A DNA stretch of 64,000 bases from Planotetraspora mira (GTDB taxonomy: Bacteria; Actinomycetota; Actinomycetes; Streptosporangiales; Streptosporangiaceae): the NCBI RefSeq assembly GCF_016863275.1, contig NZ_BOOO01000051.1:1-64000 (forward strand), given 5' to 3'. How positions within the stretch are numbered: position 1 is the stretch's first letter; each line of letters starts with the position of its first letter. Made by a program: the position numbers and the translations under genes. The notes under the pieces were generated by a model that was given only the letters and a program-made list of their open reading frames with translations, was not told the DNA's origin and made no database searches. Below, piece after piece: positions 1 to 64,000 of this stretch.

Positions 1-1285
1 TGAACGGCGCCGCGTCGTCGAGGAGACCATGCTGCTCGACGAGCCGCGCCTCTAAGCTCGCGGCGAGGCTCACTGGCCCTGACCTGCCGCGATGGTAGCG
101 TCGGTGTCGCGCCTTCTCGTCGAAGTGAACGGCGTGGTCATCGCATGGGGCGGGCGTCTGAGATCGCGCCGGCTTGTTCCCGCTTAATGAGCCTGGGACA
201 CGAGGAGCGCCCATAGTCGGGGGGCTCGGGCGCTTCTCGCCGGGTCGCGTGTCCTTCCGCGGCCGACCACCCCCGACACCGTGGCCCAGGCACGCTTCGA
301 GCGGCGTGTACGACGACAGTGATCCCATCTTCCCTGTCGGCCAACGCCGTCAGCGCCTCATCAGGAAGCCATGCTGCGGGTATTCCGGCTGCACGCGATT
401 CCGGTAAGCGGCCAATAGCCCGATAGTGATCAGCCTGGATAGCAGCGCGATAAGCATGGCCCCAATCACGACAACTCCATTACTCTAGGTAGCTATGTGA
501 CGACTTTATGTGCTGGTCGTGTATCCCCGCGCTACCCGCCGACTCATCCAAAGAGATCTCCAAGGAGCCGAAATGCCGGCACAGCACTTCGCCGCGCCGG
601 ATCCAGCCGGGCTGGAAGCGTGGATCCGGCAACTGCTCCGCCTCACTGGAGCTTGTGCCAGCACGCCGACGACCGTGGCTCCAACCGAACCCCTGAATCC
701 GTTTCCCCCGGCTGAGCCCGATTTGCATGGACGCCGGCGCGCGTAGTGACACCGACCGAATTGGTCGCCTAGCGATTCACGGCCGCCCTTGAACTTTCGC
801 GGCCGGCGACCGCCGACGCCGCGGCCCGGGCGCGCCTCGACCACCTTGGCCAGCGTCGACCGCGCGATGTACGCCACGCCTTAGATCTCGACCCAGCCCG
901 GCAACCGCCCCGGCCAACCGGTCCTTCCGCACCGTCGAGGACTCGGCGGTGTCCTGCTCGTCCAAGTGGAAGGCGCAAAATCGCGGCGAATTGACGTTTG
1001 TCCATGCCATCACCCGGGGGCATCGGAACGGCCGGCATCTAACTGACGAAAGGTCCTGTCTTACGACGGCGCCCTTCTTATCCTCGTGGCGCCCCCGAGT
1101 CCGCTACCGACGTGCTGAGGGCCGTGGCCGGTCGTCTCACGCCTTCCTCGGGGACCACGCAGGTGTCGTCTGGGCTCTTCCGGCTCCAGCCGGTCCTGCC
1201 GCTGGCGGATTCCGAGGACCCGTGAGGTTCTTGCCGAGGCGATGCCTCGGATTGTCGCATCACCCACCGAGAACGGACGCGTACG
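1..1285. other. No recognisable gene; decayed sequence
   Basis: I find no reading frame here with a recognisable family, a good ribosome binding site and consistent codon use. Positions 2-55 could encode the last residues of a protein ending in a TAA at 53-55, but only 17 codons are visible. Positions about 66-137 are a diverged copy of 54137-54210. Positions about 780-1040 read on the minus strand as short in-frame pieces broken by stops, as expected of an old pseudogene whose family I cannot name. Confidence 0.5.
66..137. repeat. Diverged repeat, copy A (copy B at 54137-54210)
   Basis: This stretch aligns by eye with 54137-54210. Both contain CTGCCGCGATGGT followed by CGCCTTCTCGTCGA, with scattered substitutions and a few single-base gaps. 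On the minus strand both read DEKA...HRGRSGPV. The copies are in the same orientation about 54 kb apart. The origin is unknown; a transposase or other repeated gene is possible. Confidence 0.45.
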
Positions 1286-1286
1286 G

Positions 1287-1322
1287 GGGTCCTTAGTCTC
1301 ACTACCTGGGACCTTCAGCCCT
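1287..1322 (+). promoter_or_regulatory. Tandem DevR/DosR-like boxes upstream of truncated USP gene
   Basis: The distal element at about 1287-1300 (reverse complement GAGACTAAGGACCC) and the proximal element at 1308-1322 (GGGACCTTCAGCCCT) both resemble the DosR palindrome GGGACTWWAGTCCC. Their centres are about 22 bp apart, the same spacing as in other pairs of this window. They lie 50-85 bp before the first ATG of the damaged universal stress protein gene. Confidence 0.6.
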
Positions 1323-1371
1323 CTGTGGTGCCTGCCCTTGCTTCGTAGCGTTAATAAGAAGCGATAATGGC

Positions 1372-2109
1372 GTGATCCGGATGGATGAGATCTTTTCGGC
1401 GACGGACCTCCCGCAGGGCAGAGAAGACGAGCAGGAACCGGGGAGTTATCGGCTGACTGCACGAGATCACGTGTTCGGCCTCCACCAGGGCGAGCGGCGC
1501 CCGCCCTGCCGCTCCCGCCTGGTCCTCCTCCCCAGGAACGCCACCAGGCCCGCACGCTCCGGGCGTTTCACGGGGATGCTGCTGGGGTCGGTCAGCACGC
1601 ACGTGGCCGGCCATGTCGCCGCTGCTGTCGTAGTGGTACGGCCCGGCCCGATGGTGGTGCACGCGGAGATCGCCGTTGGCTTCGACGGCTCGGCCGAATC
1701 GGAGGCCGCTCTGACCTATGCCTTCGAAGAAGCGCGGCTACGCGGCTGCAGGATGCGCGCGGTCTACGCCTTGCAACTTCCGGTGCATGTCTACACTCCC
1801 GGAATCGTCTACGACATCGATGAGGTGCGGCGGGCCCAGCAGGATTACGCGCTCGGCAAGCTCGCGGCCTGGCAGGTGAAGTACCCCGAGGTGAAGGTGG
1901 CGGTGGACATCGTCTGCGCCCACCTGGTCACCGCCCTGGTCGAGGCCTCCCAGAAGGCGGATCTGCTGGTCGTCGGGTCCCGCGGTCACGGCGCCATCGG
2001 CGCGGTCGTGCTCGGGTCGGTGAGCCGTGCCGTACTGCAACAGGCGCATTGCGACGTCGTGGTGTGGTCACGGACCACCAGCCGGGCTGATGAAGTCGGC
2101 AAGCTGTAA
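1372..2109 (+). CDS. Universal stress protein, N-terminal domain degraded
   Basis: The last 150 residues (from about 1651) form one complete Usp domain: it opens with AEIAVGFDGS and ends with the ATP-binding signature VVGSRGHGAIGAVVLGSVS. Just before it, residues 66-92 read GMLLGSVSTHVAGH...VVVVRP, which is the C-terminal tail of a preceding Usp domain. The residues before that do not look like a Usp fold. The gene is therefore probably the remnant of a tandem-Usp protein of about 290 residues that lost most of its first domain. Translation could start at 1372, 1576 or 1651. The upstream DevR-like boxes are kept. Usp proteins of this type bind ATP and are induced in hypoxia and dormancy. Confidence 0.75.
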   Translation: MIRMDEIFSATDLPQGREDEQEPGSYRLTARDHVFGLHQGERRPPCRSRLVLLPRNATRPARSGRFTGMLLGSVSTHVAGHVAAAVVVVRPGPMVVHAEIAVGFDGSAESEAALTYAFEEARLRGCRMRAVYALQLPVHVYTPGIVYDIDEVRRAQQDYALGKLAAWQVKYPEVKVAVDIVCAHLVTALVEASQKADLLVVGSRGHGAIGAVVLGSVSRAVLQQAHCDVVVWSRTTSRADEVGKL

Positions 2110-2166
2110 GCGCCTACCGGAAGTCGGCCACGAACCGACCAGGCGAAGGATACGGAGGCGAACTCG

Positions 2167-2973
2167 ATGGTGCGGCTACCGCGCAAGCTGTACGAGAGAG
2201 AGCTTTACCGCCTTCAGACGGAGCTGGTGAAGCTTCAGGAGTGGGTACGCGGCGAAGGCGAGCGGCTCGTCGTGATCTTCGAGGGTAGGGACGCGGCCGG
2301 CAAGGGCAGCACGATCAACCGTGTCGCCGAGTACCTCAACCCGCGGGTCACCAGGATCGCCGCGCTGCCCGCGCCCGCGGAGCGGGAGCGCACCCAGTGG
2401 TACTTTCAGCGCTACGTGGAGCACCTGCCCGCCGCGGGGGAGATCGTGCTGTTCGACCGGAGCTGGTACAACCGCGCCGGGGTTGAGCGGGTGATGGGCT
2501 TTTGCACGCAGGAGGAGTACACCAGATTCCTCCACCAGTGCCCGATCTTCGAGCGGCTGCTCGTGGAAGATGGGATCCTGTTGCGCAAATACTGGTTCTC
2601 GGTGAGCGACGCCGAGCAGGAGCGGCGGTTCCGGGCCCGACTGGCCGATCCGATGCGCCGCTGGAAGCTCTCGGAGATGGACCTGGAGTCGATCACCCGG
2701 TGGGAGGATTACTCGCGGGCTAAGGATGAGATGCTGATCCACACCAACATCCCCGAGGCGCCGTGGTATGACGTGGAGAGCGAGGACAAGCGGCGGGCCA
2801 GGATCAACATGATCTCCCACCTGCTGTCGACCATCCCCTACGGGGAGGTGCAGCTCCCGTCCATGGAGATCCCCTCGCGGCCCCCGACCTCCGGCTACCG
2901 GCGGCCGACCCGCAGGCTGGAGATCCCCGTGCCGGACGTGGCGGCCACCCTGGAGGAGCATCAGGGGTCGTGA
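2167..2973 (+). CDS. ppk2: Polyphosphate kinase 2 (PPK2)
   Basis: This 268-residue protein is a class I PPK2, which transfers phosphate between polyphosphate and nucleotides, usually making GTP or ATP from the diphosphate. The Walker A loop GRDAAGKGST is at residues 40-49, the Walker B region VLFDRSWYNR at 94-103 carries the key Asp97, and the lid module contains the typical KYWFSVSDAEQ and RWKLSEMDLES stretches. Length matches the single-domain family. It follows the stress protein gene by 57 bp and could be co-transcribed with it, supplying nucleotides when respiration is limited. Residues after about 235 are a proline-rich tail. Confidence 0.93.
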   Translation: MVRLPRKLYERELYRLQTELVKLQEWVRGEGERLVVIFEGRDAAGKGSTINRVAEYLNPRVTRIAALPAPAERERTQWYFQRYVEHLPAAGEIVLFDRSWYNRAGVERVMGFCTQEEYTRFLHQCPIFERLLVEDGILLRKYWFSVSDAEQERRFRARLADPMRRWKLSEMDLESITRWEDYSRAKDEMLIHTNIPEAPWYDVESEDKRRARINMISHLLSTIPYGEVQLPSMEIPSRPPTSGYRRPTRRLEIPVPDVAATLEEHQGS

Positions 2974-3161
2974 ACGAGGGCCGGTGGATCCGCCGTGACG
3001 GGAGGTCGGATCAGCGTCGACCAGCGCCGGGTGATGGCCTACGGAAGCTCCATCGACTTCCCTACGTCGACATGCGCGAATGCCTACCGGACGGCGGCGG
3101 AAGGCGTGCACGTGCTCGCGGAACTCGTCGCACCGTGGCGCGCTAAGGGCCGCCCCAACTC

Positions 3162-3311
3162 GTGATCCAGACTCGTGTTGCTGGGGAACCGCCGCTTTCT
3201 GCCCCGCTGTCGCATCGCCGCGAGGCGCGACTGTTGGTTGTGGGCTCCCGAGGAGTCGACGTTGTCCGTGCCCGGCTTCTCGGCTTGGTGAGCCACGGCT
3301 CCTGCATCACG
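3162..3311 (+). pseudogene. Universal stress protein relic (C-terminal part)
   Basis: One frame reads VIQTRVAGEPP, then RLLVVGSRGVDVVRARLLGLVSHGS, which matches the order of conserved Usp elements: the strand before the GEP motif, the LLVVGSRG strand-loop, and the LLGSVS signature with changes. No start or earlier Usp sequence is present and the frame runs on into unrelated sequence. This is a fossil of a further usp gene, next to two surviving ones. Confidence 0.55.
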
Positions 3312-3390
3312 CCTCCTGCTCCGCCTCCGTCGTCAAAGACCCACCCACCCACCCACGACACCGATGCCTTGATCGCGGATTCGACGGGCA

Positions 3391-3427
3391 GGGACGGAGG
3401 TCCTCGCCTCCGGGGGACTTTCGCCGC
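3391..3427 (+). promoter_or_regulatory. Tandem DevR/DosR-like boxes upstream of usp
   Basis: GGGACGGAGGTCCT (3391-3404) and GGGACTTTCGCCGC (3414-3427) both resemble the 14-bp DosR core; their centres are 23 bp apart. The proximal box ends 55 bp before the ATG at 3483. Confidence 0.6.
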
Positions 3428-3482
3428 TTCAGCCACACACGGTGGGTGGATGTCATGGAGGTGTGCGACAGAGGAGGCAGCG

Positions 3483-4346
3483 ATGATCATTGCTGGTGTC
3501 GACGGATCGGAGGCCGGCCTCGAGGCCGTGGGCTGGGCGGCCATGGAGGCGGCAGTGCGTGGGGTGCCGTTGAAAGTCGTTCACGCCCTTCCTGAGTGGA
3601 TCTTCAAAGGAGGCGCCCGCGGTGACGCCGCGCTGGTGGGCAAGTGGATGCGGGACAGCGGCACCCAGGTGGTGACGGCAGGGGTCGAGCGCGCGAACAA
3701 GGAAGCTCCCGGGGTTTCGGTGGACTGTGCGCTTCTCGCGGGGGACCCGCGCCCTGCACTGATCCAGGCGGCCGAGGACGCCGACCTTCTCGTGGTCGGG
3801 AACCACGGGATCGGCGGGTTCCGCGGGCTGTTGCTCGGATCGGTCGCCTACGGCGTGGCGGGGCACGCGCCCTGTGACGTCGTGGTCGTCCGAGAGCGCT
3901 CCTCGCCGCCGCGTGGCGAAGTGGTGGTGGGGGTCGACGGTTCACTCGAAGGCGCCAAGGTCCTGGAGTTCGCCTTCGCCGAAGCGGCACTTCACGGTGT
4001 GGGGGTTCGTGCCGTCCATGCCTGGCCGCTGCAGTTGTGGGGTGGAGGAGGTGGCTTCGTTCCTGTGCTGGACACCTCCGAGGACGAGCAGATCGAGATC
4101 CGCATGCTGGCGGAGGCCGTGGCGGGCCTGCGGGAGCGTCACCCGGAGGTCAAGGTGAGCGAAGAGGTCGTCCAGGCCCATCCGGCCGAGGCACTCAGAC
4201 GAGCCTCAGACGGTGCGGACCTGCTCGTCGTCGGATCGCGGGGAACCGGTGCGTTCAAAGGGCTGATACTCGGCTCGGTCAGCCAGGCGATGCTCCACCA
4301 CGCACGTTGCCCTCTGGCGGTCGTCCGCACGCCGAAGGCGGAGTGA
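3483..4346 (+). CDS. Tandem-domain universal stress protein
   Basis: The 287-residue product has two Usp domains, residues about 1-140 and 148-287. Each has the N-terminal VGVDGS-type strand (IIAGVDGS; VVVGVDGS) and the ATP-binding signature (VGNHGIGGFRGLLLGSVA; VGSRGTGAFKGLILGSVS). This is the architecture of mycobacterial dormancy Usps such as Rv2005c and Rv1996. The ATG at 3483 is chosen because GGAGG lies 7-8 bases upstream; an open frame continues further upstream, but that part is fossil Usp and regulatory sequence. Paired DevR-like boxes precede the gene. The P-ATPase gene follows by 67 bp, so the two may form an operon. Confidence 0.92.
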   Translation: MIIAGVDGSEAGLEAVGWAAMEAAVRGVPLKVVHALPEWIFKGGARGDAALVGKWMRDSGTQVVTAGVERANKEAPGVSVDCALLAGDPRPALIQAAEDADLLVVGNHGIGGFRGLLLGSVAYGVAGHAPCDVVVVRERSSPPRGEVVVGVDGSLEGAKVLEFAFAEAALHGVGVRAVHAWPLQLWGGGGGFVPVLDTSEDEQIEIRMLAEAVAGLRERHPEVKVSEEVVQAHPAEALRRASDGADLLVVGSRGTGAFKGLILGSVSQAMLHHARCPLAVVRTPKAE

Positions 4347-4413
4347 GCTCCGAGTCATCGCGGATCATAGGTCTTCGAACCCGAGGGTGAGTTAGCCGCA
4401 GGAGTCCGCGCAC

Positions 4414-6717
4414 GTGAAGAGATATCTGTTCTTCGCAGGCACAGCCTGCGCCCTGATCGTCGGGACGATTCTCCATCTGCTGGGAGAAGGCCGGCCGGGG
4501 GACGTCGTATGGGCGGCGGGAACTGTCATCGCATTGGTTCCCGCTGTGTGGTGGGTGGCCCGCGCGCTGCGGGCCGGTCGGATGGGCGTGGACGTGATCG
4601 CGGTGCTCGCCTTGGCCGGAGCCTTAGCCGTGCGAGAGTTCCTCGCCGGAGCGGTGATCGGGCTCATGCTGGCGAGCGGCCGGGTCCTGGAGGAGCAGGC
4701 GCTGCGCCGTGCCCGGCGGGACCTGACCGCTCTGTACGAGAGGGCTCCCCGTTTGGCACGACGTTACGAGGACGGTGCCGCCTGCCTGGTGGGAGTGGAG
4801 GAAGTGCGGCCGGGCGACCGCCTGCTGGTACCCAGTGGCGAGATGGTGCCTGTCGACGGCGTAGTGGAAAAAGGCGTCGCCCTGCTGGACGAGTCCGCGT
4901 TGACCGGCGAATCCCTGCCAGTGGAGCATCCGACGAGCGACGGCGTGCTCAGTGGCGTGGTGAACGTTGGGTCGGTGTTCGACATGCGAGCCACGTCGAC
5001 CGCCGGCACGAGCGCGTACGCGGGTGTGGTGAGGTTGGCGCGGGAGACGGAGGCGGACACCGCTCCGGTCGTCCGGCTGGCGGATCGGTTCGCGGCCTGG
5101 TTTCTGCCGCTCACGCTGCTCCTGGCCGCGTTCGCGTGGCTGATCTCCGGTGAAGCCGTGCGGGCAGTCGCCGTACTGGTCGTGGCGACCCCGTGCCCGC
5201 TTCTGCTGGCCGCGCCGGCGGCGATCGCCTCCGGCCTGTCCCGTACGGCGCGGCATGGTGTCGTCGTCAAGGGCGGAGGAGCGCTGGAGACGCTGGGCAA
5301 GGCGCGAACCCTCGTGCTGGACAAGACCGGGACCCTCACGATCGGCCGTCCGCAGGTGGTGGACATCGTGGCGGCTCCCGGCTGGGATGTGGAGAAGGTC
5401 CTGCGGCTCGCAGCGGGCGTAGATCAGATGTCGTCTCATGTGCTGGCCGCTGCGATTGTCCGCGCCGCCCGCGACCGCGAGCTGACCCTCCCCACGCCCG
5501 AAGGGCTGCGCGAGGAGCCGGGAACCGGTACGGAGGCGCTAATCGACGGCTTCCGCGTGCAGGTGGGCAAGTCACCGGGCCCACGGTCCTCCGGGTGGGA
5601 GAGGGCCCAGCGCGCCAGGGCGGGGCTCGACGGCGCCATGACCGTCTGGGTCACCGTGGACGGACAGAAGGCCGGGGTGATCCTCTTGCGGGACGCCATA
5701 CGTGCTGATGCCGCCCGAACCCTGCGGCGTCTGCGCTTGGCCGGCATAGACCGGGTGGTGATGCTCACCGGCGACCGGGCCGAGGTCGCCGAGAGCGTGG
5801 CCGCAGTGCTGGGCATCGATCGGGTCCTCGCCGAGCAGACCCCCGCGGGAAAGGTGGACGCGGTACGCGGCGAGACACGGCGCTCGACGACGATGATGGT
5901 GGGCGACGGGGTCAACGACGCACCTGCCTTGGCCGTCGCGGACGTCGGCGTGGCCTTGGGAGCTCACGGCGCGGCCGCGTCCGCCCAGGCGGCCGATGTG
6001 GTGCTCACCTCCGATCGGCTGGACCGCCTTGCCGACGCCATGGACGTCGCCAGACGGACCAGGCGTATCGCTGTGCAGAGTGCGGGCGTCGGCATCACGC
6101 TGTCTCTGCTCGCGATGGTGGTGGCGGCAGCCGGTGGTTTGCCGCCTGTGGCCGGTGCGGTGCTCCAAGAGGGCATCGACGTCGCCGTCATCCTCAATGC
6201 GCTGCGTGCGCTGCGCCCGGCCAGGGGGACCCGCCTGCCCGTGGACAGCCCTACAGAAGCACTACTGCGCCGCTTCGAGGTGGAGCACTCAGAGCTGCGG
6301 CCGCAGCTCGAACTCATCCGTGAGGTCGGCGACCGGCTGAGCCTCGAAACACCTGGGGAAGCGCGCGCCGATCTTCGGCGGGTCTACGAGTTCCTCAGCG
6401 AGGACCTGCTGCCGCATGAGCATGCGGAGGAGATCCGGCTCTATCCGGCGATGGCACGGTTGCTGGGAGACCCGGAGGCGACCGTGACCATGAGCAGGGC
6501 ACACGGTGAGATCGACCGGCTGGTGGTGCGGCTGGGCCGCCATCTGGAGCTGGCGGGCACCGCGGGACCGAGCCCGGACCAGCTCGACGACCTGCGGGCC
6601 TGCCTGTACGGCCTGCATGCCGTACTGACTTTGCACTTCGCGCAGGAGGAAGAGGCCTACTTCTCACTGGCCTCCGCTCCGGCCACGTCCGGAGAGCCGG
6701 AGCTCAGAGCGTCATGA
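4414..6717 (+). CDS. Heavy-metal P-type ATPase fused to hemerythrin domain
   Basis: The 767-residue protein is a P1B-type ATPase in residues 1-605: a transport motif ATPCPLLLAAP in a membrane helix, the phosphorylation site DKTGTLT with Asp303, the GDGVNDAPAL hinge and TGES actuator loop. It lacks an N-terminal metal-binding domain. Residues about 615-760 form a hemerythrin-like HHE domain with the expected His/Glu spacing (VEHSELR, PHEHAEE, SRAHGEI, HFAQEEEAY), which in this family binds a di-iron centre. The fusion suggests that transport is tuned by oxygen or iron state, or that the tail buffers metal. The CPL motif differs from copper (CPC) and common zinc (SPC) pumps, so the metal is uncertain. 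Start is GTG with AGGAG 9 bases upstream. Confidence 0.88.
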   Translation: MKRYLFFAGTACALIVGTILHLLGEGRPGDVVWAAGTVIALVPAVWWVARALRAGRMGVDVIAVLALAGALAVREFLAGAVIGLMLASGRVLEEQALRRARRDLTALYERAPRLARRYEDGAACLVGVEEVRPGDRLLVPSGEMVPVDGVVEKGVALLDESALTGESLPVEHPTSDGVLSGVVNVGSVFDMRATSTAGTSAYAGVVRLARETEADTAPVVRLADRFAAWFLPLTLLLAAFAWLISGEAVRAVAVLVVATPCPLLLAAPAAIASGLSRTARHGVVVKGGGALETLGKARTLVLDKTGTLTIGRPQVVDIVAAPGWDVEKVLRLAAGVDQMSSHVLAAAIVRAARDRELTLPTPEGLREEPGTGTEALIDGFRVQVGKSPGPRSSGWERAQRARAGLDGAMTVWVTVDGQKAGVILLRDAIRADAARTLRRLRLAGIDRVVMLTGDRAEVAESVAAVLGIDRVLAEQTPAGKVDAVRGETRRSTTMMVGDGVNDAPALAVADVGVALGAHGAAASAQAADVVLTSDRLDRLADAMDVARRTRRIAVQSAGVGITLSLLAMVVAAAGGLPPVAGAVLQEGIDVAVILNALRALRPARGTRLPVDSPTEALLRRFEVEHSELRPQLELIREVGDRLSLETPGEARADLRRVYEFLSEDLLPHEHAEEIRLYPAMARLLGDPEATVTMSRAHGEIDRLVVRLGRHLELAGTAGPSPDQLDDLRACLYGLHAVLTLHFAQEEEAYFSLASAPATSGEPELRAS

Positions 6718-6790
6718 CGAGGACGACGAGCCTGTGATGCGCGCGCCCGCGGCCTGAAGCTTCGAGCACCGATGGATGGCCCGGAAAGTG

Positions 6791-6826
6791 TGGCCGAAAG
6801 TCACCAGCGGCCAGGACCTTCACCGC
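6791..6826 (+). promoter_or_regulatory. Tandem DevR/DosR-like boxes upstream of CBS-BON gene
   Basis: The distal element at 6791-6804 reads GTGACTTTCGGCCA on the minus strand and the proximal element at 6813-6826 reads AGGACCTTCACCGC. Both are close to GGGACCTTCGGCCC and their centres are 22 bp apart. The coding start is 58 bp downstream. Confidence 0.55.
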
Positions 6827-6883
6827 TGACCAGACGAGGCCCGGTCAGGCGACGCTCTTAGAGAGGCCGACAGGAGGGGCGCC

Positions 6884-7546
6884 ATGGCGATCAGGGTGCG
6901 GGACGTGATGGGAAAGGTCGCGATCGCGGCCCGGATGGACGCGTCGTTCGCCGACCTCGTCGACATCATGCAGCGATTCAATGTGGGGGCCGTCACCGTG
7001 ATCGACTCCGATCGCCGCCCGGTCGGAGTGGTGTCGGAGGACGACATGCTGCTGAAGGCGACGACCGCAATCGGCAAACGGGTGATCGAGGGTCCTCGGA
7101 AGCGCGCCGAGCACCGCAAGGCGGAGGGCATGACGGCGCGCGAGATCATGACCACGCCGGCGATCACCGTGACTGGTGAGACGCCGGTGAGCGACGCGGC
7201 CAGGCTGATGCACCAGAAAAGGATCAAGCAGCTTCCCGTGATCGACGCCACGACCGGCCGTATCGCCGGGACCGTCCACCAGGGCGATCTGCTGAAGGTG
7301 TTCAACCGACCGGCGGCCGACATCACCAGTGAGATCGAGGGCATCATGGGCCGGCTCCGCATCGACCTGTCGGAGCTGCGGGTCACGGTCGAGGCGGGCG
7401 TGGTCAGCCTCAAGGGATGGATCCCCAAGCACTCGCAGTTGCGGCCCCTGCTCGACGCCGTCCGCGCCGTCGACGGTGTCGTCGAGGTCAAGGCCGACCT
7501 GGCCTTCCTGTTCGACGACCTCCTCGTGCCCCCGCCCCTCCTGTGA
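6884..7546 (+). CDS. CBS-pair and BON domain protein
   Basis: The 220-residue protein has two CBS motifs (residues about 1-60 and 80-145; the first opens VRDVMGKV and the second TAREIMTTPAITV) followed by a BON domain (about 150-215, with the DGVVEVKADL strand near the end). CBS pairs bind adenosine nucleotides and act as energy sensors; BON domains bind membranes or other hydrophobic surfaces. The combination is common in actinobacterial stress regulons, similar to mycobacterial Hrp1 with an added BON. AGGAGG lies six bases before the ATG and DevR-like boxes are upstream. It lies 47 bp before the nitroreductase gene and is probably transcribed with it. Confidence 0.9.
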   Translation: MAIRVRDVMGKVAIAARMDASFADLVDIMQRFNVGAVTVIDSDRRPVGVVSEDDMLLKATTAIGKRVIEGPRKRAEHRKAEGMTAREIMTTPAITVTGETPVSDAARLMHQKRIKQLPVIDATTGRIAGTVHQGDLLKVFNRPAADITSEIEGIMGRLRIDLSELRVTVEAGVVSLKGWIPKHSQLRPLLDAVRAVDGVVEVKADLAFLFDDLLVPPPLL

Positions 7547-7592
7547 CGCCTTCGGGCGTGACGCGGCCTGACATCTCACCTGGAGGCGAGAC

Positions 7593-8588
7593 ATGAACAC
7601 ACGAACATCGCAAGCCGTCGCCGGCGCGATGCGTGCGGCGATCGAGGCCGCGGTCTGGGCGCCCTCGGTGCACAACACACAGCCCTGGTCGTTCGGCGTG
7701 TCAGGGGATGAGATCTGCCTTCGTGCGGACTCTGACAGGAAGCTGCGCGTCGCCGACCCGATCGGCTGGCAGATGCTGATCAGTTGTGGCGCCGCGCTCT
7801 TCAACGTGCGGGTCACGTTGAGCGCACTCGGCTACGAGCCGGACGTGCGAGCGCTGCCCGACCCCGACCGCCCATCACTGTTGGCCACCGTCCGTCCGCG
7901 AGCGTGTGGCGAGATTCATGAGGATGCCCGCATGCTCCACGCGGAGATCCCGCGGCGCAGGACCCATCGTGCGGGATTCACCGCTCTGCCTGTCTCCGAT
8001 GCTCTGATCGAGGCGCTGGCCGCCCAGGCGGGCGAGGAGGGGGCCGCCCTCATGGTGGTGCGGTCGGAGTCGGCGATGCGCGTGCTCGCCACGCTCACGA
8101 GCGCGGCCCAGGAGGTCGAATCTCAGAACCGGGCGTTCGGCTTGGAGATGATGCGGTGGAGCAGCCCTCCGGGCAGTTCCCGGCGCGACGGTGTTCCGGC
8201 TCGCAGTTACCCCGCGGCGCCGAGGCGCACGCAACCACAGCACTTCGCACAGCGCGACTACACCCGGGGGCAGGTATGGGGGAAGGAGGACGACCTGCCG
8301 GTGTCCGTCGCCACGGGTCTCGTCGCCGTGCTCACCACGACGGGTGACTCCCGCGAGGACTGGCTGGCCGCCGGCCAGGCGTTACAGCGCACCCTGCTTC
8401 ACGCCTCCGCGTACGGGGTGAGTGCGGCCTTCCACACTCAGGCGCTGGAGATGCATGATCTGCGGGAGTTCATCCGGCGGCACATCTGCGAGGGCGCCTT
8501 CCCGCAGATGGTCATGAGATTGGGCTTCACCCTGGACGATGCCGGCAGCGTCCGTCGCCCGTCCTCGGAGGTGTTGGAAGAGCACTGA
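7593..8588 (+). CDS. Acg-like nitroreductase-family protein
   Basis: The 331-residue protein resembles the Acg group (Rv2032 of Mycobacterium tuberculosis), a divergent nitroreductase family thought to sequester FMN rather than catalyse reduction. Family marks seen are the N-terminal ASVHNTQPW-type stretch (WAPSVHNTQPW), the central RRRTHRAGF segment, and the C-terminal helix region with LREFIRR. Length fits Acg rather than the shorter classic nitroreductases. GGAGG precedes the ATG. It is downstream of the CBS-BON gene and convergent with the multicopper oxidase gene, 27 bp away. Acg genes are strict members of the DosR regulon, which supports the reading of this island. Confidence 0.87.
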   Translation: MNTRTSQAVAGAMRAAIEAAVWAPSVHNTQPWSFGVSGDEICLRADSDRKLRVADPIGWQMLISCGAALFNVRVTLSALGYEPDVRALPDPDRPSLLATVRPRACGEIHEDARMLHAEIPRRRTHRAGFTALPVSDALIEALAAQAGEEGAALMVVRSESAMRVLATLTSAAQEVESQNRAFGLEMMRWSSPPGSSRRDGVPARSYPAAPRRTQPQHFAQRDYTRGQVWGKEDDLPVSVATGLVAVLTTTGDSREDWLAAGQALQRTLLHASAYGVSAAFHTQALEMHDLREFIRRHICEGAFPQMVMRLGFTLDDAGSVRRPSSEVLEEH

Positions 8589-8615
8589 CGCGGGCCGGAC
8601 CTCCGCTGGCCGGGC

Positions 8616-10529
8616 TCAGGCGCCGATGCGGTAGGGGCGCATCATCTCGTTGTCCTCGTGCTCGAGAACGTGGCAGTGCCACACGAACAGCCCGGGCCGG
8701 TCGAAAGTGGCCTTGATGCGGGTGATGGCGTTCGGCGGAGCGATCACCGTGTCCTTGAACCCTCTCTCCCCGGGTTCCGGTAACTGGGTGAGCCCATTGG
8801 ACGGCCGGCGGTCGACGACCTCGAACTGAACCTCGTGGACATGCATGGGATGGGCGTCGGGTGTGAAGTTGTGGAACTCCCACATCTCGGTCGAACCAGT
8901 CGCCGGATTCTCGGTTATGGGGTCGGCCCACATCTTCGCCGAACCGCGTGACTCCGAACTGCCGAGCAGCGCCGCGATGGGCCCCACGCCCGCGACGACC
9001 GCTGAGCTGTGCTCCAGCAGGGCGAGCCTGCGGGTGAGCCTGGCCGCGCCGAGCCGGTTGAGAGTGGGCAGGCGGAGTTCGGAGGGCGGCACGCTGGTGT
9101 CCTGGTCCACGAGCGGCCCCACCGTGAATCTCATCACCTGCCCGGTGGTGGCGGGGTTCGCCGGCGGGGCTGATCGGGCACCTCGATAGGGCCCGTCAGG
9201 TCCTTCGTTGATCAGGAACAGCTGTGTCCCGGCCGGGATGCCGGTGAAGTCGACGATGACGTCGGCCCGCTCGGCGGGAGCCAGGAGCAGGCCGCCCAAC
9301 TGGACCGGTGACGGCAGGAAACCGCCGTCCGATCCGATCTGCCAGAACGGCAGCGCCGCCGTCCGCGCGCTCTTCGCCGGCGGGCCACTGGCGATCTTGA
9401 GGTCGAGGAACCGGGAGTTGCAGCCGTTCAGGAACCGGAACCGGTAACGGCGCGGCTCGACGTGCAGGTCCGGCCAGGTCCGGCCGTTGACCGTCATCGT
9501 GGTGCCGAAGAATTCCGGCACCCAGATGGGCGAGACGTCACTGCGGGGCACATAGGGCCCGGAGAAGCCGTCGGAGAGCCTCCGGCTGTCCGGGTAGAGG
9601 AGCGAGCCGCCGGCTGAGAACGATTTGTCCTGGATCAGGATCGGAATCTCGTGATACCGCGTGGTCGGGGCGTCGCCCGCCCTGGGGGCGGGGCCGGGGA
9701 GAACGCCGGACGGCAGGTCGGAGGGGCCGCCGCGGAGGAGGTAGAAGCCGGCGAGGCCGGCGTAGACGTTGAGCCGGGTGATGCCCAATGTGTGGTCGTG
9801 GAACCACTGTGTGGCGGCTCTCTGGTCGTTGGCGTACTGGTAGACGGCGGAACCGGCCGCCCATCGGACACCTTCCCGTATTCCGAACGTGTGCGCGAAC
9901 TCGGAATAGAGTGAGCCCTCACGGGCGTACCCGGCGGAGATGTTCCTCGCCGCGGGCAGGAACCATGCCTCCGGATGCCCGTCGCTGTCGTCCCAGCTGT
10001 GGCCGCCGTGGAGATGGGTGACGATCGGGACAGGTCCCCGATAGCGCCCGGGTGTCGATGCGAACCTCGGCCGGGTGTCTCGCTTGGACGGCCCTCCCGG
10101 AGGGTTGGCCCAGTGCAACGTCGGATCGACGGGCAGAAGGTGGGGACGGTAGCGGCCGTCGCCGTCGACCAACTCGTTGATCCAGGTGATGCGGACGGGC
10201 CGGTCCACCGTCGCCTCGACGGTGCAGGCAGGGGTGTTGAACGTCCGCGGATGCAGTACGGACCCGTAACCCCAGACGGTTGTGGTCGGAAGACCCGGCG
10301 GCAGGATCTGCTGCTGGAACTGCCGAACGCCGATCATGTAGTGGTCGACCGGTCCTTCCGGCGATGGCAGGTTCGGCATCACGGGAGGGATGGCCAGCGG
10401 TGCCACATATTTCGGGATCGCCGCCGGGTCCAGTGCCCGTTCCGTGGCCGCGGCGCTCCCGGCGGTCCGGAATGCGAGCATCGCGGCCGCGCCCGCCCCC
10501 GTCTTGAGGAACTGCCGTCGTGTCACCAT
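8616..10529 (-). CDS. Tat-exported multicopper oxidase (CotA/bilirubin oxidase type)
   Basis: The 637-residue protein starts with a twin-arginine signal, TRRQFLKTGAGAAAM. All four copper-ligand clusters are present: HLHGGHSW (His172, His174), QWFHDHTLG (His244, His246), HPMHVHE and HCHVLEHE near the C-terminus with the Cys-His type-1 ligands. The long insert sequence and spacing fit the three-domain CotA-like oxidases, which oxidise phenols, bilirubin or Mn/Fe with reduction of oxygen to water outside the cell. GGAGG lies seven bases before the ATG. A DevR-like half-matching palindrome lies directly upstream at 10542-10557. The gene runs in the same direction as the kinase/ATPase gene behind it. 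Confidence 0.93.
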   Translation of the reverse strand: MVTRRQFLKTGAGAAAMLAFRTAGSAAATERALDPAAIPKYVAPLAIPPVMPNLPSPEGPVDHYMIGVRQFQQQILPPGLPTTTVWGYGSVLHPRTFNTPACTVEATVDRPVRITWINELVDGDGRYRPHLLPVDPTLHWANPPGGPSKRDTRPRFASTPGRYRGPVPIVTHLHGGHSWDDSDGHPEAWFLPAARNISAGYAREGSLYSEFAHTFGIREGVRWAAGSAVYQYANDQRAATQWFHDHTLGITRLNVYAGLAGFYLLRGGPSDLPSGVLPGPAPRAGDAPTTRYHEIPILIQDKSFSAGGSLLYPDSRRLSDGFSGPYVPRSDVSPIWVPEFFGTTMTVNGRTWPDLHVEPRRYRFRFLNGCNSRFLDLKIASGPPAKSARTAALPFWQIGSDGGFLPSPVQLGGLLLAPAERADVIVDFTGIPAGTQLFLINEGPDGPYRGARSAPPANPATTGQVMRFTVGPLVDQDTSVPPSELRLPTLNRLGAARLTRRLALLEHSSAVVAGVGPIAALLGSSESRGSAKMWADPITENPATGSTEMWEFHNFTPDAHPMHVHEVQFEVVDRRPSNGLTQLPEPGERGFKDTVIAPPNAITRIKATFDRPGLFVWHCHVLEHEDNEMMRPYRIGA

Positions 10530-10541
10530 CCGTATGCCTCC

Positions 10542-10557
10542 GGGACCGATGGTTCCT
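10542..10557 (-). promoter_or_regulatory. Weak DevR-like palindrome before multicopper oxidase gene
   Basis: GGGACCGATGGTTCCT is an imperfect palindrome related to the GGGACC...GGTCCC sites of this island. It lies only 12 bp from the start codon, very close for an activator site, and has no partner 22 bp away, so function is doubtful. Confidence 0.3.
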
Positions 10558-10571
10558 GTCGACTTCCTTGA

Positions 10572-12065
10572 TCAGCCTGGTTGCATCCGGGATCGGTGGA
10601 ACCGCCGTGGAACGCCGCCGCAGCGGGGATGGATCGCCCTGAGTGCCTGCTCCAGTGCCTGATCCGAGGGCGCGCTGGTGTCGATCTCGGACGCCTCGAG
10701 CCAGGGCGCCGCTCTCGCCGTCATGGCTGCGGCGATCGCCTGGTCGGCATCCGAGACGCCGCCGACACGGTGGGAGAGCCGCTCGGCGACGACGTGCGGC
10801 GGGGCGGTGCAGCACAGCGCGACGAAGTCGCTGCACGTGCGTTCCGCGAGCCGTTCGGCGGCGGCCCGGTGAGCGGCATCGGTCCAGGACGCGTCGAGAA
10901 TGACCGGCTCTCCGTGCCGGAGCAGTCTCGCCGCTCTGGACAACAGCTCCTCATAGGTGCGCTCGGTCCAGTCCGCCCGGTAGATGCCTTCCCCGAATGG
11001 CGCGGCGGCGGATTGTTCAGGCGCGATGCCGGCGATTTCCTTACGGACGCGGTCACTGCTGAGCACCGTGGTGCCAAGACGATCGGCGATGGCGGACGCC
11101 AGGGTCGATTTGCCGGTCGCGGGTGGTCCACCGACGAGGACGAGAGTGATGGCGCCGGCCCGGAGGTGGCGAAGGGTGAGCTCAGCGAGCTCGCGGGACC
11201 TCCAGGCCGCATCGGCGTCTCCCTGCGCGTGCCGCAGACAAGCGACCTTGGCACGGACGAAAGCCCGGTAAGCGACGTAGTGGTGCCAGAGCGAGGGCGG
11301 GGCGGGATCGCCGGAGAACTCGGCGTACCAGCCCAGGAAGAGCTCGGACAGCCGGTCAGCGCCCAGTCGTTCCAGATCCATGGCCAGGAAGGCCGCGTCG
11401 TCCAGGCCGTCGACGAAGCGGAGGCGTTCGTCGAACTCCAGGCAGTCCAGGATTCGGGGCCCGTCGTCGAGGCAGAAGACGTCGTCGGCGAGCAGGTCGC
11501 CGTGGCCGTCCACGATTCGGCACGCACTGACCCGCGCCTCGAAAAGAGCATGCCGGCCGTCGATGAAGCGCACGGTCAGGAGCTCGATCTCGGAGATGAC
11601 GTCGCTACCGACAGGGACATCCCGCAGCCCGCGGACCTGGGCGAAGCTTGCCATCCAGCGAGATCTCAGCGCGTTCCAGCCCCCTTCCTCGTCGATCTCC
11701 GGGGAGTGAGGGGATCGCGCGTGCATGCTCGCCACCATCCGGGCTATCTGATGGAGGTGGTCCTCCACTGGACTGCCTGAGCGGATCAACGCGGCAAGGC
11801 GGCGCTCGTCGGGCATACGGCGCATCACGACCAGGTGCTCGCAGACCTCGCCGTTCGGGCTCAACACGTCGGCGACTCCCTCGTAGACATCGGGCGCCAG
11901 TCGCCGGTTGAGCCGCACCTCCTCCTGGCAGATCGTCCGCCGGGCCTCCAGTGTGGTGAAGTCCAGGAAACCGAGGTCCACCGGCTTCTTGACCTTGTAC
12001 GCGTGGTCTCCGAGGAAGATCACCACGCCCGCATGCGTCTCCTTGATCTGCGCCCACGGTTCCAT
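10572..12065 (-). CDS. Aminoglycoside-phosphotransferase-like/AAA ATPase fusion (Rv2004c-like)
   Basis: The 497-residue protein has an N-terminal phosphotransferase-like region (residues about 1-310) with the catalytic-loop motif DGHGDLLADDV, followed by a P-loop kinase domain starting with VGGPPATGKST at about 320. This two-domain order is that of Rv2004c, a DosR-regulon member beside Rv2005c (Usp) and Rv2006 (OtsB1). The substrate is unknown. The ATG has AAGGAA seven bases upstream. The gene lies 42 bp upstream of the multicopper oxidase gene on the same strand and 85 bp downstream of the DUF1918 gene. The C-terminal 25 residues are arginine-rich and look poorly conserved. Confidence 0.85.
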   Translation of the reverse strand: MEPWAQIKETHAGVVIFLGDHAYKVKKPVDLGFLDFTTLEARRTICQEEVRLNRRLAPDVYEGVADVLSPNGEVCEHLVVMRRMPDERRLAALIRSGSPVEDHLHQIARMVASMHARSPHSPEIDEEGGWNALRSRWMASFAQVRGLRDVPVGSDVISEIELLTVRFIDGRHALFEARVSACRIVDGHGDLLADDVFCLDDGPRILDCLEFDERLRFVDGLDDAAFLAMDLERLGADRLSELFLGWYAEFSGDPAPPSLWHHYVAYRAFVRAKVACLRHAQGDADAAWRSRELAELTLRHLRAGAITLVLVGGPPATGKSTLASAIADRLGTTVLSSDRVRKEIAGIAPEQSAAAPFGEGIYRADWTERTYEELLSRAARLLRHGEPVILDASWTDAAHRAAAERLAERTCSDFVALCCTAPPHVVAERLSHRVGGVSDADQAIAAAMTARAAPWLEASEIDTSAPSDQALEQALRAIHPRCGGVPRRFHRSRMQPG

Positions 12066-12150
12066 CGAGATTCCTTCGCGCTTCGCATCTTCGGCTCCGC
12101 GAGCGGCAGACCTTGAGCACGTTCCTGTGCGACTCCCGCCGGGGTCAGCC

Positions 12151-12345
12151 CTACCAGGGATGCGGCTGGTGTTCGATATGCGCGTCGGGCCCTGGAAAGA
12201 CGAGAGTCTCCCGCACCTGGTCGAGCCACCGCACGACGTAGGGCGGCGACCCGTTGGCGTGGTAAAGAGCCGTGATCAGACCAATGCGTCGCGGCCCGTC
12301 CAGACGAGGATTTTCGATGAGGCGGTCGCCGACTGCTGCCTTCAT
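12151..12345 (-). CDS. DUF1918 small protein
   Basis: This 64-residue protein matches the DUF1918 pattern: an N-terminal KAAVGDRLI strand, a central SPPYVVRW segment and the end motif FPGPDAHIEH. The fold is a small beta-barrel. Function is unknown; such genes are frequent in actinobacterial stress clusters. A DevR-like box lies 38-51 bp upstream of its ATG on the same strand. The Shine-Dalgarno sequence is weak. It probably heads the leftward unit that continues into the Rv2004c-like gene. Confidence 0.8.
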   Translation of the reverse strand: MKAAVGDRLIENPRLDGPRRIGLITALYHANGSPPYVVRWLDQVRETLVFPGPDAHIEHQPHPW

Positions 12346-12382
12346 ATTCGTCTACGCTGCCACCGTGAACCCTGCGGGCCTA

Positions 12383-12411
12383 GGGACCTAAGCCCTGGCC
12401 TCAGAGGTCCC
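12383..12411 (-). promoter_or_regulatory. DevR/DosR-like box upstream of DUF1918 gene
   Basis: Positions 12383-12396 read GGGACCTAAGCCCT on the plus strand (AGGGCTTAGGTCCC on the minus). A second partial site, GGGACCTCTGAGGC on the minus strand, covers 12398-12411. The first fits the 14-bp palindrome well; the second is degenerate and the spacing is shorter (15 bp between centres) than in other pairs. Confidence 0.55.
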
Positions 12412-12475
12412 AGGTCCACTTGAGCGCCTCCGCCTGGGAGGCTCTCGCTCGGGCGATCGGCGGCCCGCTTGTCGG

Positions 12476-12800
12476 TCAGGCGCCCACGCTCTGTCCCGGC
12501 AAGGAGAACGTGCGCCTTTCCCCGCGTCGAAGCTTGGCGTGTCGGCCGTGCACGGTGACCTCCAGCGTCGGGGGCCCGTCGTCGGCTCGGGTGATCCGTA
12601 CCTGGGTGGGATCGGCGTCGATGGCGAGCTCTGCACCCCGATAGGGGATGGACAGTGACAGTGCTGTGAGACTCGGCAAGCACCCAGAAGCGGGCGATCT
12701 CGGCCAGAAGGCGCGCACCGGTCCCGGCGAGGAACTCCATGTCGCCAGTGATCGCGTAGTGATGCCATACACGCTGGACGGACTCACCGGGCCGCTGCGT
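12476..12800 (-). pseudogene. Glycoside hydrolase family 65 relic
   Basis: Two different minus-strand frames carry pieces of a GH65 enzyme (maltose, trehalose or kojibiose phosphorylase family). From about 12790 one reads VWHHYAITGDMEFL then GARLLAEIARFW, the typical catalytic-domain segment. Nearer 12480-12640 another frame reads IPYRGAELAIDADPTQV and the C-terminal beta-sandwich strands. The hundreds of residues between these parts are missing. So the gene has lost its 5' part, an internal block and its frame. In M. tuberculosis a GH65-fused OtsB1 lies next to Rv2004c, so this may be a relic of that locus. Confidence 0.7.
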
Positions 12801-12850
12801 TCGCGCAGATGGGTCCCAAGATCGAGAGGACTTCCCTGCAGCGGTTCGGT

Positions 12851-14560
12851 TCAGCCGGGCACGGCATGGTGCGGGGAGGCGGGAAGGACTCCGACGCGGC
12901 GGAGCTGGTCGCGGGCGGCGGAGATGGCCTCCGGAGTGGTGGCGAAGACCCGGCCCGCATTGTCGAGGCGAGCGATGACGCCAAGGGCATGCAACGGCTG
13001 GTGATGGCCGTCGCGAATTCCGGAGATGTAGACGATGATGCCGCGGCGTTCCAGCCGTTGGATGGCGTCGCCGAGGACCAGGGCGCCGCTGGCGTCGATG
13101 GTGGTCACGCGGGACATGCGCAAGATGACTACGGAAACGGTGGCAACCTCGGACAGCTCCAGCAGGAAGCGGTGGGCCGCCGCGAAGAACAGCGGGCCGT
13201 CCAGGCGGTAGGCCACGATGTGCTCGGCGAGTAGGGCGTGTTCCTGGTCGGTGTGGTCGCCCGGCAGGTCGGGGCGGATCGGCATCGCATCGAGGCGGAC
13301 ATTGCGTGCGATGGTGCGCAGGGCCAGCGCACCGGCCACGATCAGGCCGAGGATGACGGCCTGGACCAGGTCGAGCACCAAGGTGGCGATCGCGGTCAGG
13401 ACCAGGACCACCGCGTCGCCGCGGGTGGAACGCATCATGGCTTTGACAGAGCCGGCCTCCACCATCCGGATGGAGGTGGCCAGCAGAACGCCGGCCAGCG
13501 CGGCGAGCGGGATGCGGGCGACCAGGCCGGATGCGGTGAATACGATCACGGCCAGGATGCCGGCGTGGGCCAGAGCCGCCAGCCGGGAGTGGGCACCGGA
13601 GCGGACGTTGACGGCAGTGCGAGCGATGGCTCCGGTGGCCGGGACACCACCGAACAACGGAGCCGCCAGGTTGGCCAGACCCTGGCCGAAGAGCTCCCGG
13701 TCAGGGTCGTGCTTGTGGTTGACGCTCATGCCGTCGGCGACGGTGGCCGACAACAGCGACTCCAGTGCGGCCAGGGCGGCAACCGCGATCGCGGGGGTCA
13801 GCAGCGAAGGCAACGCGCTCAGCTGCAGGAAGGACAAGGAGGGAGCGGGCAGTCCGGCGGGGAGGTCTCCGATCCGCGTCACCGGCAGACCGGCCAGCTC
13901 GGCGGTGACGGTGGCGAGGGCGACGGCGACCAGCGAGAAGGGAAACGTGGGTCGCCGGCGCGCTCCCACCAGCATCAGTACGGCCACGGTGGCGGCGATG
14001 GCCACGGCCCACCAGTGAGGCTGCGCGAGGAAGTCGCCGGCCGCGTGCAAGGCCACCATGGTGACCTTGTCGCCCGCGGGGGTCGGAACGCCGAGGGCTG
14101 CGGGGATCTGCTGCAGACCGATCACGCAGGCGATGCCGATGGTGAAGCCCTCCACCACGGGAGCCGGGACCAGGGCCATGTACTTGCCCGCGCGTCCCAG
14201 CGCGAGCGCGATGAGCAGCAGCCCTGCCAGCACACCGACCGTCAGCACGCCGGAGGCGCCGTGCTGGTGCATGATCGGCACCAGGACCACCGTCATCGCG
14301 CCGGTGGGGCCGGACACCTGCAGGCCGGAACCGCCGAACACGGCTGCAAGCGCCCCGGCCACCACTGCGGTGGCCAGGCCCGCTTCGGCCCCCATGCCGG
14401 AGGAGATGCCGAATCCCAGCGCCAGCGGCAACGCGACGATCGCCACCGTGAGCCCGGCCAACAGGTCGCGGCGGGGACGACGGCCCATCGCCGCAAGCTC
14501 GCCGCGCTCAGGCAACACGGAACGGACTCGGGCCAGGCCCGAGGTGAGCGCATTGGTCAC
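12851..14560 (-). CDS. SulP-family anion transporter with STAS domain
   Basis: The 569-residue membrane protein has the SulP signature region near the N-terminus (LPLALGFGISSGMGAEAGL and GLQVSGPTGAMTVVL), 10-12 hydrophobic segments up to about residue 420, and a C-terminal STAS domain (about 440-555) with VVILRMSRVTTIDASGALVL. SulP proteins carry sulfate, bicarbonate or other anions across the membrane; the substrate cannot be read from sequence. Its ATG overlaps the stop of the arsR-like gene (ATGA), so the two are translationally coupled. A long open frame on the opposite strand is an artefact of GC-rich codon use. Confidence 0.9.
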   Translation of the reverse strand: MTNALTSGLARVRSVLPERGELAAMGRRPRRDLLAGLTVAIVALPLALGFGISSGMGAEAGLATAVVAGALAAVFGGSGLQVSGPTGAMTVVLVPIMHQHGASGVLTVGVLAGLLLIALALGRAGKYMALVPAPVVEGFTIGIACVIGLQQIPAALGVPTPAGDKVTMVALHAAGDFLAQPHWWAVAIAATVAVLMLVGARRRPTFPFSLVAVALATVTAELAGLPVTRIGDLPAGLPAPSLSFLQLSALPSLLTPAIAVAALAALESLLSATVADGMSVNHKHDPDRELFGQGLANLAAPLFGGVPATGAIARTAVNVRSGAHSRLAALAHAGILAVIVFTASGLVARIPLAALAGVLLATSIRMVEAGSVKAMMRSTRGDAVVLVLTAIATLVLDLVQAVILGLIVAGALALRTIARNVRLDAMPIRPDLPGDHTDQEHALLAEHIVAYRLDGPLFFAAAHRFLLELSEVATVSVVILRMSRVTTIDASGALVLGDAIQRLERRGIIVYISGIRDGHHQPLHALGVIARLDNAGRVFATTPEAISAARDQLRRVGVLPASPHHAVPG

Positions 14561-14898
14561 CGGACTCCGGTCTCCGTGTCGAGCAGCTCGCTCAGCAGCT
14601 CGTTCTGCCCTGTGAGTTTCTGCGTCAGGAGTTTGCGGGCCGCTCGTAGCAGGTCGGCGACGTCGCCACCGGACAGGGCATAGACCACGGTGGAGCCGTC
14701 GCGGTGCGCGGTCACCATCCCTGAGCGTCGCAGCACAGCCAGGTGCTGCGACAGACCCGTCGGCTCGACCTCGATGGCGGCCAGCAACTCACGTACCGGC
14801 CTCGACCCGTCCTGCAACAACTCCAGCACGCGGATCCGTACCGGGTGTCCCAGGAGCCGGAACAATTCGGCCTTCGCCTCGTACAGCGGCACCGACAT
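14557..14898 (-). CDS. ArsR-family winged-helix regulator
   Basis: The 113-residue protein has the ArsR core: KAELFRLLGHPVRIRVLELL, then the recognition helix region VEPTGLSQHLAVLRRSGMV and the wing HRDGSTVVYAL. No CxC metal motif is visible in helix 3 or 5, so a metal or redox ligand is not evident. The start MSVPLYEAK is chosen because it overlaps the stop of the preceding small gene (TGATG). It is the middle gene of a three-gene coupled operon ending in the SulP transporter and is the likely regulator of that unit. SulP-associated ArsR genes of this kind are widespread in actinobacteria. Confidence 0.88.
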   Translation of the reverse strand: MSVPLYEAKAELFRLLGHPVRIRVLELLQDGSRPVRELLAAIEVEPTGLSQHLAVLRRSGMVTAHRDGSTVVYALSGGDVADLLRAARKLLTQKLTGQNELLSELLDTETGVR

Positions 14899-15098
14899 CA
14901 CAGCGCCGTCCCCTCGCCCGAGTCGGCATCCTCGGTACCGATCTGAACACCATGCGCGCGAGCAAGCCGGACCACGTCGTCCCACTCTCCTTCGGCCACG
15001 AGCAGCTCGTCGACATCGTGATCACGGCGCGCCCGCTCGAGCGCCTCACGTGCTGAACGTGCCCGTTCTCTGATCGCAGCGGCGAATGGCCCGCTCAC
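14898..15098 (-). CDS. Small charged helical protein of unknown function
   Basis: The 66-residue product is rich in Ala, Arg, Glu and Asp, with a predicted long helix in residues 1-35 and no membrane segment. I do not recognise the family. Support for a real gene is its coupling: its TGA shares one base with the ATG of the arsR-like gene, and the reading frame stays open with high third-position GC. It would be the first gene of the small protein-ArsR-SulP operon. Confidence 0.5.
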   Translation of the reverse strand: MSGPFAAAIRERARSAREALERARRDHDVDELLVAEGEWDDVVRLARAHGVQIGTEDADSGEGTAL

Positions 15099-15281
15099 GT
15101 CACATCCTTGATCTCGGCAACGAGAAATCTCACATCATGATGAACTGAATTGCGCAGATTCGCAATTCAGAAACCCCGGGCGTCGCAGGCTCGATCAGGA
15201 CCGCCGGCTCGCTGATCCGTCTACAGGCCTGCGGCGAAGGGGTGCGATGAGGTGACGCACGCGCAAAAAGGGATTTACGCA

Positions 15282-15318
15282 GGGGCGAGGGTCCTTCGCT
15301 GAAGGGGACTTCGGCCCT
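15282..15318 (+). promoter_or_regulatory. Tandem DevR/DosR-like boxes upstream of GNAT/acyl-CoA synthetase gene
   Basis: The proximal site GGGACTTCGGCCCT (15305-15318) is a near match to the island's consensus. A distal site at about 15282-15295 reads GGACCCTCGCCCCT on the minus strand. The centres are about 23 bp apart. The proximal site ends 35 bp before the ATG. Confidence 0.6.
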
Positions 15319-15353
15319 GTGGGCATCGGGGACATCGGCGGAGCCTTGGACAC

Positions 15354-18011
15354 ATGACACGATCTCTGCCCGAGGAATGCGACGTCCTGCTCCGAGACGG
15401 TGGCATCGCGCACATCCGCCCCTTGCGCACCTCTGATCGAGACGACCTTCACCGACTGGTCGACAACTCCTCCGAACGCTCCCTCTACCTACGATTCGCC
15501 ACCGGAGGCACCGCCACAGCCCACGCTTACGTGGAACGGATGACGGGACCCGCGTATCGAGGCCAGGGGCTTGTGGCGACCGTACGCGGCCGGGTGGTCG
15601 GCGTCGCGGAATGGATCGGTGACGATGCCGCTGTCCAGGCGGACCTGGGCGTCTTGCTGGACGATGCGACGCATGGGCACGGGCTGGGCACGGTCCTGCT
15701 GGAACATCTGGCGCTGAACGCGGCCGAGAACGGGATCAAGGAACTCGCGGCCGACGTCCTCGCCGAGAACAGGCAGGTCATCCAGTTGCTGGAAGACGCG
15801 GGGCTGGAGGCGCGACGCCGTTATGTGGACGGCTGGGTCGAGTTCCGGATCTCCACGGAGACGACCGCTCAGCTGTTGACGAAGATCGATGCGCGTGCGC
15901 ATGAGGCGGAGAGCAACTCTTTGGCCGGTCTGTTCGAGGCCCGCTCGGTCGCGGTGATCGGAGCGAGTCGCGATCCGGGAGGCGTCGGGCACCGCGTGCT
16001 GCGAAACCTGGTCGCCGGCGGCTTCCGTGGGCCGATTTATCCGATCAACCCCAAGGCCACCGAAGTGGAGGGCCTGGCCGCCTATCCCGAGCCGGCCGCC
16101 GCTCCCGGGCACGTAGAACTGGCCGTGGTGGCCACCCCCGCCGCCGCGGTGCTCGATGTCGCGCGTGACTGTGCGCGGCACGGTGTGCGAAGCCTGGTCG
16201 TGGTCAGCTCGGGCTTCGCCGAGGCGGGACACGGCGACCAGGAGGCCGAACTGGTGAAGATCTGCCGTGAGGCGGGGATGCGCCTGGTCGGGCCCAACTG
16301 CCTGGGCGTGGTGAACACGGCCGTGTCGCTCAACGCGAGTTTCCTTCCCCGCCAGCCGCCGGCGGGAACGGTGGCCCTGATGTCGCAGTCGGGCGCCGTG
16401 GCGGTGGGGTTGATCGACCGAGCGGCCGAGATGAGCCTCGGTATCTCCTCGTTCGCCTCCGTCGGCAACAAGGCCGACGTCAGCGGCAACGACCTGCTCG
16501 AATACTGGGAGGACGATCCGTCGACCGGCGTCATCGCCCTGTACCTGGAATCGTTCGGCAACCCACGCAGGTTCGGCCGCATCGCCCGCCGCGTCAGCAC
16601 CAAGAAACCGATCATCGTCGTCAAGAGCGGTCGGGGGACGGCCGGTGGCCGGGCCGTACGATCCCACACCGCCGCGGCGGCGACACCGGACGCGGCGGTC
16701 GACGCGTTGCTGCGAGCCTCAGGCGTGATACGTGAGGGCAGCGTCCAGGACCTGCTCGACACGGCACGGCTGCTCGCTTCGCAACCGCTCCCGCGCGGAC
16801 GACGAGTCGCGATCGTCGGCAATTCCGGTGGCCCGCAGGCGATGACGGCCGACGCGTGTGAACGACGGGGGCTCGTCGTTCCCGAGCTGTCGGAAGCCAC
16901 CAGGCAGGCGTTGCGCGCGCGGCTCCGGGCGGCCGCGGCCGTCGGCAACCCCGTTGACATCACCGCTGACGGCGAGGCCGGGGAACTCGCGGACGCCATA
17001 CGGATCGTGCTGGCCGATCCCGGCATCGACGCCGTGCTGGTGGTCTACACACCGCCGTTCGGTTCAGGGCTGGAGAGAACGCGGGACGCCGTCGCCGCCG
17101 CGTCGGAAGGCGTGGACAAGACCGTGCTCGCCTGCGTCCTCGGGCGTGATGGACTCATCGGCTCGAACGTGCCGGCCTATGCCTTTCCCGAGCAGGCCGT
17201 CCACGCACTCAGCCGTGCGGTGGACCACGCCACATGGCGCGCACGCCCGCTCGACCCTCCCGTCGAGGTCCCCCCGGTGCACGCCTCGGCCGCACGCCGG
17301 ATCGTCGAAACCGACCTCGCCGCCCACCCCGAGGGCCGCTGGCTGGACTATTCCACCGCCGCGCGTCTGCTCGACTGCTACGGCATCCGCGTGGCCGACG
17401 CCATCTCGGTGGGCGGATCCGAATCGGCCTGCGAGGCGCTCGCGTGGCTGGGGCTGCCGGTGGCGCTCAAGGCGACAGGGCCCGATCTGGTGCACAAGAG
17501 CGACGTCGGCGGCGTCCGGGTGAATCTCCGCAGTGTGGAGGAGGTACGGCAGGCCTACCGCGAGATGGCGGAACGGGTCGGACCCGCCATGACCGGCGCA
17601 CTCGTCCAGCACATGGCCGCCGAAGGCGTCGAAATGATCGTCGGCGGCGTGGCACACGAGACGTTCGGACCTCTGATCATGGTCGGCATGGGGGGAGTGG
17701 CCGCCGAGCTTCTGGTCGACCGCGCCTTCCGAGTTCCGCCCATCAGCCGCGCGGAGGCCGGGCGCATGCTCGGCGAACTGCACTGCGCACCCCTGCTCCA
17801 CGGCTACCGCGGCCGCCCAGAGGTGAAGGTGGAAGCGCTGGAAACGCACATCATCGGGATCGGCCGCCTCATGGACGAGATCCCCGAGATCGCCGAACTC
17901 GACCTCAACCCGGTGATCGTCACACCCGGCGGCGCAGTCGCCGTCGATGTCCGCCTACGGTTGGCGCCGGCACCCGCCCGTCCTTCCCCGTTCCGTCGTC
18001 GCCTCAGGTGA
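15354..18011 (+). CDS. GNAT acetyltransferase fused to ADP-forming acyl-CoA synthetase
   Basis: The 885-residue protein starts with a GNAT domain (residues about 15-165) followed by an ADP-forming acetyl/succinyl-CoA ligase unit: CoA-binding Rossmann domain from SVAVIGASRDPGGVGHRV (about 198), two flavodoxin-like ligase domains with SQSGAVAVG, and a C-terminal ATP-grasp domain with VHKSDVGGVR. This is the protein lysine acetyltransferase (Pat) type with the GNAT at the N-terminus, as in Streptomyces. The catalytic His of an active ligase was not confirmed, and Pat proteins often lack it and use the domain only to sense acetyl-CoA. Such enzymes acetylate acyl-CoA synthetases to tune carbon metabolism. 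DevR-like boxes precede it. Confidence 0.9.
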   Translation: MTRSLPEECDVLLRDGGIAHIRPLRTSDRDDLHRLVDNSSERSLYLRFATGGTATAHAYVERMTGPAYRGQGLVATVRGRVVGVAEWIGDDAAVQADLGVLLDDATHGHGLGTVLLEHLALNAAENGIKELAADVLAENRQVIQLLEDAGLEARRRYVDGWVEFRISTETTAQLLTKIDARAHEAESNSLAGLFEARSVAVIGASRDPGGVGHRVLRNLVAGGFRGPIYPINPKATEVEGLAAYPEPAAAPGHVELAVVATPAAAVLDVARDCARHGVRSLVVVSSGFAEAGHGDQEAELVKICREAGMRLVGPNCLGVVNTAVSLNASFLPRQPPAGTVALMSQSGAVAVGLIDRAAEMSLGISSFASVGNKADVSGNDLLEYWEDDPSTGVIALYLESFGNPRRFGRIARRVSTKKPIIVVKSGRGTAGGRAVRSHTAAAATPDAAVDALLRASGVIREGSVQDLLDTARLLASQPLPRGRRVAIVGNSGGPQAMTADACERRGLVVPELSEATRQALRARLRAAAAVGNPVDITADGEAGELADAIRIVLADPGIDAVLVVYTPPFGSGLERTRDAVAAASEGVDKTVLACVLGRDGLIGSNVPAYAFPEQAVHALSRAVDHATWRARPLDPPVEVPPVHASAARRIVETDLAAHPEGRWLDYSTAARLLDCYGIRVADAISVGGSESACEALAWLGLPVALKATGPDLVHKSDVGGVRVNLRSVEEVRQAYREMAERVGPAMTGALVQHMAAEGVEMIVGGVAHETFGPLIMVGMGGVAAELLVDRAFRVPPISRAEAGRMLGELHCAPLLHGYRGRPEVKVEALETHIIGIGRLMDEIPEIAELDLNPVIVTPGGAVAVDVRLRLAPAPARPSPFRRRLR

Positions 18012-18063
18012 ACGCGCCGTTTCGACCGATCCGAGAGCGTGACACTCATAGAAAGAGGACGTC

Positions 18064-18510
18064 ATGAACGAGCGCACCGCCCCTCCCGTCCTGGAAGAGC
18101 TCAGTGCCGAGGAGTGCTTGAAGCTCATCTCTCCCGACGGGGTCGGAAGGATCGGTTTCACCACCCCGTCCGGGCCGGTGGTGCTGCCGGTGAACTACAC
18201 CATGCACCAGGAGGCGATCCTGTTCCGCACCGCGTTCGACGGACCGATGGACGAGGATCTGAACTCGGGAATCGAAGACCTGGAATTCAAGGTCGCGTTC
18301 GAGGTGGACCATATCGACACGGCGACTCGGGAAGGCTGGAGCGTCCTCGTACGGGGACCGGCCCACCGTGTCTCAGCGGAAGACGAGCTCGCCGCCGTAC
18401 GAGACTCAGCGCCCGAGCCGTGGGCCGGCGGCGAGCGGCGACTGTACATCCGCATCGCGCCCGTGCAGCTCACCGGCCGCCGCATCCGGCATCCCCAAGC
18501 TTCCGCGTGA
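18064..18510 (+). CDS. PPOX-class flavin-binding protein
   Basis: The 148-residue protein has the split-barrel PPOX fold typical of short actinobacterial members: LSAEECLKLIS, GRIGFTTPSGPVVLPVNYTM, a DHIDTATREGWSVLVRGPAHRV strand pair and the C-terminal LTGRRIR. These proteins bind FMN, F420 or heme, and several DosR-regulon members (for example Rv3131 neighbours and Rv2074-like proteins) look alike. AGAGGA precedes the ATG by six bases. It follows the GNAT/synthetase gene by 52 bp and is probably co-transcribed. A paralogue is encoded at 22751-23158. Confidence 0.85.
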   Translation: MNERTAPPVLEELSAEECLKLISPDGVGRIGFTTPSGPVVLPVNYTMHQEAILFRTAFDGPMDEDLNSGIEDLEFKVAFEVDHIDTATREGWSVLVRGPAHRVSAEDELAAVRDSAPEPWAGGERRLYIRIAPVQLTGRRIRHPQASA

Positions 18511-18518
18511 CTGACCTC

Positions 18519-18537
18519 GGGCCGGACGAACCGGCCG
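18519..18537. terminator. Short GC hairpin after PPOX gene
   Basis: GGCCGG (18520-18525) pairs with CCGGCC (18531-18536) around a five-base loop, nine bases after the stop codon. There is no T tract, so it may be a weak, actinobacterial-style terminator. Confidence 0.4.
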
Positions 18538-18667
18538 CTCACACGCTCGTTGGTTGTAGGTCGTCACCGCTTTCCATCCGTCTACGCGGATGCCGGAGCG
18601 CGACGCGCCGACTGGACCTTCCACGGCACTCGGCTCCCCATATGCGGACGTAGAGCCTCCCGGCGCT

Positions 18668-18747
18668 GGGACCCTCGAGCGGGGTCACACCTGCTTCACC
18701 CCATGGGTGACCAGCACGTTGGTCTACTCACTGGGGACCTTGGTCCT
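18668..18747 (+). promoter_or_regulatory. DevR/DosR-like boxes before the response-regulator gene
   Basis: GGGACCTTGGTCCT at 18734-18747 is the most symmetrical site of the window and lies 38 bp before the regulator's ATG, which suggests autoregulation. A second partial site, GGGACCCTCGAGCG at 18668-18681, lies 66 bp upstream, three times the 22-bp unit. Confidence 0.6.
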
Positions 18748-18785
18748 CTACCGCGGGCCGCCTCGGCACGGTTAACGTCCTAGGC

Positions 18786-19460
18786 ATGATTCGGGTGTTC
18801 CTGGTAGATGATCACGAGGTGGTTCGGCGCGGCATCGCCGCGCTGCTGGAGTCCGAGGACGACATCGAGGTCGTGGGCGAGGCCGGCACCGCGGAATCCG
18901 CGATCGCGCGTATCCCGGCGCTCAAGCCCGATGTGGCGGTGCTGGACGTCCGGCTCCCCGATGGCAGTGGGGTGGACGTCTGCCGGGAGGTCCGCTCCCG
19001 TGTGCCTGAGCTGGCCTGCCTGATGCTGACCTCGTTCGCCGACGAGGAAGCCCTGTTCAACGCGGTGATGGCAGGTGCCGCCGGATACGTGCTCAAGCAG
19101 ATCCACGGTTCCGATCTGGTCGGTGCGGTCCGCACGGTCGCGCGCGGCCAGTCCCTGCTCGATCCGGCCACCACGGCCACGATGCTCCAGCGGCTGCGTG
19201 ACCAGGCCGGTCATAAGGACCCGCTGGCCGCCCTCACAGATCAGGAGAGGCACATCCTGGAGCTGATCGGTGAGGGAATGACCAACCGGCAGATCGGCGA
19301 GCGGCTCTTCCTGGCTGAGAAGACCGTGAAGAACTACGTCTCGAACGTGCTGAGCAAGCTCAACATGCAGCGCCGTACTCAGGTCGCCGCGCTCGCGGCA
19401 CGGCTCAAGGCCGACCGGCCTTCCGGCAAGGGCCACTCGGACGGCGGAAAGGGCAAATGA
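18786..19460 (+). CDS. devR: DevR/DosR (OsdR)-like response regulator
   Basis: The 224-residue NarL/FixJ-family regulator is strikingly close to mycobacterial DosR: it begins MIRVFLVDDHEVVRRG, has the phospho-acceptor Asp54 in VLDVRLPDG, and its LuxR-type HTH reads LTDQERHILELIGEGMTN then FLAEKTVKNYVSNVLSKL. In DosR the same HTH reads the GGGACTNNNGTCCC palindrome, which agrees with the boxes in this window. The linked kinase is DevS-like, encoded 1.6 kb downstream. A box at 18734-18747 suggests it activates itself. The symbol is by similarity; in Streptomyces the homologue is called OsdR. Confidence 0.92.
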   Translation: MIRVFLVDDHEVVRRGIAALLESEDDIEVVGEAGTAESAIARIPALKPDVAVLDVRLPDGSGVDVCREVRSRVPELACLMLTSFADEEALFNAVMAGAAGYVLKQIHGSDLVGAVRTVARGQSLLDPATTATMLQRLRDQAGHKDPLAALTDQERHILELIGEGMTNRQIGERLFLAEKTVKNYVSNVLSKLNMQRRTQVAALAARLKADRPSGKGHSDGGKGK

Positions 19461-19502
19461 AGCCGGCCTCACCCCGTGGCGCCGCTGCTACGGCGCATAC
19501 GT

Positions 19503-19537
19503 CGGCACCCGCCCTTCGCGAGGAAGAGCGGGTGCCG
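19503..19537. terminator. Bidirectional hairpin between convergent genes
   Basis: CGGCACCCGC (19503-19512) and GCGGGTGCCG (19528-19537) form a perfect 10-bp stem with a 15-base loop. It lies between the ends of the response-regulator gene (plus) and the DoxX gene (minus), so it can terminate both. Confidence 0.75.
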
Positions 19538-19551
19538 GTGGACCGAAGCGG

Positions 19552-20118
19552 CTACTTGAGGATGGGGAAGCGCCGGACCACCCGAGTGTTCCGCCACCAT
19601 CCGCCGATGCCGAGCGTGTCGCCGGCGTCCGCCAGGGCCAGGGCGACCAGCACGATGGCGTACACGATGTGCTCGTCGACGAACGGGTTCGTCTCCAGCG
19701 GCAGCGACGCCGCCCACATGAGCACGAGGAGCAGGCCACCCGTGGCGGCGGTGATGCGCATGCCGGCGCCCAAGACGAGGGCCGTGCCGATGCCCAACAG
19801 GCCGATCATGAACAGCCAGTCCACCCACGTCTGCCCGGCCAGATCGGCGAAGAAGCCTCCGAACGCGTGCTCACTGGTTCCCTTGAGGAACCCGGTGGTC
19901 GGGCTGCCCCCGTTGATCCAGGCGCGGTCGGACGGTGTGGCGAAGCCCCAGCCGAAGACCTTGTCGAGGAATGCCCAGAGGAAGACCCATCCGACAGTGA
20001 TGCGCGCGACCGCCCAGGCGTAGTCAGCGGGACGTGTCGTCTGCTGTCCCCGGTCGTGCTTCACCACGGGGGTGTGGGGAGCGGCGTCATGCTGGTGGCG
20101 TCCTTCGGTGAGTGCCAT
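19552..20118 (-). CDS. DoxX-family membrane protein
   Basis: The 188-residue protein has four hydrophobic segments after a polar 35-residue N-terminus and begins its DoxX domain at WAVARITVGWVFLWAFLDKVFG. DoxX proteins are small membrane proteins linked to redox homeostasis and thiosulfate or quinone chemistry; the exact role is unknown. AAAGGG lies six bases before the ATG. It is divergent from the Hsp20 gene, and the two share a region with paired DevR-like boxes, so both probably respond to the local regulator. Confidence 0.85.
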   Translation of the reverse strand: MALTEGRHQHDAAPHTPVVKHDRGQQTTRPADYAWAVARITVGWVFLWAFLDKVFGWGFATPSDRAWINGGSPTTGFLKGTSEHAFGGFFADLAGQTWVDWLFMIGLLGIGTALVLGAGMRITAATGGLLLVLMWAASLPLETNPFVDEHIVYAIVLVALALADAGDTLGIGGWWRNTRVVRRFPILK

Positions 20119-20214
20119 GATCGGCCCTTTCAGTGCGGGGGTTCACTGTTTCCGTCTGCTCCAAGCACACCGTTTCGCCGCTCTGCCCGGCAGTGCCGTA
20201 CGGCTCGGCCCATC

Positions 20215-20251
20215 CCGCCGGATGTCCCGGGCCGCCTGGGACCTTCGGCAC
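20215..20251. promoter_or_regulatory. Tandem DevR/DosR-like boxes between doxX and hsp20
   Basis: GGGACCTTCGGCAC (20238-20251, plus) and GGGACATCCGGCGG (20228-20215, minus) lie with centres 23 bp apart in the divergent region, which is 327 bp long and holds no gene. A further degenerate site AGGACCTCCGCCCA lies at 20369-20382, closer to hsp20. Confidence 0.55.
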
Positions 20252-20445
20252 TGCCGCGGTGCCCGGCACTCGCGAAGACCCGTCGAGCACACAGCACAGC
20301 TCCCACACGGCTGAACGGCGCTCGGATGCCGAGCCGCGGGCAGATTGTGCCGAAGGACCCTGCGCCTGAGGACCTCCGCCCACACCACAGGCGGTGTGAC
20401 GGCAGTGGGATGGAAGGGCAAGCCGGCAAGGTGGAGGTGGGACAG

Positions 20446-20895
20446 ATGGGCACACCAGTGCGCAGAGAGCCAAGGGGATTCCTCCCCGACCTCATGGAAT
20501 TGCTGGAGGCTCCGTTGGCCGGGTTGCGACCGGCGGTGGGGCAGGCGATCCGCTTCGAGGACTACATCGCGGTCGGACGATATGTGTTGCGTGCCGAGCT
20601 GCCCGGAGTCGATCCCGAGAGGGACGTCGAGATCACTCTGGCTGATGGGATTCTCACCATCCGCGCCGAGCGTCACCACGAAGAGAAGGACAGGCACCGC
20701 ACCGAGTTCAGGTACGGCTTCTTCACCCGCTCCGTCGTGCTGCCGCCCGGGGCAGACGAGAAGGACGTCGAAGCTGTCTACGACCAGGGAATCCTCGAGG
20801 TCAGCGTCAAGCTCAACGAAAAGAAGCAGGAAGGCAGGCGCATCCTCGTCGGCAGGACGGCTGAGGACAAGGGCGGAATGGCAGGCAAGGGCTGA
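20446..20895 (+). CDS. Hsp20/alpha-crystallin small heat shock protein
   Basis: The 149-residue protein has a central alpha-crystallin domain (about 45-135: AELPGVDPERDVEITLADGI, then SVVLPPGADEKDVEAVYDQG) and a short tail with the RRILV anchor motif. It is an ATP-independent chaperone holding unfolded proteins, the counterpart of Acr/HspX in the DosR regulon. The ATG at 20446 is chosen because GGAGG lies eight bases upstream; an in-frame ATG at 20410 has no such site. The DevS-like kinase gene follows by 164 bp. Confidence 0.9.
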   Translation: MGTPVRREPRGFLPDLMELLEAPLAGLRPAVGQAIRFEDYIAVGRYVLRAELPGVDPERDVEITLADGILTIRAERHHEEKDRHRTEFRYGFFTRSVVLPPGADEKDVEAVYDQGILEVSVKLNEKKQEGRRILVGRTAEDKGGMAGKG

Positions 20896-20940
20896 ACCGT
20901 TCCGCTCGAGTCCGCGTAGAGCCATAGGGCCCCGGGCCGG

Positions 20941-20954
20941 CGTCGCAAGGTCCC
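20941..20954 (-). promoter_or_regulatory. Possible DevR-like box before the devS-like gene
   Basis: The minus strand reads GGGACCTTGCGACG. The left half fits the consensus well, the right half poorly. It lies 106 bp before the kinase ATG at 21060. Confidence 0.4.
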
Positions 20955-21059
20955 TTCACGCAGGGGTCGGCGCTCGGCCGGACCGAATGCGGGCGTGAAC
21001 ACCACGAAGCACCGCCCTGTGCTGTGCCTTCGCGTGGGCTGGGTGGGAAACTTCGCGGT

Positions 21060-22754
21060 ATGACGGAGAACGAGCCACGCTCGCTGATCCCGCACATGCG
21101 GCTCGACGACCTGTTGGCCGAGTTGCAGGCGCGACTGAACGCGGTACTGGCGTCTCGAGACCGCGTTCATGGGCTGCTGGACGCCGTCGTGTCGGTGGGT
21201 AGTGACCTTGATCTGGAGACGGTTCTGCACCGGATCGTCGAGACCGCCATCACCCTCGTCGATGCCAGCTACGGGGCGATGGGGGTGATCGGCGAGGAGA
21301 ACACGCTCGTTCAGTTCATCCCCGTGGGCTTGACCGAACAGGAGATAGCGAGAATCGCCCACTGGCCGCACGGCCTGGGCCTGCTCGGACTGTTGATCAA
21401 GCAACCGCAGACGCTGCGGCTGGCCGACATCTCCCAGCATCCCGAGTCCTACGGGTTTCCGCCGGGCCATCCCCCGATGGGGAGTTTCCTCGGCGTGCCC
21501 GTCAGGGTCCGGGACGAGATCTTCGGAAACCTCTACCTCACCGAGAAACGCGGGGGAGGGGAGTTCGACGAAGAGGATGAGGCGATCGTCGTCGCGCTCG
21601 CCACCGCGGCCGGCGTCGCCATCGAGAATGCCCGGTTGTATGAGGAGACCCGCCGCCGAGAGAGCTGGCTGAAGGCCTCCTCGGAGATCACCACCGCACT
21701 TCTGTCGGGAGCCGAACCGCAGGAGGTGCTCACCTTGGTCGCACGGCGGGCCCGGGAAATGGCCGACGCCGACGCCGTCACGATCCTGCTGCCAGGCGCC
21801 GACCGGGAATCCGTCCGTACGGTCAACGAGGACGGCCAGATGGACCGGCAGTACACGGCAGGTGAGATCGCAGGCACGCTGGCCGGCCGGGCCTGTGTCA
21901 CCGGGGAACCTCTCATGGTCGACGATCCGGCCGAAGGCGACCTCCTGGAGGCCGCGCCTGACCGTTTTCCGGCAGGTCCCCTGGCGGCCGTTCCGCTCGG
22001 CGCGGCGGGAGCCGTACGAGGTGTGCTGTCACTGGGCAAACGCTCAGGGCGCATCCCGTTCAGCATGTCTGAGGTGCGAACGCTGCACGCCTTCGCCGGG
22101 CAGGCGGCCGTCGCGCTGGAGCTCGCAGACACCCGCAAGGACGCGGAGCGGCTGGGACTGCTGGAGGACCGCGACCGCATCGCCAAGGACCTGCACGATG
22201 TCGTCATCCAGCGGCTCTTCGCCGTCGCCATGACGCTCATGAGCACGGTTCGGCTGGTAGAGCGGCCGGAGGCGTCATCGAGGTTGCAGAGCGCGATCGA
22301 CGAGCTGGACGGGACCATCCGGCAGATCCGCTCGACCATCTTCGCCCTCCAGGCGCCGCGCGATGCGGGTGCTCCGAGTCTGCGGGCACAGATCGTGGAG
22401 GTGGTCGAGGGCGCTCGCGGGCATCTGGGCTTCATGCCGGGGCTGAGTATGGAGGGCCAGCTCGACAACGAGGTGTCTCCAGAGCTCGCCGAGCAGGTGC
22501 TGGCGGTGCTCCGTGAGGCGCTGTCCAATGTGGTCCGGCATGCCATCGCCCACCGGTCGGACGTGACGGTTCGGGCGGAGGAAGGGTGGCTCACCCTGAT
22601 CGTGCAGGACGACGGGGTGGGGATCCCGTCCGGAGGGCGGCGCAGCGGCCTGCGCAACCTCGAAGAACGAGCGCACGCGCTGGGCGGCTCATTCGAGGTG
22701 GCGCCATTGGCGGCCGGAGGAACCCGGGTCCTGTGGCGGGTGCCGCTGTCCTAG
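21060..22754 (+). CDS. devS: DevS/DosT-like GAF sensor histidine kinase
   Basis: The 564-residue soluble kinase has two GAF domains (about 45-195 and 215-360), a HisKA_3 dimer domain with DRIAKDLHDVVIQRLF (phospho-acceptor His379) and a C-terminal HATPase (EALSNVVRHA, DDGVGIPSG). In mycobacterial DosS and DosT the first GAF binds heme through a His (149 or 147), giving oxygen, NO and CO sensing. Here GAF1 keeps the PESYGFPPGHPPMGSFLGVP segment with His137 at the matching place, so heme binding is likely but not shown. The start at 21060 drops a poorly conserved extension. Its stop overlaps the convergent PPOX gene by four bases. The partner is the regulator at 18786. Confidence 0.9.
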   Translation: MTENEPRSLIPHMRLDDLLAELQARLNAVLASRDRVHGLLDAVVSVGSDLDLETVLHRIVETAITLVDASYGAMGVIGEENTLVQFIPVGLTEQEIARIAHWPHGLGLLGLLIKQPQTLRLADISQHPESYGFPPGHPPMGSFLGVPVRVRDEIFGNLYLTEKRGGGEFDEEDEAIVVALATAAGVAIENARLYEETRRRESWLKASSEITTALLSGAEPQEVLTLVARRAREMADADAVTILLPGADRESVRTVNEDGQMDRQYTAGEIAGTLAGRACVTGEPLMVDDPAEGDLLEAAPDRFPAGPLAAVPLGAAGAVRGVLSLGKRSGRIPFSMSEVRTLHAFAGQAAVALELADTRKDAERLGLLEDRDRIAKDLHDVVIQRLFAVAMTLMSTVRLVERPEASSRLQSAIDELDGTIRQIRSTIFALQAPRDAGAPSLRAQIVEVVEGARGHLGFMPGLSMEGQLDNEVSPELAEQVLAVLREALSNVVRHAIAHRSDVTVRAEEGWLTLIVQDDGVGIPSGGRRSGLRNLEERAHALGGSFEVAPLAAGGTRVLWRVPLS

Positions 22755-23158
22755 CGCCGGATACGGCGTCCGGAAAGCTGCTTGAGATCCACCACGATGT
22801 AGTGGTCCCGGCGGCCTTGAGCCCATGGCGTCAGTGGCAGGCGCGCCAGGGCGGCGGTCTCCGCGGGATCGTCCACCGTCCGCGCGCGTCCCACCGCCGT
22901 CACCGACCATCCCGTGCCTGCCCGGGCGTCGTACTCATCGGTCTCGAAGGCGACCACCGCGTTCGCGGCGGCCACCGCGAGTTTCGAATCCCGCGATGTA
23001 CGGATGACGACCCGTTCGCCGTCGAGATGGAAGTTGACGGGCTGAACTGCGGGGAGGGCGCGGTCGGTGAAGACGATGCGTCCGATGGGCACCGAAGCGA
23101 GCAACGCGATGCACTCCTCCGGGGAAAGGATCTGAAGCCCGGCCGAATCTGTTCTCAC
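22751..23158 (-). CDS. PPOX-class flavin-binding protein (second copy)
   Basis: The 135-residue protein is a paralogue of the one at 18064-18510: ILSPEECIALLASVPIGRI, LPAVQPVNFHL, then GTGWSVTAVGRARTV and the C-terminal LKQLSGRRIRR. It belongs to the split-barrel flavin or F420-binding group; the reaction is unknown. The minus strand upstream carries the DevR-like site GGGACCTTCGCCCC 38-51 bp from the ATG. Its 3' end overlaps the end of the devS-like gene by four bases, tail to tail. Confidence 0.85.
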   Translation of the reverse strand: MRTDSAGLQILSPEECIALLASVPIGRIVFTDRALPAVQPVNFHLDGERVVIRTSRDSKLAVAAANAVVAFETDEYDARAGTGWSVTAVGRARTVDDPAETAALARLPLTPWAQGRRDHYIVVDLKQLSGRRIRR

Positions 23159-23195
23159 GCCACCCAGCCTGCCTGAGCGCGCGCGGCGTCGGTAA

Positions 23196-23209
23196 GGGGC
23201 GAAGGTCCC
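23196..23209 (-). promoter_or_regulatory. DevR/DosR-like box upstream of second PPOX gene
   Basis: The minus strand reads GGGACCTTCGCCCC, one of the best matches in the window. I see no second site 22 bp away. It lies between the PPOX start (23158) and the stop of the FMN-binding gene (23269). Confidence 0.6.
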
Positions 23210-23268
23210 GTGTCACCCCTGTCGCCTGGCGGAAGGGCTCAGCCGATCGTGGCAAACCGTAGGCAGCG

Positions 23269-23799
23269 TCAGAGCCCTGCCTTGTCGATGGCGCTCTGCA
23301 GCGACGCGATGTAGCCCTCGCTGGTGTAGGTGGCGCCGGAGACGCTGTCTATCCGGCCGGATTGAGCGGAAAGCGTCTCCTGATTCAGGATTGGCAGCGC
23401 CTGGGTGTTGATCTCGAAGTCCCGGTTGTTGCCGTCGGGCGCCTGCAGCACGTTGACGCCGGTCAGTTTCCCCCCGGAGAGGACTATCTCCACCTGCACG
23501 GGCCCCCAGCGGGTATCGGCGATACCGCCGGTGACGACCTTGTCTCCGCTTGTCGCACCCGCGCCGGCGCCCGCGCTCGTCCAGTTCCCCTGGTGTACCG
23601 ATTCCTTGGCACCCGAAGTGCTCGGACTGTTCGACTTCTTGGGACTGCCATCCCCACTCATGTCCCCGCTCGAGCGGTTGCTCTTGTCTGAGACCGCAGC
23701 GGGAGGATCGGCCAACGCCGTGATCTCGTGGGGCTTGAAGGACAACAACAGGACCAGGCCGACGGCGGTGGCGAGCACGGCCAATATCGCTCTGCGCAT
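23269..23799 (-). CDS. Exported FMN-binding (flavinylated) protein
   Basis: The 176-residue protein has an N-terminal membrane anchor or signal (residues about 3-22), a Ser/Gly/Lys-rich linker (30-80) and a C-terminal FMN-bind domain. The DSVSGATYTS motif near residues 151-160 is the site where ApbE transferase attaches FMN through a phosphoester to the threonine of SGAT (Thr157). Such proteins pass electrons outside the membrane. It ends nine bases after the ferric-reductase-like gene upstream (stop 23809), so the two form an operon and probably one electron-transfer chain. No apbE gene is seen in the window; it must be elsewhere. Confidence 0.87.
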   Translation of the reverse strand: MRRAILAVLATAVGLVLLLSFKPHEITALADPPAAVSDKSNRSSGDMSGDGSPKKSNSPSTSGAKESVHQGNWTSAGAGAGATSGDKVVTGGIADTRWGPVQVEIVLSGGKLTGVNVLQAPDGNNRDFEINTQALPILNQETLSAQSGRIDSVSGATYTSEGYIASLQSAIDKAGL

Positions 23800-23808
23800 G
23801 GGATTCCT

Positions 23809-25182
23809 TTAGAACTCGAACGATTCGTGGTGGATGCGGCGGCCCGGTACCCCGGCGGCGCGTAATGCGGATATCACGCTGCCGGTCATGCCGGAGGGGC
23901 CGCACACGTAGACGTCATGGTCGCGCAGGCCGGGAATGAGCTCGGTGAGCGTCCGGGGGGCGAAGGGGTCGCCGGTCACGTCGCGGGGGCCGACGCTGTA
24001 ATGCAGGCCCGCGCCCCGGCGCGCGGCGATCGCCTCAAGCTCCTCGCGGAAGACCAGGTCAGCGGTGGTTCGCGCGCGATAGAGCAGGGTGAGGTCACCG
24101 GGACTCGCGGGGATCGACTCGAACAGCGCGCGCATGGGGGTGATGCCCACCCCTCCTGCGATGAGTAGCACCTTGCGGTTCTTGCGGTGGGCCGCGGTGA
24201 ACGCGCCATAGGGGCCTTCTGCGACGACCTTGGTGCCGGGGCGAAGGCGCGCGAGCTCACGGCTCTGCTCGCCCAGGTCCTTCACGGTGATCCGCAGTGC
24301 GTCGCGTCTGGGAGTCGCTGACAGTGAGTACGGGTTGGGGGACCACCACAGTTGCCTGGTGAGGAACCGCCAGCGGAAGTACTGGCCGGGTTCCGCGCGT
24401 AGTTGGTCGAGATGCCGCCCTGTGATGTGGACGGAGACGACTCCTGGAGCCTCGCGGACGACGCGGGTGACCCTCAGCCGGTGCCGGAAGGCGTGCCGTA
24501 CCGGCGTGATGAACCGGTACCAGGCGAGCACCACCGCGACCCCGATGTAGAGGGTGTACCAGGCGGCCTGCGCCGGCCGGTTCCCGATGAACTCGTTGCC
24601 CGTGGCCAGCACGTGCCCGAACGCCAGCCATGCCGCCAGATATGTGTAGAAGTGCAGGTGGAACCAGGTCTCGTAGCGCAGCCTCGGCCTGATGGCCCGA
24701 GCGGAGACGGCCCCGATCCCGACGAGCAGGAGCACGGCCACCGTCGCCTTGAGCACGTCCGGATAGGACAGGTTCAGCGTGACGGTTTCGCCGACGACGT
24801 CCGTGCCGTCGGCCACCGCGTACCCCCAGATGATCAGCAGCGTATGCGCGACGGAGAGCCCTACCACGTAGCGTCCGCCCATGGAGTGCCAGCGGGCGAG
24901 TTTGTCGGATCCAACCCCCCGCTCAAGTGCGGGGATCCGGGCCATCAACGCCAGGAGCACGGCGATCACATAGCCGGCGAGAAGCCCGGTGATGCGCCCA
25001 GCTCCGGTCAGCCAGCCGTCCAGACCGGAGACGCTGAGCGTGTTCGCCCACCACAGGCCGAGTACGGCGAGCGCCCCCGCATAGACGATCGTCAGGACGA
25101 CCGCCGGGTTGGCGCGGGCGCCTCCTGAGCGAACGGCCCGGTGCGTACCGGTGGCCGCACTCCCAGTGAAGGTGGTGCTCAC
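23809..25182 (-). CDS. Ferric-reductase-like transmembrane flavocytochrome
   Basis: The 457-residue protein combines a membrane domain (about residues 20-235, six hydrophobic segments with paired His such as WHSMGGRYVVGLSVAHTLL and FHLHFYTYLAAWLAFGH, the usual heme b ligands) with a cytosolic FAD/NAD(P) ferredoxin-reductase module (PYSLSATP, LLIAGGVGITPMRAL and CGPSGMTG). It should take electrons from NAD(P)H and move them across the membrane, here most likely to the flavinylated protein encoded next. The GTG at 25182 is preferred because AGGAG lies eight bases upstream; an open frame extends to 25263 without a better start. Divergent from the OmpR-type regulator, which may control it. Confidence 0.87.
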   Translation of the reverse strand: MSTTFTGSAATGTHRAVRSGGARANPAVVLTIVYAGALAVLGLWWANTLSVSGLDGWLTGAGRITGLLAGYVIAVLLALMARIPALERGVGSDKLARWHSMGGRYVVGLSVAHTLLIIWGYAVADGTDVVGETVTLNLSYPDVLKATVAVLLLVGIGAVSARAIRPRLRYETWFHLHFYTYLAAWLAFGHVLATGNEFIGNRPAQAAWYTLYIGVAVVLAWYRFITPVRHAFRHRLRVTRVVREAPGVVSVHITGRHLDQLRAEPGQYFRWRFLTRQLWWSPNPYSLSATPRRDALRITVKDLGEQSRELARLRPGTKVVAEGPYGAFTAAHRKNRKVLLIAGGVGITPMRALFESIPASPGDLTLLYRARTTADLVFREELEAIAARRGAGLHYSVGPRDVTGDPFAPRTLTELIPGLRDHDVYVCGPSGMTGSVISALRAAGVPGRRIHHESFEF

Positions 25183-25332
25183 GCGATCTCTCCTCTCGTC
25201 GCTGTGAGCACTCACCGTGCCAACTGAACCTCTCGTTTCCCTATGTTCCGGGTCATTTGCCAACGGTTCATAGCATTCTCAGAGGCAGCTCAGAGGGTCC
25301 GCGTCGAGATTAGGGAGGACCCTGACATCATC

Positions 25333-26061
25333 ATGCGTACGACCTCCGATGGTCTTCCCGACCTGCTTCGCCCAGATGGAACGCCCGTCCGCGTCCTCGT
25401 CGTCGACGACGAGCCGGACCTCGTCGAAGTGCTCAGCGCGGTGCTGCGCTACGAGGGCTGGGAGGTGCGCACCGCGGCGGACGGCGCGGCGGCGGTGAGC
25501 GCCGCCCGCGAGTTCCACCCCGATGCGGTGCTGCTCGACATCATGCTGCCCGACATCGACGGCCTCGAGGTGCTGCGTCGCCTGCGGGCCGAGGCGCCAC
25601 ATGTGTGCGTGTTGTTCCTGACCGCCAGGGACGCCGTGGAGGACCGCATCGCCGGGATCACCGCGGGCGGCGACGACTACGTGACCAAGCCGTTCAGCCT
25701 GGAGGAGGTTCTGGCCCGTCTGCGCGGGCTGCTGCGCCGTGCCGGCAGGGCCCGGGCGACGGAGGGAAACCGGCTGATCGTCGGAGATCTGGTGATGGAC
25801 GAAGACGCGCGGGAGGTGACCCGCGGCGGCGAGTTGGTGGAACTCACGCCGACCGAGTTCGAGCTGCTGCGCTTTCTCATGCGCAACCCGCGCCGGGTGC
25901 TCAGCAAGGCCCAGATCCTCGACCGGGTCTGGTCCTACGACTTCGGCGGCCAGGCCCATGTCGTGGAGCTCTACATCAGCTACCTGCGCAAGAAGATCGA
26001 TGCGGGACGGTCGTCGCTCATTCACACGGTTCGGGGCGTGGGATACGTCCTCAAGCCATGA
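25333..26061 (+). CDS. OmpR/PhoB-family response regulator
   Basis: The 242-residue protein has a receiver domain (VRVLVVDDEPDLVEVL; phospho-acceptor Asp69 in VLLDIMLPD; Lys in YVTKPF) and a winged-helix effector domain (ELTPTEFELLRFLMRN, HVVELYISYLRKKID, IHTVRGVGYVL). It belongs to the group of TcrA/PrrA/MprA regulators. The ATG at 25333 is used; an open frame extends 90 bases upstream without receiver sequence. The kinase gene overlaps its stop (ATGA), so the two are coupled. The divergent ferric-reductase/FMN-binding operon is the obvious nearby target. Confidence 0.92.
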   Translation: MRTTSDGLPDLLRPDGTPVRVLVVDDEPDLVEVLSAVLRYEGWEVRTAADGAAAVSAAREFHPDAVLLDIMLPDIDGLEVLRRLRAEAPHVCVLFLTARDAVEDRIAGITAGGDDYVTKPFSLEEVLARLRGLLRRAGRARATEGNRLIVGDLVMDEDAREVTRGGELVELTPTEFELLRFLMRNPRRVLSKAQILDRVWSYDFGGQAHVVELYISYLRKKIDAGRSSLIHTVRGVGYVLKP

Positions 26062-27485
26062 GGCCCCGCACCCTCCGGGGCCGCCTGGTGGCCGGCGTGC
26101 TCGTGCTGCTCGCGCTCGCCTGCGCGGCGGTCGGCGTGGCCACCTCTCTCGCGTTGGAAAGGTCCCTCCTCGATCGCGTGGACCAGCAGCTGTCGATGAC
26201 GGTCGGCAAGTTCGCCGCCAGCCTGGAGCACCACATTGAGAACGGCGACCTCGGCGACAGCCGAGGGCAGTCACCCGGCACTCTCGGCGTACGCCTCATG
26301 GGCGGGCAGGTGACCGACGCCGCCGTGGTCGTGGCGTCCGGGAACTCCCGTATCAGCTTCCCCGCAGCCGACGCGTCCTGCCTGGCCCGGGTCCCGCTCG
26401 ACGGTCGCGCCCACACCGTGGATTTGTCGGCTCTCGGCGACTACCGCGTGATCGCCATCGCCGGCGCCGACGGCGACGTGCTGATCAACGGGCTGCCCTT
26501 GGCAGGAGACAACGCCACAGTGCACCGCCTCCAGATCATCGAGTCCGTCGTCTTCGCCGCCGTCATGCTCGGCACCGGCGTCGCCGCCACGATCTGGGTA
26601 CGGCTCTCGCTGCGCCCCCTGCAACGGGTGGCGGGAACGGCCCGGCGCGTCACCGAGCTGCCGTTGGCCAGTGGGGCGGTGGAGCTTCCCGACCCCGTGC
26701 CGGACGACGACGCGAGAAGCGAGATAGGGCAGGTCGGCGCGGCATTCAACCGCATGCTCTTCCATGTCGGAGACGCCCTGGCCCGCAGGCACGCGAGCGA
26801 GCAGCGGATGCGCACGTTCGCGGCCGACGCCAGCCACGAGCTACGCACCCCGCTCGCCACCGTCAGGGCACACGTCGAGCTGGCTCGCCGGAACACCGGC
26901 CCGATGCCGCCACACGTCCAGCACGCGCTGGAGCGGATCGACGCGGAGTCCCTCCGGATGGGTGCACTGGTCGACGACCTGCTGCTGCTGGCCAGGCTTG
27001 ATGAAGGCAGGCCGCTGGCCCGAGACGAGGTGGACCTGAGCAGGGTGGTCATCGACGCGACGGGTGACGCGCACGTGTCCGCCCCGGATCACCGGTGGCG
27101 GCTGGAACTGCCCGAGGAACCGGTGACCGTGGTCGGCGACGCCGACCGGCTCCACCAGGTGGTCGCCAACCTTCTAGGCAACGCCCGTGCCCACACCCCG
27201 TCCGGCACCACCGTCACCGTTACCGTCACGGCCGATGTCGCGACGGTTTCCGGCTCCAGCGCGGCGGAGTTGACCATCGCCGACGATGGGCCGGGAATCC
27301 CCGATGAGCTGCAGGGGGAGATCTTCGAGCGGTTCGTCCGGGCGGACAAGGCGCGCTCGCGTGCCTCCGGGGGGAGTGGCCTCGGCCTCGCGATCGTCCG
27401 GGCGGTCGTGGGGGCCCATAACGGCACGGTCGACATGGACAGCCGGCCCGGCCGCACCGTGTTCCGCGTGGTGCTCCCTCGCTAG
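26058..27485 (+). CDS. Membrane sensor histidine kinase (HAMP/HisKA/HATPase)
   Basis: The 475-residue kinase has two membrane helices (about 10-33 and 158-180) enclosing a periplasmic sensor region of 120 residues, a HAMP segment, a HisKA domain with FAADASHELRTPLATV (His260) and a HATPase domain with NLLGNARAHT, DDGPGIPDE and GSGLGLAIV. It is the partner of the OmpR-type regulator whose stop codon it overlaps. The signal is unknown; the gene order next to an envelope redox chain suggests a redox or metal cue. Confidence 0.92.
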   Translation: MRPRTLRGRLVAGVLVLLALACAAVGVATSLALERSLLDRVDQQLSMTVGKFAASLEHHIENGDLGDSRGQSPGTLGVRLMGGQVTDAAVVVASGNSRISFPAADASCLARVPLDGRAHTVDLSALGDYRVIAIAGADGDVLINGLPLAGDNATVHRLQIIESVVFAAVMLGTGVAATIWVRLSLRPLQRVAGTARRVTELPLASGAVELPDPVPDDDARSEIGQVGAAFNRMLFHVGDALARRHASEQRMRTFAADASHELRTPLATVRAHVELARRNTGPMPPHVQHALERIDAESLRMGALVDDLLLLARLDEGRPLARDEVDLSRVVIDATGDAHVSAPDHRWRLELPEEPVTVVGDADRLHQVVANLLGNARAHTPSGTTVTVTVTADVATVSGSSAAELTIADDGPGIPDELQGEIFERFVRADKARSRASGGSGLGLAIVRAVVGAHNGTVDMDSRPGRTVFRVVLPR

Positions 27486-27559
27486 CCGATTCCTGTGTCG
27501 GCCACCTTCCGTCGGCCTCAGCGCGTGCCGCGGGAGACTTGGAGCTCGACAGGCCGCGC

Positions 27560-28672
27560 CTAAGCGCGGGGACGCGAGGTGCTGGGGCTGATGGTCGAGA
27601 GGCGTTGTGGGCTGGCTGCCACGCCGTACGGGCTGTTGCCGACCGTGACGGTTGCGACGATCTTGAGGGTCTTCGGGTCGATGACCGTGAGGGTGCCCGC
27701 TCCCTGCTCTGTGACGTAGATCGCGTTGGACGTGACCGCCATGTTGAACGGGTCGGTGCCCGGGGAGCCCACGGAAACAGTCGCCGAGATGCGGTGACTA
27801 CGAGTGTCGATCACGGATACGTTGCCCGGGCCGAGAACAGCGACGTAGGCCGACCGGCCGTCCGGCCCTAGCGCCACATCGAAAGGGCCATCGCCGACCG
27901 GCACGGTGGCCCTAACCGTGCCGGTACGGACTTCGACAACCGAGACGCTCGCTGCCACCTCATCGGCAATGTAGGCCGACCCGCCGTCCGGGGTGACGGC
28001 GACACCCACCGGGGAGCGGCCTGCAGGCAGGTCCCGGACGGCCCGATGTGTACGGGTGTCGATGACGGACACGCTGCCCGACCCGGCGTTGGCCACGTAG
28101 GCCGCAGCCCCGTCGGGACTGACGGCCACGCTGACAGGGGAGGTGCCGACCGGGACGGACGCGGCCACGCGGTTGGTTCTGGTGTCGAGCACCGAGACGC
28201 TGTTCGAACCGCCGTTGGCAACGTAGAGGAACCTGCCGTCTGGGCTCAGGTCGACACCGCTGGGACTCTTTCCGACCGGCACAGTGCCGACGATCTTGTT
28301 GGTTCGGGTGTCAAGCACCGAGACCTCGGCGGATCCGTTGTCGGCGATGTAGACATGCCTGCCGTCCGGGGAGACCGTTACGCCTTCGGGCGCCGAGCCG
28401 ACCGGCACGGTCGCGACGACCTTGTTCGTTCGGGCATCGATCACGGAGACCGTGTCGTCGAGCTGGTTGGTGACGTACACGTGGCCACTGGCACCCGGGA
28501 GGACGATCACGGAGGGAGCCGCCGCCGAGGCCGGACTGGCCGACGCGGTGAGAAGACCGGACGCCAGCAGGAGCCCGATGCCGACCCTCACTACCGGGCG
28601 GAGCGCCCCTGTGGGCTGCCGGACAGCAGTGTCGCCCCGGGTCCGCCCATAGGTTCGCCGGAGAATATGCAT
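27560..28672 (-). CDS. Exported YVTN seven-repeat beta-propeller protein
   Basis: The 370-residue product has a signal peptide (hydrophobic LLLASGLLTASASPASA ending near residue 50) and seven repeats of about 42 residues with the pattern YVAN...VSVIDTRTN...VPVG.SP.GVAVSPDG, enough for a seven-bladed propeller. Such proteins are extracytoplasmic and bind partners, sugars or metals; no catalytic residue can be named. The ATG at 28672 follows AGGAGG closely. Downstream of the Dyp peroxidase gene on the same strand (76 bp), so the two may be expressed together. Confidence 0.87.
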   Translation of the reverse strand: MHILRRTYGRTRGDTAVRQPTGALRPVVRVGIGLLLASGLLTASASPASAAAPSVIVLPGASGHVYVTNQLDDTVSVIDARTNKVVATVPVGSAPEGVTVSPDGRHVYIADNGSAEVSVLDTRTNKIVGTVPVGKSPSGVDLSPDGRFLYVANGGSNSVSVLDTRTNRVAASVPVGTSPVSVAVSPDGAAAYVANAGSGSVSVIDTRTHRAVRDLPAGRSPVGVAVTPDGGSAYIADEVAASVSVVEVRTGTVRATVPVGDGPFDVALGPDGRSAYVAVLGPGNVSVIDTRSHRISATVSVGSPGTDPFNMAVTSNAIYVTEQGAGTLTVIDPKTLKIVATVTVGNSPYGVAASPQRLSTISPSTSRPRA

Positions 28673-28748
28673 CTCTCCTCCTGTGCACATCGCGAGAGGT
28701 TCGGGTCTGTGGACCGGACCGCCTCTTGCCGGAGACCGGTTCCGGCAG

Positions 28749-30044
28749 TCAGGTCAGGAGTCCGCGGGCGTAGTAATCTCGGTCGTCGCGCACGCCGGGA
28801 AGGGCGAAGAAGTAGCCTCCGCCCCGCGGAGAGATGTAAGGCACCAGTGCTTCGCCTTCCAGCCGGGTCTGCATGGTGATGTAGGTGTTGAGCTCACGCT
28901 GGAAGCAGCAGAACGCGTGTCCCAGATCCAGGCCACCCTGTATGTCGAGGGTCCGGTCGTAGTCGTAGCTGCGACGCAGGATGGTGCTGGTCGACGCCGT
29001 CTCCGGGGTCTGCGGATTGGCAAGGCGGATGTGCGAGTTCAGTGGGGTGATCAGTCCCTGCGGGTCGTTGGTATAGATGGGATCAAGGAGGTCCGAGGCG
29101 TTTTCGTCCATGGCGTACATGGGAGCGCCGCTGGCCTTGCGGCGGCCGAAGATCCGCTCCTGCTGCGTGAGGGGCACTTTCTGCCACGCGTCGAGGTCGA
29201 AATGGACGATGCGCAGCACCTGGTAGGTACCGCCTGCCGCCCACGCGGGCTCAGCGGTGTGCGGCTGCACCCAGACCACCTGATTCATCTGGGCGGCGTT
29301 GGTGGTGTCGGGGTTGGCGATGCCGTCCTTGAAACCGAACCAGTCCCGCGGGGTACCGATGGGGCGCGGCGGATTGCGCTGGCAGTCGATTCGCCAGCGC
29401 GGCCTCATCGCGCTTCCTGTGTGGGCCAGGATGTCCAGCAGCGCGTGCACCGTCGTGTCGCGGTGCCCGGCGCACAGCTGTATCAGCACGTCGCCCTGGG
29501 ACAGCTCGAGGTTCAGGTCGTCGTGGCGGAAGGGCTGCATGGTGATGAGCTGAACCGGTTTGCGTGCGCCCATTCCGTAGCGGCCGTCGAAGAGGGTCGC
29601 GCCGAGGGCGACGGTGACGGTCAGATCGTCCGGTGCGACCTTGGGGCCCAGGATGCCGTCGTCCGGCGGCGCTGATCCAGGGGACGCCTTCGGGGGCATA
29701 CCGCCCGCAGTGAGGAATCGGGCCCGCCCGGTCAGCGTGCGGAACAACTCCGCGAGTTCTCGGCGGTCAGAGGCAGTCACGTCGAAGGAGACGAAGGACC
29801 CGATCGTCTGTGGAGGAGTGGCGATGCCCGCCTGATGGTAGCCGTGGAACGGAATCGCACTCGTGCGCGTGCCCTCGCCGCTCGGCGCGGCGACGTGGGC
29901 CGACTCGCCGCCCAGCAGGCTCCTGCCCACCGCGCCGGCGAGGCCGGCAGCGACTGTGCCCTGGAGGAACGACCGCCGCGTAAAGGCGCCCGCCGGACAC
30001 TCTCCGTCGCTCCATCCGTCTTCTGGGGGCCTTTGGTCAGTCAT
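28749..30044 (-). CDS. Tat-exported Dyp-type peroxidase (EfeB-like)
   Basis: The 431-residue protein starts with a twin-arginine signal (TRRSFLQGTVAAGLAGAV). The Dyp-family GxxDG motif is present as GFKDGIANPD, followed by the proximal heme His in NSHIRLANPQ and the distal-side Arg region. It oxidises dyes or porphyrins with peroxide outside the cell, and the EfeB group has been linked to heme iron release. The start at 30044 is preferred over an upstream in-frame ATG because an AGG-rich site precedes it. No EfeU or EfeO gene is next to it. Confidence 0.9.
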   Translation of the reverse strand: MTDQRPPEDGWSDGECPAGAFTRRSFLQGTVAAGLAGAVGRSLLGGESAHVAAPSGEGTRTSAIPFHGYHQAGIATPPQTIGSFVSFDVTASDRRELAELFRTLTGRARFLTAGGMPPKASPGSAPPDDGILGPKVAPDDLTVTVALGATLFDGRYGMGARKPVQLITMQPFRHDDLNLELSQGDVLIQLCAGHRDTTVHALLDILAHTGSAMRPRWRIDCQRNPPRPIGTPRDWFGFKDGIANPDTTNAAQMNQVVWVQPHTAEPAWAAGGTYQVLRIVHFDLDAWQKVPLTQQERIFGRRKASGAPMYAMDENASDLLDPIYTNDPQGLITPLNSHIRLANPQTPETASTSTILRRSYDYDRTLDIQGGLDLGHAFCCFQRELNTYITMQTRLEGEALVPYISPRGGGYFFALPGVRDDRDYYARGLLT

Positions 30045-30436
30045 GGTTTCGCCCTGACCTCTGAGCACCCGACAAAGTTACTTTTCGGGTCATGTTCATC
30101 GGCTCGCGCTCTGACTCGATGGGAAACGAGCCTGTCGCCCTTATCAAGCCAAAGGGAACACGCCTCGATCCCGCTTTCGACGTTTGCCGTCCTCGCGGAT
30201 AGCCCCCGCTTCGAACCCACTCCAGCGGAACTCCCGACATCCATGCTAGCTGCAGGGCGCGGTCGATCTCACGCGCCGTTCGGGCTGTTCAAGGGCCTGT
30301 CCACACCCGTACCCGCACGCGATTCCTCCCAGGACACACCGTCCCGAACGATCGGGTGTCCACGAGATGGGATCGCGTCCAGGTTTTAAGGGATTTTTCA
30401 TTCATTTCTGGGGGAGTCTCAGCGCGGCTCGCGAGG
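30045..30436. other. Gene-free stretch upstream of the Dyp peroxidase gene
   Basis: About 390 bases with no frame I can support. It should hold the promoter of the Dyp gene. An AT-rich run (TTTTAAGGGATTTTTCATTC, about 30385-30404) near the right end is a likely promoter region for the small gene at 30468. Confidence 0.4.
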
Positions 30437-30454
30437 TTCGTTCCATCGAACGAA
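30437..30454 (+). promoter_or_regulatory. Perfect inverted repeat, candidate operator
   Basis: TTCGTTC and GAACGAA are separated by CATC. The palindrome lies directly before the Shine-Dalgarno sequence AGGAG of the small gene at 30468, so a bound regulator would block its expression. It is not a LexA box, because the half-sites point the other way. Confidence 0.5.
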
Positions 30455-30467
30455 AGGAGCGGTCTCC

Positions 30468-30626
30468 ATGTTTTCCCGCAGGCTGACCAAGATCGCGATG
30501 TCAGGGCCGTCGATTGCTGGAGGTTCATGCGCCGGCGGCGCGGCGCCGCCTCCCCCGTCAGTGTCTTCGCCAGGCTGGTCGGCCCGGATCGCCGAGCAGC
30601 CGGTTCGCAGAGCGCCATGTGAGTAA
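30468..30626 (+). CDS. Small unknown protein, possibly truncated
   Basis: The 52-residue frame MFSRRLTKIAMSG... has a strong AGGAG eight bases before its ATG, which is the main evidence. The second half is rich in Pro, Ala and Arg and has no recognisable fold, so the original frame may be broken after about 20 residues. I do not recognise the family. It lies 74 bp before the flavin monooxygenase gene. Confidence 0.35.
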   Translation: MFSRRLTKIAMSGPSIAGGSCAGGAAPPPPSVSSPGWSARIAEQPVRRAPCE

Positions 30627-30699
30627 ACGTGGCGTGGCGGTGGTCGGGGCCGGTGGGGAGTGCGTGGTTGAGTTGGCCCGGACCACGGGGGTGTCACTC

Positions 30700-31569
30700 A
30701 TGAACGTCGGCCTTGGCCTGCCCATCAGCGATCCGCCTCTGCTGCTCGACTGGGCCCGGAGCGCGGACGCCGGTCCGTTCAGCACCCTCGCCCTGCTGGA
30801 CCGGTTGGTGTACGACAATCCGGAACCGCTCGTGATGCTCGCCGCGCTCGCGGGTGTCACCAGCCGGATCCGCGTGCAGACGGAAGTGCTGCTTGCGCCG
30901 CTTCGCGAGCCCGCTCTCATGGCCAAACAGGCCGCCACCCTCGATCGTCTGTCGGGCGGCCGGCTCACACTCGGCATCGGGCTGGGAGGGCGACGGGACG
31001 ACTACCTGGCTGCGGGAGTCGATTCCCATGGCCGTGGAGCACGCCTCAACGAGATCATGATGGACATGCGCCGTATCTGGTCCGGGGAGCCGTACGGGGA
31101 GGAGAGCGGGCCGATCGGGCCGGCGCCCGTACGCGAAGGCGGCCCGGAGATTCTTTTCGGCGCGCTCAAGCCGGCCGCCATCGAGCGCATCGCTCGTTTC
31201 GGGGACGGCCTGCTGAGCGCATCGCCGCTGACCGAAATGGACCGGCTCTTCCGTGCCACCGAGCAGGCATGGCGGTCGGCCGGCCGTAGCGGCCGCCCCA
31301 AACTGGTCGCCCAGCTCAACGCCGCTCTCGGCCCGGAGCCGACCATCGAAGAGGCACGCGGTCACCTTCACCGTTATTACAGCGGACCCCACTACATGGA
31401 CATGCCGCCGGATTACACCGAGATGGTCGTGCAGAGGATGCTCACCACCCCTGACGAGGTCCGCGACGCCGTCCAGCAGGTGACGGACGTCGGAGCCGAC
31501 GAGATCATCTTTTACTGCTGGTCCGTGGACATGGGGCAGATCGACCGCTTCGCCGAGACGCTGGCATAA
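30700..31569 (+). CDS. LLM-class flavin-dependent oxidoreductase
   Basis: The 289-residue protein is a TIM-barrel luciferase-like monooxygenase using FMNH2 or F420. It begins MNVGLGLPISDPPLLLDWAR and has the barrel segments SRIRVQTEVLLAPLREPALMAKQAATLDRLS and LTLGIGLGGRRDDY, as well as ILFGALKPAAIERIARFGDG. Members of this group act on varied substrates and the chemistry here is unknown. The ATG at 30700 is chosen because the conserved first strand begins there. Confidence 0.88.
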   Translation: MNVGLGLPISDPPLLLDWARSADAGPFSTLALLDRLVYDNPEPLVMLAALAGVTSRIRVQTEVLLAPLREPALMAKQAATLDRLSGGRLTLGIGLGGRRDDYLAAGVDSHGRGARLNEIMMDMRRIWSGEPYGEESGPIGPAPVREGGPEILFGALKPAAIERIARFGDGLLSASPLTEMDRLFRATEQAWRSAGRSGRPKLVAQLNAALGPEPTIEEARGHLHRYYSGPHYMDMPPDYTEMVVQRMLTTPDEVRDAVQQVTDVGADEIIFYCWSVDMGQIDRFAETLA

Positions 31570-31777
31570 CCGGCCCTTCGGCTCCGTCGCAGCCGGCACC
31601 TCACCATCCCTTCAGGACGCGCAGTGTGAGTGATGCGATGGCGACGATGGCGGTTGACCTCCCGGAAGGGGCAGCGCCTTTGAGCGGGCGGTGCCAATGC
31701 GATGATGCGAACCCCAGATGCCGAAACGGCGGCGCCGAGCGGGGGCATCGTGATGCGATCAAGGACCTGGTGGACCG

Positions 31778-32575
31778 ATGAAACCTTCCATGGCACAGAC
31801 GCGGTCGGTCGCCGTCGTCACCGGCGCGGGCAGCGCCGACGGTATCGGTTTCGCCTGCGCACGGCGGCTCGTCGCGGACGGGATGCGCGTAGTGCTGACC
31901 TCCACCACGGAGCGCATTCATGAACGCGCTGCCGAATTGCGGGAGCATGGCGCCGAGGCGGCGGGCCTCGCCGCGGACCTCACCGACCCCAGCGCCGCCG
32001 GAGAACTGGTCCGCCTGGCCACCGAACGGTACGGCCGGCTGGACGTGCTGATCAACAACGCGGGCATGACCTCGGTGAGCGACCCCGACGACTCGGCAGA
32101 AATCGGCCGGATCTCCAACGACCAGTGGCAACGGTCGATCGCCCGCAACCTGGACACCGCGTTCTTCATGACCCGGGCGGCGCTGGAGCCCATGTTGGCC
32201 GGCGGCTACGGCCGGATCGTCAATATGGCCTCGGTCTCCGGACCGGTCCTCGCCTTCAGCGGCGACAGCGCCTACCACGCGGCCAAGGCCGGAGTCGTCG
32301 GTCTAACCCGCAGCGTGGCGATCGAGGTGGCGAAGCGGGGCGTGACCGTCAACGCGGTGGCTCCCGGGTGGATCGCGACAGGCTCCTCCACCGACCGGGA
32401 GCTGATGCTGGGCGCGGCCACACCGTTGGGGCGGTCGGGCACCGCCGAAGAGGTAGCCGGTCTGGTGGCCTTTCTCGCGTCTCCGGAGGCGAGCTACATC
32501 ACCGGCCAGGTCTTCGTGGTCGACGGCGGGAACTCAATCCAAGAGGAAGGTGCCATCCCCTCTCCGCCATGGTGA
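31778..32575 (+). CDS. SDR-family oxidoreductase (FabG-like)
   Basis: The 265-residue protein is a classical short-chain dehydrogenase: NAD(P)-binding TGAGSADGIG, the NNAG motif (INNAGM), catalytic Ser in NMASVSGP, Tyr-x3-Lys in AYHAAKAG and the C-terminal GQVFVVDGG. The insertion of SAD within the glycine motif is slightly unusual. Substrate unknown. It has no close partner gene; the flavin oxidoreductase lies 208 bp upstream on the same strand. Confidence 0.9.
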   Translation: MKPSMAQTRSVAVVTGAGSADGIGFACARRLVADGMRVVLTSTTERIHERAAELREHGAEAAGLAADLTDPSAAGELVRLATERYGRLDVLINNAGMTSVSDPDDSAEIGRISNDQWQRSIARNLDTAFFMTRAALEPMLAGGYGRIVNMASVSGPVLAFSGDSAYHAAKAGVVGLTRSVAIEVAKRGVTVNAVAPGWIATGSSTDRELMLGAATPLGRSGTAEEVAGLVAFLASPEASYITGQVFVVDGGNSIQEEGAIPSPPW

Positions 32576-33171
32576 GGTACACGCGTCGAGCGGACGGGCA
32601 CCGATGGCGACACGGCCGGGCCGGCGTTCGGCGCGCGTGGGCAGGATGACGTCGGCGCCGCCGTCATACGGGTGATACAGCCACCGGAGGTCGGGAGGGC
32701 TAAGGATCACGCTGTAGATTTCGTCGTCTGCGACCGCTCGCAATATGGCATCGATGATGCGGGGCCGCCATGGTCGTGTCTCGGCATAGAGCTGCGTGTA
32801 GATGCGGAAGTCGGGGTCGTCGTCTGGGTCTTCGATGAGGGTCTGCCAGTGCTGTGCTAACGGTGCGACTTCTGACCGCCTGGGCCACTTCGGGGGTGTG
32901 GGTGCCGGAGTGTCCGTCCAGTCGGCCGTGATGACCAGGAGTTCTGGGTCCGGATCGAGTTCAGCCAGCGCGGTGTAATGGCGGTCGAGCACGATGGTGT
33001 ATTCCGCCTCGTTGTCCGGGTAGCGCTTGGATTCCGGAAGGCTGTGGAACCTGATCCAGCGGTCTGGACAGTGACCGCGAAGCCAGTGGCAATGGGCGGG
33101 CACTCGGGCCACTGCCGCTCCCAGAGCCGGCTCAGTGCTTGCGGATCGACGACACCAGACACGATCACCAC
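32534..33171 (-). pseudogene. DUF3885-like protein gene with frameshift
   Basis: The minus strand encodes the DUF3885-type core WIRFHSLPESKRYPDNEAEY, then RWLYHPYDGGADVILPT, but its N-terminal part (VDPQALSRLWERQWPECPP) lies in another frame; the switch is near 33085. The C-terminal 40 residues after ILPTRAERRPG look unrelated to the family and overlap the end of the SDR gene. Either a one-base indel in the genome or a sequencing error explains the first break; the odd tail argues for a true pseudogene. Function of the family is unknown. Confidence 0.5.
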
Positions 33172-33335
33172 GCTGTTTTAGCCGACGACCTGGCAGACGG
33201 GCAAACGACCCGGTCTGGGGCGCAGCCGCCAGGCGGCCACGACGGGTGCTCCGCAAGCGCGAGGCGTGGGAATGATTTCGATCGACCCGAGTTCGCGCGC
33301 GACCCGACGTCGTACCACGCACCTAAACTGCCGCC

Positions 33336-33950
33336 ATGCAAACCTCCGTCACCCGTGCTGAGCTGCTTGCTCTGTCCGAGGACATGCGTCGTCAGCTCAG
33401 CTTGGCGCTTGCGCCAGACCACGAGATTGTCCCGTTCCTGAAGCGGACCAAAGTTTCTACGCTGAAGAAGCTCTCTCTGACCCGCCGAGAGTCATTGCAG
33501 CGGCTCGACGAGTTGGCTTCCTGGTTGCACGTCTACGACCGCGATGATGAGGCGCAAGCGGTCGGGCGGGCTCTGCTGGTGTTTCCATTTCAGGGCGACT
33601 ACACGCAGTATGGCCCGGTGGAGAGTGTCCTGGCGCTCACTGCGTGGCTCGCGGAGCAGAGCGACGCCGAGCTTGCCGACACCTGCCGGGCGCATATCGT
33701 CGGGGCGTACGGGCGCCGTGAGGATTGGTCGGATAGGACGCGGTCCGCCATGGCCAACCGGCTGGGCGGATGGCAGGTCGAGTGGCAGGAGCGCAATCGT
33801 GCCAACCATGATCTCAACTACACCCTCGCACAGTTGGGCGAGCTGGCATTTCTGGCGATCTGGAGTGGCTCAGGCACCTGGCCGATGGCAAGGATCCGGC
33901 AGGAGTTCGCGGACAAGACGGCTCACCTGCGGCGCCTGAAGAAGATCTGA
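33336..33950 (+). CDS. Hypothetical protein, DUF6707-like
   Basis: The 204-residue soluble protein is mostly helical, with the pattern of an actinobacterial hypothetical family that I place, with some doubt, in DUF6707. Visible features are a Leu/Arg-rich N-terminal half and a Trp-rich segment (GGWQVEWQERNRANHDLNY) in the second half. It has no signal or membrane segment. It may belong with the neighbouring DUF3885-type gene as a secreted-toxin immunity-style pair, but nothing in the sequence proves this. Confidence 0.6.
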   Translation: MQTSVTRAELLALSEDMRRQLSLALAPDHEIVPFLKRTKVSTLKKLSLTRRESLQRLDELASWLHVYDRDDEAQAVGRALLVFPFQGDYTQYGPVESVLALTAWLAEQSDAELADTCRAHIVGAYGRREDWSDRTRSAMANRLGGWQVEWQERNRANHDLNYTLAQLGELAFLAIWSGSGTWPMARIRQEFADKTAHLRRLKKI

Positions 33951-34100
33951 CCTACGAGCAGCGGACGCGATTCGCAAGGAAACCCGCCTTCAGCCGACTG
34001 CGCCCGGTGACGACGTAGAGATCATTGCCTCGGCCCAGTACGCTCGCCTTTCGATGAAGACCGCCATGACCCCTGGTGCTGGGGGCGGTCGGAGCTAAGC

Positions 34101-34170
34101 CACGTGGTCGGGGACCACACGTGCATGCAGCCGAACAACGTGCACGTCACCAAACGTCGTGCATGGCTAC
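34101..34170. repeat. Clustered short repeats beside the tRNA-Pro scar
   Basis: An inverted repeat GTGGTC/GACCAC (34104-34118) is followed by three related words, CACGTGCATG (34118), AACGTGCACGTC (about 34139) and CGTCGTGCATGG (about 34155). Such clusters resemble integrase arm sites or excisionase sites near an attachment core, which here lies about 50 bp away. Also possible is chance in a G+C-rich spacer. Confidence 0.3.
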
Positions 34171-34210
34171 CTGAACGCTGTTGAGCTGCAAAAACGCCTA
34201 CCCCCACTTC

Positions 34211-34253
34211 CTGGGGGTCAAGGGGTCGCAGGTTCAAATCCTGTCGTCCCGAC
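34211..34253 (+). other. 3' half of tRNA-Pro (GGG): attachment-site scar
   Basis: Positions 34211-34253 read as the 3' part of an actinobacterial tRNA-Pro(GGG), from the anticodon loop CTGGGGG through the TCAAG stem strand, the T-arm GGTTCAAATCC and the acceptor strand CGTCCCG to the discriminator. The 5' half (which should start CGGGACG) is absent; the bases before it do not fit. Integrases of actinomycete elements recombine exactly within tRNA 3' halves, leaving one intact tRNA and one partial copy. So this is probably an att site at the end of a present or former element. Confidence 0.65.
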
Positions 34254-34301
34254 ACTGTTTCGGCAGGTCGGAGCCGTGATCGCGAATAAGCGATCACGGC
34301 G

Positions 34302-34436
34302 TCAGTTGCCGGCAGTCTTCTGCCTGATGTTGCCGCAGGTTGCGATTGCGGCGCCGTCCGCCTGGTAAGGAGCGTCCGACCAGTCGTGCTGGGCGATCTC
34401 GGCGGCGAGCTCTCGCGCAATACGACTCAAGACCAT
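34302..34436 (-). CDS. Small protein with DWSDAPYQAD motif
   Basis: The 44-residue frame begins MVLSRIARELAAEIAQHDWS and contains HDWSDAPYQADG. GGAGG lies five bases before the ATG, the best possible spacing. I recall similar short HDWSDAPYRxD proteins in many actinomycetes, but no function is known. It is divergent from the ABC transporter operon. Too short for many gene callers. Confidence 0.6.
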   Translation of the reverse strand: MVLSRIARELAAEIAQHDWSDAPYQADGAAIATCGNIRQKTAGN

Positions 34437-34560
34437 GGGTTCCTCCGATCGGAACCGGGGGTGACCACACCGCCACCGCAGACGGCATCCCTCGAATGGA
34501 GGATGCCGGGCGCCGTGATGGGCGATGCCGTACGGCTCGCCGTCGCACGACGCTTTGAGC

Positions 34561-35274
34561 ATGGAAGCCATCGAGGTGAGAGAACTCCGCAAGACGTACG
34601 GAGGCACGCACGCCGTGGACGGTGTCACGTTCACGGTACGGACCGGCGAGACGTTCGGGCTTGTCGGCCACAACGGGGCAGGCAAGACCACGACCGTCGA
34701 GTGCCTGATCGGGCTCAGGCGGCCCGACGGGGGCACGGTCCGGGTGCTCGGCGAGGACCCGGCGCGCAGGCGGCGGGCGCTGGCGCAGCGAGTCGGGGCG
34801 CAGTTGCAGGAGAGCTCGCTGCCGGAGCGGATCAAGGTGGCTGAGGCGCTGCGCATGTTCGGCTCCTTCTACAAAAGGGCGGTCGACTGGCGGCAGGTGA
34901 TGGAACGCTGGGGGCTCAAGCCGCTGGCGCGGAAGGCGTTCGGCGACCTGTCCGGCGGCCAGAAGCAGCGGCTGATGCTCGCGCTCGCCCTAGTCGGCGA
35001 CCCCGAGGTGGTCGTGCTCGACGAGCTGACCACGGGCCTCGACCCGATCGCGCGTAGGGAGACCTGGCGGCTGGTCAAGGATCTCAAGACGGCGGGCACC
35101 ACCGTCGTGCTGGTCAGCCACTACTTCGACGAGACCGAGGCGCTCTGCGACCGGGTCGCCGTCCTCGCCCGCGGCCGGGTCAGGGCCATGGGCAGCCCGA
35201 GCGAGATCATCGCTGGGACCGGTACCGCCTCTCTGGAAGAGGCCTACTTCGCGCTGGAGGGTGCGGACCGATGA
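34561..35274 (+). CDS. ABC exporter ATP-binding protein
   Basis: The 237-residue ATPase has Walker A GHNGAGKTTT, the signature LSGGQKQRLMLALAL, Walker B VVVLDELTTGLDP and the H-loop LVSHYFDETEALCD. It belongs to the DrrA/CcmA-type subfamily of drug and lipid exporters. The ATG at 34561 is placed where conserved sequence (IEVRELRKTYGG) starts. Its stop overlaps the start of the permease gene (ATGA). The pair is followed immediately by a two-component system, the common BceAB-like arrangement for regulated self-protection. Confidence 0.92.
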   Translation: MEAIEVRELRKTYGGTHAVDGVTFTVRTGETFGLVGHNGAGKTTTVECLIGLRRPDGGTVRVLGEDPARRRRALAQRVGAQLQESSLPERIKVAEALRMFGSFYKRAVDWRQVMERWGLKPLARKAFGDLSGGQKQRLMLALALVGDPEVVVLDELTTGLDPIARRETWRLVKDLKTAGTTVVLVSHYFDETEALCDRVAVLARGRVRAMGSPSEIIAGTGTASLEEAYFALEGADR

Positions 35275-35960
35275 AGGCGTTCACCTCTCTCACAGCCACT
35301 GAGCTGCGGCTGCTGCTTCGTGACCCCGCCTCGATGTTCTTCATGATGGCGTTTCCGCTCATGCTGCTGGTGCTGAAGCGTGGCGAGAGCGGCGCCGTAC
35401 CCGGGTACATCGCGATGATCGCCGCCATCGGCGGGATGGGCGCGCTGCCCGGCGTCGTGGCCTCCTACCGCGAACGCAAGGTGCTCAAGCGGCTGGCCGC
35501 CACGCCGATCTCCCCCGTTCTGCTGCTCGCCGGCCAGCTGGTGGCGCAGGTCGTCGCGGCACTGGCGGGGGCGGTGGTGCTGGTGGTCGCCTCGATCGTG
35601 GTGTTCGACGTCGAGGCGCCGCGGAACGTGCTTCTGCTGGCCGCCGCCTTCCTGTTGTGCTCGGTGATGGTCTGCTCGCTGGGGTTCGTGATCGCGGCGG
35701 TCGTGCGCAACACCAGGGGCGCGAGCCTGATCGGGATGCTGGTCATGTTTCCGATGATCTTCCTGGCTGGTGCGGCCGTGCCCAGGAAGGCACTGCCCGA
35801 CTCGCTGCGCCAGATCGGCGACTTCCTGCCGCTGACCCCGGGCGTTCAGGCGCTGAGCGACGGGTGGTCCGGCACCGCCGCGGTCTTCCCGATGATGATC
35901 CTCGCCGGGATAATCGTGGCTGGCACGGCCGTCGCCGCTGCGCTGTTCCGATGGGAGTAA
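35271..35960 (+). CDS. ABC-2 type exporter permease
   Basis: The 229-residue protein has six hydrophobic segments and the ABC-2 membrane pattern (SYRERKVLKRLAATPISP in the first cytosolic loop, then IGMLVMFPMIFLAGAAVP near segment five). It couples with the ATPase encoded just before. The substrate is unknown; drugs or lipids are typical. It is shorter than the usual 250-280 residues because the N-terminal helix begins soon after the start. Confidence 0.9.
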   Translation: MKAFTSLTATELRLLLRDPASMFFMMAFPLMLLVLKRGESGAVPGYIAMIAAIGGMGALPGVVASYRERKVLKRLAATPISPVLLLAGQLVAQVVAALAGAVVLVVASIVVFDVEAPRNVLLLAAAFLLCSVMVCSLGFVIAAVVRNTRGASLIGMLVMFPMIFLAGAAVPRKALPDSLRQIGDFLPLTPGVQALSDGWSGTAAVFPMMILAGIIVAGTAVAAALFRWE

Positions 35961-35964
35961 CGAC

Positions 35965-37050
35965 ATGAGCATCTGGGAGGCGCGCTGGTCGCGTGCCTTC
36001 CATTGGCTCTTCTACGCCTGCCTGGCCCTCGGGTCGATCCTGTCGATCGGCGAGGAAGGCGGCCTCGAGCCGCTGACACTGGGCATCGTCGCGCTGATGG
36101 CCCTCTGGCATTGGTTCTTCGTCGTACGACGGCCGGAGCTGATCGGGCGGCTCAACCCGATGGCGTTCCACCTGGTCGTGATCTGCGGGCTCTACGTCGC
36201 GCTGGTGGTCGGCGACCGCGCCTTCGACGTGGTGATCTTCGGCCTGATGCCCCAGTCTTACCTCATGCTGGCCGGCCCCTGGTCCTACGCGGGGGCGGTG
36301 GCGACGGTCCTGTGCACCTTCGCCGCACGGGGCAGGCTGGACGAACCCGGCGCCCTTTGGGAGCTCACCGGAGCGGCCGGCCTTGTGGTGGCGATCGGGC
36401 TGTTCGTGGACTACGTGTCCAGGCAGAGCGCGCAGAACAGAACGGTCGGGGTGCTGGAGGAACGGGCGAGGCTGGCAAGGGAGATCCACGACACCATCGC
36501 CCAGGGGCTGAGTGGGATCATCACCCAGCTGGAGGCGGCCGAGCAGGCGATGTCCGACCTGCCCGCCGTACAGAAGCGGATCTCGCTGGCCAAGGAGCTG
36601 GCGCGTGACAACCTGCGGGAGGCACGGCGTTCCGTGGACGCGCTGCGGCCGGGGCCGCTGGCCGACGCCCAACTCGACGCGGCGCTCACGGAGGTGGCCG
36701 CCCGGTGGTCGCGGACGTCGGGCCTGACGGCGACCGTGTCGGTGGAGGGGACGCGCCGGCCGCTGGCGGGCGAGGTGGGGGCAACGTTGCTGCGGGCGGC
36801 GCAGGAAGGGCTGTCCAACGTCGCCAAGCACGCGCGAGCGGGCAGGGTGGCGATCACGCTGACCTACATGGACGACGAAGTGACGCTCGACGTGTTCGAC
36901 GACGGAGTGGGGTTCGACCCGGCCGCGCGGAGCCAGGGGTACGGGCTGGCCGCCATGCGCGAGCGGGCCGGCGGGGTGGGCGGCACGCTGACGGTGGAGT
37001 CCGCTCCGGGGGAAGGGACGGCGCTGTGCCTGCGCATCCCCTCAAGCTGA
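35965..37050 (+). CDS. NarL-type sensor histidine kinase
   Basis: The 361-residue kinase has four or five membrane helices in residues 15-145 without a large external domain, a HisKA_3 motif RLAREIHDTIAQGLSG (His175) and a HATPase domain (EGLSNVAKHA, DDGVGFDP, GYGLAAMRERAG). Such intramembrane-sensing kinases in actinobacteria usually sit with an ABC exporter and sense its substrate or membrane damage. It follows the permease gene by four bases; the response-regulator gene overlaps its end. Confidence 0.9.
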   Translation: MSIWEARWSRAFHWLFYACLALGSILSIGEEGGLEPLTLGIVALMALWHWFFVVRRPELIGRLNPMAFHLVVICGLYVALVVGDRAFDVVIFGLMPQSYLMLAGPWSYAGAVATVLCTFAARGRLDEPGALWELTGAAGLVVAIGLFVDYVSRQSAQNRTVGVLEERARLAREIHDTIAQGLSGIITQLEAAEQAMSDLPAVQKRISLAKELARDNLREARRSVDALRPGPLADAQLDAALTEVAARWSRTSGLTATVSVEGTRRPLAGEVGATLLRAAQEGLSNVAKHARAGRVAITLTYMDDEVTLDVFDDGVGFDPAARSQGYGLAAMRERAGGVGGTLTVESAPGEGTALCLRIPSS

Positions 37051-37646
37051 TGATCGTCGACGACCATCCGGTGGTCCGTGACGGGCTGCGCGGCATGTTC
37101 GACCACGTGACCGACATCGAGGTCGTGGCGGAGGCGTCCGACGGGTTCGAGGCGCTGGCCATGGCCAGGCGGGCACGCCCGGACGTGGTGCTCATGGACC
37201 TGCGCATGCCAGGACTCGACGGGGTGGGCGCGATCGAGCGGCTGCACGCCGACCATCCGGAGATCAAGGTGATCGTTCTGACCACGTACGACACGGACGC
37301 GGACGTGATGCGGGCCATGGCCGCCGGGGTCGCGGGTTACCTGCTGAAGGACGCACCACGGGAGGAGTTGCACCGGGCGGTTCGCACGGCCGCCGCCGGA
37401 GGAGCGGTCCTGGCCCCGTCGATCGCGTCCGCCATCATCGGCAGGCCCCCTACCCAGGAGCCGAGCCCGCGGGAGGTGGAGGTGCTCCGCCTGGTGGCGC
37501 GCGGCGCGGCGAACAAGGAGATCGCCAGGACCCTGCTGATCAGCGAGACGACGGTCAAGACGCATCTCAAGCACGTCTTCGCCAAGCTCGGCGTCGACAG
37601 CAGGGCCGCGGCGGTCGTCGTGGCCATGGAACGCGGACTCCTGTGA
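37026..37646 (+). CDS. NarL/FixJ-family response regulator
   Basis: The 206-residue regulator has a receiver domain (LMIVDDHPVVRDGL; Asp58 in VVLMDLRMPG; Lys in YLLKDA) and a LuxR-type HTH (SPREVEVLRLVARGAANKEI, then TTVKTHLKHVFAKL). The GTG at 37026 gives the natural N-terminus and overlaps the kinase gene by 25 bases; an ATG at 37050 (TGATG overlap with the kinase stop) is the alternative. Probably the last gene of the ABC/two-component operon. Confidence 0.9.
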   Translation: MPAHPLKLMIVDDHPVVRDGLRGMFDHVTDIEVVAEASDGFEALAMARRARPDVVLMDLRMPGLDGVGAIERLHADHPEIKVIVLTTYDTDADVMRAMAAGVAGYLLKDAPREELHRAVRTAAAGGAVLAPSIASAIIGRPPTQEPSPREVEVLRLVARGAANKEIARTLLISETTVKTHLKHVFAKLGVDSRAAAVVVAMERGLL

Positions 37647-37659
37647 CTCGTCCTGGTCA

Positions 37660-37815
37660 CGCCTGGTCGCGACGTTTCGGTCCCGGGGTTCTCCACGGGC
37701 AGGCCGGACCGGATCCAGTCCTCGATCCCGTCGGCGTACAGCAGCACGTCGAGATAGCCGAGCCGCCTCAGCGCGGTGGCGAGATCGGGGCCCCGGGTGC
37801 AGACGTGGCGGTCGA
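37660..37815 (-). pseudogene. Rhodanese-domain relic
   Basis: The minus strand reads DLATALRRLGYLDVLLYADG, then IEDWIRSGLPVENPG, the typical end of a rhodanese sulfurtransferase domain. The active-site cysteine loop would lie just upstream, where CTRGP is visible but is cut by the IS481 fragment. No proper stop follows; the frame runs into the response-regulator gene. It is a truncated relic. Confidence 0.55.
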
Positions 37816-37824
37816 GTAGGCGAC

Positions 37825-37956
37825 ATGACCGACGCCGAACGCACCAACGCCCTGCAAGACTTCCTGCACAACTACAACTACCACCGCTGCCACACCGAAC
37901 TCGAAGGCCGGCCACCGATCACCCGCGTCAACAACCCTGCGGGTCAATACACCTAG
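37825..37956 (+). mobile_element. IS481-family transposase, C-terminal fragment
   Basis: The 43 residues beginning MTDAERTNALQDFLHNYNYH and including RCHTELEGRPPITRVNN, ending at a TAG, match the extreme C-terminus of IS481-like transposases (usually about 320 residues). The catalytic DDE part is absent. It abuts the rhodanese relic on one side and IS5-type sequence on the other. Confidence 0.8.
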
Positions 37957-38112
37957 GGCCTGCATCAAACTCGGTGATCGCGGCGATGTGAACGTGGCGA
38001 GCTCGGCCCTGCTGAGCGGGAACCGGGTGTCGGCGGCCAGCCGGTTTGGTAGCGGACGGCGAGTTCGTTTGAGGCGGTTGATGCCGCCTTCGCGGACACG
38101 GAGCCGTCGCGG
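37957..38112 (-). mobile_element. IS5-family transposase relic (right end)
   Basis: On the minus strand GGINRLKR is followed in another frame by ELAVRYQT and then by VHIAAITEF, which together make the usual end of IS5-type transposases, with deletions and frame changes. The left boundary begins with GGGCCTG after CTA, the same as the second relic at 39238, so this is likely the terminal repeat of the element. Confidence 0.65.
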
Positions 38113-38114
38113 GA

Positions 38115-38354
38115 TCATCCGGCGGCGGACATCGCCCTTTTATGCCGAGTGTCCAGGACGGCGATCACCGCGAACGCGACAGCCGCCGCCGCGACGGCGA
38201 CGACGTAGCACCACGGGGCGGGCAGGTAGTTGGCCGCCACCAACGCATTCGGGCCCTTGTCGGTGAACGCGCGGAAGATGATCGCCATCGGGCCCTCCCA
38301 GACGCCCGCGATGAGCGTGAGAAGCATTGCCAGCCGGTACCAGGCTTCGTTCAC
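38115..38354 (-). CDS. Small two-helix membrane protein
   Basis: The 79-residue product has two hydrophobic segments (about residues 6-24 and 44-66) separated by a short loop with DKGPNALVAANYLPAPW. It uses a GTG start with GGGAG six bases upstream. Family not recognised; membrane proteins of this size beside TetR genes are common in actinomycetes and might assist an exporter. Just upstream lies the palindromic operator at 38367-38390, so the neighbouring TetR regulator very likely controls it. Confidence 0.7.
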   Translation of the reverse strand: MNEAWYRLAMLLTLIAGVWEGPMAIIFRAFTDKGPNALVAANYLPAPWCYVVAVAAAAVAFAVIAVLDTRHKRAMSAAG

Positions 38355-38366
38355 AATCCACTCCCG

Positions 38367-38390
38367 TCGTTGATACGAACGTATCAACGA
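38367..38390. promoter_or_regulatory. TetR-type operator, perfect palindrome
   Basis: TCGTTGATACG and CGTATCAACGA are perfect 11-bp arms separated by AA. It lies 12 bp before the GTG of the small membrane protein gene and 75 bp before the TetR gene on the other strand. The symmetry and length are those of TetR-family operators. Confidence 0.8.
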
Positions 38391-38464
38391 CACCATCAGC
38401 AATCCCTGTCGGCAAGGCCTTACGGGCCAATACATCACGGTAATGATGCAACTAGGCTGGGCAT

Positions 38465-39190
38465 GTGCGTGACGAAACGAGATGCCGAGCCTGCCGTGGC
38501 CCGCTGCGGCCGTCCGGGCGCGGACGCCGCCCGGTCTACTGCTCTCGCGCCTGCCAGGCCCGCGCGTACCGGTCCCGCAGGAACCCGCCGGTCCCGGCAC
38601 CCGCCGCGCCGGAGCCGGCCGGTCGCCGACGCCAGATCGCCGAGGCGGTCTGGCGGATCGCCGCCGAGCGCGGCCTCCAGATGGCCACCGTCCGGGAGAT
38701 CGCCGCCGAGGCGGGCGTGTCCCCGCGGGTGGTGCAATACCACTTCACCGACAAGCACCACCTGCTGGTAACCGCCCTGCAGATGCTGCACAGGGAGAAC
38801 GAACGCCGGGCCCAGGAACGGATCGCGGCGCTGCGTGACGCGTCCGACCCGCGGATGCTGCTGCGTGCCACCCTCGAGGAACTGCTTCCACTCGACGACG
38901 AGCGCCGCACGAGCCTGCGGGTGATGACCGCCTACTACGCGCGGAGCCTCACGGATCCTGCGCTGGCGGCGGTCTTCCTGCACGAGGGCAGCCCGCTGGA
39001 GGACCTGGTCGCCGCCCTGATCACCGCGGCCGGCGCCCGGCCCTCGACTGACGCGGCCCGGGAGGCGGACCTGCTCGTCGGCGGCGTGACCGGACTCGGA
39101 CTCGACCTACTGCACCGGCGCCGCACCCGGGCGGACGTGCGGCGCACCGTGGACTACCACCTGAACCGCATCCTTGCGGAGCAGCCATGA
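38465..39190 (+). CDS. TetR-family regulator with N-terminal zinc-finger-like extension
   Basis: The 241-residue protein has a TetR HTH in residues about 52-100 (IAEAVWRIAAERGLQMATV then AAEAGVSPRVVQYHFTDK) and a helical ligand domain after it. Unusually, residues 1-40 form a small Cys cluster (CRACRGPL...RPVYCSRACQARAYRSR), with CxxC and CxxxC pairs 16 residues apart, that can hold zinc. That type of treble-clef extension occurs on some actinobacterial regulators. GTG start with weak Shine-Dalgarno sequence. The palindrome at 38367-38390 is its probable binding site. Confidence 0.85.
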   Translation: MRDETRCRACRGPLRPSGRGRRPVYCSRACQARAYRSRRNPPVPAPAAPEPAGRRRQIAEAVWRIAAERGLQMATVREIAAEAGVSPRVVQYHFTDKHHLLVTALQMLHRENERRAQERIAALRDASDPRMLLRATLEELLPLDDERRTSLRVMTAYYARSLTDPALAAVFLHEGSPLEDLVAALITAAGARPSTDAAREADLLVGGVTGLGLDLLHRRRTRADVRRTVDYHLNRILAEQP

Positions 39191-39237
39191 CCGGTCCACC
39201 GGCCGTACGGATCCGGAGTGCCTCGGGGCCGCACTAG

Positions 39238-39500
39238 GGCCTGTATAAAAGTCGATCAGAGCCATTCGTTGATCGCGGCGATGAGGATTCAGCCTTGCTC
39301 GGAATGGTGGCTTTGATTCCGTGTCGCCGCAGGTAGGCGCGGTTGGTCTTGGAGGTGTAGGCCTTGTCGGCCAGGACCCGGTCCGGGCGGGTCCTGGGCC
39401 GCCCGCCGCCCAGGCGTGGTGGCTCGTCGAATAGCTCGACCATCGTGGGCACGTCAGCGACGGTCCACTCCCGCAGGATTAGGCCCCGGCCCTCTAATCG
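39238..39500 (-). mobile_element. IS5-family transposase relic (second copy)
   Basis: The minus strand reads GGGRPRTRPDRVLADKAY, then RAYLRRHGIKATIPSKAE, the catalytic-domain middle of IS5-type transposases; the preceding part has VELFDEPP. The rest is missing. Its left end starts GGGCCTGTATAAAAGT after CTA, matching the end of the relic at 37957, and both continue with TGATCGCGGCGATG. The two relics are in the same orientation. Confidence 0.7.
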
Positions 39501-39529
39501 AACGTGGGCCGGGAAATCGCGTGGTGCGT

Positions 39530-41533
39530 TCAGGAGGGCTCACCCTTTCCGTGTCGCTTGTTCGTGTCCGAATGCCGCCAGGCCGCAGCGCGTAGGAGGC
39601 GTAGACCGTTGAGTCCGACGATGATGGTGGACCCCTCGTGCCCCGCGACGCCGAGCGGCAGTGGCAGATCTCCGAGCAGGTCCCAGGCCACCAAGACGGA
39701 GATGAACGCCGAGGCGATGATCAGATTCGCGATGACGAGCCGACGCGCGCGACGGGACAAGGCGATGACAGCGGGAACGGTGGACAACTCGTCGCGGACG
39801 ATCACCGCGTCCGCTGTTTGCAAGGCCAGGTCAGACCCGGCCCGCCCCATCGCCATTCCGGTGTGGGCGGCGGCGAGGGCCGGTGCGTCGTTGATGCCGT
39901 CCCCGACCAGCATGACCTTGTGCCCGCTCGCCTCCAGAGCCCGCACCGCATCGACCTTTTCATGAGGGAGCAGACCGGCGCGGACGTCCGTGATGCCGAC
40001 CTGGGTCGCGAGCCGACCCGCAGCGCGAGGGTTGTCGCCGGTCAGCAGGACCGGACTCGCCCCGGTGATCGTCGTGATCTGATCGATGGCTTGCGCGGCT
40101 CCCGCGCGGAGGTGATCGGCCAGGCCCAGGACGCCGGCGACTTGGCCATCCAGACGCACCAGCACGGCGGTTTGCCCGTCCAGTTCCAGAGCGGCGACGT
40201 CTGTAGTGACGACATCGCTTTGCCCGGTGAGGCTGAGCAGATGAGCGGGACTGCCGACCTCGACCAGGTGACCGGCGACACGGGCACGTACACCACGGCC
40301 CGGTACGGCGGAGAAGTCTTCCGCATGTTCCAACGGAAGGCCGGCCTTATGGGCGGCGGCCACCACGGCACGGGCCAGCGGATGCTCTGACGGGTTTTCC
40401 GCGGCAGCCGCCAAAGCCAGTAATTCGCTCTCACTGCTCACGATGTCCGGCAGGATCCGTACCTCGGTCACGCGCGGTGTGCCCTCGGTCAGAGTGCCGG
40501 TCTTGTCGAAGGCCACCAGAGTGCCGGCACCGAGCTGTTCCATCACTACCGCGGACTTGACCAGGACGCCGTGCCGTCCGGCGTTGGCGATCGCCGATAG
40601 CAGCGGTGGCATGGTGGCCAGGACGACCGCGCATGGCGAGGCGACGATCATGAAGGTCATCGCCCGCAGCAGGGTCGGCTGGAAATCCGCGCCCAGGGCC
40701 AGCGGGATGGCGAACAGCAAGAGGGTGGCGGCCGCCATCCCGACGGAGTACCGCTGTTCGACCTTTTCGATGAACAGTTGTGTCGGCGCTTTCGTCGTGC
40801 TGGCCTCCTGCACCATCGCCACGATGCGGGCGACGACGGTTTCGCCGGCGGGTCGCTCCACCCGCACGCGAAGAGCCCCGGTGCCGTTCACGGTGCCGGC
40901 GAACACCTCGTCGCCGGCCTGCTTGGGGGCCGGGAGTGGTTCTCCGGTGATGGTGGCCTGGTCGACGTCGCTCGCGCCGTCCACGACCTGGCCGTCCGCG
41001 CCGACGCGTTCCCCAGGCCGGATAAGGATCACATCGCCAACCGTCAGATCCACGGTGGGTACGACGCGTTCGGTTCCGTCCGCACCGATGAGCGTGGCCG
41101 TGTCAGGAGCCAGGTCGAGCAGGCCACGCACGGAGTCTTCGGTCCGTTGAGTCGCGTAGGACTCCAGCGCGCCAGAGGTGGCGAAGATGACGATCAGCAA
41201 GGCGCCGTCCGTGATCTGCCCGATGGCTGCGGCGCCGATGGCGGCGGCCACCATCAGCAGGTCGACATCCAACCGGCGTTCCGTCAGCGAACGCAGTCCG
41301 GCAAGAGTTGGCTCCCACCCTCCGGCCGCGTAACAGGCGAGGTACAGACCCCACCACAGCCACGCCGGAGCTCCGGCCAATTGCCCGAGGCCACCTCCGG
41401 CGAACAGCACGGTCGCGGCCAGCGCCCACCGGACCTCAGCCAGATGGAGTAAGCGGGTTCGGCGCACCAGTGTCGACGCCGGACGCGGCTTGCCGACGTG
41501 TTCGAGCACGTCAGTACCCTGCCCTGTTATCAC
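39530..41533 (-). CDS. Zinc/cadmium-type P1B ATPase
   Basis: The 667-residue pump has the membrane metal motif ASPCAVVLAT, the phosphorylation site FDKTGTLT, actuator TGEP loop and VGDGINDAPAL hinge. The SPC motif is typical of zinc, cadmium, cobalt or lead exporters. There is no N-terminal heavy-metal-associated domain. It is divergent from an ArsR/SmtB-family gene, with an inverted repeat between them, the classical arrangement of metal-inducible efflux. Its 3' end lies 29 bp from the IS5 relic. Confidence 0.92.
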   Translation of the reverse strand: MITGQGTDVLEHVGKPRPASTLVRRTRLLHLAEVRWALAATVLFAGGGLGQLAGAPAWLWWGLYLACYAAGGWEPTLAGLRSLTERRLDVDLLMVAAAIGAAAIGQITDGALLIVIFATSGALESYATQRTEDSVRGLLDLAPDTATLIGADGTERVVPTVDLTVGDVILIRPGERVGADGQVVDGASDVDQATITGEPLPAPKQAGDEVFAGTVNGTGALRVRVERPAGETVVARIVAMVQEASTTKAPTQLFIEKVEQRYSVGMAAATLLLFAIPLALGADFQPTLLRAMTFMIVASPCAVVLATMPPLLSAIANAGRHGVLVKSAVVMEQLGAGTLVAFDKTGTLTEGTPRVTEVRILPDIVSSESELLALAAAAENPSEHPLARAVVAAAHKAGLPLEHAEDFSAVPGRGVRARVAGHLVEVGSPAHLLSLTGQSDVVTTDVAALELDGQTAVLVRLDGQVAGVLGLADHLRAGAAQAIDQITTITGASPVLLTGDNPRAAGRLATQVGITDVRAGLLPHEKVDAVRALEASGHKVMLVGDGINDAPALAAAHTGMAMGRAGSDLALQTADAVIVRDELSTVPAVIALSRRARRLVIANLIIASAFISVLVAWDLLGDLPLPLGVAGHEGSTIIVGLNGLRLLRAAAWRHSDTNKRHGKGEPS

Positions 41534-41547
41534 CGCATCATCATATA

Positions 41548-41561
41548 TGCGTAAGCACGCA
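41548..41561. promoter_or_regulatory. Inverted repeat, ArsR/SmtB operator candidate
   Basis: TGCGT-AAGC-ACGCA is a perfect 5-4-5 inverted repeat, within an AT-rich surround (ATATATGCG...GGTATTCAAG), between the ATPase start (41533, minus) and the arsR start (41581 or 41599, plus). Related sites lie upstream of zinc and cadmium regulators. Confidence 0.55.
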
Positions 41562-41580
41562 GGTATTCAAGTAGAAGGGC

Positions 41581-41982
41581 ATGGCGTATCGTGAGCACAT
41601 GCACACGTCCATCTCGGACTTTCAGATGCCGAACGAGGAGCAGGTGCACCTGGCGGCCGAGTCCCTGCGGTTGCTGTCCGACCCCACCCGGATGAAGATC
41701 TTGTGGGCACTGCTGCAAGGTGAATCATCGGTGGCCTGCCTCGCCGAACTCGTCGGAGCCACCCCCACCACAGTCAGCCAGCATCTCGCCAAGCTGCGAC
41801 TGGCGGGACTGGTCAAAGGGCGTCGTGAAGGCACCTTCGTCTACTACTCCGCTGCGGACGTCCACGTTCGCCGACTGCTAGACGAAGCTCTGTTCCATGC
41901 CGACCACGCCGATCGGGACCTTCCCGACCATCCCAGCACTGACGCCAGCATCCACGCGGTTCAGCCCGTCGCCGGCACCTGA
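41581..41982 (+). CDS. ArsR/SmtB-family metal-responsive regulator
   Basis: The 133-residue protein has LLSDPTRMKILWALLQGESS, the recognition part VGATPTTVSQHLAKLRLAGLV and the wing RREGTFVYYSA. The C-terminal tail holds many His and Asp residues (ALFHADHADRDLPDHPSTDAS), which fit an alpha-5 type zinc site of the SmtB or NmtR kind. It should repress the divergent P-ATPase until metal binds. The start may be 41599 (MHTSISDF). A strong hairpin follows the stop. Confidence 0.88.
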   Translation: MAYREHMHTSISDFQMPNEEQVHLAAESLRLLSDPTRMKILWALLQGESSVACLAELVGATPTTVSQHLAKLRLAGLVKGRREGTFVYYSAADVHVRRLLDEALFHADHADRDLPDHPSTDASIHAVQPVAGT

Positions 41983-42016
41983 CGAGCAGCATTCGAGACC
42001 TGGGTAAAGCGGGACA

Positions 42017-42055
42017 CGAAGAGCGCCCGTCATTGAGGGAGACGGGCGCTCTTCG
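42017..42055. terminator. Strong 15-bp hairpin after arsR gene
   Basis: CGAAGAGCGCCCGTC (42017-42031) pairs perfectly with GACGGGCGCTCTTCG (42041-42055) over a nine-base loop, 34 bp downstream of the arsR stop. There is no T tract, as usual in actinomycetes. It also covers the end of the frame on the minus strand described next. Confidence 0.75.
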
Positions 42056-42240
42056 CCCGGGTGCCGAGCGAGTGCTGGAGGGGCCGGATGGCGATGTCGT
42101 CGTAGCGGAGGCCGGGAAGCGTGTCGAGCCAGTGTTTTAGTCGCACCTCCGCGGCGTCGACGGCCGTTCGATTGCCGTCGTCGGTGACGGTGTAGCCCTC
42201 GGGGAAGTCGGCCTTTCGTTTTGTCCGGACAATCTTCGGA
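42030..42240 (-). pseudogene. Gene fragment of unknown family
   Basis: A minus-strand frame without start, closed by TAG upstream and TGA at 42030, reads ADFPEGYTVTDDGNRTAVDA, then LKHWLDTLPGLRYDDIAIRP. The regular codon use and sensible protein composition suggest a truncated gene. I do not recognise the family. Confidence 0.35.
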
Positions 42241-42321
42241 TCTTGCTAACACGCTTGCGGGGTCGCCGAGCAGGTCATTGGATGGTTGTGCCCGGTTGTT
42301 ACCCTGAGGGGCGTGGACCGG

Positions 42322-43140
42322 ATGGAGACGCGCGAGGTGGAGTACTTCGTCGCGGTCGCGGAGGAACTGCACTTCGGGCGGGCGGCCGAGCGGCTCGGCA
42401 TCGCGCAGCCGCCGCTGTCGCGGACCATCGGCCGGCTCGAACGCCGGCTCGGCGTCCGGCTGTTCGAGCGGACCAGCCGCCGCGTCGATCTGACCGACGC
42501 GGGCGGCGTGTTCCTGGCTGAGTGCCGCCGGGTGCTCGACGCGATGGACACGGCCGTACGGCGGACCCGGCGCGCCGCCCAGCAGCAGCGGCTGGTCGTC
42601 ACCACCAGGCCCGGAACCGGTCCCGGACTGCTCGCCGAGGTGGTGCGGGCCTACGAGCGGCTGCCCGGCGCGGTGCCGGTCGAGGTGGTCTTCACCCACG
42701 ACCAGCTCGGCGTGCTGCGCAGCGGCGCCGCGGACGTGGGGCTGATGTGCGGGCGCGATGACCTCGGGGGAATGACGAGCGTCGATGTGGCGGAGGAGTC
42801 CGCGGTGGTGCTACTGCCGCCCGATCACCGCCTGGCCGGGCGGTCCGCGGTGGCGCTCGCCGAGCTGACCCGGGAGGACGCCTACCGTGATTCCGTCCCG
42901 CCGTACCCGCTCGACCAGATCGTCGACCTGGTCTCCTTCGGCCGGTTGATCGTGGTCGTCGGGGGGAGTGTCACCAACCGGATCGGCGACTGCGTCGTGG
43001 CGGTGCCGGTCCCCGACGTCCCGGCGACCCGGCTGGTGCTGGCGTGGCCGGACGGCGGCCAGAACCCGGCGCGGACGCTGTTCGTCCGGACCGCGAAGGC
43101 GGTCGCGGCGGGCCGCGCCACGCTGGACCGCGCCTCCTAG
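42322..43140 (+). CDS. LysR-family transcriptional regulator
   Basis: The 272-residue protein has the LysR HTH (METREVEYFVAVAEELHFGR, AAERLGIAQPPLSRTIGRLE) and a substrate-binding domain shorter than usual, ending at residue 272. The LysR gene is convergent with the SDR gene, overlapping by four bases; the genuine target is unclear, since the two do not share a promoter. The ATG at 42322 gives the standard N-terminus. Confidence 0.88.
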   Translation: METREVEYFVAVAEELHFGRAAERLGIAQPPLSRTIGRLERRLGVRLFERTSRRVDLTDAGGVFLAECRRVLDAMDTAVRRTRRAAQQQRLVVTTRPGTGPGLLAEVVRAYERLPGAVPVEVVFTHDQLGVLRSGAADVGLMCGRDDLGGMTSVDVAEESAVVLLPPDHRLAGRSAVALAELTREDAYRDSVPPYPLDQIVDLVSFGRLIVVVGGSVTNRIGDCVVAVPVPDVPATRLVLAWPDGGQNPARTLFVRTAKAVAAGRATLDRAS

Positions 43141-43913
43141 ACGAGTCCGAATCCGAGCTGGGTCGCGCCCCCGTCGGAGGCCAGTTCGACGCCCGTGATG
43201 TAGCTGCTGGCCGGTGAGGCGAGGAAGAGCGCGGCCGCGGCCTGCTCCTCGGGCAGGGAAAAGCGGCGGAGCGGGATCGGCGCCACGTGATCCGCCCGCC
43301 ACTGTTCCCGCGCCGCCGTGTCCAGACCGGACGCGGCGAGGGCGGCGTCGATCGCGGGCGTGTCCGTGGAGCCGGGGGCCAGCGCGTTGACCCGGATACC
43401 GCGATCGCTCAGCTCGTTGGCCCAGGAACGGGCGAAGGACCGGACCGCGGCCTTGGACGCGGAGTAGACGCTCAGCCCCTTCTGACCGCTGGTGGAGGCC
43501 ATCGACGTGACCAGCACGATGGACGCGCCGTCGTTGAGCAACGGGAGCGCCTTCTGCACCGTGTACACGGTGCCCTTCACGTTGATGCCGAGGATCTTGT
43601 CCATGTGCTCGTCGGTGACGTCCGCCAGGCCGACGAACTCGCCGAACCCGACGTTGGCCACCACGGCGTCGATCCGGTGGCCGTGCTCGGACACCCTGGC
43701 GTACAGCCGGTCCACGTCCCCGGGGTCGGTGACGTCGCCGCGCACCCCGACCGCGCCGTGGCCGATCTTCGCGACGGCGGCGTCCAGTTCCTCCTGCCTG
43801 CGGCCGGTGATGTAGATGTGTGCGCCTTCCTCGGCGAACCGTTGCGCCGTGGCGAGCCCGATCCCCGTGCTGCCGCCGGTGACGACCGCGACCCTGTTGG
43901 CGAGCTGTCCCAT
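43137..43913 (-). CDS. SDR-family oxidoreductase
   Basis: The 258-residue protein has TGGSTGIGLA, VANVGFG in place of the NNAG motif, catalytic Ser in TSMASTSGQ and Tyr-Lys in VYSASKAAVR, then ITGVELASDGG. AGGAG lies six bases before the ATG at 43913. SDRs of this type reduce varied aldehydes and ketones. It is next to a LysR gene in tail-to-tail orientation. Confidence 0.9.
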   Translation of the reverse strand: MGQLANRVAVVTGGSTGIGLATAQRFAEEGAHIYITGRRQEELDAAVAKIGHGAVGVRGDVTDPGDVDRLYARVSEHGHRIDAVVANVGFGEFVGLADVTDEHMDKILGINVKGTVYTVQKALPLLNDGASIVLVTSMASTSGQKGLSVYSASKAAVRSFARSWANELSDRGIRVNALAPGSTDTPAIDAALAASGLDTAAREQWRADHVAPIPLRRFSLPEEQAAAALFLASPASSYITGVELASDGGATQLGFGLV

Positions 43914-44454
43914 GCTGAACTCCTGCTGTTCGACCCGTTGCGAATACTTCGAGTTCACCACCGGGATCATGGGAGACCAATGATGACCCGGGTATCAGGC
44001 GATGCGTCCCAGGTATCGATGACCTGCTGCTTCGTTCAGGACTGAGGTTCGAAGACCGGGGTGAACGGGTGGGAGCGCGTCCCAGAAACGCAGCGCCCAC
44101 CGGCGCGCCGATCGAACGGTGCAGCGCCCCGACGTCCAGGCGTTCGCTGGCGCACTCCAAGGTGCGCAGGCGTCACGAGGGATCTTCATCGCCACCACCC
44201 GTTTTTCCCGGGCGCCGTGGACTTCGCCGAAAAGGTCCCTCACGAATGGAAGTAGTGGCTCATCTGTGAGCCGGCGCACCGCGCAGGCAGCAGCTCAGGA
44301 AGTCGCCGAGCGAGCCGCAGAGCAATCGACCCCCCGCCGTGACCGTCAGGTCCGAGCATTTGCTCGCGGCGTGATCACCGGCGCGAAGGGCCACTCCTCG
44401 GCATGGCGGGTAGGTTTGCTCGGAATTGTAAGGATTTGATCTATCGGTGGAGAT
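43914..44454. other. Gene-free stretch
   Basis: About 540 bases between divergent genes with no frame I can assign. Several short frames are open on both strands but none has a family match or good ribosome binding site. The promoters of the SDR gene and of the Ser/Thr kinase gene must lie here. Confidence 0.4.
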
Positions 44455-45906
44455 GTGCCGGATATGACGTCGTCGTTGCTGGTTGGCCGGTATCAACTCG
44501 GTGAGCTGATTGGCCGCGGTGGGATGGGTGAGGTGTGGCAGGGCCGGGACCTGCGGTCCGGCCGACCGGTGGCAGTGAAGATGTTGACGCCGCAGGTGGC
44601 CCAGATGATGGAGGCGCGCGAGCGGTTCGCCCGCGAAATGCGGGCTGCCGCCCGCGTCGTGCACCCCAACGTGGTGACCGTTCTTGACGTGGGCGAGCAT
44701 GAGGGGCAGCCGTTCCTCGTGATGGAGTTGCTCAGCGGTCGCAGCTTGGCCGCTGATCTGGTCGAGCGGGGCCGGTACGGCTTCGTCGAAGCGTGCCATC
44801 TGCTGGCCCAGGCGGCGGCGGGCTTGGACGCCGCCCATCGTGCGGGTGTGGTTCACCGCGACGTCAAACCGGCGAATTTGCACCGGACCGCGCAGGGTGT
44901 GCTCAAGGTGGTCGACTTCGGGGTGGCGCACCTGGCGACCGAGGTGGCTCGGCTGACCGCTGTTGGCACCGTGGTAGGCACTGCGGCCTATCTGTCACCT
45001 GAGCAGATCGTCGGCCATGGCGGCCAGCCGGCCTCCGACCTGTACGCACTCGGCTGCGTCGGCTACGAGTTGTTGTGTGGGCACCCGCCCTTCGTCGGAT
45101 CGGCGCCGCAACTGGTGTACAAGCACCTCCATGAGCCACCTGTACCACCCAGCCGTTATCGGGAGGACGTCCCCGCAGATTTGGAAGGCCTGATCCTGGC
45201 CTTGCTGGCCAAGGATCCCGCCGCCAGGCCTGCCGGTGCCGGAGCCGCCCTACAGATCTTGAGCTCGTTCACCCAGCCACCGGCACGCACCGCCCGGCTC
45301 ACAGGCTCACCGGTGCCACCTGTCCTGCCGCCGGGGGGCGCCCGCACCGGGGATACCCGGCTGCTCAACACGCCAGACGGCGGGCCACGCCGAGCACCGT
45401 CAGAAGGACGGCGCCTGGTCGTACCGGTCGCCGCGGCGCTGACGGCGATCACCGCTGCCGTGGTCGGCGTGTCGTTGCTTTCGAGCTCAGGACAGCCGTC
45501 CGCCGGGCCTGCACCATCAGGGATGTCGTCCGTAGCCCCCTCCGAGGAGCCCACGACGACTCCGTCCGCAGCGACCAGCGCGATGCTCACTCCTTCGACA
45601 CTTCCGACCCGGAGCGGAATCGACGGCTGGCTCGCCGAGTTTGATCACGCCTTGCTGGCCCAACAGGCGCAGGGCGGTATCGACCCCGGCCTGGCCCGGA
45701 AAGTTCACGAGCAGATCACCAAGATGGCGGGCAACTTCTCGGAAGACAAAGGCAGGGGGAAGGGCAAGGGCAACCAGGCACAGAAACAGATGCAGGGGCT
45801 GGTCCGTGATCTGTTCGAGGCGCAGCGGCAGGGAAAGCTCGCCGCCGACGGCCCGTTGAGTACCTTCCTGGATCGCTCCGGCCTCAGCGACGAGCATGAC
45901 AACTAG
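44455..45906 (+). CDS. Ser/Thr protein kinase, membrane-anchored
   Basis: The 483-residue protein has a kinase domain (residues about 10-275) with GRGGMGEVW, VAVKML, HRDVKPANL and DFGVAHL, and the AAYLSPEQI segment of the activation loop. A single membrane helix follows (about 322-343), then a Ser/Thr/Pro-rich linker and an extracellular helical part of about 90 residues without PASTA repeats. The HRDVKPANL loop has a leucine where most have ILL, still consistent with activity. The ligand is unknown. GTG start at 44455 or ATG nine bases later. Confidence 0.9.
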   Translation: MPDMTSSLLVGRYQLGELIGRGGMGEVWQGRDLRSGRPVAVKMLTPQVAQMMEARERFAREMRAAARVVHPNVVTVLDVGEHEGQPFLVMELLSGRSLAADLVERGRYGFVEACHLLAQAAAGLDAAHRAGVVHRDVKPANLHRTAQGVLKVVDFGVAHLATEVARLTAVGTVVGTAAYLSPEQIVGHGGQPASDLYALGCVGYELLCGHPPFVGSAPQLVYKHLHEPPVPPSRYREDVPADLEGLILALLAKDPAARPAGAGAALQILSSFTQPPARTARLTGSPVPPVLPPGGARTGDTRLLNTPDGGPRRAPSEGRRLVVPVAAALTAITAAVVGVSLLSSSGQPSAGPAPSGMSSVAPSEEPTTTPSAATSAMLTPSTLPTRSGIDGWLAEFDHALLAQQAQGGIDPGLARKVHEQITKMAGNFSEDKGRGKGKGNQAQKQMQGLVRDLFEAQRQGKLAADGPLSTFLDRSGLSDEHDN

Positions 45907-46325
45907 TGGCTGCCCCGTACATCGAGCCGTGCGAGATGATCGTGAACGAGGACGGGTCGCCTCTCGCACGTTCGTGTGGCCCGCCCGAACGGTCTTCCCG
46001 TGTGCCCGACACCTGGGAAGCGATTCGAATCACCCGCAAGAAGCTGCGTTCCACCTTGGCCGGCGAGGGGACAGGGCGCTGGTCGGACTGGCAAACGGTG
46101 GCGAGCTGCAACCGGGGCCGTACCGCTCCCGCAATTGCTTTTGCGGGTGTCCGTCACGGCGACGAAATGGGCGTTTGTGCTGAAGTAGAGAGAACAGAGG
46201 GGCACGAGCGTTTCGCCGGTGCCGGCCTACAGGTCGACTCGAGGCCTGGCTTGACCCCCGTCGCCGGGGCGCTGCACTCCGGATGGCTCGACAGCAGAAT
46301 CCCGCTGCGGCACCGGCCGGTCTGA
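45906..46325 (+). CDS. Doubtful hypothetical protein
   Basis: A GTG overlaps the stop of the kinase gene (TAGTG) and opens a 139-residue frame. The first half has reasonable codon use (IVNEDGSPLARS, DTWEAIRITRKKLRST), the second half does not. No family match. It may be a decayed small protein coupled to the kinase or no gene at all; in either case the stretch to 46362 holds nothing else I can name. Confidence 0.25.
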   Translation: MAAPYIEPCEMIVNEDGSPLARSCGPPERSSRVPDTWEAIRITRKKLRSTLAGEGTGRWSDWQTVASCNRGRTAPAIAFAGVRHGDEMGVCAEVERTEGHERFAGAGLQVDSRPGLTPVAGALHSGWLDSRIPLRHRPV

Positions 46326-46362
46326 GCAAGACGCGCACAGTTTCCATTTCGGAGGGTGGCCG

Positions 46363-46728
46363 ATGAGCACCATCGCGTTTCTCAACATCGCCATGCACGG
46401 ACACGTCAATCCGACGCTGCCGGTCGCGGCCGAGCTTGTTCGTCGTGGCCACGCCGTCACGTATCACACCTCGCCCGCGTTCTCGGAGGAGATCGAGGCC
46501 ACTGGTGCGACCGCGCGTCTCTACCTCGGGGGTGACCAGCCGCTCGCTGATCCGCCGATCCCGCTCACGATGCTGGACGCGCTCGCGCGATCGAAGATCC
46601 AGGGTTCGTTCCTCACTGGCTCACCGGGAGGACGGGGCTGGTCACCGAAACCGGCGGAACCTGGAGCCGATACTCCCTCGGCGATCACTCAAGGGGACCT
46701 CAAGCCCTACACGCTCGGTGACCTCTGA
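46363..46728 (+). pseudogene. Truncated MGT-family glycosyltransferase
   Basis: The first 85 residues (STIAFLNIAMHGHVNPTLPV, AAELVRRGHAVTYHTSPAFS) are the N-terminal domain of macrolide-type glycosyltransferases, which are about 400 residues long. After FLTGSPGG the sequence becomes unrelated and stops at 46728; the nucleotide-sugar domain is missing. A good GGAGGG site remains in front. So it is a 3'-truncated gene, probably by deletion. Confidence 0.75.
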
Positions 46729-46747
46729 AGCCACATGCCCGCTTCAG

Positions 46748-47383
46748 TCATGCCTCTTCGACACCGATGTGCGTGCGGTGGTGACGAGGAGTGTCGATCT
46801 CGTCGAGCAGGGCGATCGCCAAGTCGCTGTAGGAGATGCGGCTGGCCATGTTGACGCCAGCAGTGGAGTACCGGCCAGAACGGGCCCCGGCCTGATCGAA
46901 GTCACCGGCTGGACTGACGATCAGCCAGTCCAACGCGGTAACCGAGGTACGCAGCACGGCTGCCCCGGCTGCATGACCCAAACAGAAGGGGCGGTATTCC
47001 TCCGGAAAGCCCGGGGTGTCCATCAAAGGCGTCCCATCGATGGTCTCCAGTGTTGCCGCCAGGCCGACGACGACCAACCGGCCCACGCCGGCTCGCGCCA
47101 GCCCATCGAGGAGAGCGTGGGCAGCGGCTGGGAAGAAGACATCAGGCTGCGTGTCAGGGTCGTAGGCTGCCATGATCGCTGCGTCATGCCCGGCCGCGAG
47201 GCTGGCAATAGCGTCGGCGTCGGTGACGTCGCCGGACAGGACGCGGACTCCCGCACCTTCAAGGTCCTGGTACTTGGCTGGTTCCCGAACGACTGCCGTG
47301 ACGTGGTGCTCGCGGTGGAGGGCCTCGCCAACAGCTGCCCGTCCAGCGCGCCCACCTGCGCCGAAAACAATGATCTGGCTCAT
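46748..47383 (-). CDS. NAD(P)-binding (NmrA/SDR-like) protein
   Basis: The 211-residue protein is an atypical SDR: MSQIIVFGAGGRAGRAAVGE gives the Rossmann loop GAGGRAG, GDVTDADAI the second strand, and RLVVVGLAATLE the later strand. Catalytic Tyr-x3-Lys is not visible, as usual for such proteins, which sense or use NAD(P). It is divergent from the HxlR-type regulator gene, the common pairing of such redox genes. Confidence 0.88.
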   Translation of the reverse strand: MSQIIVFGAGGRAGRAAVGEALHREHHVTAVVREPAKYQDLEGAGVRVLSGDVTDADAIASLAAGHDAAIMAAYDPDTQPDVFFPAAAHALLDGLARAGVGRLVVVGLAATLETIDGTPLMDTPGFPEEYRPFCLGHAAGAAVLRTSVTALDWLIVSPAGDFDQAGARSGRYSTAGVNMASRISYSDLAIALLDEIDTPRHHRTHIGVEEA

Positions 47384-47448
47384 GTATATCCCGCCCCACG
47401 TCTCAAGATCCTTTGTCTGCTATGTGCCTCCGTAAGGTAGCCGGGCCC

Positions 47449-47865
47449 ATGGTTACCGCTTGGATACCGCACTACTGTGGCCCTGTGGCCAAGCCGCTGG
47501 ACCCGGAGATGTTCGACCCGCTCTGCCCCTCTGAGCTAATGCCGATTCGCGTAGGGGACAAATGGGCCGGGATGATCATCCAGTGCCTTGAAGACGGCCC
47601 CCGACGGTTCTCCGAACTCCGGGTCCCGCTGCGGAACATCACGCCCAAGGTCCTCACGAAGTCACTCCGGACGCTGGAGCGCGACGCCTTCATCGTCCGT
47701 ACGATCCATGCTGGACCATCCCGGCAGGTCCAGTACGAACTGACCTCGCTCGGCCGGAGCCTCCTTGAGTTGCTGGACGCGGCACGTGCCTGGGCAGAGA
47801 CACACCTGGAAGAGCTCATCGACGCCCGCGAAGCGGCAATCGCGCGCGCCAGCCGCACCAGCTAA
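47449..47865 (+). CDS. HxlR-family regulator
   Basis: The product (138 residues from the ATG at 47449) has the HxlR domain: CPSELMPIRVGDKWAGMIIQ, then FSELRVPLRNITPKVLTKSL and the wing GPSRQVQYELTSLGRSLL. The first Cys of the domain, often redox- or aldehyde-sensitive, is present. A GTG at 47485 is an alternative start. Divergent from the NAD(P)-binding protein gene, which is its likely target. Confidence 0.85.
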   Translation: MVTAWIPHYCGPVAKPLDPEMFDPLCPSELMPIRVGDKWAGMIIQCLEDGPRRFSELRVPLRNITPKVLTKSLRTLERDAFIVRTIHAGPSRQVQYELTSLGRSLLELLDAARAWAETHLEELIDAREAAIARASRTS

Positions 47866-48040
47866 TTCAGTAGCCCAGACGCCCCTGAGCGTTGGGCGTG
47901 CCTGGACCTGAGCGAAGGTTAGGTCGTGCCACTCGCGTGCCAGTACGGACGGGCAACCAGGGGGAATCACGGGGACCCACGGGCAGGGCAAGACCGCTTC
48001 TGACCGCCGATGCGCGGCTTGACGTATCGGTTGATGATGT

Positions 48041-48262
48041 CGCGGTATGCGGACCAAGGTCACCTGCGGCGCCGGCTCCCGCACCGCCGCCTTGGCCATG
48101 GTCTTCAAACTCGTCGAGTCTGCCCAGCAACGGTGGCGGGCGGTGAACGCACCCCACCTCGTTCGCCCTCGTCCGCGACCTTGTCCCGCTTCGAGGACGG
48201 CCGCCTTGGCGAACGCCCCGAGAACCCTCGCGGCCTGATCGAAGCCCGCTCCAGTAGCGTTC
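48041..48262 (+). mobile_element. IS256-family transposase relic
   Basis: The plus strand reads RTKVTCGAGSRTAALAMVFK, then LVESAQQRWRAVNAPHLV, the characteristic C-terminal end of IS256-type transposases. It then shifts frame (RFEDGRLGERP follows in another frame). The catalytic part is missing. Confidence 0.7.
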
Positions 48263-48420
48263 CGCGCGGGGGTCGCCGGCGATCTCCAGACGTGTCAGCA
48301 GCCAGTGGCGCAAGTCGGCGTCGTCGGCGCGGCTGAAGGTTTGCGCGTAGCGGGCGGTGAGGGCGTCGATGATGGGTGCGGCCTCGGCGACACCAATCCC
48401 CTTGGAGCGCCGGCAGAGGC
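48250..48420 (-). pseudogene. MerR-type regulator C-terminal relic
   Basis: The minus strand reads EAAPIIDALTARYAQTFSRA, then DLRHWLLTRLEIAGDPRAER, resembling the C-terminal (non-DNA-binding) helix bundle of a group of actinobacterial MerR regulators. There is no HTH part, and the frame runs into IS256 sequence. Identification is from remembered family patterns and is only moderate. Confidence 0.4.
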
Positions 48421-48514
48421 ATTCGAGACCGTTCCTGACCTCGCCGCCGCTCTCATTCGTCTGCTCCCACGACGCCACCGACCCGCACCCGCCTTAACCG
48501 GCTCGGAGACATGG

Positions 48515-48968
48515 CGGAGCTCGCCGGGTCGCCCTGCAGTTGGCGCAGCGTGGTCTGCCCGTGCTGGCCGTCGACCCGTCCACGGAAATGCTGCAGGCGG
48601 GCCGCAGCCTCGGGATCGAGCGCGGCATTGACGGCATCCGCTGGCAGGTCGGCGACTCCACGACGTTGGCGTCATTGCCAGCGACGCGTAGGGTGACCGT
48701 CGGCGACGCGTTCCACTACATGGACCGCGACCACGTCCTGGCCGACCTAGACCAGATCGTCCTGCCGGGCGGTTTCGTCGCTGTCCTCGTCAGCCGCGCG
48801 ATCAACACGCCGCGCGCCTGGTGGGAGCCGATCCTGGACCATCTGCGGGATCACGGGCAAGTCGACGCGTGGGAGGTGGCCTTGCGCAAGACGCTGACCG
48901 GCATCGAGCCGTCCGGGCGGTTCACGGCGACCGTGCAGGCCGCGGTGATCGTCGGTCAATGCCCGTGA
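48515..48968 (+). pseudogene. SAM-dependent methyltransferase relic
   Basis: A frame reads RVALQLAQRGLPVLAVDPST and then GDAFHYMDRDHVLADLDQIV, LPGGFVAVL, matching the middle of class I methyltransferases. The SAM-binding glycine loop before it and the normal C-terminus are missing. The end overlaps the HTH gene on the other strand. It is a truncated gene. Confidence 0.65.
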
Positions 48969-49305
48969 TGCGGCTATCCGCGGCCGAGCCGGTGGATATG
49001 GATGAAAGATCGTGCTTAGTGAACATGCTCAGTAGAACGCCAATGGGCGTGTCCGCCTCGGTCGGATAGCGGAAGCCCCGGTCGGGGTTGATCTCGTAGT
49101 GGTTGCGGCGCCCCACCTTGAAGCACGTCAGGTAGTCCGCTTCACGCAGGTCGTTCACGATGTTTTGCACCGCACGCTCGGTGATGCCGATGGCATTCGC
49201 GATGTCTCGAAGTCGTGCTTCCGGATCGCGCGCAATCTCCAACAAGACCCGAGCGTGATGAGTCAGGAAGGTCCACGAGGACGAACGGGCATCGGGACTC
49301 TTCAT
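48922..49305 (-). CDS. Winged-helix DNA-binding protein (MarR/ArsR-like)
   Basis: The 127-residue protein contains a helix-turn-helix: THHARVLLEIARDPEARLRD, then IANAIGITERAVQNIVNDLR and a wing DYLTCFKVGRRNHYEI. Remaining residues are a linker and a short tail. AGGTGGG lies before the ATG at 49305. It is divergent from a STAS gene, with an inverted repeat at 49374-49421 between the two that is its likely operator. Confidence 0.8.
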   Translation of the reverse strand: MKSPDARSSSWTFLTHHARVLLEIARDPEARLRDIANAIGITERAVQNIVNDLREADYLTCFKVGRRNHYEINPDRGFRYPTEADTPIGVLLSMFTKHDLSSISTGSAADSRITGIDRRSPRPARSP

Positions 49306-49373
49306 GACCGCTTCCCACCTTTCGGCCATCAGTCCGGCGCATGTGGACCGTCCAACGATACCTGATCATCTTT

Positions 49374-49421
49374 ACCTGAAGAAGAATACATGAAGAGACT
49401 TTCGTATAAGGCTCTTCAGGT
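49374..49421. promoter_or_regulatory. Long inverted repeat between HTH and STAS genes
   Basis: ACCTGAAGA (49374-49382) and TCTTCAGGT (49413-49421) are perfect 9-bp arms, with a further TGAAGAG/CTCTTCA pair (49391-49397 and 49412-49418) sharing the right arm. So three TGAAGA half-sites lie within 48 bp in an AT-rich setting, a likely operator for a dimeric regulator controlling both divergent genes. Confidence 0.55.
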
Positions 49422-49487
49422 GTTAACGTCCAGTAGGCGCGCCGACGTCGGCCAGCGCGTGACCTCGGAAGGTCAGGGGGTAGTTCC

Positions 49488-49943
49488 GTGACCGTGATCC
49501 GCAAAGGCGTCACACCAGACGGTCATACGGTCGGCGGCTCAGCCGAGGCCGTGTTGTACCTCGATCAGCACCTCCGCGCCGCCTGCAGTCCGACATTGCG
49601 CACCACTTTCATCCAGTTGATCGGCGAGCTCGACGCCAGCAACGCCCAGGCGCTCGCCAAGGCACTGACACAAGTCAGACGAGGCGAAGGCGCCCTCGTC
49701 ATCGACACCGCCAAGCTTGACTTCATCGACCTAGCAGGCCTGCGCGTGCTAACCGGACTCTGTCGTGACGGCTCCGCCCGACTCACCAACATGCCACGCC
49801 ACATGCTTCGCCTGATCGAGCTTCTGGCCGGAGACACGGACAGGCCACAAGAGACTGTGAACCTTCGGCAAGAGGCGACTACGTACGTAAGGCCAGAAGG
49901 CGGCGCGACCAACGCGGTGAGTTCCTTGCCCCAGACTGGTTGA
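49488..49943 (+). CDS. STAS-domain anti-anti-sigma-like protein
   Basis: The 151-residue protein has a STAS core (FIQLIGELDASNAQALAKAL, then LVIDTAKLDFIDLAGLRVLT). The residue at the usual phosphorylated serine is in IDLAGLR, with Ala in place of Ser, so regulation by phosphorylation may be lost. GTG start. Divergent from the winged-helix gene. A second STAS gene is at 50940. Confidence 0.8.
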   Translation: MTVIRKGVTPDGHTVGGSAEAVLYLDQHLRAACSPTLRTTFIQLIGELDASNAQALAKALTQVRRGEGALVIDTAKLDFIDLAGLRVLTGLCRDGSARLTNMPRHMLRLIELLAGDTDRPQETVNLRQEATTYVRPEGGATNAVSSLPQTG

Positions 49944-49993
49944 GTAGCGGTCGTGAGATTGCTCCGCTTTGGCGGACACCGTCGGTGTGGTGG

Positions 49994-50640
49994 TCAGGCG
50001 GCCCAGACGGCGGGGCTTACGTAGCCGAGGTTGCTGTGGATGCGGCTGAGGTTGTACCAGCTCTCGATGAATTCGAAGATCGCACTGCGGGCGGCCGCGC
50101 GGCTGGGCCATCGACGTTCGTCCAGCAGTTCTCCCTTGATGGTGGCGAAGAACGACTCAGCCAGGGCGTTGTCCCAGCATTGGCCCCTGCGGCCGACCGA
50201 CAGCCGGATACCGAGCCGGTCAGCCAACTGGGCGTAGGCAGTGCTGGCGTATTGGCAGCCGCGATCCGAGTGGAAGATCACCGGCTCCGCGGGGGGCGAT
50301 TGCGCCACGCCTGCTGCAAAGCGTCGGCGACCAGCTCGGTGCGCAGATGGTCGGCGGTGGCCCAGCCGACCACCCGGCGGGACGCGATGTCGATGACCGT
50401 GGCCAGATACAACAAGCCCTCATCCGTGCGGATATACGTGATGTCGCCACACCAGCGGCTGTCGATCCCCGCTGGGTCAGGCTTGAAGTCGCGGCCGGTC
50501 GGATCGGGCCGCCTGTCAGCTCCCCGTCCCGGACAGTGCGCGGTCCAGGCGTTGGATTGCGGCGTGCGTAGAAGGCGGCACGGAAGACTTCCAGCAGCTC
50601 GCACGCCCGCTTGACGTTGTGACTCTCCATCCTTGACATC
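49994..50640 (-). mobile_element. IS3-family transposase (orfB), broken
   Basis: Three frames carry successive parts of an orfB transposase: HNVKRACELLEVFRAAFYAR at 50640-50560, then WCGDITYIRTDEGLLYLATV at about 50470-50300, then VIFHSDRGCQYASTAYAQLA and ALAESFFATIKGELLD to 49994. The three acidic catalytic residues (GDIT, HSDRG, AESF) are all kept but lie in two frames, so the element is inactive by frameshifts. OrfA is not found. The C-terminus YNLSRIHSNLGYVSPAV is complete. Confidence 0.85.
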
Positions 50641-50939
50641 CTTCCGGGGATGAACCCCCGATCTCAGATGTCCGTCAAACCGGATCAAGCCCAAAGATCC
50701 CGGGTCGGTCCTGGTCGCCCCACCAGCTTCCCCGCACTCGGAGGTCGTGCATTCCCCGCTAGCGACGTCGCCGTCCCATCGCTGATGGTGGTCCCGGTCC
50801 CCTCCGTGCAACAACCGAAAACCCTGTTCCTGGACATATTGCGTTTTGTTGACCTTGGCGTCGCGCGCGGATGGAGGTCGGTCTGTTAGCAAGGTGACAT
50901 CGGGGGACAGTGCCTTGGGGCTGACCTCAGGAGGTGGCG
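50641..50939. other. Gene-free stretch beside IS3 relic
   Basis: Nearly 300 bases without a supported gene. Orientation and position suggest the remains of the IS3 upstream part, but no orfA sequence can be recognised. The promoter of the STAS gene at 50940 probably lies at its right end. Confidence 0.4.
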
Positions 50940-51278
50940 ATGGATGGGCTGAAAGTCACCATAGAGCTTGAGCATCAACAGGTTGTGGTCCGTCCGTGCG
51001 GCGAGCTCGACCTGGCTTCCGCCGACCTGATGGAGCGTGCACTCGATCAGGCTCTTTCACCGCCAGCGGTCTGTCTGCTGGAGCTCGACATGAGCCGCGT
51101 ACCTTTCATCGACTGTTCGGGGCTCCGGGTGTTGATCGCTGCGAAGGAGCGGCTCGATAAGGAAGGCGGCACGCTGGTCTTGAGGGATGGCGCGCCTTGC
51201 GTCGAGCGACTGCTGTCGATCCTGTGTCTTGATCACCGCCTCAACCCGATTCAGGTGGATCACCGGTCGCTGAGCTAG
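50940..51278 (+). CDS. STAS-domain anti-sigma factor antagonist
   Basis: The 112-residue protein fits the SpoIIAA/RsbV size and pattern: VVVRPCGELDLASADLMERA, then LELDMSRVPFIDCSGLRVLI with the conserved phosphorylatable serine in DCSGLR. It would bind an anti-sigma factor kinase and thus free a sigma-B-like factor. AGGAGG sits five bases before the ATG. No anti-sigma or sigma gene lies next to it. Confidence 0.87.
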   Translation: MDGLKVTIELEHQQVVVRPCGELDLASADLMERALDQALSPPAVCLLELDMSRVPFIDCSGLRVLIAAKERLDKEGGTLVLRDGAPCVERLLSILCLDHRLNPIQVDHRSLS

Positions 51279-51549
51279 CCACCGAAGCGAGCCCCTGTCC
51301 CCCCGAGGTCGGGCTCTTTCGTCGGAACGGCGACGGGCCTCGGTTGAGTGGCGCCAATGGCGACTCGGATCTGCGACGTCGACCTTGTGATGACCTGAAC
51401 CGATCACGGGGGAGGGCGCGCCCCCTTCCCCGACCCCCCCGAAGACCGTCATCCCACTGACCTGCCGGCGGTTTACACGCTCCTGAGAGAAGGCCGCCCG
51501 TGTTCAGGGCTGCGCAGGGGTAATTCCGGTCAGGGAGGGAGGGCCCTGT

Positions 51550-52647
51550 ATGACTGCGCCGGCCGGTACTCGGATCGACGACTTCGTCACGCGCCTTGCG
51601 GGCACGGTCGGCTGGCTGACGACGCCCCTCCTGCCCGACGACTATCTCGGCCTGATCAATCCCTTGTGGTCGCTCAGAAGACCGCGCGGCCGCGTCGAGG
51701 CTGTTCGGCGGGAAACCAGGGACGCGGTGAGCCTGATCATCCGTCCCGGCCGCGGCTGGACCTCTCATCGAGCCGGCCAGTTCGTCAAGGTGGGCGTCGA
51801 CGTCGACGGTGTACGGCACTGGCGGACCTACTCATTGTCTACGGCACCGGAACGCGGCGACGGTCTGTTCACGATCACGGTCAAGGCGGTCCCCGGCGGG
51901 GTCGTCTCCACTCATCTCGTCCACCGGACCAGGCCCGGGACCTTCGTCGGTCTCGGCCGGCCAGAGGGCGACTTCGTACTGCCGAGGCCGGTCCCACCCC
52001 GCCTGCTGTTCGTGACCGCGGGAAGCGGCATCACCCCCGTCATGGCCATGTTGCGCAGCCTGGTACGGCACGGCGCGATTCCCGATGTGGTCCTCGTGCA
52101 CTCCGCGCCCACGCGCGAAGAGGTCATCTTCGGGGAAGAACTCCGCACGCTGGCCCGACAGTTCCCCGATCTGCACCTGCACGAGCAGCACACAAGGTCA
52201 GACGGCCGATTGAGCCTGTCCCGGCTGCCGGATCTGTGCCCGGACTGGACCCGGCGCGTGGCCTGGGTGTGCGGTCCGGCCGAGATGCTGGAGGAGGCTG
52301 AGACCCGCTGGCGTGAGGCGGGCATCGCCGACCGCCTGCACACCGAACGCTTCCGCCCGGTCGTGGCTGTGACGGCCGACGCGGCCAGCGGGCGTGTTCG
52401 GTTCCTTCCGAGCGGGCAGGAGGCCGACGCCGACGGCATGACACCCCTGCTGATCGTGGGTGAGCGGGCAGGCGTCCTCATGCCGAGTGGCTGCCGCATG
52501 GGCATCTGCTACGGCTGCACGGCACGGCTGCGGTCAGGCCGCGTCCGCGACCTGCGAACCGGGCGCGAGCACGGGGAGCAGGGAGACATCGTCCAGACCT
52601 GCGTGTCGGCCGCCGCCGGCCATGTCGAGATCGAAGCCTTGAGGTGA
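51550..52647 (+). CDS. Ferredoxin reductase for acyl desaturase (Rv3230c-like)
   Basis: The 365-residue protein is a phthalate-dioxygenase-reductase type flavoprotein: FAD domain (HWRTYSLSTAP), NAD(P) domain (LLFVTAGSGITPVMAML, VWVCGPAEML) and a C-terminal 2Fe-2S ferredoxin domain with the cluster motif PSGCRMGICYGCTARL and QTCVSAA. The desaturase gene starts three bases after its stop, so the two form an operon as Rv3230c-desA3 in mycobacteria. It passes electrons from NADPH to the desaturase. Confidence 0.92.
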   Translation: MTAPAGTRIDDFVTRLAGTVGWLTTPLLPDDYLGLINPLWSLRRPRGRVEAVRRETRDAVSLIIRPGRGWTSHRAGQFVKVGVDVDGVRHWRTYSLSTAPERGDGLFTITVKAVPGGVVSTHLVHRTRPGTFVGLGRPEGDFVLPRPVPPRLLFVTAGSGITPVMAMLRSLVRHGAIPDVVLVHSAPTREEVIFGEELRTLARQFPDLHLHEQHTRSDGRLSLSRLPDLCPDWTRRVAWVCGPAEMLEEAETRWREAGIADRLHTERFRPVVAVTADAASGRVRFLPSGQEADADGMTPLLIVGERAGVLMPSGCRMGICYGCTARLRSGRVRDLRTGREHGEQGDIVQTCVSAAAGHVEIEALR

Positions 52648-52650
52648 TTC

Positions 52651-53754
52651 ATGCAGACGGTCAGTACAGCGGATGTCGAGGAGTTCGGCCGTGAGCTGGA
52701 CAAGATCCGCGAAGAGGTGATCGCGAGCCGGGGCGAGGACGACGCGAGGTACATACGTCGGGTCATCGCCGTACAGCGCACCCTGGAAGTGGGTGGCCGT
52801 GCGTTGCTCTTCGCCTCCGTACTGCCGCCGGTCTGGCTCGCCGGGACCGCTGCGCTGGCCACCGCCAAGATCCTGGAGAACATGGAGATCGGCCACAACG
52901 TCCTGCACGGGCAGTGGGACTGGATGTGTGACCCCGAGATCCATTCCAGCACCTGGGAATGGGACCTGGTGTCCCCGGCCGGCCAGTGGAAGCACACCCA
53001 TAACCATCTGCACCACACCTGGACGAATGTGCTCGGCAAGGACCGGGACATCGGGTACTCCTTGATGCGGCTCAGCCCCGAGCAGCCCTGGAATCCCTAC
53101 TACCTGGGTCAGCCTCTCTACAACGCGATGCTGGCCCCCCTGTTCGAGTGGGGAATAGCGCTACACGATCTAGAGATCGAGCGCCTGGTCAGCGGAGACA
53201 AGAGCTGGGGCCAGGCGTTCACACAGTTCCGCGAGATCCTCCGCAAGGGCGGACGTCAGATCGTCAAGGACTACGTGGCGTTCCCCTTGCTCGCTGGGCC
53301 GATGTTCCTCCCTGTTCTGCTCGGCAACCTCACCGCCAACATGACCCGAAACATGTGGGGTCACACGGTCATCTTCTGCGGTCACTTCCCCGACGAGGCC
53401 GAGGTCTTCACTGAAGATCAGATCGAGGGCGAGACGCGCGGCGAGTGGTACCTACGCCAACTGCTCGGTTCCTGCAATCTCGACGGCGGCCCGCTTTTCC
53501 ACCTCATGACGGGGAACCTCAGCCACCAGATCGAGCACCACCTCTTCCCTGACCTGCCGAGCAACCGGTACGCGGAGGTGGCACCGCGCGTGAGGGCCCT
53601 GTGCGAGCGGTTCGGGCTCCCGTACAACAGCGGTTCGTTGCTCCGCCAGACCGCCACGGTCTGGAAACGCGTTTTCCGGTTGGCGCTGCCAACTCCCGTA
53701 GGGCAGTCCGCGCAGGTAGACACGCCCGCCCCAGCCACCGCTCAGGCAGCCTGA
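52651..53754 (+). CDS. Membrane acyl-CoA/fatty acid desaturase (DesA3-like)
   Basis: The 367-residue protein has the three histidine boxes of membrane di-iron desaturases: GHNVLHGQWDW, KHTHNHLHHTW and HQIEHHLFPD, with two pairs of hydrophobic segments. It introduces a double bond into acyl chains (probably at position 9) and needs oxygen. The Gln-His-His third box (QIEHHL) is the usual acyl-lipid or acyl-CoA variant. It is coupled to its reductase. Desaturases change membrane fluidity in cold or stress. Confidence 0.92.
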   Translation: MQTVSTADVEEFGRELDKIREEVIASRGEDDARYIRRVIAVQRTLEVGGRALLFASVLPPVWLAGTAALATAKILENMEIGHNVLHGQWDWMCDPEIHSSTWEWDLVSPAGQWKHTHNHLHHTWTNVLGKDRDIGYSLMRLSPEQPWNPYYLGQPLYNAMLAPLFEWGIALHDLEIERLVSGDKSWGQAFTQFREILRKGGRQIVKDYVAFPLLAGPMFLPVLLGNLTANMTRNMWGHTVIFCGHFPDEAEVFTEDQIEGETRGEWYLRQLLGSCNLDGGPLFHLMTGNLSHQIEHHLFPDLPSNRYAEVAPRVRALCERFGLPYNSGSLLRQTATVWKRVFRLALPTPVGQSAQVDTPAPATAQAA

Positions 53755-54298
53755 CCAGAAGGGCAAGGCGAGGCCGTTCCGACCTGGTCGGCATGTATGG
53801 CCAGCCTGTCATCTCACACACGGATGCCGAGCCTGTCCTGCCCGGTCACAGGACGGTCCCGATGGCGATGCGCGGCAGATTTCGGACGGCCTTTCAGGGA
53901 GGTGACGGGCCCCTTATCTCAGCGAATGAGGAGGACCACGGTGTCCATTGCTGAGGGCTGGGCTACGTGACGCCGTCGGCCTCGAAACAAGGAGAGTGCC
54001 TGACCAGGACCTGACGGCGGGACTCCCCGTTTTAAAGGCGGCCCCGGCCGACGCTTCGTCGTGATCACCCTCATGGCGGAAACCGTGGATGGCTTCATCC
54101 TGCTCGACGACCCGCCCGCCTGGCCTTGGCTCGTGCCGAGGTTCACCGGTCCTGATCTGCCGCGATGGTCGCGTCGCTGCCGCGTCGCCTTCTCGTCGAG
54201 GTTGCCCGGCCTCTCCACTGTGCCGACCGGCCATGCGGGGGTCCGCTCGCTCGCCCGCAAGTACTCATCCGGGCCAGTGGGGATCCCCCGCCTTCCGG
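53755..54298. other. Gene-poor stretch downstream of desaturase gene
   Basis: About 540 bases. It holds the diverged repeat (54137-54210). A plus-strand frame from 54061 overlaps it (VDGFILLDDPPAWPWLVPRF), but I cannot assign it to any family, and its second half lies antisense to the ligase gene. Confidence 0.4.
54137..54210. repeat. Diverged repeat, copy B (copy A at 66-137)
   Basis: It shares CTGCCGCGATGGT and CGCCTTCTCGTCGA with copy A, in the same orientation. The common frame is DEKA...HRGRSGPV on the minus strand. The upstream context in copy B adds a segment GCTCGACGACCCGCC that also has a counterpart near 35-46. Confidence 0.45.
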
Positions 54299-55288
54299 TC
54301 AGCCGACCCGCCGGTCCGGTGGCACCTCTCGCATTACCTCAGCCGGCGCCTTGTCCGACCGTAGCCCTCGCCACGACGGATGACGCAGTCGACCGTCGCC
54401 CGTCCATTCCGCGTACTGGACCTCACCCACGAGTAGTGGCTCTACCCAGTGCGCGTGCCGAGCGTGCTCGCGTGGCACGGCGCCGGCGAAGGGAGGGGTA
54501 GGCCGCTCGAGTGGAGCCAACTGCTCATGTAGGTAACGAAGAGCAGCCTGTGTGAAACCCGTACCTACATGCCCGGCGAACAGCAACTTCCCCGCCTCGT
54601 CATGGATGCCCAGGAGTAGCGAACCGATCATCCCCTCGCGCCGCCCCTCGCCGACCTGCCATCCGCCGATCACGACCTCCTGCGTCGCGAAGTTCTTCAC
54701 CTTCGTCCAGTCCGCCGACCGCTTACCTGGCCGGTACGGCGAGTTCAGCCTCTTGGCAACCACGCCTTCCAGACCCATCTGCCGCGACATGTCGAGCGCG
54801 GCCTGGCCGGCGTCCCTGAACCAGCCCGGCACCTGCCACCGGGCGCCCGGCGTCACCACGTTCTCCAACAGATCCCGCCGTTCCGTGTACGGCATGTTGA
54901 TCGACGTCACCGCGTTGATGTGCAGGATGTCGAACACCAGATAGGTGACCGGCACCAGCTTCACCAACTGGGTGATCTTGTCTCTGTTTCGCTGGTGCAT
55001 CCGCGGCTGCAATGCCTCGAACGAGGGGTGGCCGGCCTCGTCGAACGCGACGATCTCCCCGTCAAGCACGCAGTCGTGGCCGCCGGTCGCACCGGCGAGC
55101 GGGAAGACCTCCGGGTAGGCGACAGTGACGTCGTTGCCGTTGCGGGAGATCAGGCGCAGGGCGCGGCCCTCCACGTAGGCCAGCGCGCGGACGCCGTCCC
55201 ACTTCATCTCATGCCCGTAGTCGGCGTCACGCTCGGGCAGCGCGCCGAGCTGGGCCATCATCGGGGTGTACGAGGGAAGTGATCCCAC
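54299..55288 (-). CDS. ATP-dependent DNA ligase (LigD ligase-domain type)
   Basis: The 329-residue enzyme has the nucleotidyltransferase motifs: adenylation motif EMKWDGVRAL with the catalytic Lys, then GHDCVLDGEIVAFD, GLEGVVAKRLNSPY, DWTKVKN, and the OB-fold with VGTGFTQ. It corresponds to the ligase part of LigD (nonhomologous end joining) without polymerase or nuclease domains; no Ku gene lies beside it. The GTG at 55288, with AGGA six bases before, is preferred to the ATG at 55261. The final residues end in the usual SDKAPAEVMRE. Confidence 0.9.
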   Translation of the reverse strand: MGSLPSYTPMMAQLGALPERDADYGHEMKWDGVRALAYVEGRALRLISRNGNDVTVAYPEVFPLAGATGGHDCVLDGEIVAFDEAGHPSFEALQPRMHQRNRDKITQLVKLVPVTYLVFDILHINAVTSINMPYTERRDLLENVVTPGARWQVPGWFRDAGQAALDMSRQMGLEGVVAKRLNSPYRPGKRSADWTKVKNFATQEVVIGGWQVGEGRREGMIGSLLLGIHDEAGKLLFAGHVGTGFTQAALRYLHEQLAPLERPTPPFAGAVPREHARHAHWVEPLLVGEVQYAEWTGDGRLRHPSWRGLRSDKAPAEVMREVPPDRRVG

Positions 55289-55355
55289 GATCGTCCTGGT
55301 ACCCCAACCGAAGATCGGTACAGCCGCGCTCAAGCGTCGATGGCCTCCGGCCCGG

Positions 55356-55634
55356 TCATCGCGAGCTGGCGCGACGCCGGGGCCGCGCGGGGGCACCGTA
55401 GACAGCGCCCATGCAAAGCCGGTCGGCCTTGCCCGGGCGGAGGCCGGCATCGAGAACTGATGCCGAGGGCTGATCGGTATCCCTCGTCTTGGCCGTGGAC
55501 ATCCGTGTCCGGGTCGGTTTCGGGCTGACCGGCCGGGCCGGGTGGGAAGGGAGTGAACTCCTCGGCGAAGTCGGGCTCGTCGTGGTCAGTCTCCTGCTCC
55601 GCACGGCCATCGGCCAGCGGGATGTTCCGGTCAT
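55356..55634 (-). CDS. Doubtful basic protein with strong ribosome binding site
   Basis: A 92-residue frame starts MTGTSRWPMAVRSRRLTT with AGGAGG seven bases before its ATG. Its composition (Arg, Pro, Ser, Thr) is odd. In another frame the same DNA encodes acidic, plausible protein sequence (EETDHDEPDFAEEFTPFPPG-like), so the true gene may be frameshifted. The product is not recognised. Located upstream of the ligase gene on the same strand. Confidence 0.25.
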   Translation of the reverse strand: MTGTSRWPMAVRSRRLTTTSPTSPRSSLPSHPARPVSPKPTRTRMSTAKTRDTDQPSASVLDAGLRPGKADRLCMGAVYGAPARPRRRASSR

Positions 55635-55682
55635 CTGGCTCCCTCCTGTGCCACGACGACCTTGTCGCTGAAGGTCACCTCG

Positions 55683-55931
55683 TCATTCTCTCGATTCAGG
55701 TCCACCGCCGAGGCTTCGCTGTCTGCGGACGGCCAGCACCATGTCGGCGATCAGGGCGAACGCGACGACCGTGATGATCGCGGTCAGCCACCACAGGTGC
55801 GTCAGGCCGGCCAGGAGGCCGATCCCGACGCAGAGGACCAGGGCCAGAGAGCCGATTCGGATGTGGATGACGTCCTTCGGTGTGGCCGGCACCATCGGCT
55901 GGCCGCTGGGCGATCGCTGTTCCTCGGTCAT
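55683..55931 (-). CDS. Small two-helix membrane protein
   Basis: The 82-residue protein has a polar N-terminus (MTEEQRSPSGQPMVPATP), two hydrophobic segments (LALVLCVGIGLLAGLTHLWW and LTAIITVVAFALIADMVLAV) and a short basic tail. Family and function unknown. No good Shine-Dalgarno sequence is visible. Composition and codon use support a real gene. Confidence 0.55.
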   Translation of the reverse strand: MTEEQRSPSGQPMVPATPKDVIHIRIGSLALVLCVGIGLLAGLTHLWWLTAIITVVAFALIADMVLAVRRQRSLGGGPESRE

Positions 55932-56204
55932 GGGCGCCCATTACCCGAGAAGGAGCGAGTCACGCACGGTGCCGTCGTGTTACGGGGTGACAGTCGAGCG
56001 TCAGGCTGGACGTTTGCCCAAGGGGTGGGCAGGCCGGGAGGACGAGGAGAGGAGCCGAGATCAGCGGGTGTGGGTGCGGCACGAGGTGAAAGGTGGGGAA
56101 GCGTGATGGGCGACCGGGCGAATCCAGGGACGGGGATGGATCTCGCCTCAATGACAGTCCCGTTTGTCGAACGTGTCGAGCGGACCGCGGTGCTGCGGGC
56201 AGGG
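55932..56204. other. Gene-free stretch
   Basis: Nothing recognisable between the membrane protein start and the terminator hairpin at 56221. Open frames on both strands lack family matches and ribosome binding sites. Confidence 0.4.
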
Positions 56205-56244
56205 TGAAAAGAAGCAGGACGGCGGTCGGCTTACGCCGGCCGCC
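56205..56244 (-). terminator. Intrinsic terminator of the 49-residue membrane protein gene
   Basis: On the minus strand, a hairpin formed by GGCGGCCGGC and GCCGACCGCC (10 bp with one G-U pair, four-base loop) is followed by GTCCTGCTTCTTTTC, a T-rich run. It lies 28 bp downstream of the stop of the gene at 56272. Confidence 0.7.
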
Positions 56245-56271
56245 GTTAGTCCGTTGTACAGGAGGTGATTT

Positions 56272-56421
56272 CTATGGATTGAAGATGCTGACGCCTCCGG
56301 GGCCGACGAGGAGCCCGACGACGATGAGGACGATCCCCCAGAGGATGTCCCGACGGGCCAGGATGACATAGATCCCGGCGATCACGAGTACGACGGCGAT
56401 GAGCCAGAGCAGTGTAGCCAT
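56272..56421 (-). CDS. 49-residue membrane protein with GPGG motif
   Basis: The product begins MATLLWLIAVVLVIAGIYVI, has LARRD between two hydrophobic segments, and ends with LVGPGGVSIFNP. The GPGG-x-SxF end is shared by many small actinobacterial membrane proteins of unknown function. GGAG precedes the ATG and an intrinsic terminator follows, so it is an independent small gene. Confidence 0.75.
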   Translation of the reverse strand: MATLLWLIAVVLVIAGIYVILARRDILWGIVLIVVGLLVGPGGVSIFNP

Positions 56422-56780
56422 GGCGCTCCAGTTGCCCTGACAAATGACCTCATAACATCAGCAGGTCACAAGGGTTCGTGTTTTTGCTGAAGAACGCCCA
56501 TTAGTGGACGTTTGCTTTAAGCAGGCCGGGCACCGGCTGTGGCCGACGAGTGCGATTCCCGGCGAGGCCAACCAATTCCTGCCGTTGCCGCGCGGGGCTG
56601 GACGAAACCACGGTCAGGCGCTCAGTGCAGCGATGACTACCGCGATTGGTGCAGTTGCGCGTGTTTGGTAACGCGGGCGTGTCCTCGCCCATCGCTGCAG
56701 GTCAAGGTTTGAACAGCACGGTACGTGGTGGCAGGTCCGGGTATGGGCCCCCTGGACAAAGCGGCGATAAGGGGGCAAAT
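56422..56780. other. Intergenic region; possible sigma-B-like promoter
   Basis: No gene in about 360 bases. Upstream of the gene at 56781, GGGTAT at 56739-56744 with GGTAC about 15 bp before it resembles a stress-sigma promoter (consensus GTTT...GGGTAT); weak evidence. Confidence 0.35.
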
Positions 56781-57077
56781 ATGATCCGCGCATTGCAAAA
56801 GATCGGATTGCGTTCCGACATGATGTACATCGCGGGACTCGCGTCCATCGGCATGTCCGTCGCCGTGTGGGTTGCGTCCTACTTGGGGGAGCGGGCGGAT
56901 ACTGACCGGGCCGACCGCTGGGGTCTGTTCGTCGGCGAGTGGGCGCCAACGTTCTTCGCGCTCGGTGTCGCCTTGCGTATCGAGGAGGCCCAGCAAGGTC
57001 CGCAAGCCCTGCAGGAGCAACAGGGGGAGCAGGCCGAGGAGTATGCCGAGACGGAGATGCCCCACCCGGTTCACTGA
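56781..57077 (+). CDS. Small membrane protein of unknown function
   Basis: The 98-residue protein has two hydrophobic segments (MMYIAGLASIGMSVAVWVAS and WAPTFFALGVAL) and an acidic, Gln-rich tail. Similar short SDMMYIAG proteins are familiar from other actinomycetes, but no function is known. GGGGG lies seven bases before the ATG. A stress-sigma-like promoter may precede it. Confidence 0.7.
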   Translation: MIRALQKIGLRSDMMYIAGLASIGMSVAVWVASYLGERADTDRADRWGLFVGEWAPTFFALGVALRIEEAQQGPQALQEQQGEQAEEYAETEMPHPVH

Positions 57078-57377
57078 TCTGGTGAGCACATGCTGGGAGC
57101 GGCCCCAGCCCACCTGGCTGTGGGCCCCAGCGGAGCATGAGACGAAAGCGAAGACGCCGGTCTGGTCGAGGCGGTCGGGGCGGTGTCACCGTGGAGCGGT
57201 CGGGTAGGCGTGACAAAAGCGCCATCTCCGGACAGCGGAGATGGGTAGCGGCCCTGGGCAGGGTGTTGGCGCGCAAGCCCGGGGCCGCCATTCTGCTTTT
57301 GAGGATGGTTAGTCCCCAGGCGATCATGCGGCACATCATCTGGGACGGCCGTAGGTCCTTCATCTGAGTCGGGGAGC
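57078..57377. other. Gene-free stretch
   Basis: Three hundred bases with no assignable gene; frames here on both strands lack family match. The left part contains a GC-rich self-complementary segment (about 57089-57130). Confidence 0.4.
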
Positions 57378-57634
57378 GTGGAGGAGCACCACGTCGTGGT
57401 GTGGATGTTGTCGGAGCTCAAGAACGTTGACCCGCGGACGAACGGTACGACGCCAAGGTCACCGTCCTCATCGAGAACGTACGCCATCACGTGAAGGAAG
57501 AGGAGCAGGAGTGGTTCCCCGAGGTCCGAAAGGTGTTGGGACGCAACAGACTCCAGGAACTCGGTGAGCGGATGGAGAAGGCCAAGGCTGACGCACCGAG
57601 AGATCCTCTTTCGTTGATGAGTGCCTGGGAGTAA
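57378..57634 (+). pseudogene. Hemerythrin HHE-domain relic
   Basis: One frame reads EEHHVVVWMLSELKNVDPR and the next frame DERYDAKVTVLIENVRHHVK, EEEQEWFPEVRK, which is the second half of an HHE-type cation-binding protein. The frame changes near 57435. The first half is missing. The di-iron ligands in HHV and EEEQEWF are kept. A degraded gene at the end of the gas vesicle cluster. Confidence 0.7.
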
Positions 57635-57667
57635 CGGCATTCACGGCTGCCCGAAGCGTGACCGCCG

Positions 57668-58006
57668 TCATCTATCGGTGGGAAGAAGGGTTCCGAGGGG
57701 CCCAAGATCGAGATTGAGGTCGGCGGGCGACAGGCCGAAGCGCTCGCACAGCTCGGTCATCGCCTCCTCCAGGCGCATCAGGGTGAGCCCTAGGGTCTCG
57801 ACCTGCTCCTCGGTCAGGTCGCCCTCGCCCATCCGTCGGATGCACTGCCGCTCGACGAGCTGACGCACCAGCTCCACGAGCGTCAGGACAAGGCGGCTCA
57901 GGTCACGCTCGACCGCCTCGGGATCGGTGTTGAGGCGCCACCGGTCCGAACGCACGGTGTCCCGGCCGGGCCTGTCGGCGGCGTCGTCACCGCCAGGACG
58001 GCTCAT
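57668..58006 (-). CDS. gvpK: Gas vesicle protein GvpK
   Basis: The 112-residue protein matches GvpK: LVLTLVELVRQLVERQCIRR, then GDLTEEQVETLGLTLMRLEE and the C-terminal LNLDLGPLGTLL. It has a helical structure with a role in vesicle growth. The ATG at 58006 has GGAGG upstream. The start overlaps the end of gvpS by 20 bases. It is the last gene of the cluster. Confidence 0.92.
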   Translation of the reverse strand: MSRPGGDDAADRPGRDTVRSDRWRLNTDPEAVERDLSRLVLTLVELVRQLVERQCIRRMGEGDLTEEQVETLGLTLMRLEEAMTELCERFGLSPADLNLDLGPLGTLLPTDR

Positions 58007-58229
58007 AATCCGCCTCCGTCTCCGTCTCATCAGGGGCCCGTACGGACGCGATCAACGCCCGCAGCGAGATGCGGACGAGCTCGATGTCGGCGATGGACAA
58101 CACGAGTTCCCCGGTCACGACGACCCCGCCCGCGAGCAGTCTGTCGAGAAGATCCACGAGCGCTATACGCTCCGGCGGCAGGCGGCCTTCCTCGGCCAGG
58201 ACGGCGCCTCGGCGGATGTCCGGCGTCAC
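57987..58229 (-). CDS. gvpS: Gas vesicle protein GvpS (GvpA/J family)
   Basis: The 80-residue protein has a GvpA-like core: RIALVDLLDRLLAGGVVVTG, then LVLSIADIELVRISLRALI. Compared with GvpA it has a shorter C-terminus. In Streptomyces GvpS lies between gvpL and gvpK as here. It is probably a minor shell or cap component. The stop lies inside gvpK. Confidence 0.9.
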   Translation of the reverse strand: MTPDIRRGAVLAEEGRLPPERIALVDLLDRLLAGGVVVTGELVLSIADIELVRISLRALIASVRAPDETETEADYEPSWR

Positions 58230-59149
58230 CGCGCGCCTCCCTCCCGACCTCCCGTCTCGAGCTCCACCGCGGTGAACGAGTAGGGCGCCCAGGGACCGGT
58301 GAGCTCTATGTCCATGCTCACGTCCATGCCCATGACTCTGCCCAGCTCGCCTACGCCGGCGCCATCACCTGCGTCTGCTTCCGTACCAGGACCGGCGCCC
58401 GCCGCGGCCTCGCGGAAGGCCATGACGGCCGCGGCGAACTCCGCGCTCCGCTCCTCGTCCACGAGATAGGCGCCGTTGAGGACCATCCACTCCTTGCGGC
58501 CGGACAGCTGCGGGTCCTGTGGCCGATGCCGGCGGCCGGCCACGGCGATCTCTCCCAGTGCGGCGTGCAGTCGCTCGGCACACGCGACCGCGTGGCGCCA
58601 CAGGTCCTCACGGCTGCGCAGGTTCGCCTTACGGCGCTGGAGATAGGCCGTTCCCGGACGGGCGGCCCTCTGCCCGCGTGAAGTCTCACGCTCGGCAGGG
58701 CCCCCGACACCGGCGTGGGACGCCGATTCCGGATCGACGTACGCCTTGACGCCCCACTCCCGCCGGCCCGCGACACGTGACAAGACCGCGAGGAAGTCGT
58801 CGTGCCGCCGAGCGAGCAGTTCCCGGACCTGTTCCTCACCGCTGTAGACGGTCACCAGTCGCACCGGCGCCGTCGGCCCGGCCTCCGCCACACTTTCGAC
58901 GACCCGGTGGTGGGCCCTGGCCACCCCGCCGACCCAGTCCAGGTCCTCCAGCAGGTGTCCCAGAGGCTCCTCGCCGAACTGATCCAGGGGAACGGTGCTC
59001 ACATAAGCCGCCAGATCTCCGCGGCTGATCTTGCGCACGGGCGCGTCGAGAACCCCTCGCAGCTTCAGGCACGCCTCGCCCGCCTCGCTGGTCACGGCGT
59101 ACAGGTAGATGCCGGAGTCAGCCACCGCGCCACTCCCATCCGCGCCCAT
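58226..59149 (-). CDS. gvpL: Gas vesicle protein GvpL/GvpF family
   Basis: The 307-residue protein begins with the family's strand IYLYAVTSEAGE and has the second half marked by EWGVKAYVDP and KEWMVLNGAYLVDEER. GvpF/L proteins sit at the growing interior of vesicles and prevent GvpA aggregation. It is longer than the usual 250 residues owing to a Gly/Ala-rich insertion near residues 255-275. The ATGA overlap with gvpS and a 32-base overlap with gvpJ are seen. Confidence 0.9.
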   Translation of the reverse strand: MGADGSGAVADSGIYLYAVTSEAGEACLKLRGVLDAPVRKISRGDLAAYVSTVPLDQFGEEPLGHLLEDLDWVGGVARAHHRVVESVAEAGPTAPVRLVTVYSGEEQVRELLARRHDDFLAVLSRVAGRREWGVKAYVDPESASHAGVGGPAERETSRGQRAARPGTAYLQRRKANLRSREDLWRHAVACAERLHAALGEIAVAGRRHRPQDPQLSGRKEWMVLNGAYLVDEERSAEFAAAVMAFREAAAGAGPGTEADAGDGAGVGELGRVMGMDVSMDIELTGPWAPYSFTAVELETGGREGGAR

Positions 59150-59618
59150 CCGCCTCGTGCCTCTCCGCCCCGCGCATGTTCCCCCCGCGTACGTCCGCTT
59201 CGCGCCTCACGGCTTCGCGTCTTTCCGCACGTCTCTCGACTTCTCGAGGACGCTGTTCGGGCACGCGCATCGGGAGACCCTGGCGCTCGTCCAGACGCTC
59301 CTCGATCGCGGCGAGGCGGTCGCGGAGCCGGCGGTTCTCGTCGGTGAGCTCCCGATTTTTGCCCGTCAGCCAGGGATCGTGCTCCCACCAGTCGATGCCG
59401 AGCTCTCGTGCCGTGTCCACAGAGGCGATCAGCAGCCGGAGCTTGATCGTCAGCAGCTCGATGTCGAGCAGGTTGACCCGGATGTCCCCCGCGATCACCA
59501 CGCCCCTGTCGAGCACTCGCTCCAGGATGTCGCCCAGGTTGGAGGACTCGCGGCCACCCAGCATCGGCTGCGCGTAAGACTCCCGCAGGACGGGCCTGGA
59601 CCTGCCCGGATCCGTCAT
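59118..59618 (-). CDS. gvpJ: Gas vesicle protein GvpJ
   Basis: The 166-residue protein has the A/J core NLGDILERVLDRGVVIAGDI, then LLTIKLRLLIASVDTARELG, followed by a long charged coiled tail rich in Arg and Glu (residues 90-166). This tail is longer than in typical GvpJ and may contact other Gvp proteins. It overlaps the end of gvpO by four bases (ATGA). Confidence 0.9.
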   Translation of the reverse strand: MTDPGRSRPVLRESYAQPMLGGRESSNLGDILERVLDRGVVIAGDIRVNLLDIELLTIKLRLLIASVDTARELGIDWWEHDPWLTGKNRELTDENRRLRDRLAAIEERLDERQGLPMRVPEQRPREVERRAERREAVRREADVRGGNMRGAERHEADGRGWEWRGG

Positions 59619-60019
59619 CGCGACGAACCCTCCCCGATCTCGCTCGTGCCACGCCGGTAGCGCCGCAGTCGGCGGTAGGACCGCAGGTCTCCCTCCTCGT
59701 CCAGCTCGGCCTCGTACACGGCCAGGACATCGCCGGAGGACGGGATCCGGCGGTCCTCCACGATCTCCACGTGCACCGTCCAGCCGTCGTCGGCCGGTTC
59801 CACCAGCGTGACGGCCTCCGCGTCTCGCACGGTCAGGTCCGCGATGTACCGCAGACCCCGCTCTCCCGCGGTCACCGCCGTCATGGCGCGGCGCCGCCTG
59901 CGCGGCTCCGGCGCCAGCTCGCCATGTTCGACCATCATCGTTGCGAGCTCGTCGAACTGCTCATGCTCGTACGCCTCCGCGGTCTGCTCGTCGTGCGCTC
60001 TGCGCCTGGGAGGCACCAC
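59615..60019 (-). CDS. gvpO: Gas vesicle protein GvpO
   Basis: The 134-residue protein has the GvpO core with GWTVHVEIVEDRRIPSSGDV, LAVYEAELDEEGDL and the RRYRRG tail. Start is GTG at 60019 (or 60016). It follows gvpG by three bases. Its position in the middle of the cluster, between gvpG and gvpJ, differs from the Streptomyces gvp1 order where gvpO comes first. Confidence 0.9.
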   Translation of the reverse strand: MVPPRRRAHDEQTAEAYEHEQFDELATMMVEHGELAPEPRRRRRAMTAVTAGERGLRYIADLTVRDAEAVTLVEPADDGWTVHVEIVEDRRIPSSGDVLAVYEAELDEEGDLRSYRRLRRYRRGTSEIGEGSSR

Positions 60020-60022
60020 ATC

Positions 60023-60256
60023 TCACCCTCTCCGCGTGCCCGTCATCGTGCTGAGGATCCGCTCCACGGCCTGGGACTCCTCCTCCGCGGATATCTGGCC
60101 GGAGCGCCTGGCCTCCTCGAGCTCCTCCAACCGGCGCCTGACGACGGCAGGGTCCCTCAGCTCGTGTTCCACCTGTTCTTGAATCAGCTCGCCGAGCCGG
60201 ATCACCGCGCGTACGGGCGCCACCGGCCAGGTGAAGATCAGACCGATCAGTCCCAC
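60023..60256 (-). CDS. gvpG: Gas vesicle protein GvpG
   Basis: The 77-residue protein reads (M)GLIGLIFTWPVAPVRAVIR, then helical LRRRLEELEEAR-type sequence (VVRRRLEELEEARRSGQISA) and ends with ERILSTM. This fits GvpG. The GTG at 60256 with GGAGGG seven bases before is chosen; a longer open frame has no family sequence. Between gvpF (26 bp gap) and gvpO. Confidence 0.88.
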   Translation of the reverse strand: MGLIGLIFTWPVAPVRAVIRLGELIQEQVEHELRDPAVVRRRLEELEEARRSGQISAEEESQAVERILSTMTGTRRG

Positions 60257-60282
60257 TGGTTTCCCTCCCCTCCGGCAGCTCG

Positions 60283-61077
60283 CTATGCCGAGGCGACGAA
60301 GTCGTACACGGCCATCGGGCCTAGAACGCGCACGTCGATCCGGTCCGCCCACTCGCGCCGCAGTTCGCCGAGCACCATCTCGAAGTCGGACTTCTGGTCC
60401 GACCGCACCATGAAGGCGACGTTCGCGGCGTCCCGCTCGTGGGTGGCGTCCCGGATGACGGCCGCCACGGTGCACGTGGCGAAGCAGTCGACCACGGTCT
60501 GCGTGTCGGCCTCCCGTTTGGCGGCGATCGCCTGAGTGATCAGCTCCCCGATGCGGATCCGCTCGCCGCGGGTCGCGTCCTCCGGCCGGCCGCGTATCTG
60601 GTCCCGGAGCCGTCTGGCCTCGGCATTGTCCGCGAGGATCTCGTGGAGCACCGAGCGCTCCCCATAGGTCGCCCTGATGACGTACTGGACGTGCCCCTCG
60701 ATCTCCTTCAGCGCGGCGGCGAACTCGTCGTGATGAGGCTCCAGCAGCTCGCCGACCACGGCCTCCGGCGACGTCAGCACGGCCCCGAACCTGAGGGGCA
60801 GCACCGGCACCTCGGCCGCGGCGCCGTCCAGCAACGCTTCGTGGCCCACGAGGTCCTCCGCCCGGCCGAGCGGACGGTCCACCACGACATCGCTGACCAG
60901 CGCGCCGATCTCGCCGTGCCGGATGAGTCTGACCTGCCCGGGCGGATCGCCCACGCCGACGGCGTACGGGCTGATGTTCACGTCCTCGGGCACGATCCCG
61001 TACACGTAGCAGGCGATTTCGCCTTCGCCCTGGGCGGTAGCCCCCACCGGGCGCGATGTTTCCGTAGAGCTCGACAT
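60283..61077 (-). CDS. gvpF: Gas vesicle protein GvpF/GvpL family
   Basis: The 264-residue protein has CYVYGIVPEDVNI at its start, the GALVSDVVVDRPLG strand and the ending DRIDVRVLGPMAVYDFV, typical for GvpF. The ATG at 61077 lies one base after the gvpA stop. With the paralogue at 58226-59149 the cluster has two F/L genes, as usual. A short extension of 25 residues precedes the domain. Confidence 0.9.
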   Translation of the reverse strand: MSSSTETSRPVGATAQGEGEIACYVYGIVPEDVNISPYAVGVGDPPGQVRLIRHGEIGALVSDVVVDRPLGRAEDLVGHEALLDGAAAEVPVLPLRFGAVLTSPEAVVGELLEPHHDEFAAALKEIEGHVQYVIRATYGERSVLHEILADNAEARRLRDQIRGRPEDATRGERIRIGELITQAIAAKREADTQTVVDCFATCTVAAVIRDATHERDAANVAFMVRSDQKSDFEMVLGELRREWADRIDVRVLGPMAVYDFVASA

Positions 61078-61078
61078 C

Positions 61079-61492
61079 TCAGCCCCCGCTCCTTCGCCGC
61101 ACACGTCGCTCCGGCTCGGGTTCCTCCACCGTGCCCGCGATGTAGTCGTGCAGTTTCTCCCCGGCCGCCTCGATCACTCCCTGGGCCACACCCTTGGACT
61201 TGTTGTGCGCCACGCCCTGCGTGACGTCGCCGATGAGCTCGGGAAGCCCTTCCTTGCTCTGCTCGAGGTCCAGCCGATTCACCGCCTCCGCGAACCGCAG
61301 GTAGGTGTCCACGCTCGCCACCACGACACGCGCGTCGATGGTGAGCACCTCGATGCCGACGAGCGAGACCCGGACGAAGGCGTCGATGACGAGACCCTTG
61401 TCCAGAATCGTGTCGATGACGTCCGCCAGGCCCGAACCCGATGGACGGTCCGGCAGTCCTCCGCCGCCGCCCGAAGGAACGGTCACCGTCAT
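61079..61492 (-). CDS. gvpA: Major gas vesicle shell protein GvpA
   Basis: The 137-residue protein contains the conserved GvpA core [20 protein letters not shown], then [20 protein letters not shown] and [11 protein letters not shown]. The core assembles into the ribs of the vesicle wall. The tail of about 65 residues after the core is typical for actinobacterial GvpA and longer than the roughly 70-residue cyanobacterial form. AGGAGG lies eight bases before the ATG at 61492. A gap of 155 bases separates it from gvpZ and may hold a separate promoter for strong expression. Confidence 0.93.
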
Positions 61493-61647
61493 TCCATCCA
61501 CCTCCTCCTTACAAGGACCTCTCCGGCGGGGTCACGCCCCCGAGAGTCCACGCTCGATGTGACCCCACCAGGCGCACGGTCTCCGGCGCCGTTCTCGGAC
61601 ATCCCAGCGCCGAGTGTCGCCGCTTCCAGCGGCTCCCTGGGCCCGCC

Positions 61648-62934
61648 TCACCGGCCGTGCCGCAACGATGCCGAGCCTCTCCTCGGCTCGGCCGGGGTTC
61701 TGCGCTGCCGCGGCCGGCGCCCCTCGGCATCCTCGTCCTCGTCGGCCTCGTCCCGTTCCCGAGCCGGCCGCTCCTGCCCGCGCCTGCGGGCCGGACGCTC
61801 CGCCATCGGCCTGCGTGGCCTGACCGGGCGGGAGGGTGCCGTCTCGCGCTCCTCGGCCTCCGGCTCCTCGAACTCTTCCTCGCCCTCTTCTTCTTCAGGC
61901 TCTTCCTCCGGCTCCTCGCCCTCCTCGGACTCGGCCTCCTCCTCGTAGGGCTCTTCCTCTTCCGCCTGCTCGACGTCCTCCGGCTCGCGGCCCTCCCGCT
62001 CCTGCGCTTCCTTCTCCTCGCGCACGGCGGTCTCGTGGTCCTTGACCACCTGGCTCTCGTGGATCTCGCCCCGCCATCCCTCGACGTCGTCGGGATGCAG
62101 CAGGACCTGCGTCATGACATGCCGGCGGAAGTGCTTCAACTCCAGCCGCGCTCGCCGGCCCTGCGCACGCCAGAGGTTGCCGGTGCGCTCGAACATGCCC
62201 TGAGGGTGGTACTCCAGAACGAGCAGCACACGCGTCAAGTCGGGCGTGATCGCATGGAACGTCACCGCGCCGTCGACGAATCCCTTCGGCCCCTGCGAAC
62301 GCCAGATGATCAGCTTGTCCGGCGTCTGCTCGACGATGGTCGACTCCCACGTACGGTGGGACCACCACACCTGCGCCTTCCAGTCGAGCTTCTCGTCGGC
62401 CTTCTGGTTGACGGTCTCGACCTTCTTCATGAAGCTCGGGAACTGCTCGAACTGGGTCCACTGGTCGTAGACGACGCGCAGTGGGGCGCCGATGTCGATG
62501 GACTCGACGATGTTGATCAGCTTGATCTTCTTTCCCTTGCCGCCCTTGCCTCCACCGGCGCGGCTGAAGATCCCCTTGATCTTCTCCTTGGCATAGGTGG
62601 CGATAGCCGACCGCATGGGATGACTTCCCTCGCCGTCCGACCCGGTCAGCGTGCCGATCAGTCCGGAGATCCCCGATCCCCCCGTCAGCGCGGAGAGCAT
62701 CCCGGATCCGGACTTGCCGGTCACCGCCTCAAGCAGACCTGAGCTGCCGTCCTCCACATAGCCGGTCAGTCGGCCCGCGAGCCCGTCCAACTTGCCTGTC
62801 ACGTTGGAGAGCGCACGTTCGGCCACCGCCGTGGTCAGGTTCTGGAACTCCTGACCGAGCCTCGCCGTGGGCAACCCATTGATCGCCGCCTTGAACGGCC
62901 CTTCCCTCGTCTGCTCAGTCGCCTGCTCGGCCAT
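61648..62934 (-). CDS. gvpZ: GvpZ-like SRPBCC protein with acidic tail
   Basis: The 428-residue protein has an Ala/Gly-rich N-terminus (1-130), a SRPBCC (START-like, cyclase/dehydrase) domain in residues about 145-280 (INIVESIDIGAPLRVVYDQW, SFMKKVETVNQKADE) and a very acidic, then basic, low-complexity tail (300-428). In Streptomyces gvpZ has the same SRPBCC unit beside gvpY. The domain binds lipids or other hydrophobic molecules; its part in vesicle formation is unknown. The acidic repeats are coded by GAG/GAA runs. Confidence 0.85.
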   Translation of the reverse strand: MAEQATEQTREGPFKAAINGLPTARLGQEFQNLTTAVAERALSNVTGKLDGLAGRLTGYVEDGSSGLLEAVTGKSGSGMLSALTGGSGISGLIGTLTGSDGEGSHPMRSAIATYAKEKIKGIFSRAGGGKGGKGKKIKLINIVESIDIGAPLRVVYDQWTQFEQFPSFMKKVETVNQKADEKLDWKAQVWWSHRTWESTIVEQTPDKLIIWRSQGPKGFVDGAVTFHAITPDLTRVLLVLEYHPQGMFERTGNLWRAQGRRARLELKHFRRHVMTQVLLHPDDVEGWRGEIHESQVVKDHETAVREEKEAQEREGREPEDVEQAEEEEPYEEEAESEEGEEPEEEPEEEEGEEEFEEPEAEERETAPSRPVRPRRPMAERPARRRGQERPARERDEADEDEDAEGRRPRQRRTPAEPRRGSASLRHGR

Positions 62935-62940
62935 GGCAGC

Positions 62941-63570
62941 TCACCTCCGGGCCCGTGTGACGGGCTTCGCCGGGCGCTGCGGTCGCCGCCTCGGCTTCTC
63001 CTCGGGCTCCGTCTCCTCGGGCTCCTCGTATTCGTCGTCGTAGGGAGTCTCGTCGTCTTCGTACTCGTCTTCGTACTCGTTCTCGAAGTCCTCTTCCGGT
63101 TCCGGCCTCGTGGGGCTCTTGGCCCTCTGCTTGGGAATCCGGCTCCCGACCTTTCCCGCGACCTCTCCCACACGCCCGGCCGCCTCGCCGGCACGTCCGG
63201 CCGCTTCTCCCGCGACCGCGCCCGCCTGCTCGCCCGCCTGTCCGGCGGCCGCGGTGGCCGTCCGCAGTGACTCGGCCCGCTGGTGCAGCCGGTCGCTCAA
63301 GGAGTCGATCTGCTTGCTCGTCGCGTTGACGGCCGCCGCCTTGCCGATCTCCAGCAGGTCACCGCGCACGCGTTCGGTGATCTTCCCGAGCTCCGGAGAG
63401 GCTCCGCCGAGCAGCTTGGTGCCCTGTTGGAGTAGGCCGCCGACGCCGCCGGCCTTCAAACGTTTGGCCAGCATGGCCATCGCCAATGTGGCCGCGAGCC
63501 TGAGCTTGTGGTGCCTGCCTAGGTAGTAGCCGGCGATCACAGCCGCCGCGACCTTGCATTCGTCCTTCAT
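62941..63570 (-). CDS. gvpY: GvpY-like coiled-coil protein
   Basis: The 209-residue protein begins KDECKVAAAVIAGYYLGRHH, a conserved hydrophobic start that may insert into a membrane or vesicle, then a helical heptad-like region (50-150) with repeated AGEAAGRAGEAAGRVGE, and a low-complexity acidic end. It sits just before the SRPBCC gene as gvpY does in Streptomyces. AAGGAG precedes the ATG at 63570 by five bases. The first gene of the ten-gene cluster. The function is unknown. Confidence 0.8.
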   Translation of the reverse strand: MKDECKVAAAVIAGYYLGRHHKLRLAATLAMAMLAKRLKAGGVGGLLQQGTKLLGGASPELGKITERVRGDLLEIGKAAAVNATSKQIDSLSDRLHQRAESLRTATAAAGQAGEQAGAVAGEAAGRAGEAAGRVGEVAGKVGSRIPKQRAKSPTRPEPEEDFENEYEDEYEDDETPYDDEYEEPEETEPEEKPRRRPQRPAKPVTRARR

Positions 63571-63889
63571 CGTCACTCCTTGCGTGCTCGCCCTGCCAGA
63601 TCCGGCGTGTCGCCCCGGATTCCCCGGACTAGGCCGCCAGACCAGCGGATCCCCTGCCCCTTAAACGGACATAGAAACACATACAGCCATATACATCGCA
63701 AAATCGTCAGACGGGTCAATAGCCCGACAACCGGATGCGCCGCCCGAGCATGCGGCGCTTGGGTGATTCGATACATACCGGTTACTGAACCTCGCCCCAC
63801 CTGGCGTAATTACTCTACGCAAATGGGGTATTACGGGTGGTCGACAAAGGAATCAGGCACATCAATCAAGGGCGAAGTGGGGGATTCAA
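63571..63889. promoter_or_regulatory. Divergent region with candidate promoters for gvp operon and next gene
   Basis: This AT-rich spacer (relative to the genome) separates gvpY from the gene at 63890. On the plus strand GGGTAT at 63826-63831, with GTAA 16 bp upstream, resembles a stress-sigma (sigma-B-like) promoter. On the minus strand TTGACC (63720-63715) followed after 18-20 bases by TGTATATG is a possible housekeeping-type promoter for gvp. No DevR-type GGGACC site is seen. Confidence 0.4.
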
Positions 63890-64000
63890 ATGGCAGAGTC
63901 CAGGACGTCATCGGTGCAGGGCATACCCGCACAGCGGGAGAGCGGTGCCAAGCAAAGTCCCGCACCGGGTCAAGGAACCCTCACACAGGAACGCCGAGCC
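63890..64000 (+). CDS. Start of an unknown protein, cut by window end
   Basis: GGGGG lies six bases before the ATG; 37 codons are visible, reading MAESRTSSVQGIPAQRESGA then polar Gln-, Ser- and Pro-rich sequence without a fold. The remainder is outside the window. A sigma-B-like promoter motif lies about 60 bp upstream. Confidence 0.55.
   Translation, partial: MAESRTSSVQGIPAQRESGAKQSPAPGQGTLTQERRA

Follow-up and report, generated by a model that had tools for sequence, protein, structure and literature searches.

A DevR/OsdR-type island of Planotetraspora mira and a candidate cis rule of inverted operator pairs

What marks a promoter as a target of a DevR-type dormancy regulator in an actinomycete that is not a mycobacterium? 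The question is raised by a gene island of Planotetraspora mira (assembly GCF_016863275.1). The window analysed here is a stretch of 64,000 nucleotides (contig NZ_BOOO01000051.1, positions 1 to 64,000, forward strand), and the island takes up approximately its first 25 kb. Operators of the class GGGNC-N4-GNCCC, which are candidate binding sites for DevR, are present in the window. Around the regulator gene, they precede two universal stress protein (USP) genes and the genes for CBS-BON, DUF1918, GNAT-synthetase, devR, doxX/hsp20, and PPOX2 (Table 1). All eight places where an initial annotation had listed near-matches to the operator do contain one. The nitroreductase and PPOX1 genes lie downstream of operator-bearing genes and have no listed operator themselves. 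The P-type ATPase gene probably shares a transcript with the USP gene at 3483. From its sequence, we read the island as a low-oxygen regulon of the DevR/OsdR kind in an actinomycete of Streptosporangiaceae type (probability roughly 0.9); binding by DevR and induction under hypoxia would follow from this reading. The low-oxygen dormancy switch as such is already known and is found here in a soil actinomycete. What is added here is the cis rule, paired inverted sites with a promoter-like element, measured in other genera.

Table 1. Genes, operators, and promoter-like elements of the island (positions in the window)
Feature	Position	Strand	Basis or remark
Operator pair before USP gene at 1372	1287..1321 (1287-1300, 1308-1321)	+	Site and pair scans; centres 21 bp apart
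Universal stress protein gene	1372..2109	+	Pfam PF00582; Usp domain C-terminal
Polyphosphate kinase 2 gene	2167..2973	+	Pfam PF03976
Inverted operator pair before USP gene at 3483	3391..3427 (3391-3404 minus, 3414-3427 plus)	+	3391/3414, 23 bp
Putative -10/discriminator ATGGA	3455..3459	+	Starts 28 nt past proximal operator
Universal stress protein gene	3483..4346	+	Two Usp domains
Heavy-metal P-type ATPase	4414..6717	+	Hemerythrin domain at C-terminus
Inverted operator pair before CBS-BON gene	6791..6826	+	6791/6813, 22 bp
CBS-BON protein gene	6884..7546	+	Pfam PF00571, PF04972
Acg-family FMN-binding nitroreductase gene (Rv3131 type)	7593..8588	+	NCBIfam NF047509; directly 3' of CBS-BON
DUF1918 gene	12151..12345	-	Pfam PF08940
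Operator and weak partner upstream of DUF1918	12383..12418	-	12383/12405, 22 bp; 4 and 5 mismatches; weak
Inverted operator pair before GNAT/acyl-CoA synthetase gene	15282..15317	+	15282/15304, 22 bp
GNAT domain fused to ADP-forming acyl-CoA synthetase	15354..18011	+	
PPOX-type flavoprotein gene 1	18064..18510	+	Pfam PF12900; 3' of synthetase
Weak pair further upstream of devR	18649-18677		23 bp
devR operator	18734..18747	+	Single, strong
Candidate -10 of devR, TAACGT	18773-18778		Predicted
DevR/OsdR-type response regulator	18786..19460	+	PF00072, PF00196
DoxX-like gene	19552..20118	-	Name from initial annotation
Inverted operator pair, doxX/hsp20 divergent region	20215..20251	unstranded	20215/20238, 23 bp
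Inverted operator pair before hsp20	20347..20382	+	20347/20369, 22 bp
Putative -10/discriminator ATGGA	20410..20414	+	Starts 28 nt past proximal operator
Hsp20/alpha-crystallin gene	20446..20895	+	Pfam PF00011; probable start 20446, judged from sequence (HMM search used 20425)
Direct-orientation pair upstream of devS	20919..20954	+	20919/20941, 22 bp; 4 and 4 mismatches; weak
DevS/DosT-like sensor kinase	21060..22754	+	Two GAF, HisKA_3, HATPase
PPOX-type flavoprotein gene 2	22751..23158	-	Pfam PF12900
Operator before PPOX gene 2	23196..23209	-	Single

Judged by its sequence, the regulator is a DevR/OsdR orthologue. A receiver is joined to a LuxR/GerE helix-turn-helix as in the NarL type, and among solved structures it matches M. 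tuberculosis DevR best (3c3w, E 2e-79), with Asp54 aligned and the recognition helix FLAEKTVKNYVS identical. The first GAF domain of the kinase matches DevS and DosT chains. His149 (HPPM motif), which we take to be the proximal haem ligand, is aligned in all five alignments shown, its numbering being derived from the position of Glu87. At the column of DevS Glu87, whose role we likewise assume, the kinase has Gly, as does 2vzw (presumably DosT). This points to a kinase of the DevS/DosT type with a haem GAF domain, which would bind haem and respond to O2, NO, or CO. Sequence and domain matches thus bear out the resemblance to DosR/DevR and DevS that had been proposed for the two proteins. The host had been called a probable non-mycobacterial actinomycete, and rightly so: the closest DevR relatives are from Streptosporangiaceae. 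A tree of 25 DevR rows mostly lacks support for branching order. Only two of its groups are well supported, one joining the window's DevR with that of Sphaerisporangium melleum and the other joining a second P. mira copy (on contig C23) with that of a same-genus genome.

Counted singly, the sites are hardly above chance. The operator core GGGACCTTCGGCCC is the core of the published OsdR sites at SCO0167, SCO0216, and SCO5979 of S. coelicolor; the consensus used for the scans is therefore not fitted to the window. With up to three mismatches, 29 sites are found in the window; shuffles give 21.4 +/- 4.9, and a count of 29 is reached by 5 in 100 of them. A weight matrix built from the 25 distinct OsdR sites in Table 1 of PMC5069765 gives 8 matches (score >=8) in the first 25 kb, where 5.9 are expected from control segments. 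Single sites are thus not enriched in the first 25 kb by this measure, which was dropped as a test since GGCC palindromes swamp the matrix. Sites with one mismatch number 12 in the whole genome, and three of them are in the window (0.7% of the genome). For TTSGGGACTWWAGTCCCSAA, which we take to be the canonical mycobacterial DevR box, the best match in the window (15/20) is at the devR operator and the remainder is background.

Counted as pairs, by contrast, the sites of the first 25 kb are clearly above chance. With each site allowed at most 4 mismatches, a mismatch sum of at most 7, and a spacing of 21-23 bp, pairs are found at six places in the first 25 kb, at none in the other 39 kb of the window, and at two in 380 kb of control sequence from the same genome (0.13 expected per 25 kb, Poisson P ~6e-9). 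When the sum is relaxed to 8, seven places are found in the 25 kb versus eight in the 380 kb (0.53 expected, P ~1.4e-6). None of fourteen other 3-bp spacing classes (sum 7, same 25 kb) yields more than one place. The initial annotation had described five pairs 22-23 bp apart; four have this spacing, the one at 1287/1308 does not, and the sixth pair, before hsp20, had been overlooked. Note that the strong operators of devR and PPOX2 are single. Over the whole genome, a permissive 22-bp pair pattern is in no excess (23/17 versus control 19/25), while the permissive 23-bp form is in excess (9/12 versus control 4/3). For one 23-bp pair, at C4:282850, three adjoining frames were searched and gave no Pfam match. 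A strict pair pattern has a single match in this genome, a pair on contig C13; the pairs of the window are weaker and escape it.

The same spacing recurs in other genera. Eighty named devR loci contain 33 inverted pairs at 21-23 bp (26 of them at exactly 22) versus 0.61 per other spacing, with none in control segments and one in Markov-shuffled loci. A sample of 61 genomes of the family was searched with the strict inverted pair pattern and a reversed control pattern, giving 17 places versus 1; the strict pattern replaced a degenerate one, which was uninformative because its reversed control was equally or more frequent in most genomes. Homologues of island proteins lie within 1.5 kb at 16 of the 17 places versus 8 of 114 control 3-kb segments, two of the 16 being a single orthologous pair shared by two congeneric species. 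The 17th place falls within a reading frame that encodes an F420H2-dependent quinone reductase domain, in a genome (G058) without a DevR match, and is taken as chance. By genome, strict pairs are present in 11 of 54 with a DevR match and 1 of 7 without, a difference that is not significant. Across 296 genomes of the phylum the strict pattern is matched in five, among them that of the window. DoxX homologues adjoin operator pairs at other loci; the island's own DoxX-like gene gave no match in Pfam and NCBIfam searches. Twelve loci of 3.6 kb around devR homologues in two same-class genera (f4, g63 and g64) have no pairs at the thresholds used. In the genomes of these two genera, which are taken for mycobacterial, offset 22 is among the three best partner offsets for 6 of 26 mycobacterial-type boxes (about 1.7 expected by our own estimate). 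These boxes are no commoner than a control pattern in two of six genomes, so many of them may be chance, and the 22-bp spacing in such genera is suggestive only.

Candidate targets are also found outside the island. On contig C13 a second CBS-BON gene is preceded by a paired operator, and C23 has a second DevR and a PPOX gene with a single site each, the same arrangement as at the PPOX2 operator. A weaker candidate on C36, a two-CBS-domain gene, is preceded by one unpaired site (best partner 8 mismatches). With candidates on three other contigs, the earlier description of the island as an almost complete dormancy regulon is without support; only 3 of 13 USP-domain matches in the genome are in the island. 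This second DevR is probably part of the same regulon as the island, as are targets on at least two contigs besides C23.

Downstream of the operators a promoter-like element is seen. [AC]TG[GA]A starts 28-30 nt 3' of 24 of 195 strong sites versus 2 on the 5' side, and it is present at two of the eight window pairs examined. A composite pattern of operator and element gives 7 matches in the window's genome versus 6 control matches; the seven are two island promoters, the C36 gene, and four without a partner site. The bases show every dimer site to be asymmetric: within a pair, the better halves (GGGACCT) are usually turned inward, and the proximal site has its GGCCC end directed toward the gene. 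If the element is the -10/discriminator, the proximal centre would lie near -42.5 to -44.5.

A mechanism can be proposed from these features and from what is typical of the family. When the haem of the DevS/DosT-like kinase loses oxygen, DevR would be phosphorylated at Asp54. Two DevR dimers would then occupy one face of the helix side by side, at a spacing of 22 bp or about two turns. Because [AC]TG[GA]A often begins 28-30 nt beyond the proximal site, the proximal dimer may take the place of the -35 at approximately -42.5 to -44.5 (class II activation), and the distal dimer, near -65, may add cooperativity. The USP, CBS-BON, Hsp20, DoxX, PPOX, and acyl-CoA synthetase genes would be switched on together with devR itself, and probably along with the nitroreductase and PPOX1 genes that follow in shared operons. 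On balance, we favour the view that actinomycete DevR promoters share one grammar (inverted polar sites 22 bp apart, no -35, and [AC]TG[GA]A at 28-30 nt), that it is specific enough for much of the dormancy regulon, also beyond the island, to be read from a genome, and that two DevR paralogues here share one operator set.

Could the sites lack any regulatory role and resemble a GC-rich palindrome by chance, the genome itself being GC-rich? Such an origin would fit the single-site counts, the weakness of the window's pairs relative to the strict pattern, and the fact that seven of the 12 best single sites of the genome, all those away from the window, C13, and C23, have partners with 5 mismatches at best. 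It is scarcely credible given the sharply fixed spacing in the window and at 80 loci of other genera, the same gene families beside 16 of 17 strict pairs, and an element at a fixed distance on one side only. The pairs might instead be true operators of another regulator with the same targets, for example another LuxR-family response regulator, and the genome does hold 135 matches to DevR (E <=0.001), many of them NarL-family regulators. This is very unlikely, since the site is that of published OsdR sites, the recognition helix is identical to that of DevR, and pairs lie directly upstream of devR in several other genera.

More weight, though still well short of likely, is due to the idea that the two sites of a pair form a single long operator bound by one higher-order DevR complex, or that the distal site represses. 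The spacing is near-invariant at 22 bp and mostly inverted, which suggests that the pair acts as one unit. Two cooperative activator dimers are better in line with reports that M. tuberculosis DevR activates through cooperative binding to a primary and a secondary site (in the passages of PMC3029386 used here) and that OsdR is required for the activity of three target promoters (in the parts of PMC5069765 used here).

The benefit lies in a cis rule by which DevR control can be recognised outside mycobacteria. Strict 22-bp inverted pairs are found almost only beside dormancy-type genes in the 61 genomes, so that sequence alone allows some targets of hypoxia to be predicted. With spacing, polarity, and distance to the promoter element nearly invariant, simple spacing mutants in a harmless soil actinomycete could probe how DevR dimers cooperate and how they contact RNA polymerase.

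Among known systems, M. tuberculosis DevR/DosR has targets that include USP, Hsp20, nitroreductase, and CBS genes, as do the candidate targets of the island, and its site differs from the island operators in flanking bases. It is like the island in its response regulator, haem-GAF kinase, and paired primary and secondary sites; its proximal site overlaps the -35, as those of the island may. The passages of PMC3029386 used here give neither centre spacing nor inverted polarity. PolS-PolR of Microlunatus phosphovorus is also a DevS/DevR-like two-component system, and PolR is reported to be 76% identical to DevR. Its site, however, is a direct repeat, GTTCACnnnnnGTTCaC, and its targets are phosphate and polyphosphate genes (PMC6754071, as far as the portions used here go). 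In OsdR/OsdK of S. coelicolor (SCO0204/SCO0203), a DevR-type regulator and a DevS-type kinase lie beside USP, nitroreductase, and PPOX genes, with genes grouped around the regulator and the same operator with the exact core. According to the parts of PMC5069765 used here, OsdR sites are 16-bp palindromes, and for some genes two positions are listed in its Table 1 (e.g., SCO0517, -248 and -268); the terms "spacing", "tandem", "inverted", and "two binding sites" are absent from the main text. Beyond the OsdR description, inverted 22-bp pairs, a promoter-like element downstream, and a second DevR copy in the genome are described here.

Near-matches to the operator consensus GGGACCTTCGGCCC are present at all eight places listed in the initial annotation. 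This consensus was taken as given, since published OsdR sites of Streptomyces coelicolor have it as their core (AGGGACCTTCGGCCCC before SCO0167 and SCO0216, CGGGACCTTCGGCCCT before SCO5979; PMC5069765). Single sites are only slightly above chance, and their expected count is high for this genome composition: the window has 29 matches compared with 21.4 +/- 4.9 in shuffled sequences (at least 29 in 5 of 100 shuffles), and with a matrix made from OsdR sites in the literature the count is hardly raised (8 vs. 5.9 expected). Since these counts barely exceed those of shuffles and control, single sites come close to being no commoner than in shuffled or random sequence, the outcome that the initial annotation named as telling against it, while pairs are clearly in excess. 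Pairs (two near-matches with centres 21-23 bp apart) with a mismatch sum of up to 7 occur at six places in the first 25 kb (the island of devR, its kinase and stress genes), at none in the other 39 kb and at two in the 380 kb of control segments; with a sum of up to 8 the numbers are seven, none and eight. The five pairs said to be 22-23 bp apart hold except for the one at 1287. A permissive search for inverted pairs in the 9.03-Mb genome gives 42 distinct places, six of them in the first 25 kb of contig C51, whose start is the window (these 25 kb are 0.28% of the genome; hand count). Genome-wide, the permissive 22-bp pattern shows no excess over its reversed form (23/17 vs. 19/25); the 23-bp pattern gives 9/12 vs. 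4/3.

Operator pairs, genes and candidate targets in Planotetraspora mira (C, contigs; L, loci; genes from 1372 to 15354 identified by Pfam/NCBIfam scans unless stated)
Feature	Position	Strand	Remarks
Pair	1287		spacing 21
Pair	3391		spacing 23
Pair	6791		spacing 22
Pair	15282		spacing 22
Pair	20215		spacing 23
Pair	20347		spacing 22; absent from the initial annotation
USP gene	1372
PPK2 gene	2167
USP gene	3483
P-type ATPase, heavy-metal	4414-6717		C-terminal hemerythrin domain; Pfam, above NCBIfam cut-off
CBS-BON gene	6884
Acg-type nitroreductase	7593
DUF1918	12151-12345	minus
GNAT/acyl-CoA synthetase, ADP-forming	15354-18011		GNAT domain N-terminal
Strict pair and second CBS-BON gene	L162:2372-3126 = C13:16871-17625		pair ~54 bp upstream of gene
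Second devR, PPOX gene, two single operators	L009:276-1435 = C23:276-1435		near contig edge
Two-CBS-domain protein (C36)	L264:1049-1498	minus	one unpaired DevR-type site and promoter element upstream
23-bp pair	L160:1197-1233 = C4:282846-282882

The same scans confirmed two PPOX proteins, Hsp20, a receiver/LuxR response regulator and a kinase with two GAF domains in the island; the DoxX-like gene (19552-20118) had no match in them and keeps the initial annotation's name. The ATPase is a metal pump fused to a possible O2/NO-sensing domain (hemerythrin). The GNAT-synthetase gene has a paired operator upstream. In the Sphaerisporangium melleum locus the gene order synthetase, PPOX, DevR, USP, kinase, PPOX is conserved. 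Among the 80 of 568 DevR relatives kept, the window DevR is nearest to those of S. melleum (94%) and other Streptosporangiaceae. A 25-row tree has just two groups with good support, and one of them joins the window DevR to that of S. melleum. Judging by sequence, regulator and kinase retain functional residues.

These 80 loci, taken from named bacterial genomes in one scan together with flanks of up to 10 kb, contain 33 inverted pairs (better halves face to face) at spacings 21-23, of which 26 are exactly 22, compared with 0.61 per spacing at other spacings from 14 to 60. The remaining three orientations have 2, 10 and 12 pairs at 21-23; control segments have none and order-2 Markov versions of the loci one. 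An island-protein homologue starts within 320 bp to one side in 40 of 57 pair rows (hand count; a few rows in two registers), but the loci lie around devR by construction. Less open to this objection is a scan of 61 family genomes with a strict 22-bp pattern, which matches 17 places in 12 genomes (reversed control pattern, one match). Island-protein homologues (CBS-BON, USP, DevR, DevS, nitroreductase, PPOX, DoxX, Hsp20, GNAT-synthetase, P-type ATPase) lie within 1.5 kb of 16 of these places, which are partly non-independent, the C13 place and its same-genus copy being orthologous and some places sharing a locus. As a control, such homologues occur in 8 of 114 3-kb segments of the window's genome, the most island-typical families in two of the eight. 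At two of the 16 the evidence is weak, as the homologue alignments span just 48 and 53 residues; at one of these the P-type ATPase adjoining the pair is Pfam-confirmed. The 17th lies inside a reading frame of G058, one of seven genomes without a DevR match at E 1e-80. By genome, the association of strict pair with DevR is not significant (11/54 vs. 1/7, 61 genomes) because the pattern yields few pairs per genome. All pairs inside the window, with 5 to 7 mismatches over 28 bases, escape this pattern.

The element [AC]TG[GA]A begins 28-30 nt past the proximal (gene-side) site in 18 of 45 pair promoters chosen by hand (~0.4 expected); the far side of 37 of these promoters gave three matches in total at 26-30. 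It was first spotted by eye in promoter sequences, and the count was therefore repeated on sites unselected for pairs or genes. Of the 195 sites with up to two mismatches in the 80 loci, 24 have the element 3' of them and two have it 5', a wider test on largely the same loci and no replication. It is a putative -10/discriminator. With its T placed at -7, the centre of the proximal operator would fall at -42.5 to -44.5, in agreement with the proximal DevR site of M. tuberculosis, described as overlapping -35 (PMC3029386). The element is present at just two of eight window pairs examined; the devR promoter has TAACGT at the matching position. This candidate -10 ends 7 nt upstream of the devR start codon (18773-18786), and a transcription start there, if real, would give a nearly leaderless devR mRNA.

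The idea of an almost complete regulon in one island is not supported. Putative operators precede or accompany candidate targets on C13, C23 and C36, and only 3 of 13 USP matches are in the island; therefore the island is a core of the regulon, less than the whole. The sole strict pair of the genome, at C13:16871/16893 with 3 mismatches over 28 bases, is identical in a same-genus genome. The C23 devR is 88% identical to the window devR, and at E 1e-80 the same-genus genome has only the C23-type DevR copy, its arrangement kept and likewise close to a contig edge. At that threshold, 16 of the 61 genomes of the family have two or more DevR matches (hand count). The C36 protein is similar to the hypoxic response protein type of M. 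tuberculosis. On C4, the 23-bp pair is close to, but not upstream of, a double-USP gene (283662-284495), and three neighbouring frames tested had no Pfam match.

On sequence grounds, the operators are of the DevR/OsdR type; they are polar, come in pairs, mostly inverted, and often keep a set distance from a promoter-like element. From known systems, haem sensing by the kinase would lead to phosphorylation of the regulator, and DevR would then bind cooperatively and activate its targets when oxygen is low. OsdR reportedly binds better when phosphorylated, and the promoters tested are reported to depend on it for their activity (PMC5069765). This kind of system is already known from OsdR/OsdK (2016) and DevR/DosR. 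No description of 22-bp inverted pairing outside mycobacteria was found in the open-access literature searched. Pairing of DevR sites itself is established in M. tuberculosis (PMC3029386) and the same 22-bp spacing is hinted in two class-mate genera (weak test), which makes the spacing a probable ancestral trait and not one peculiar to P. mira.
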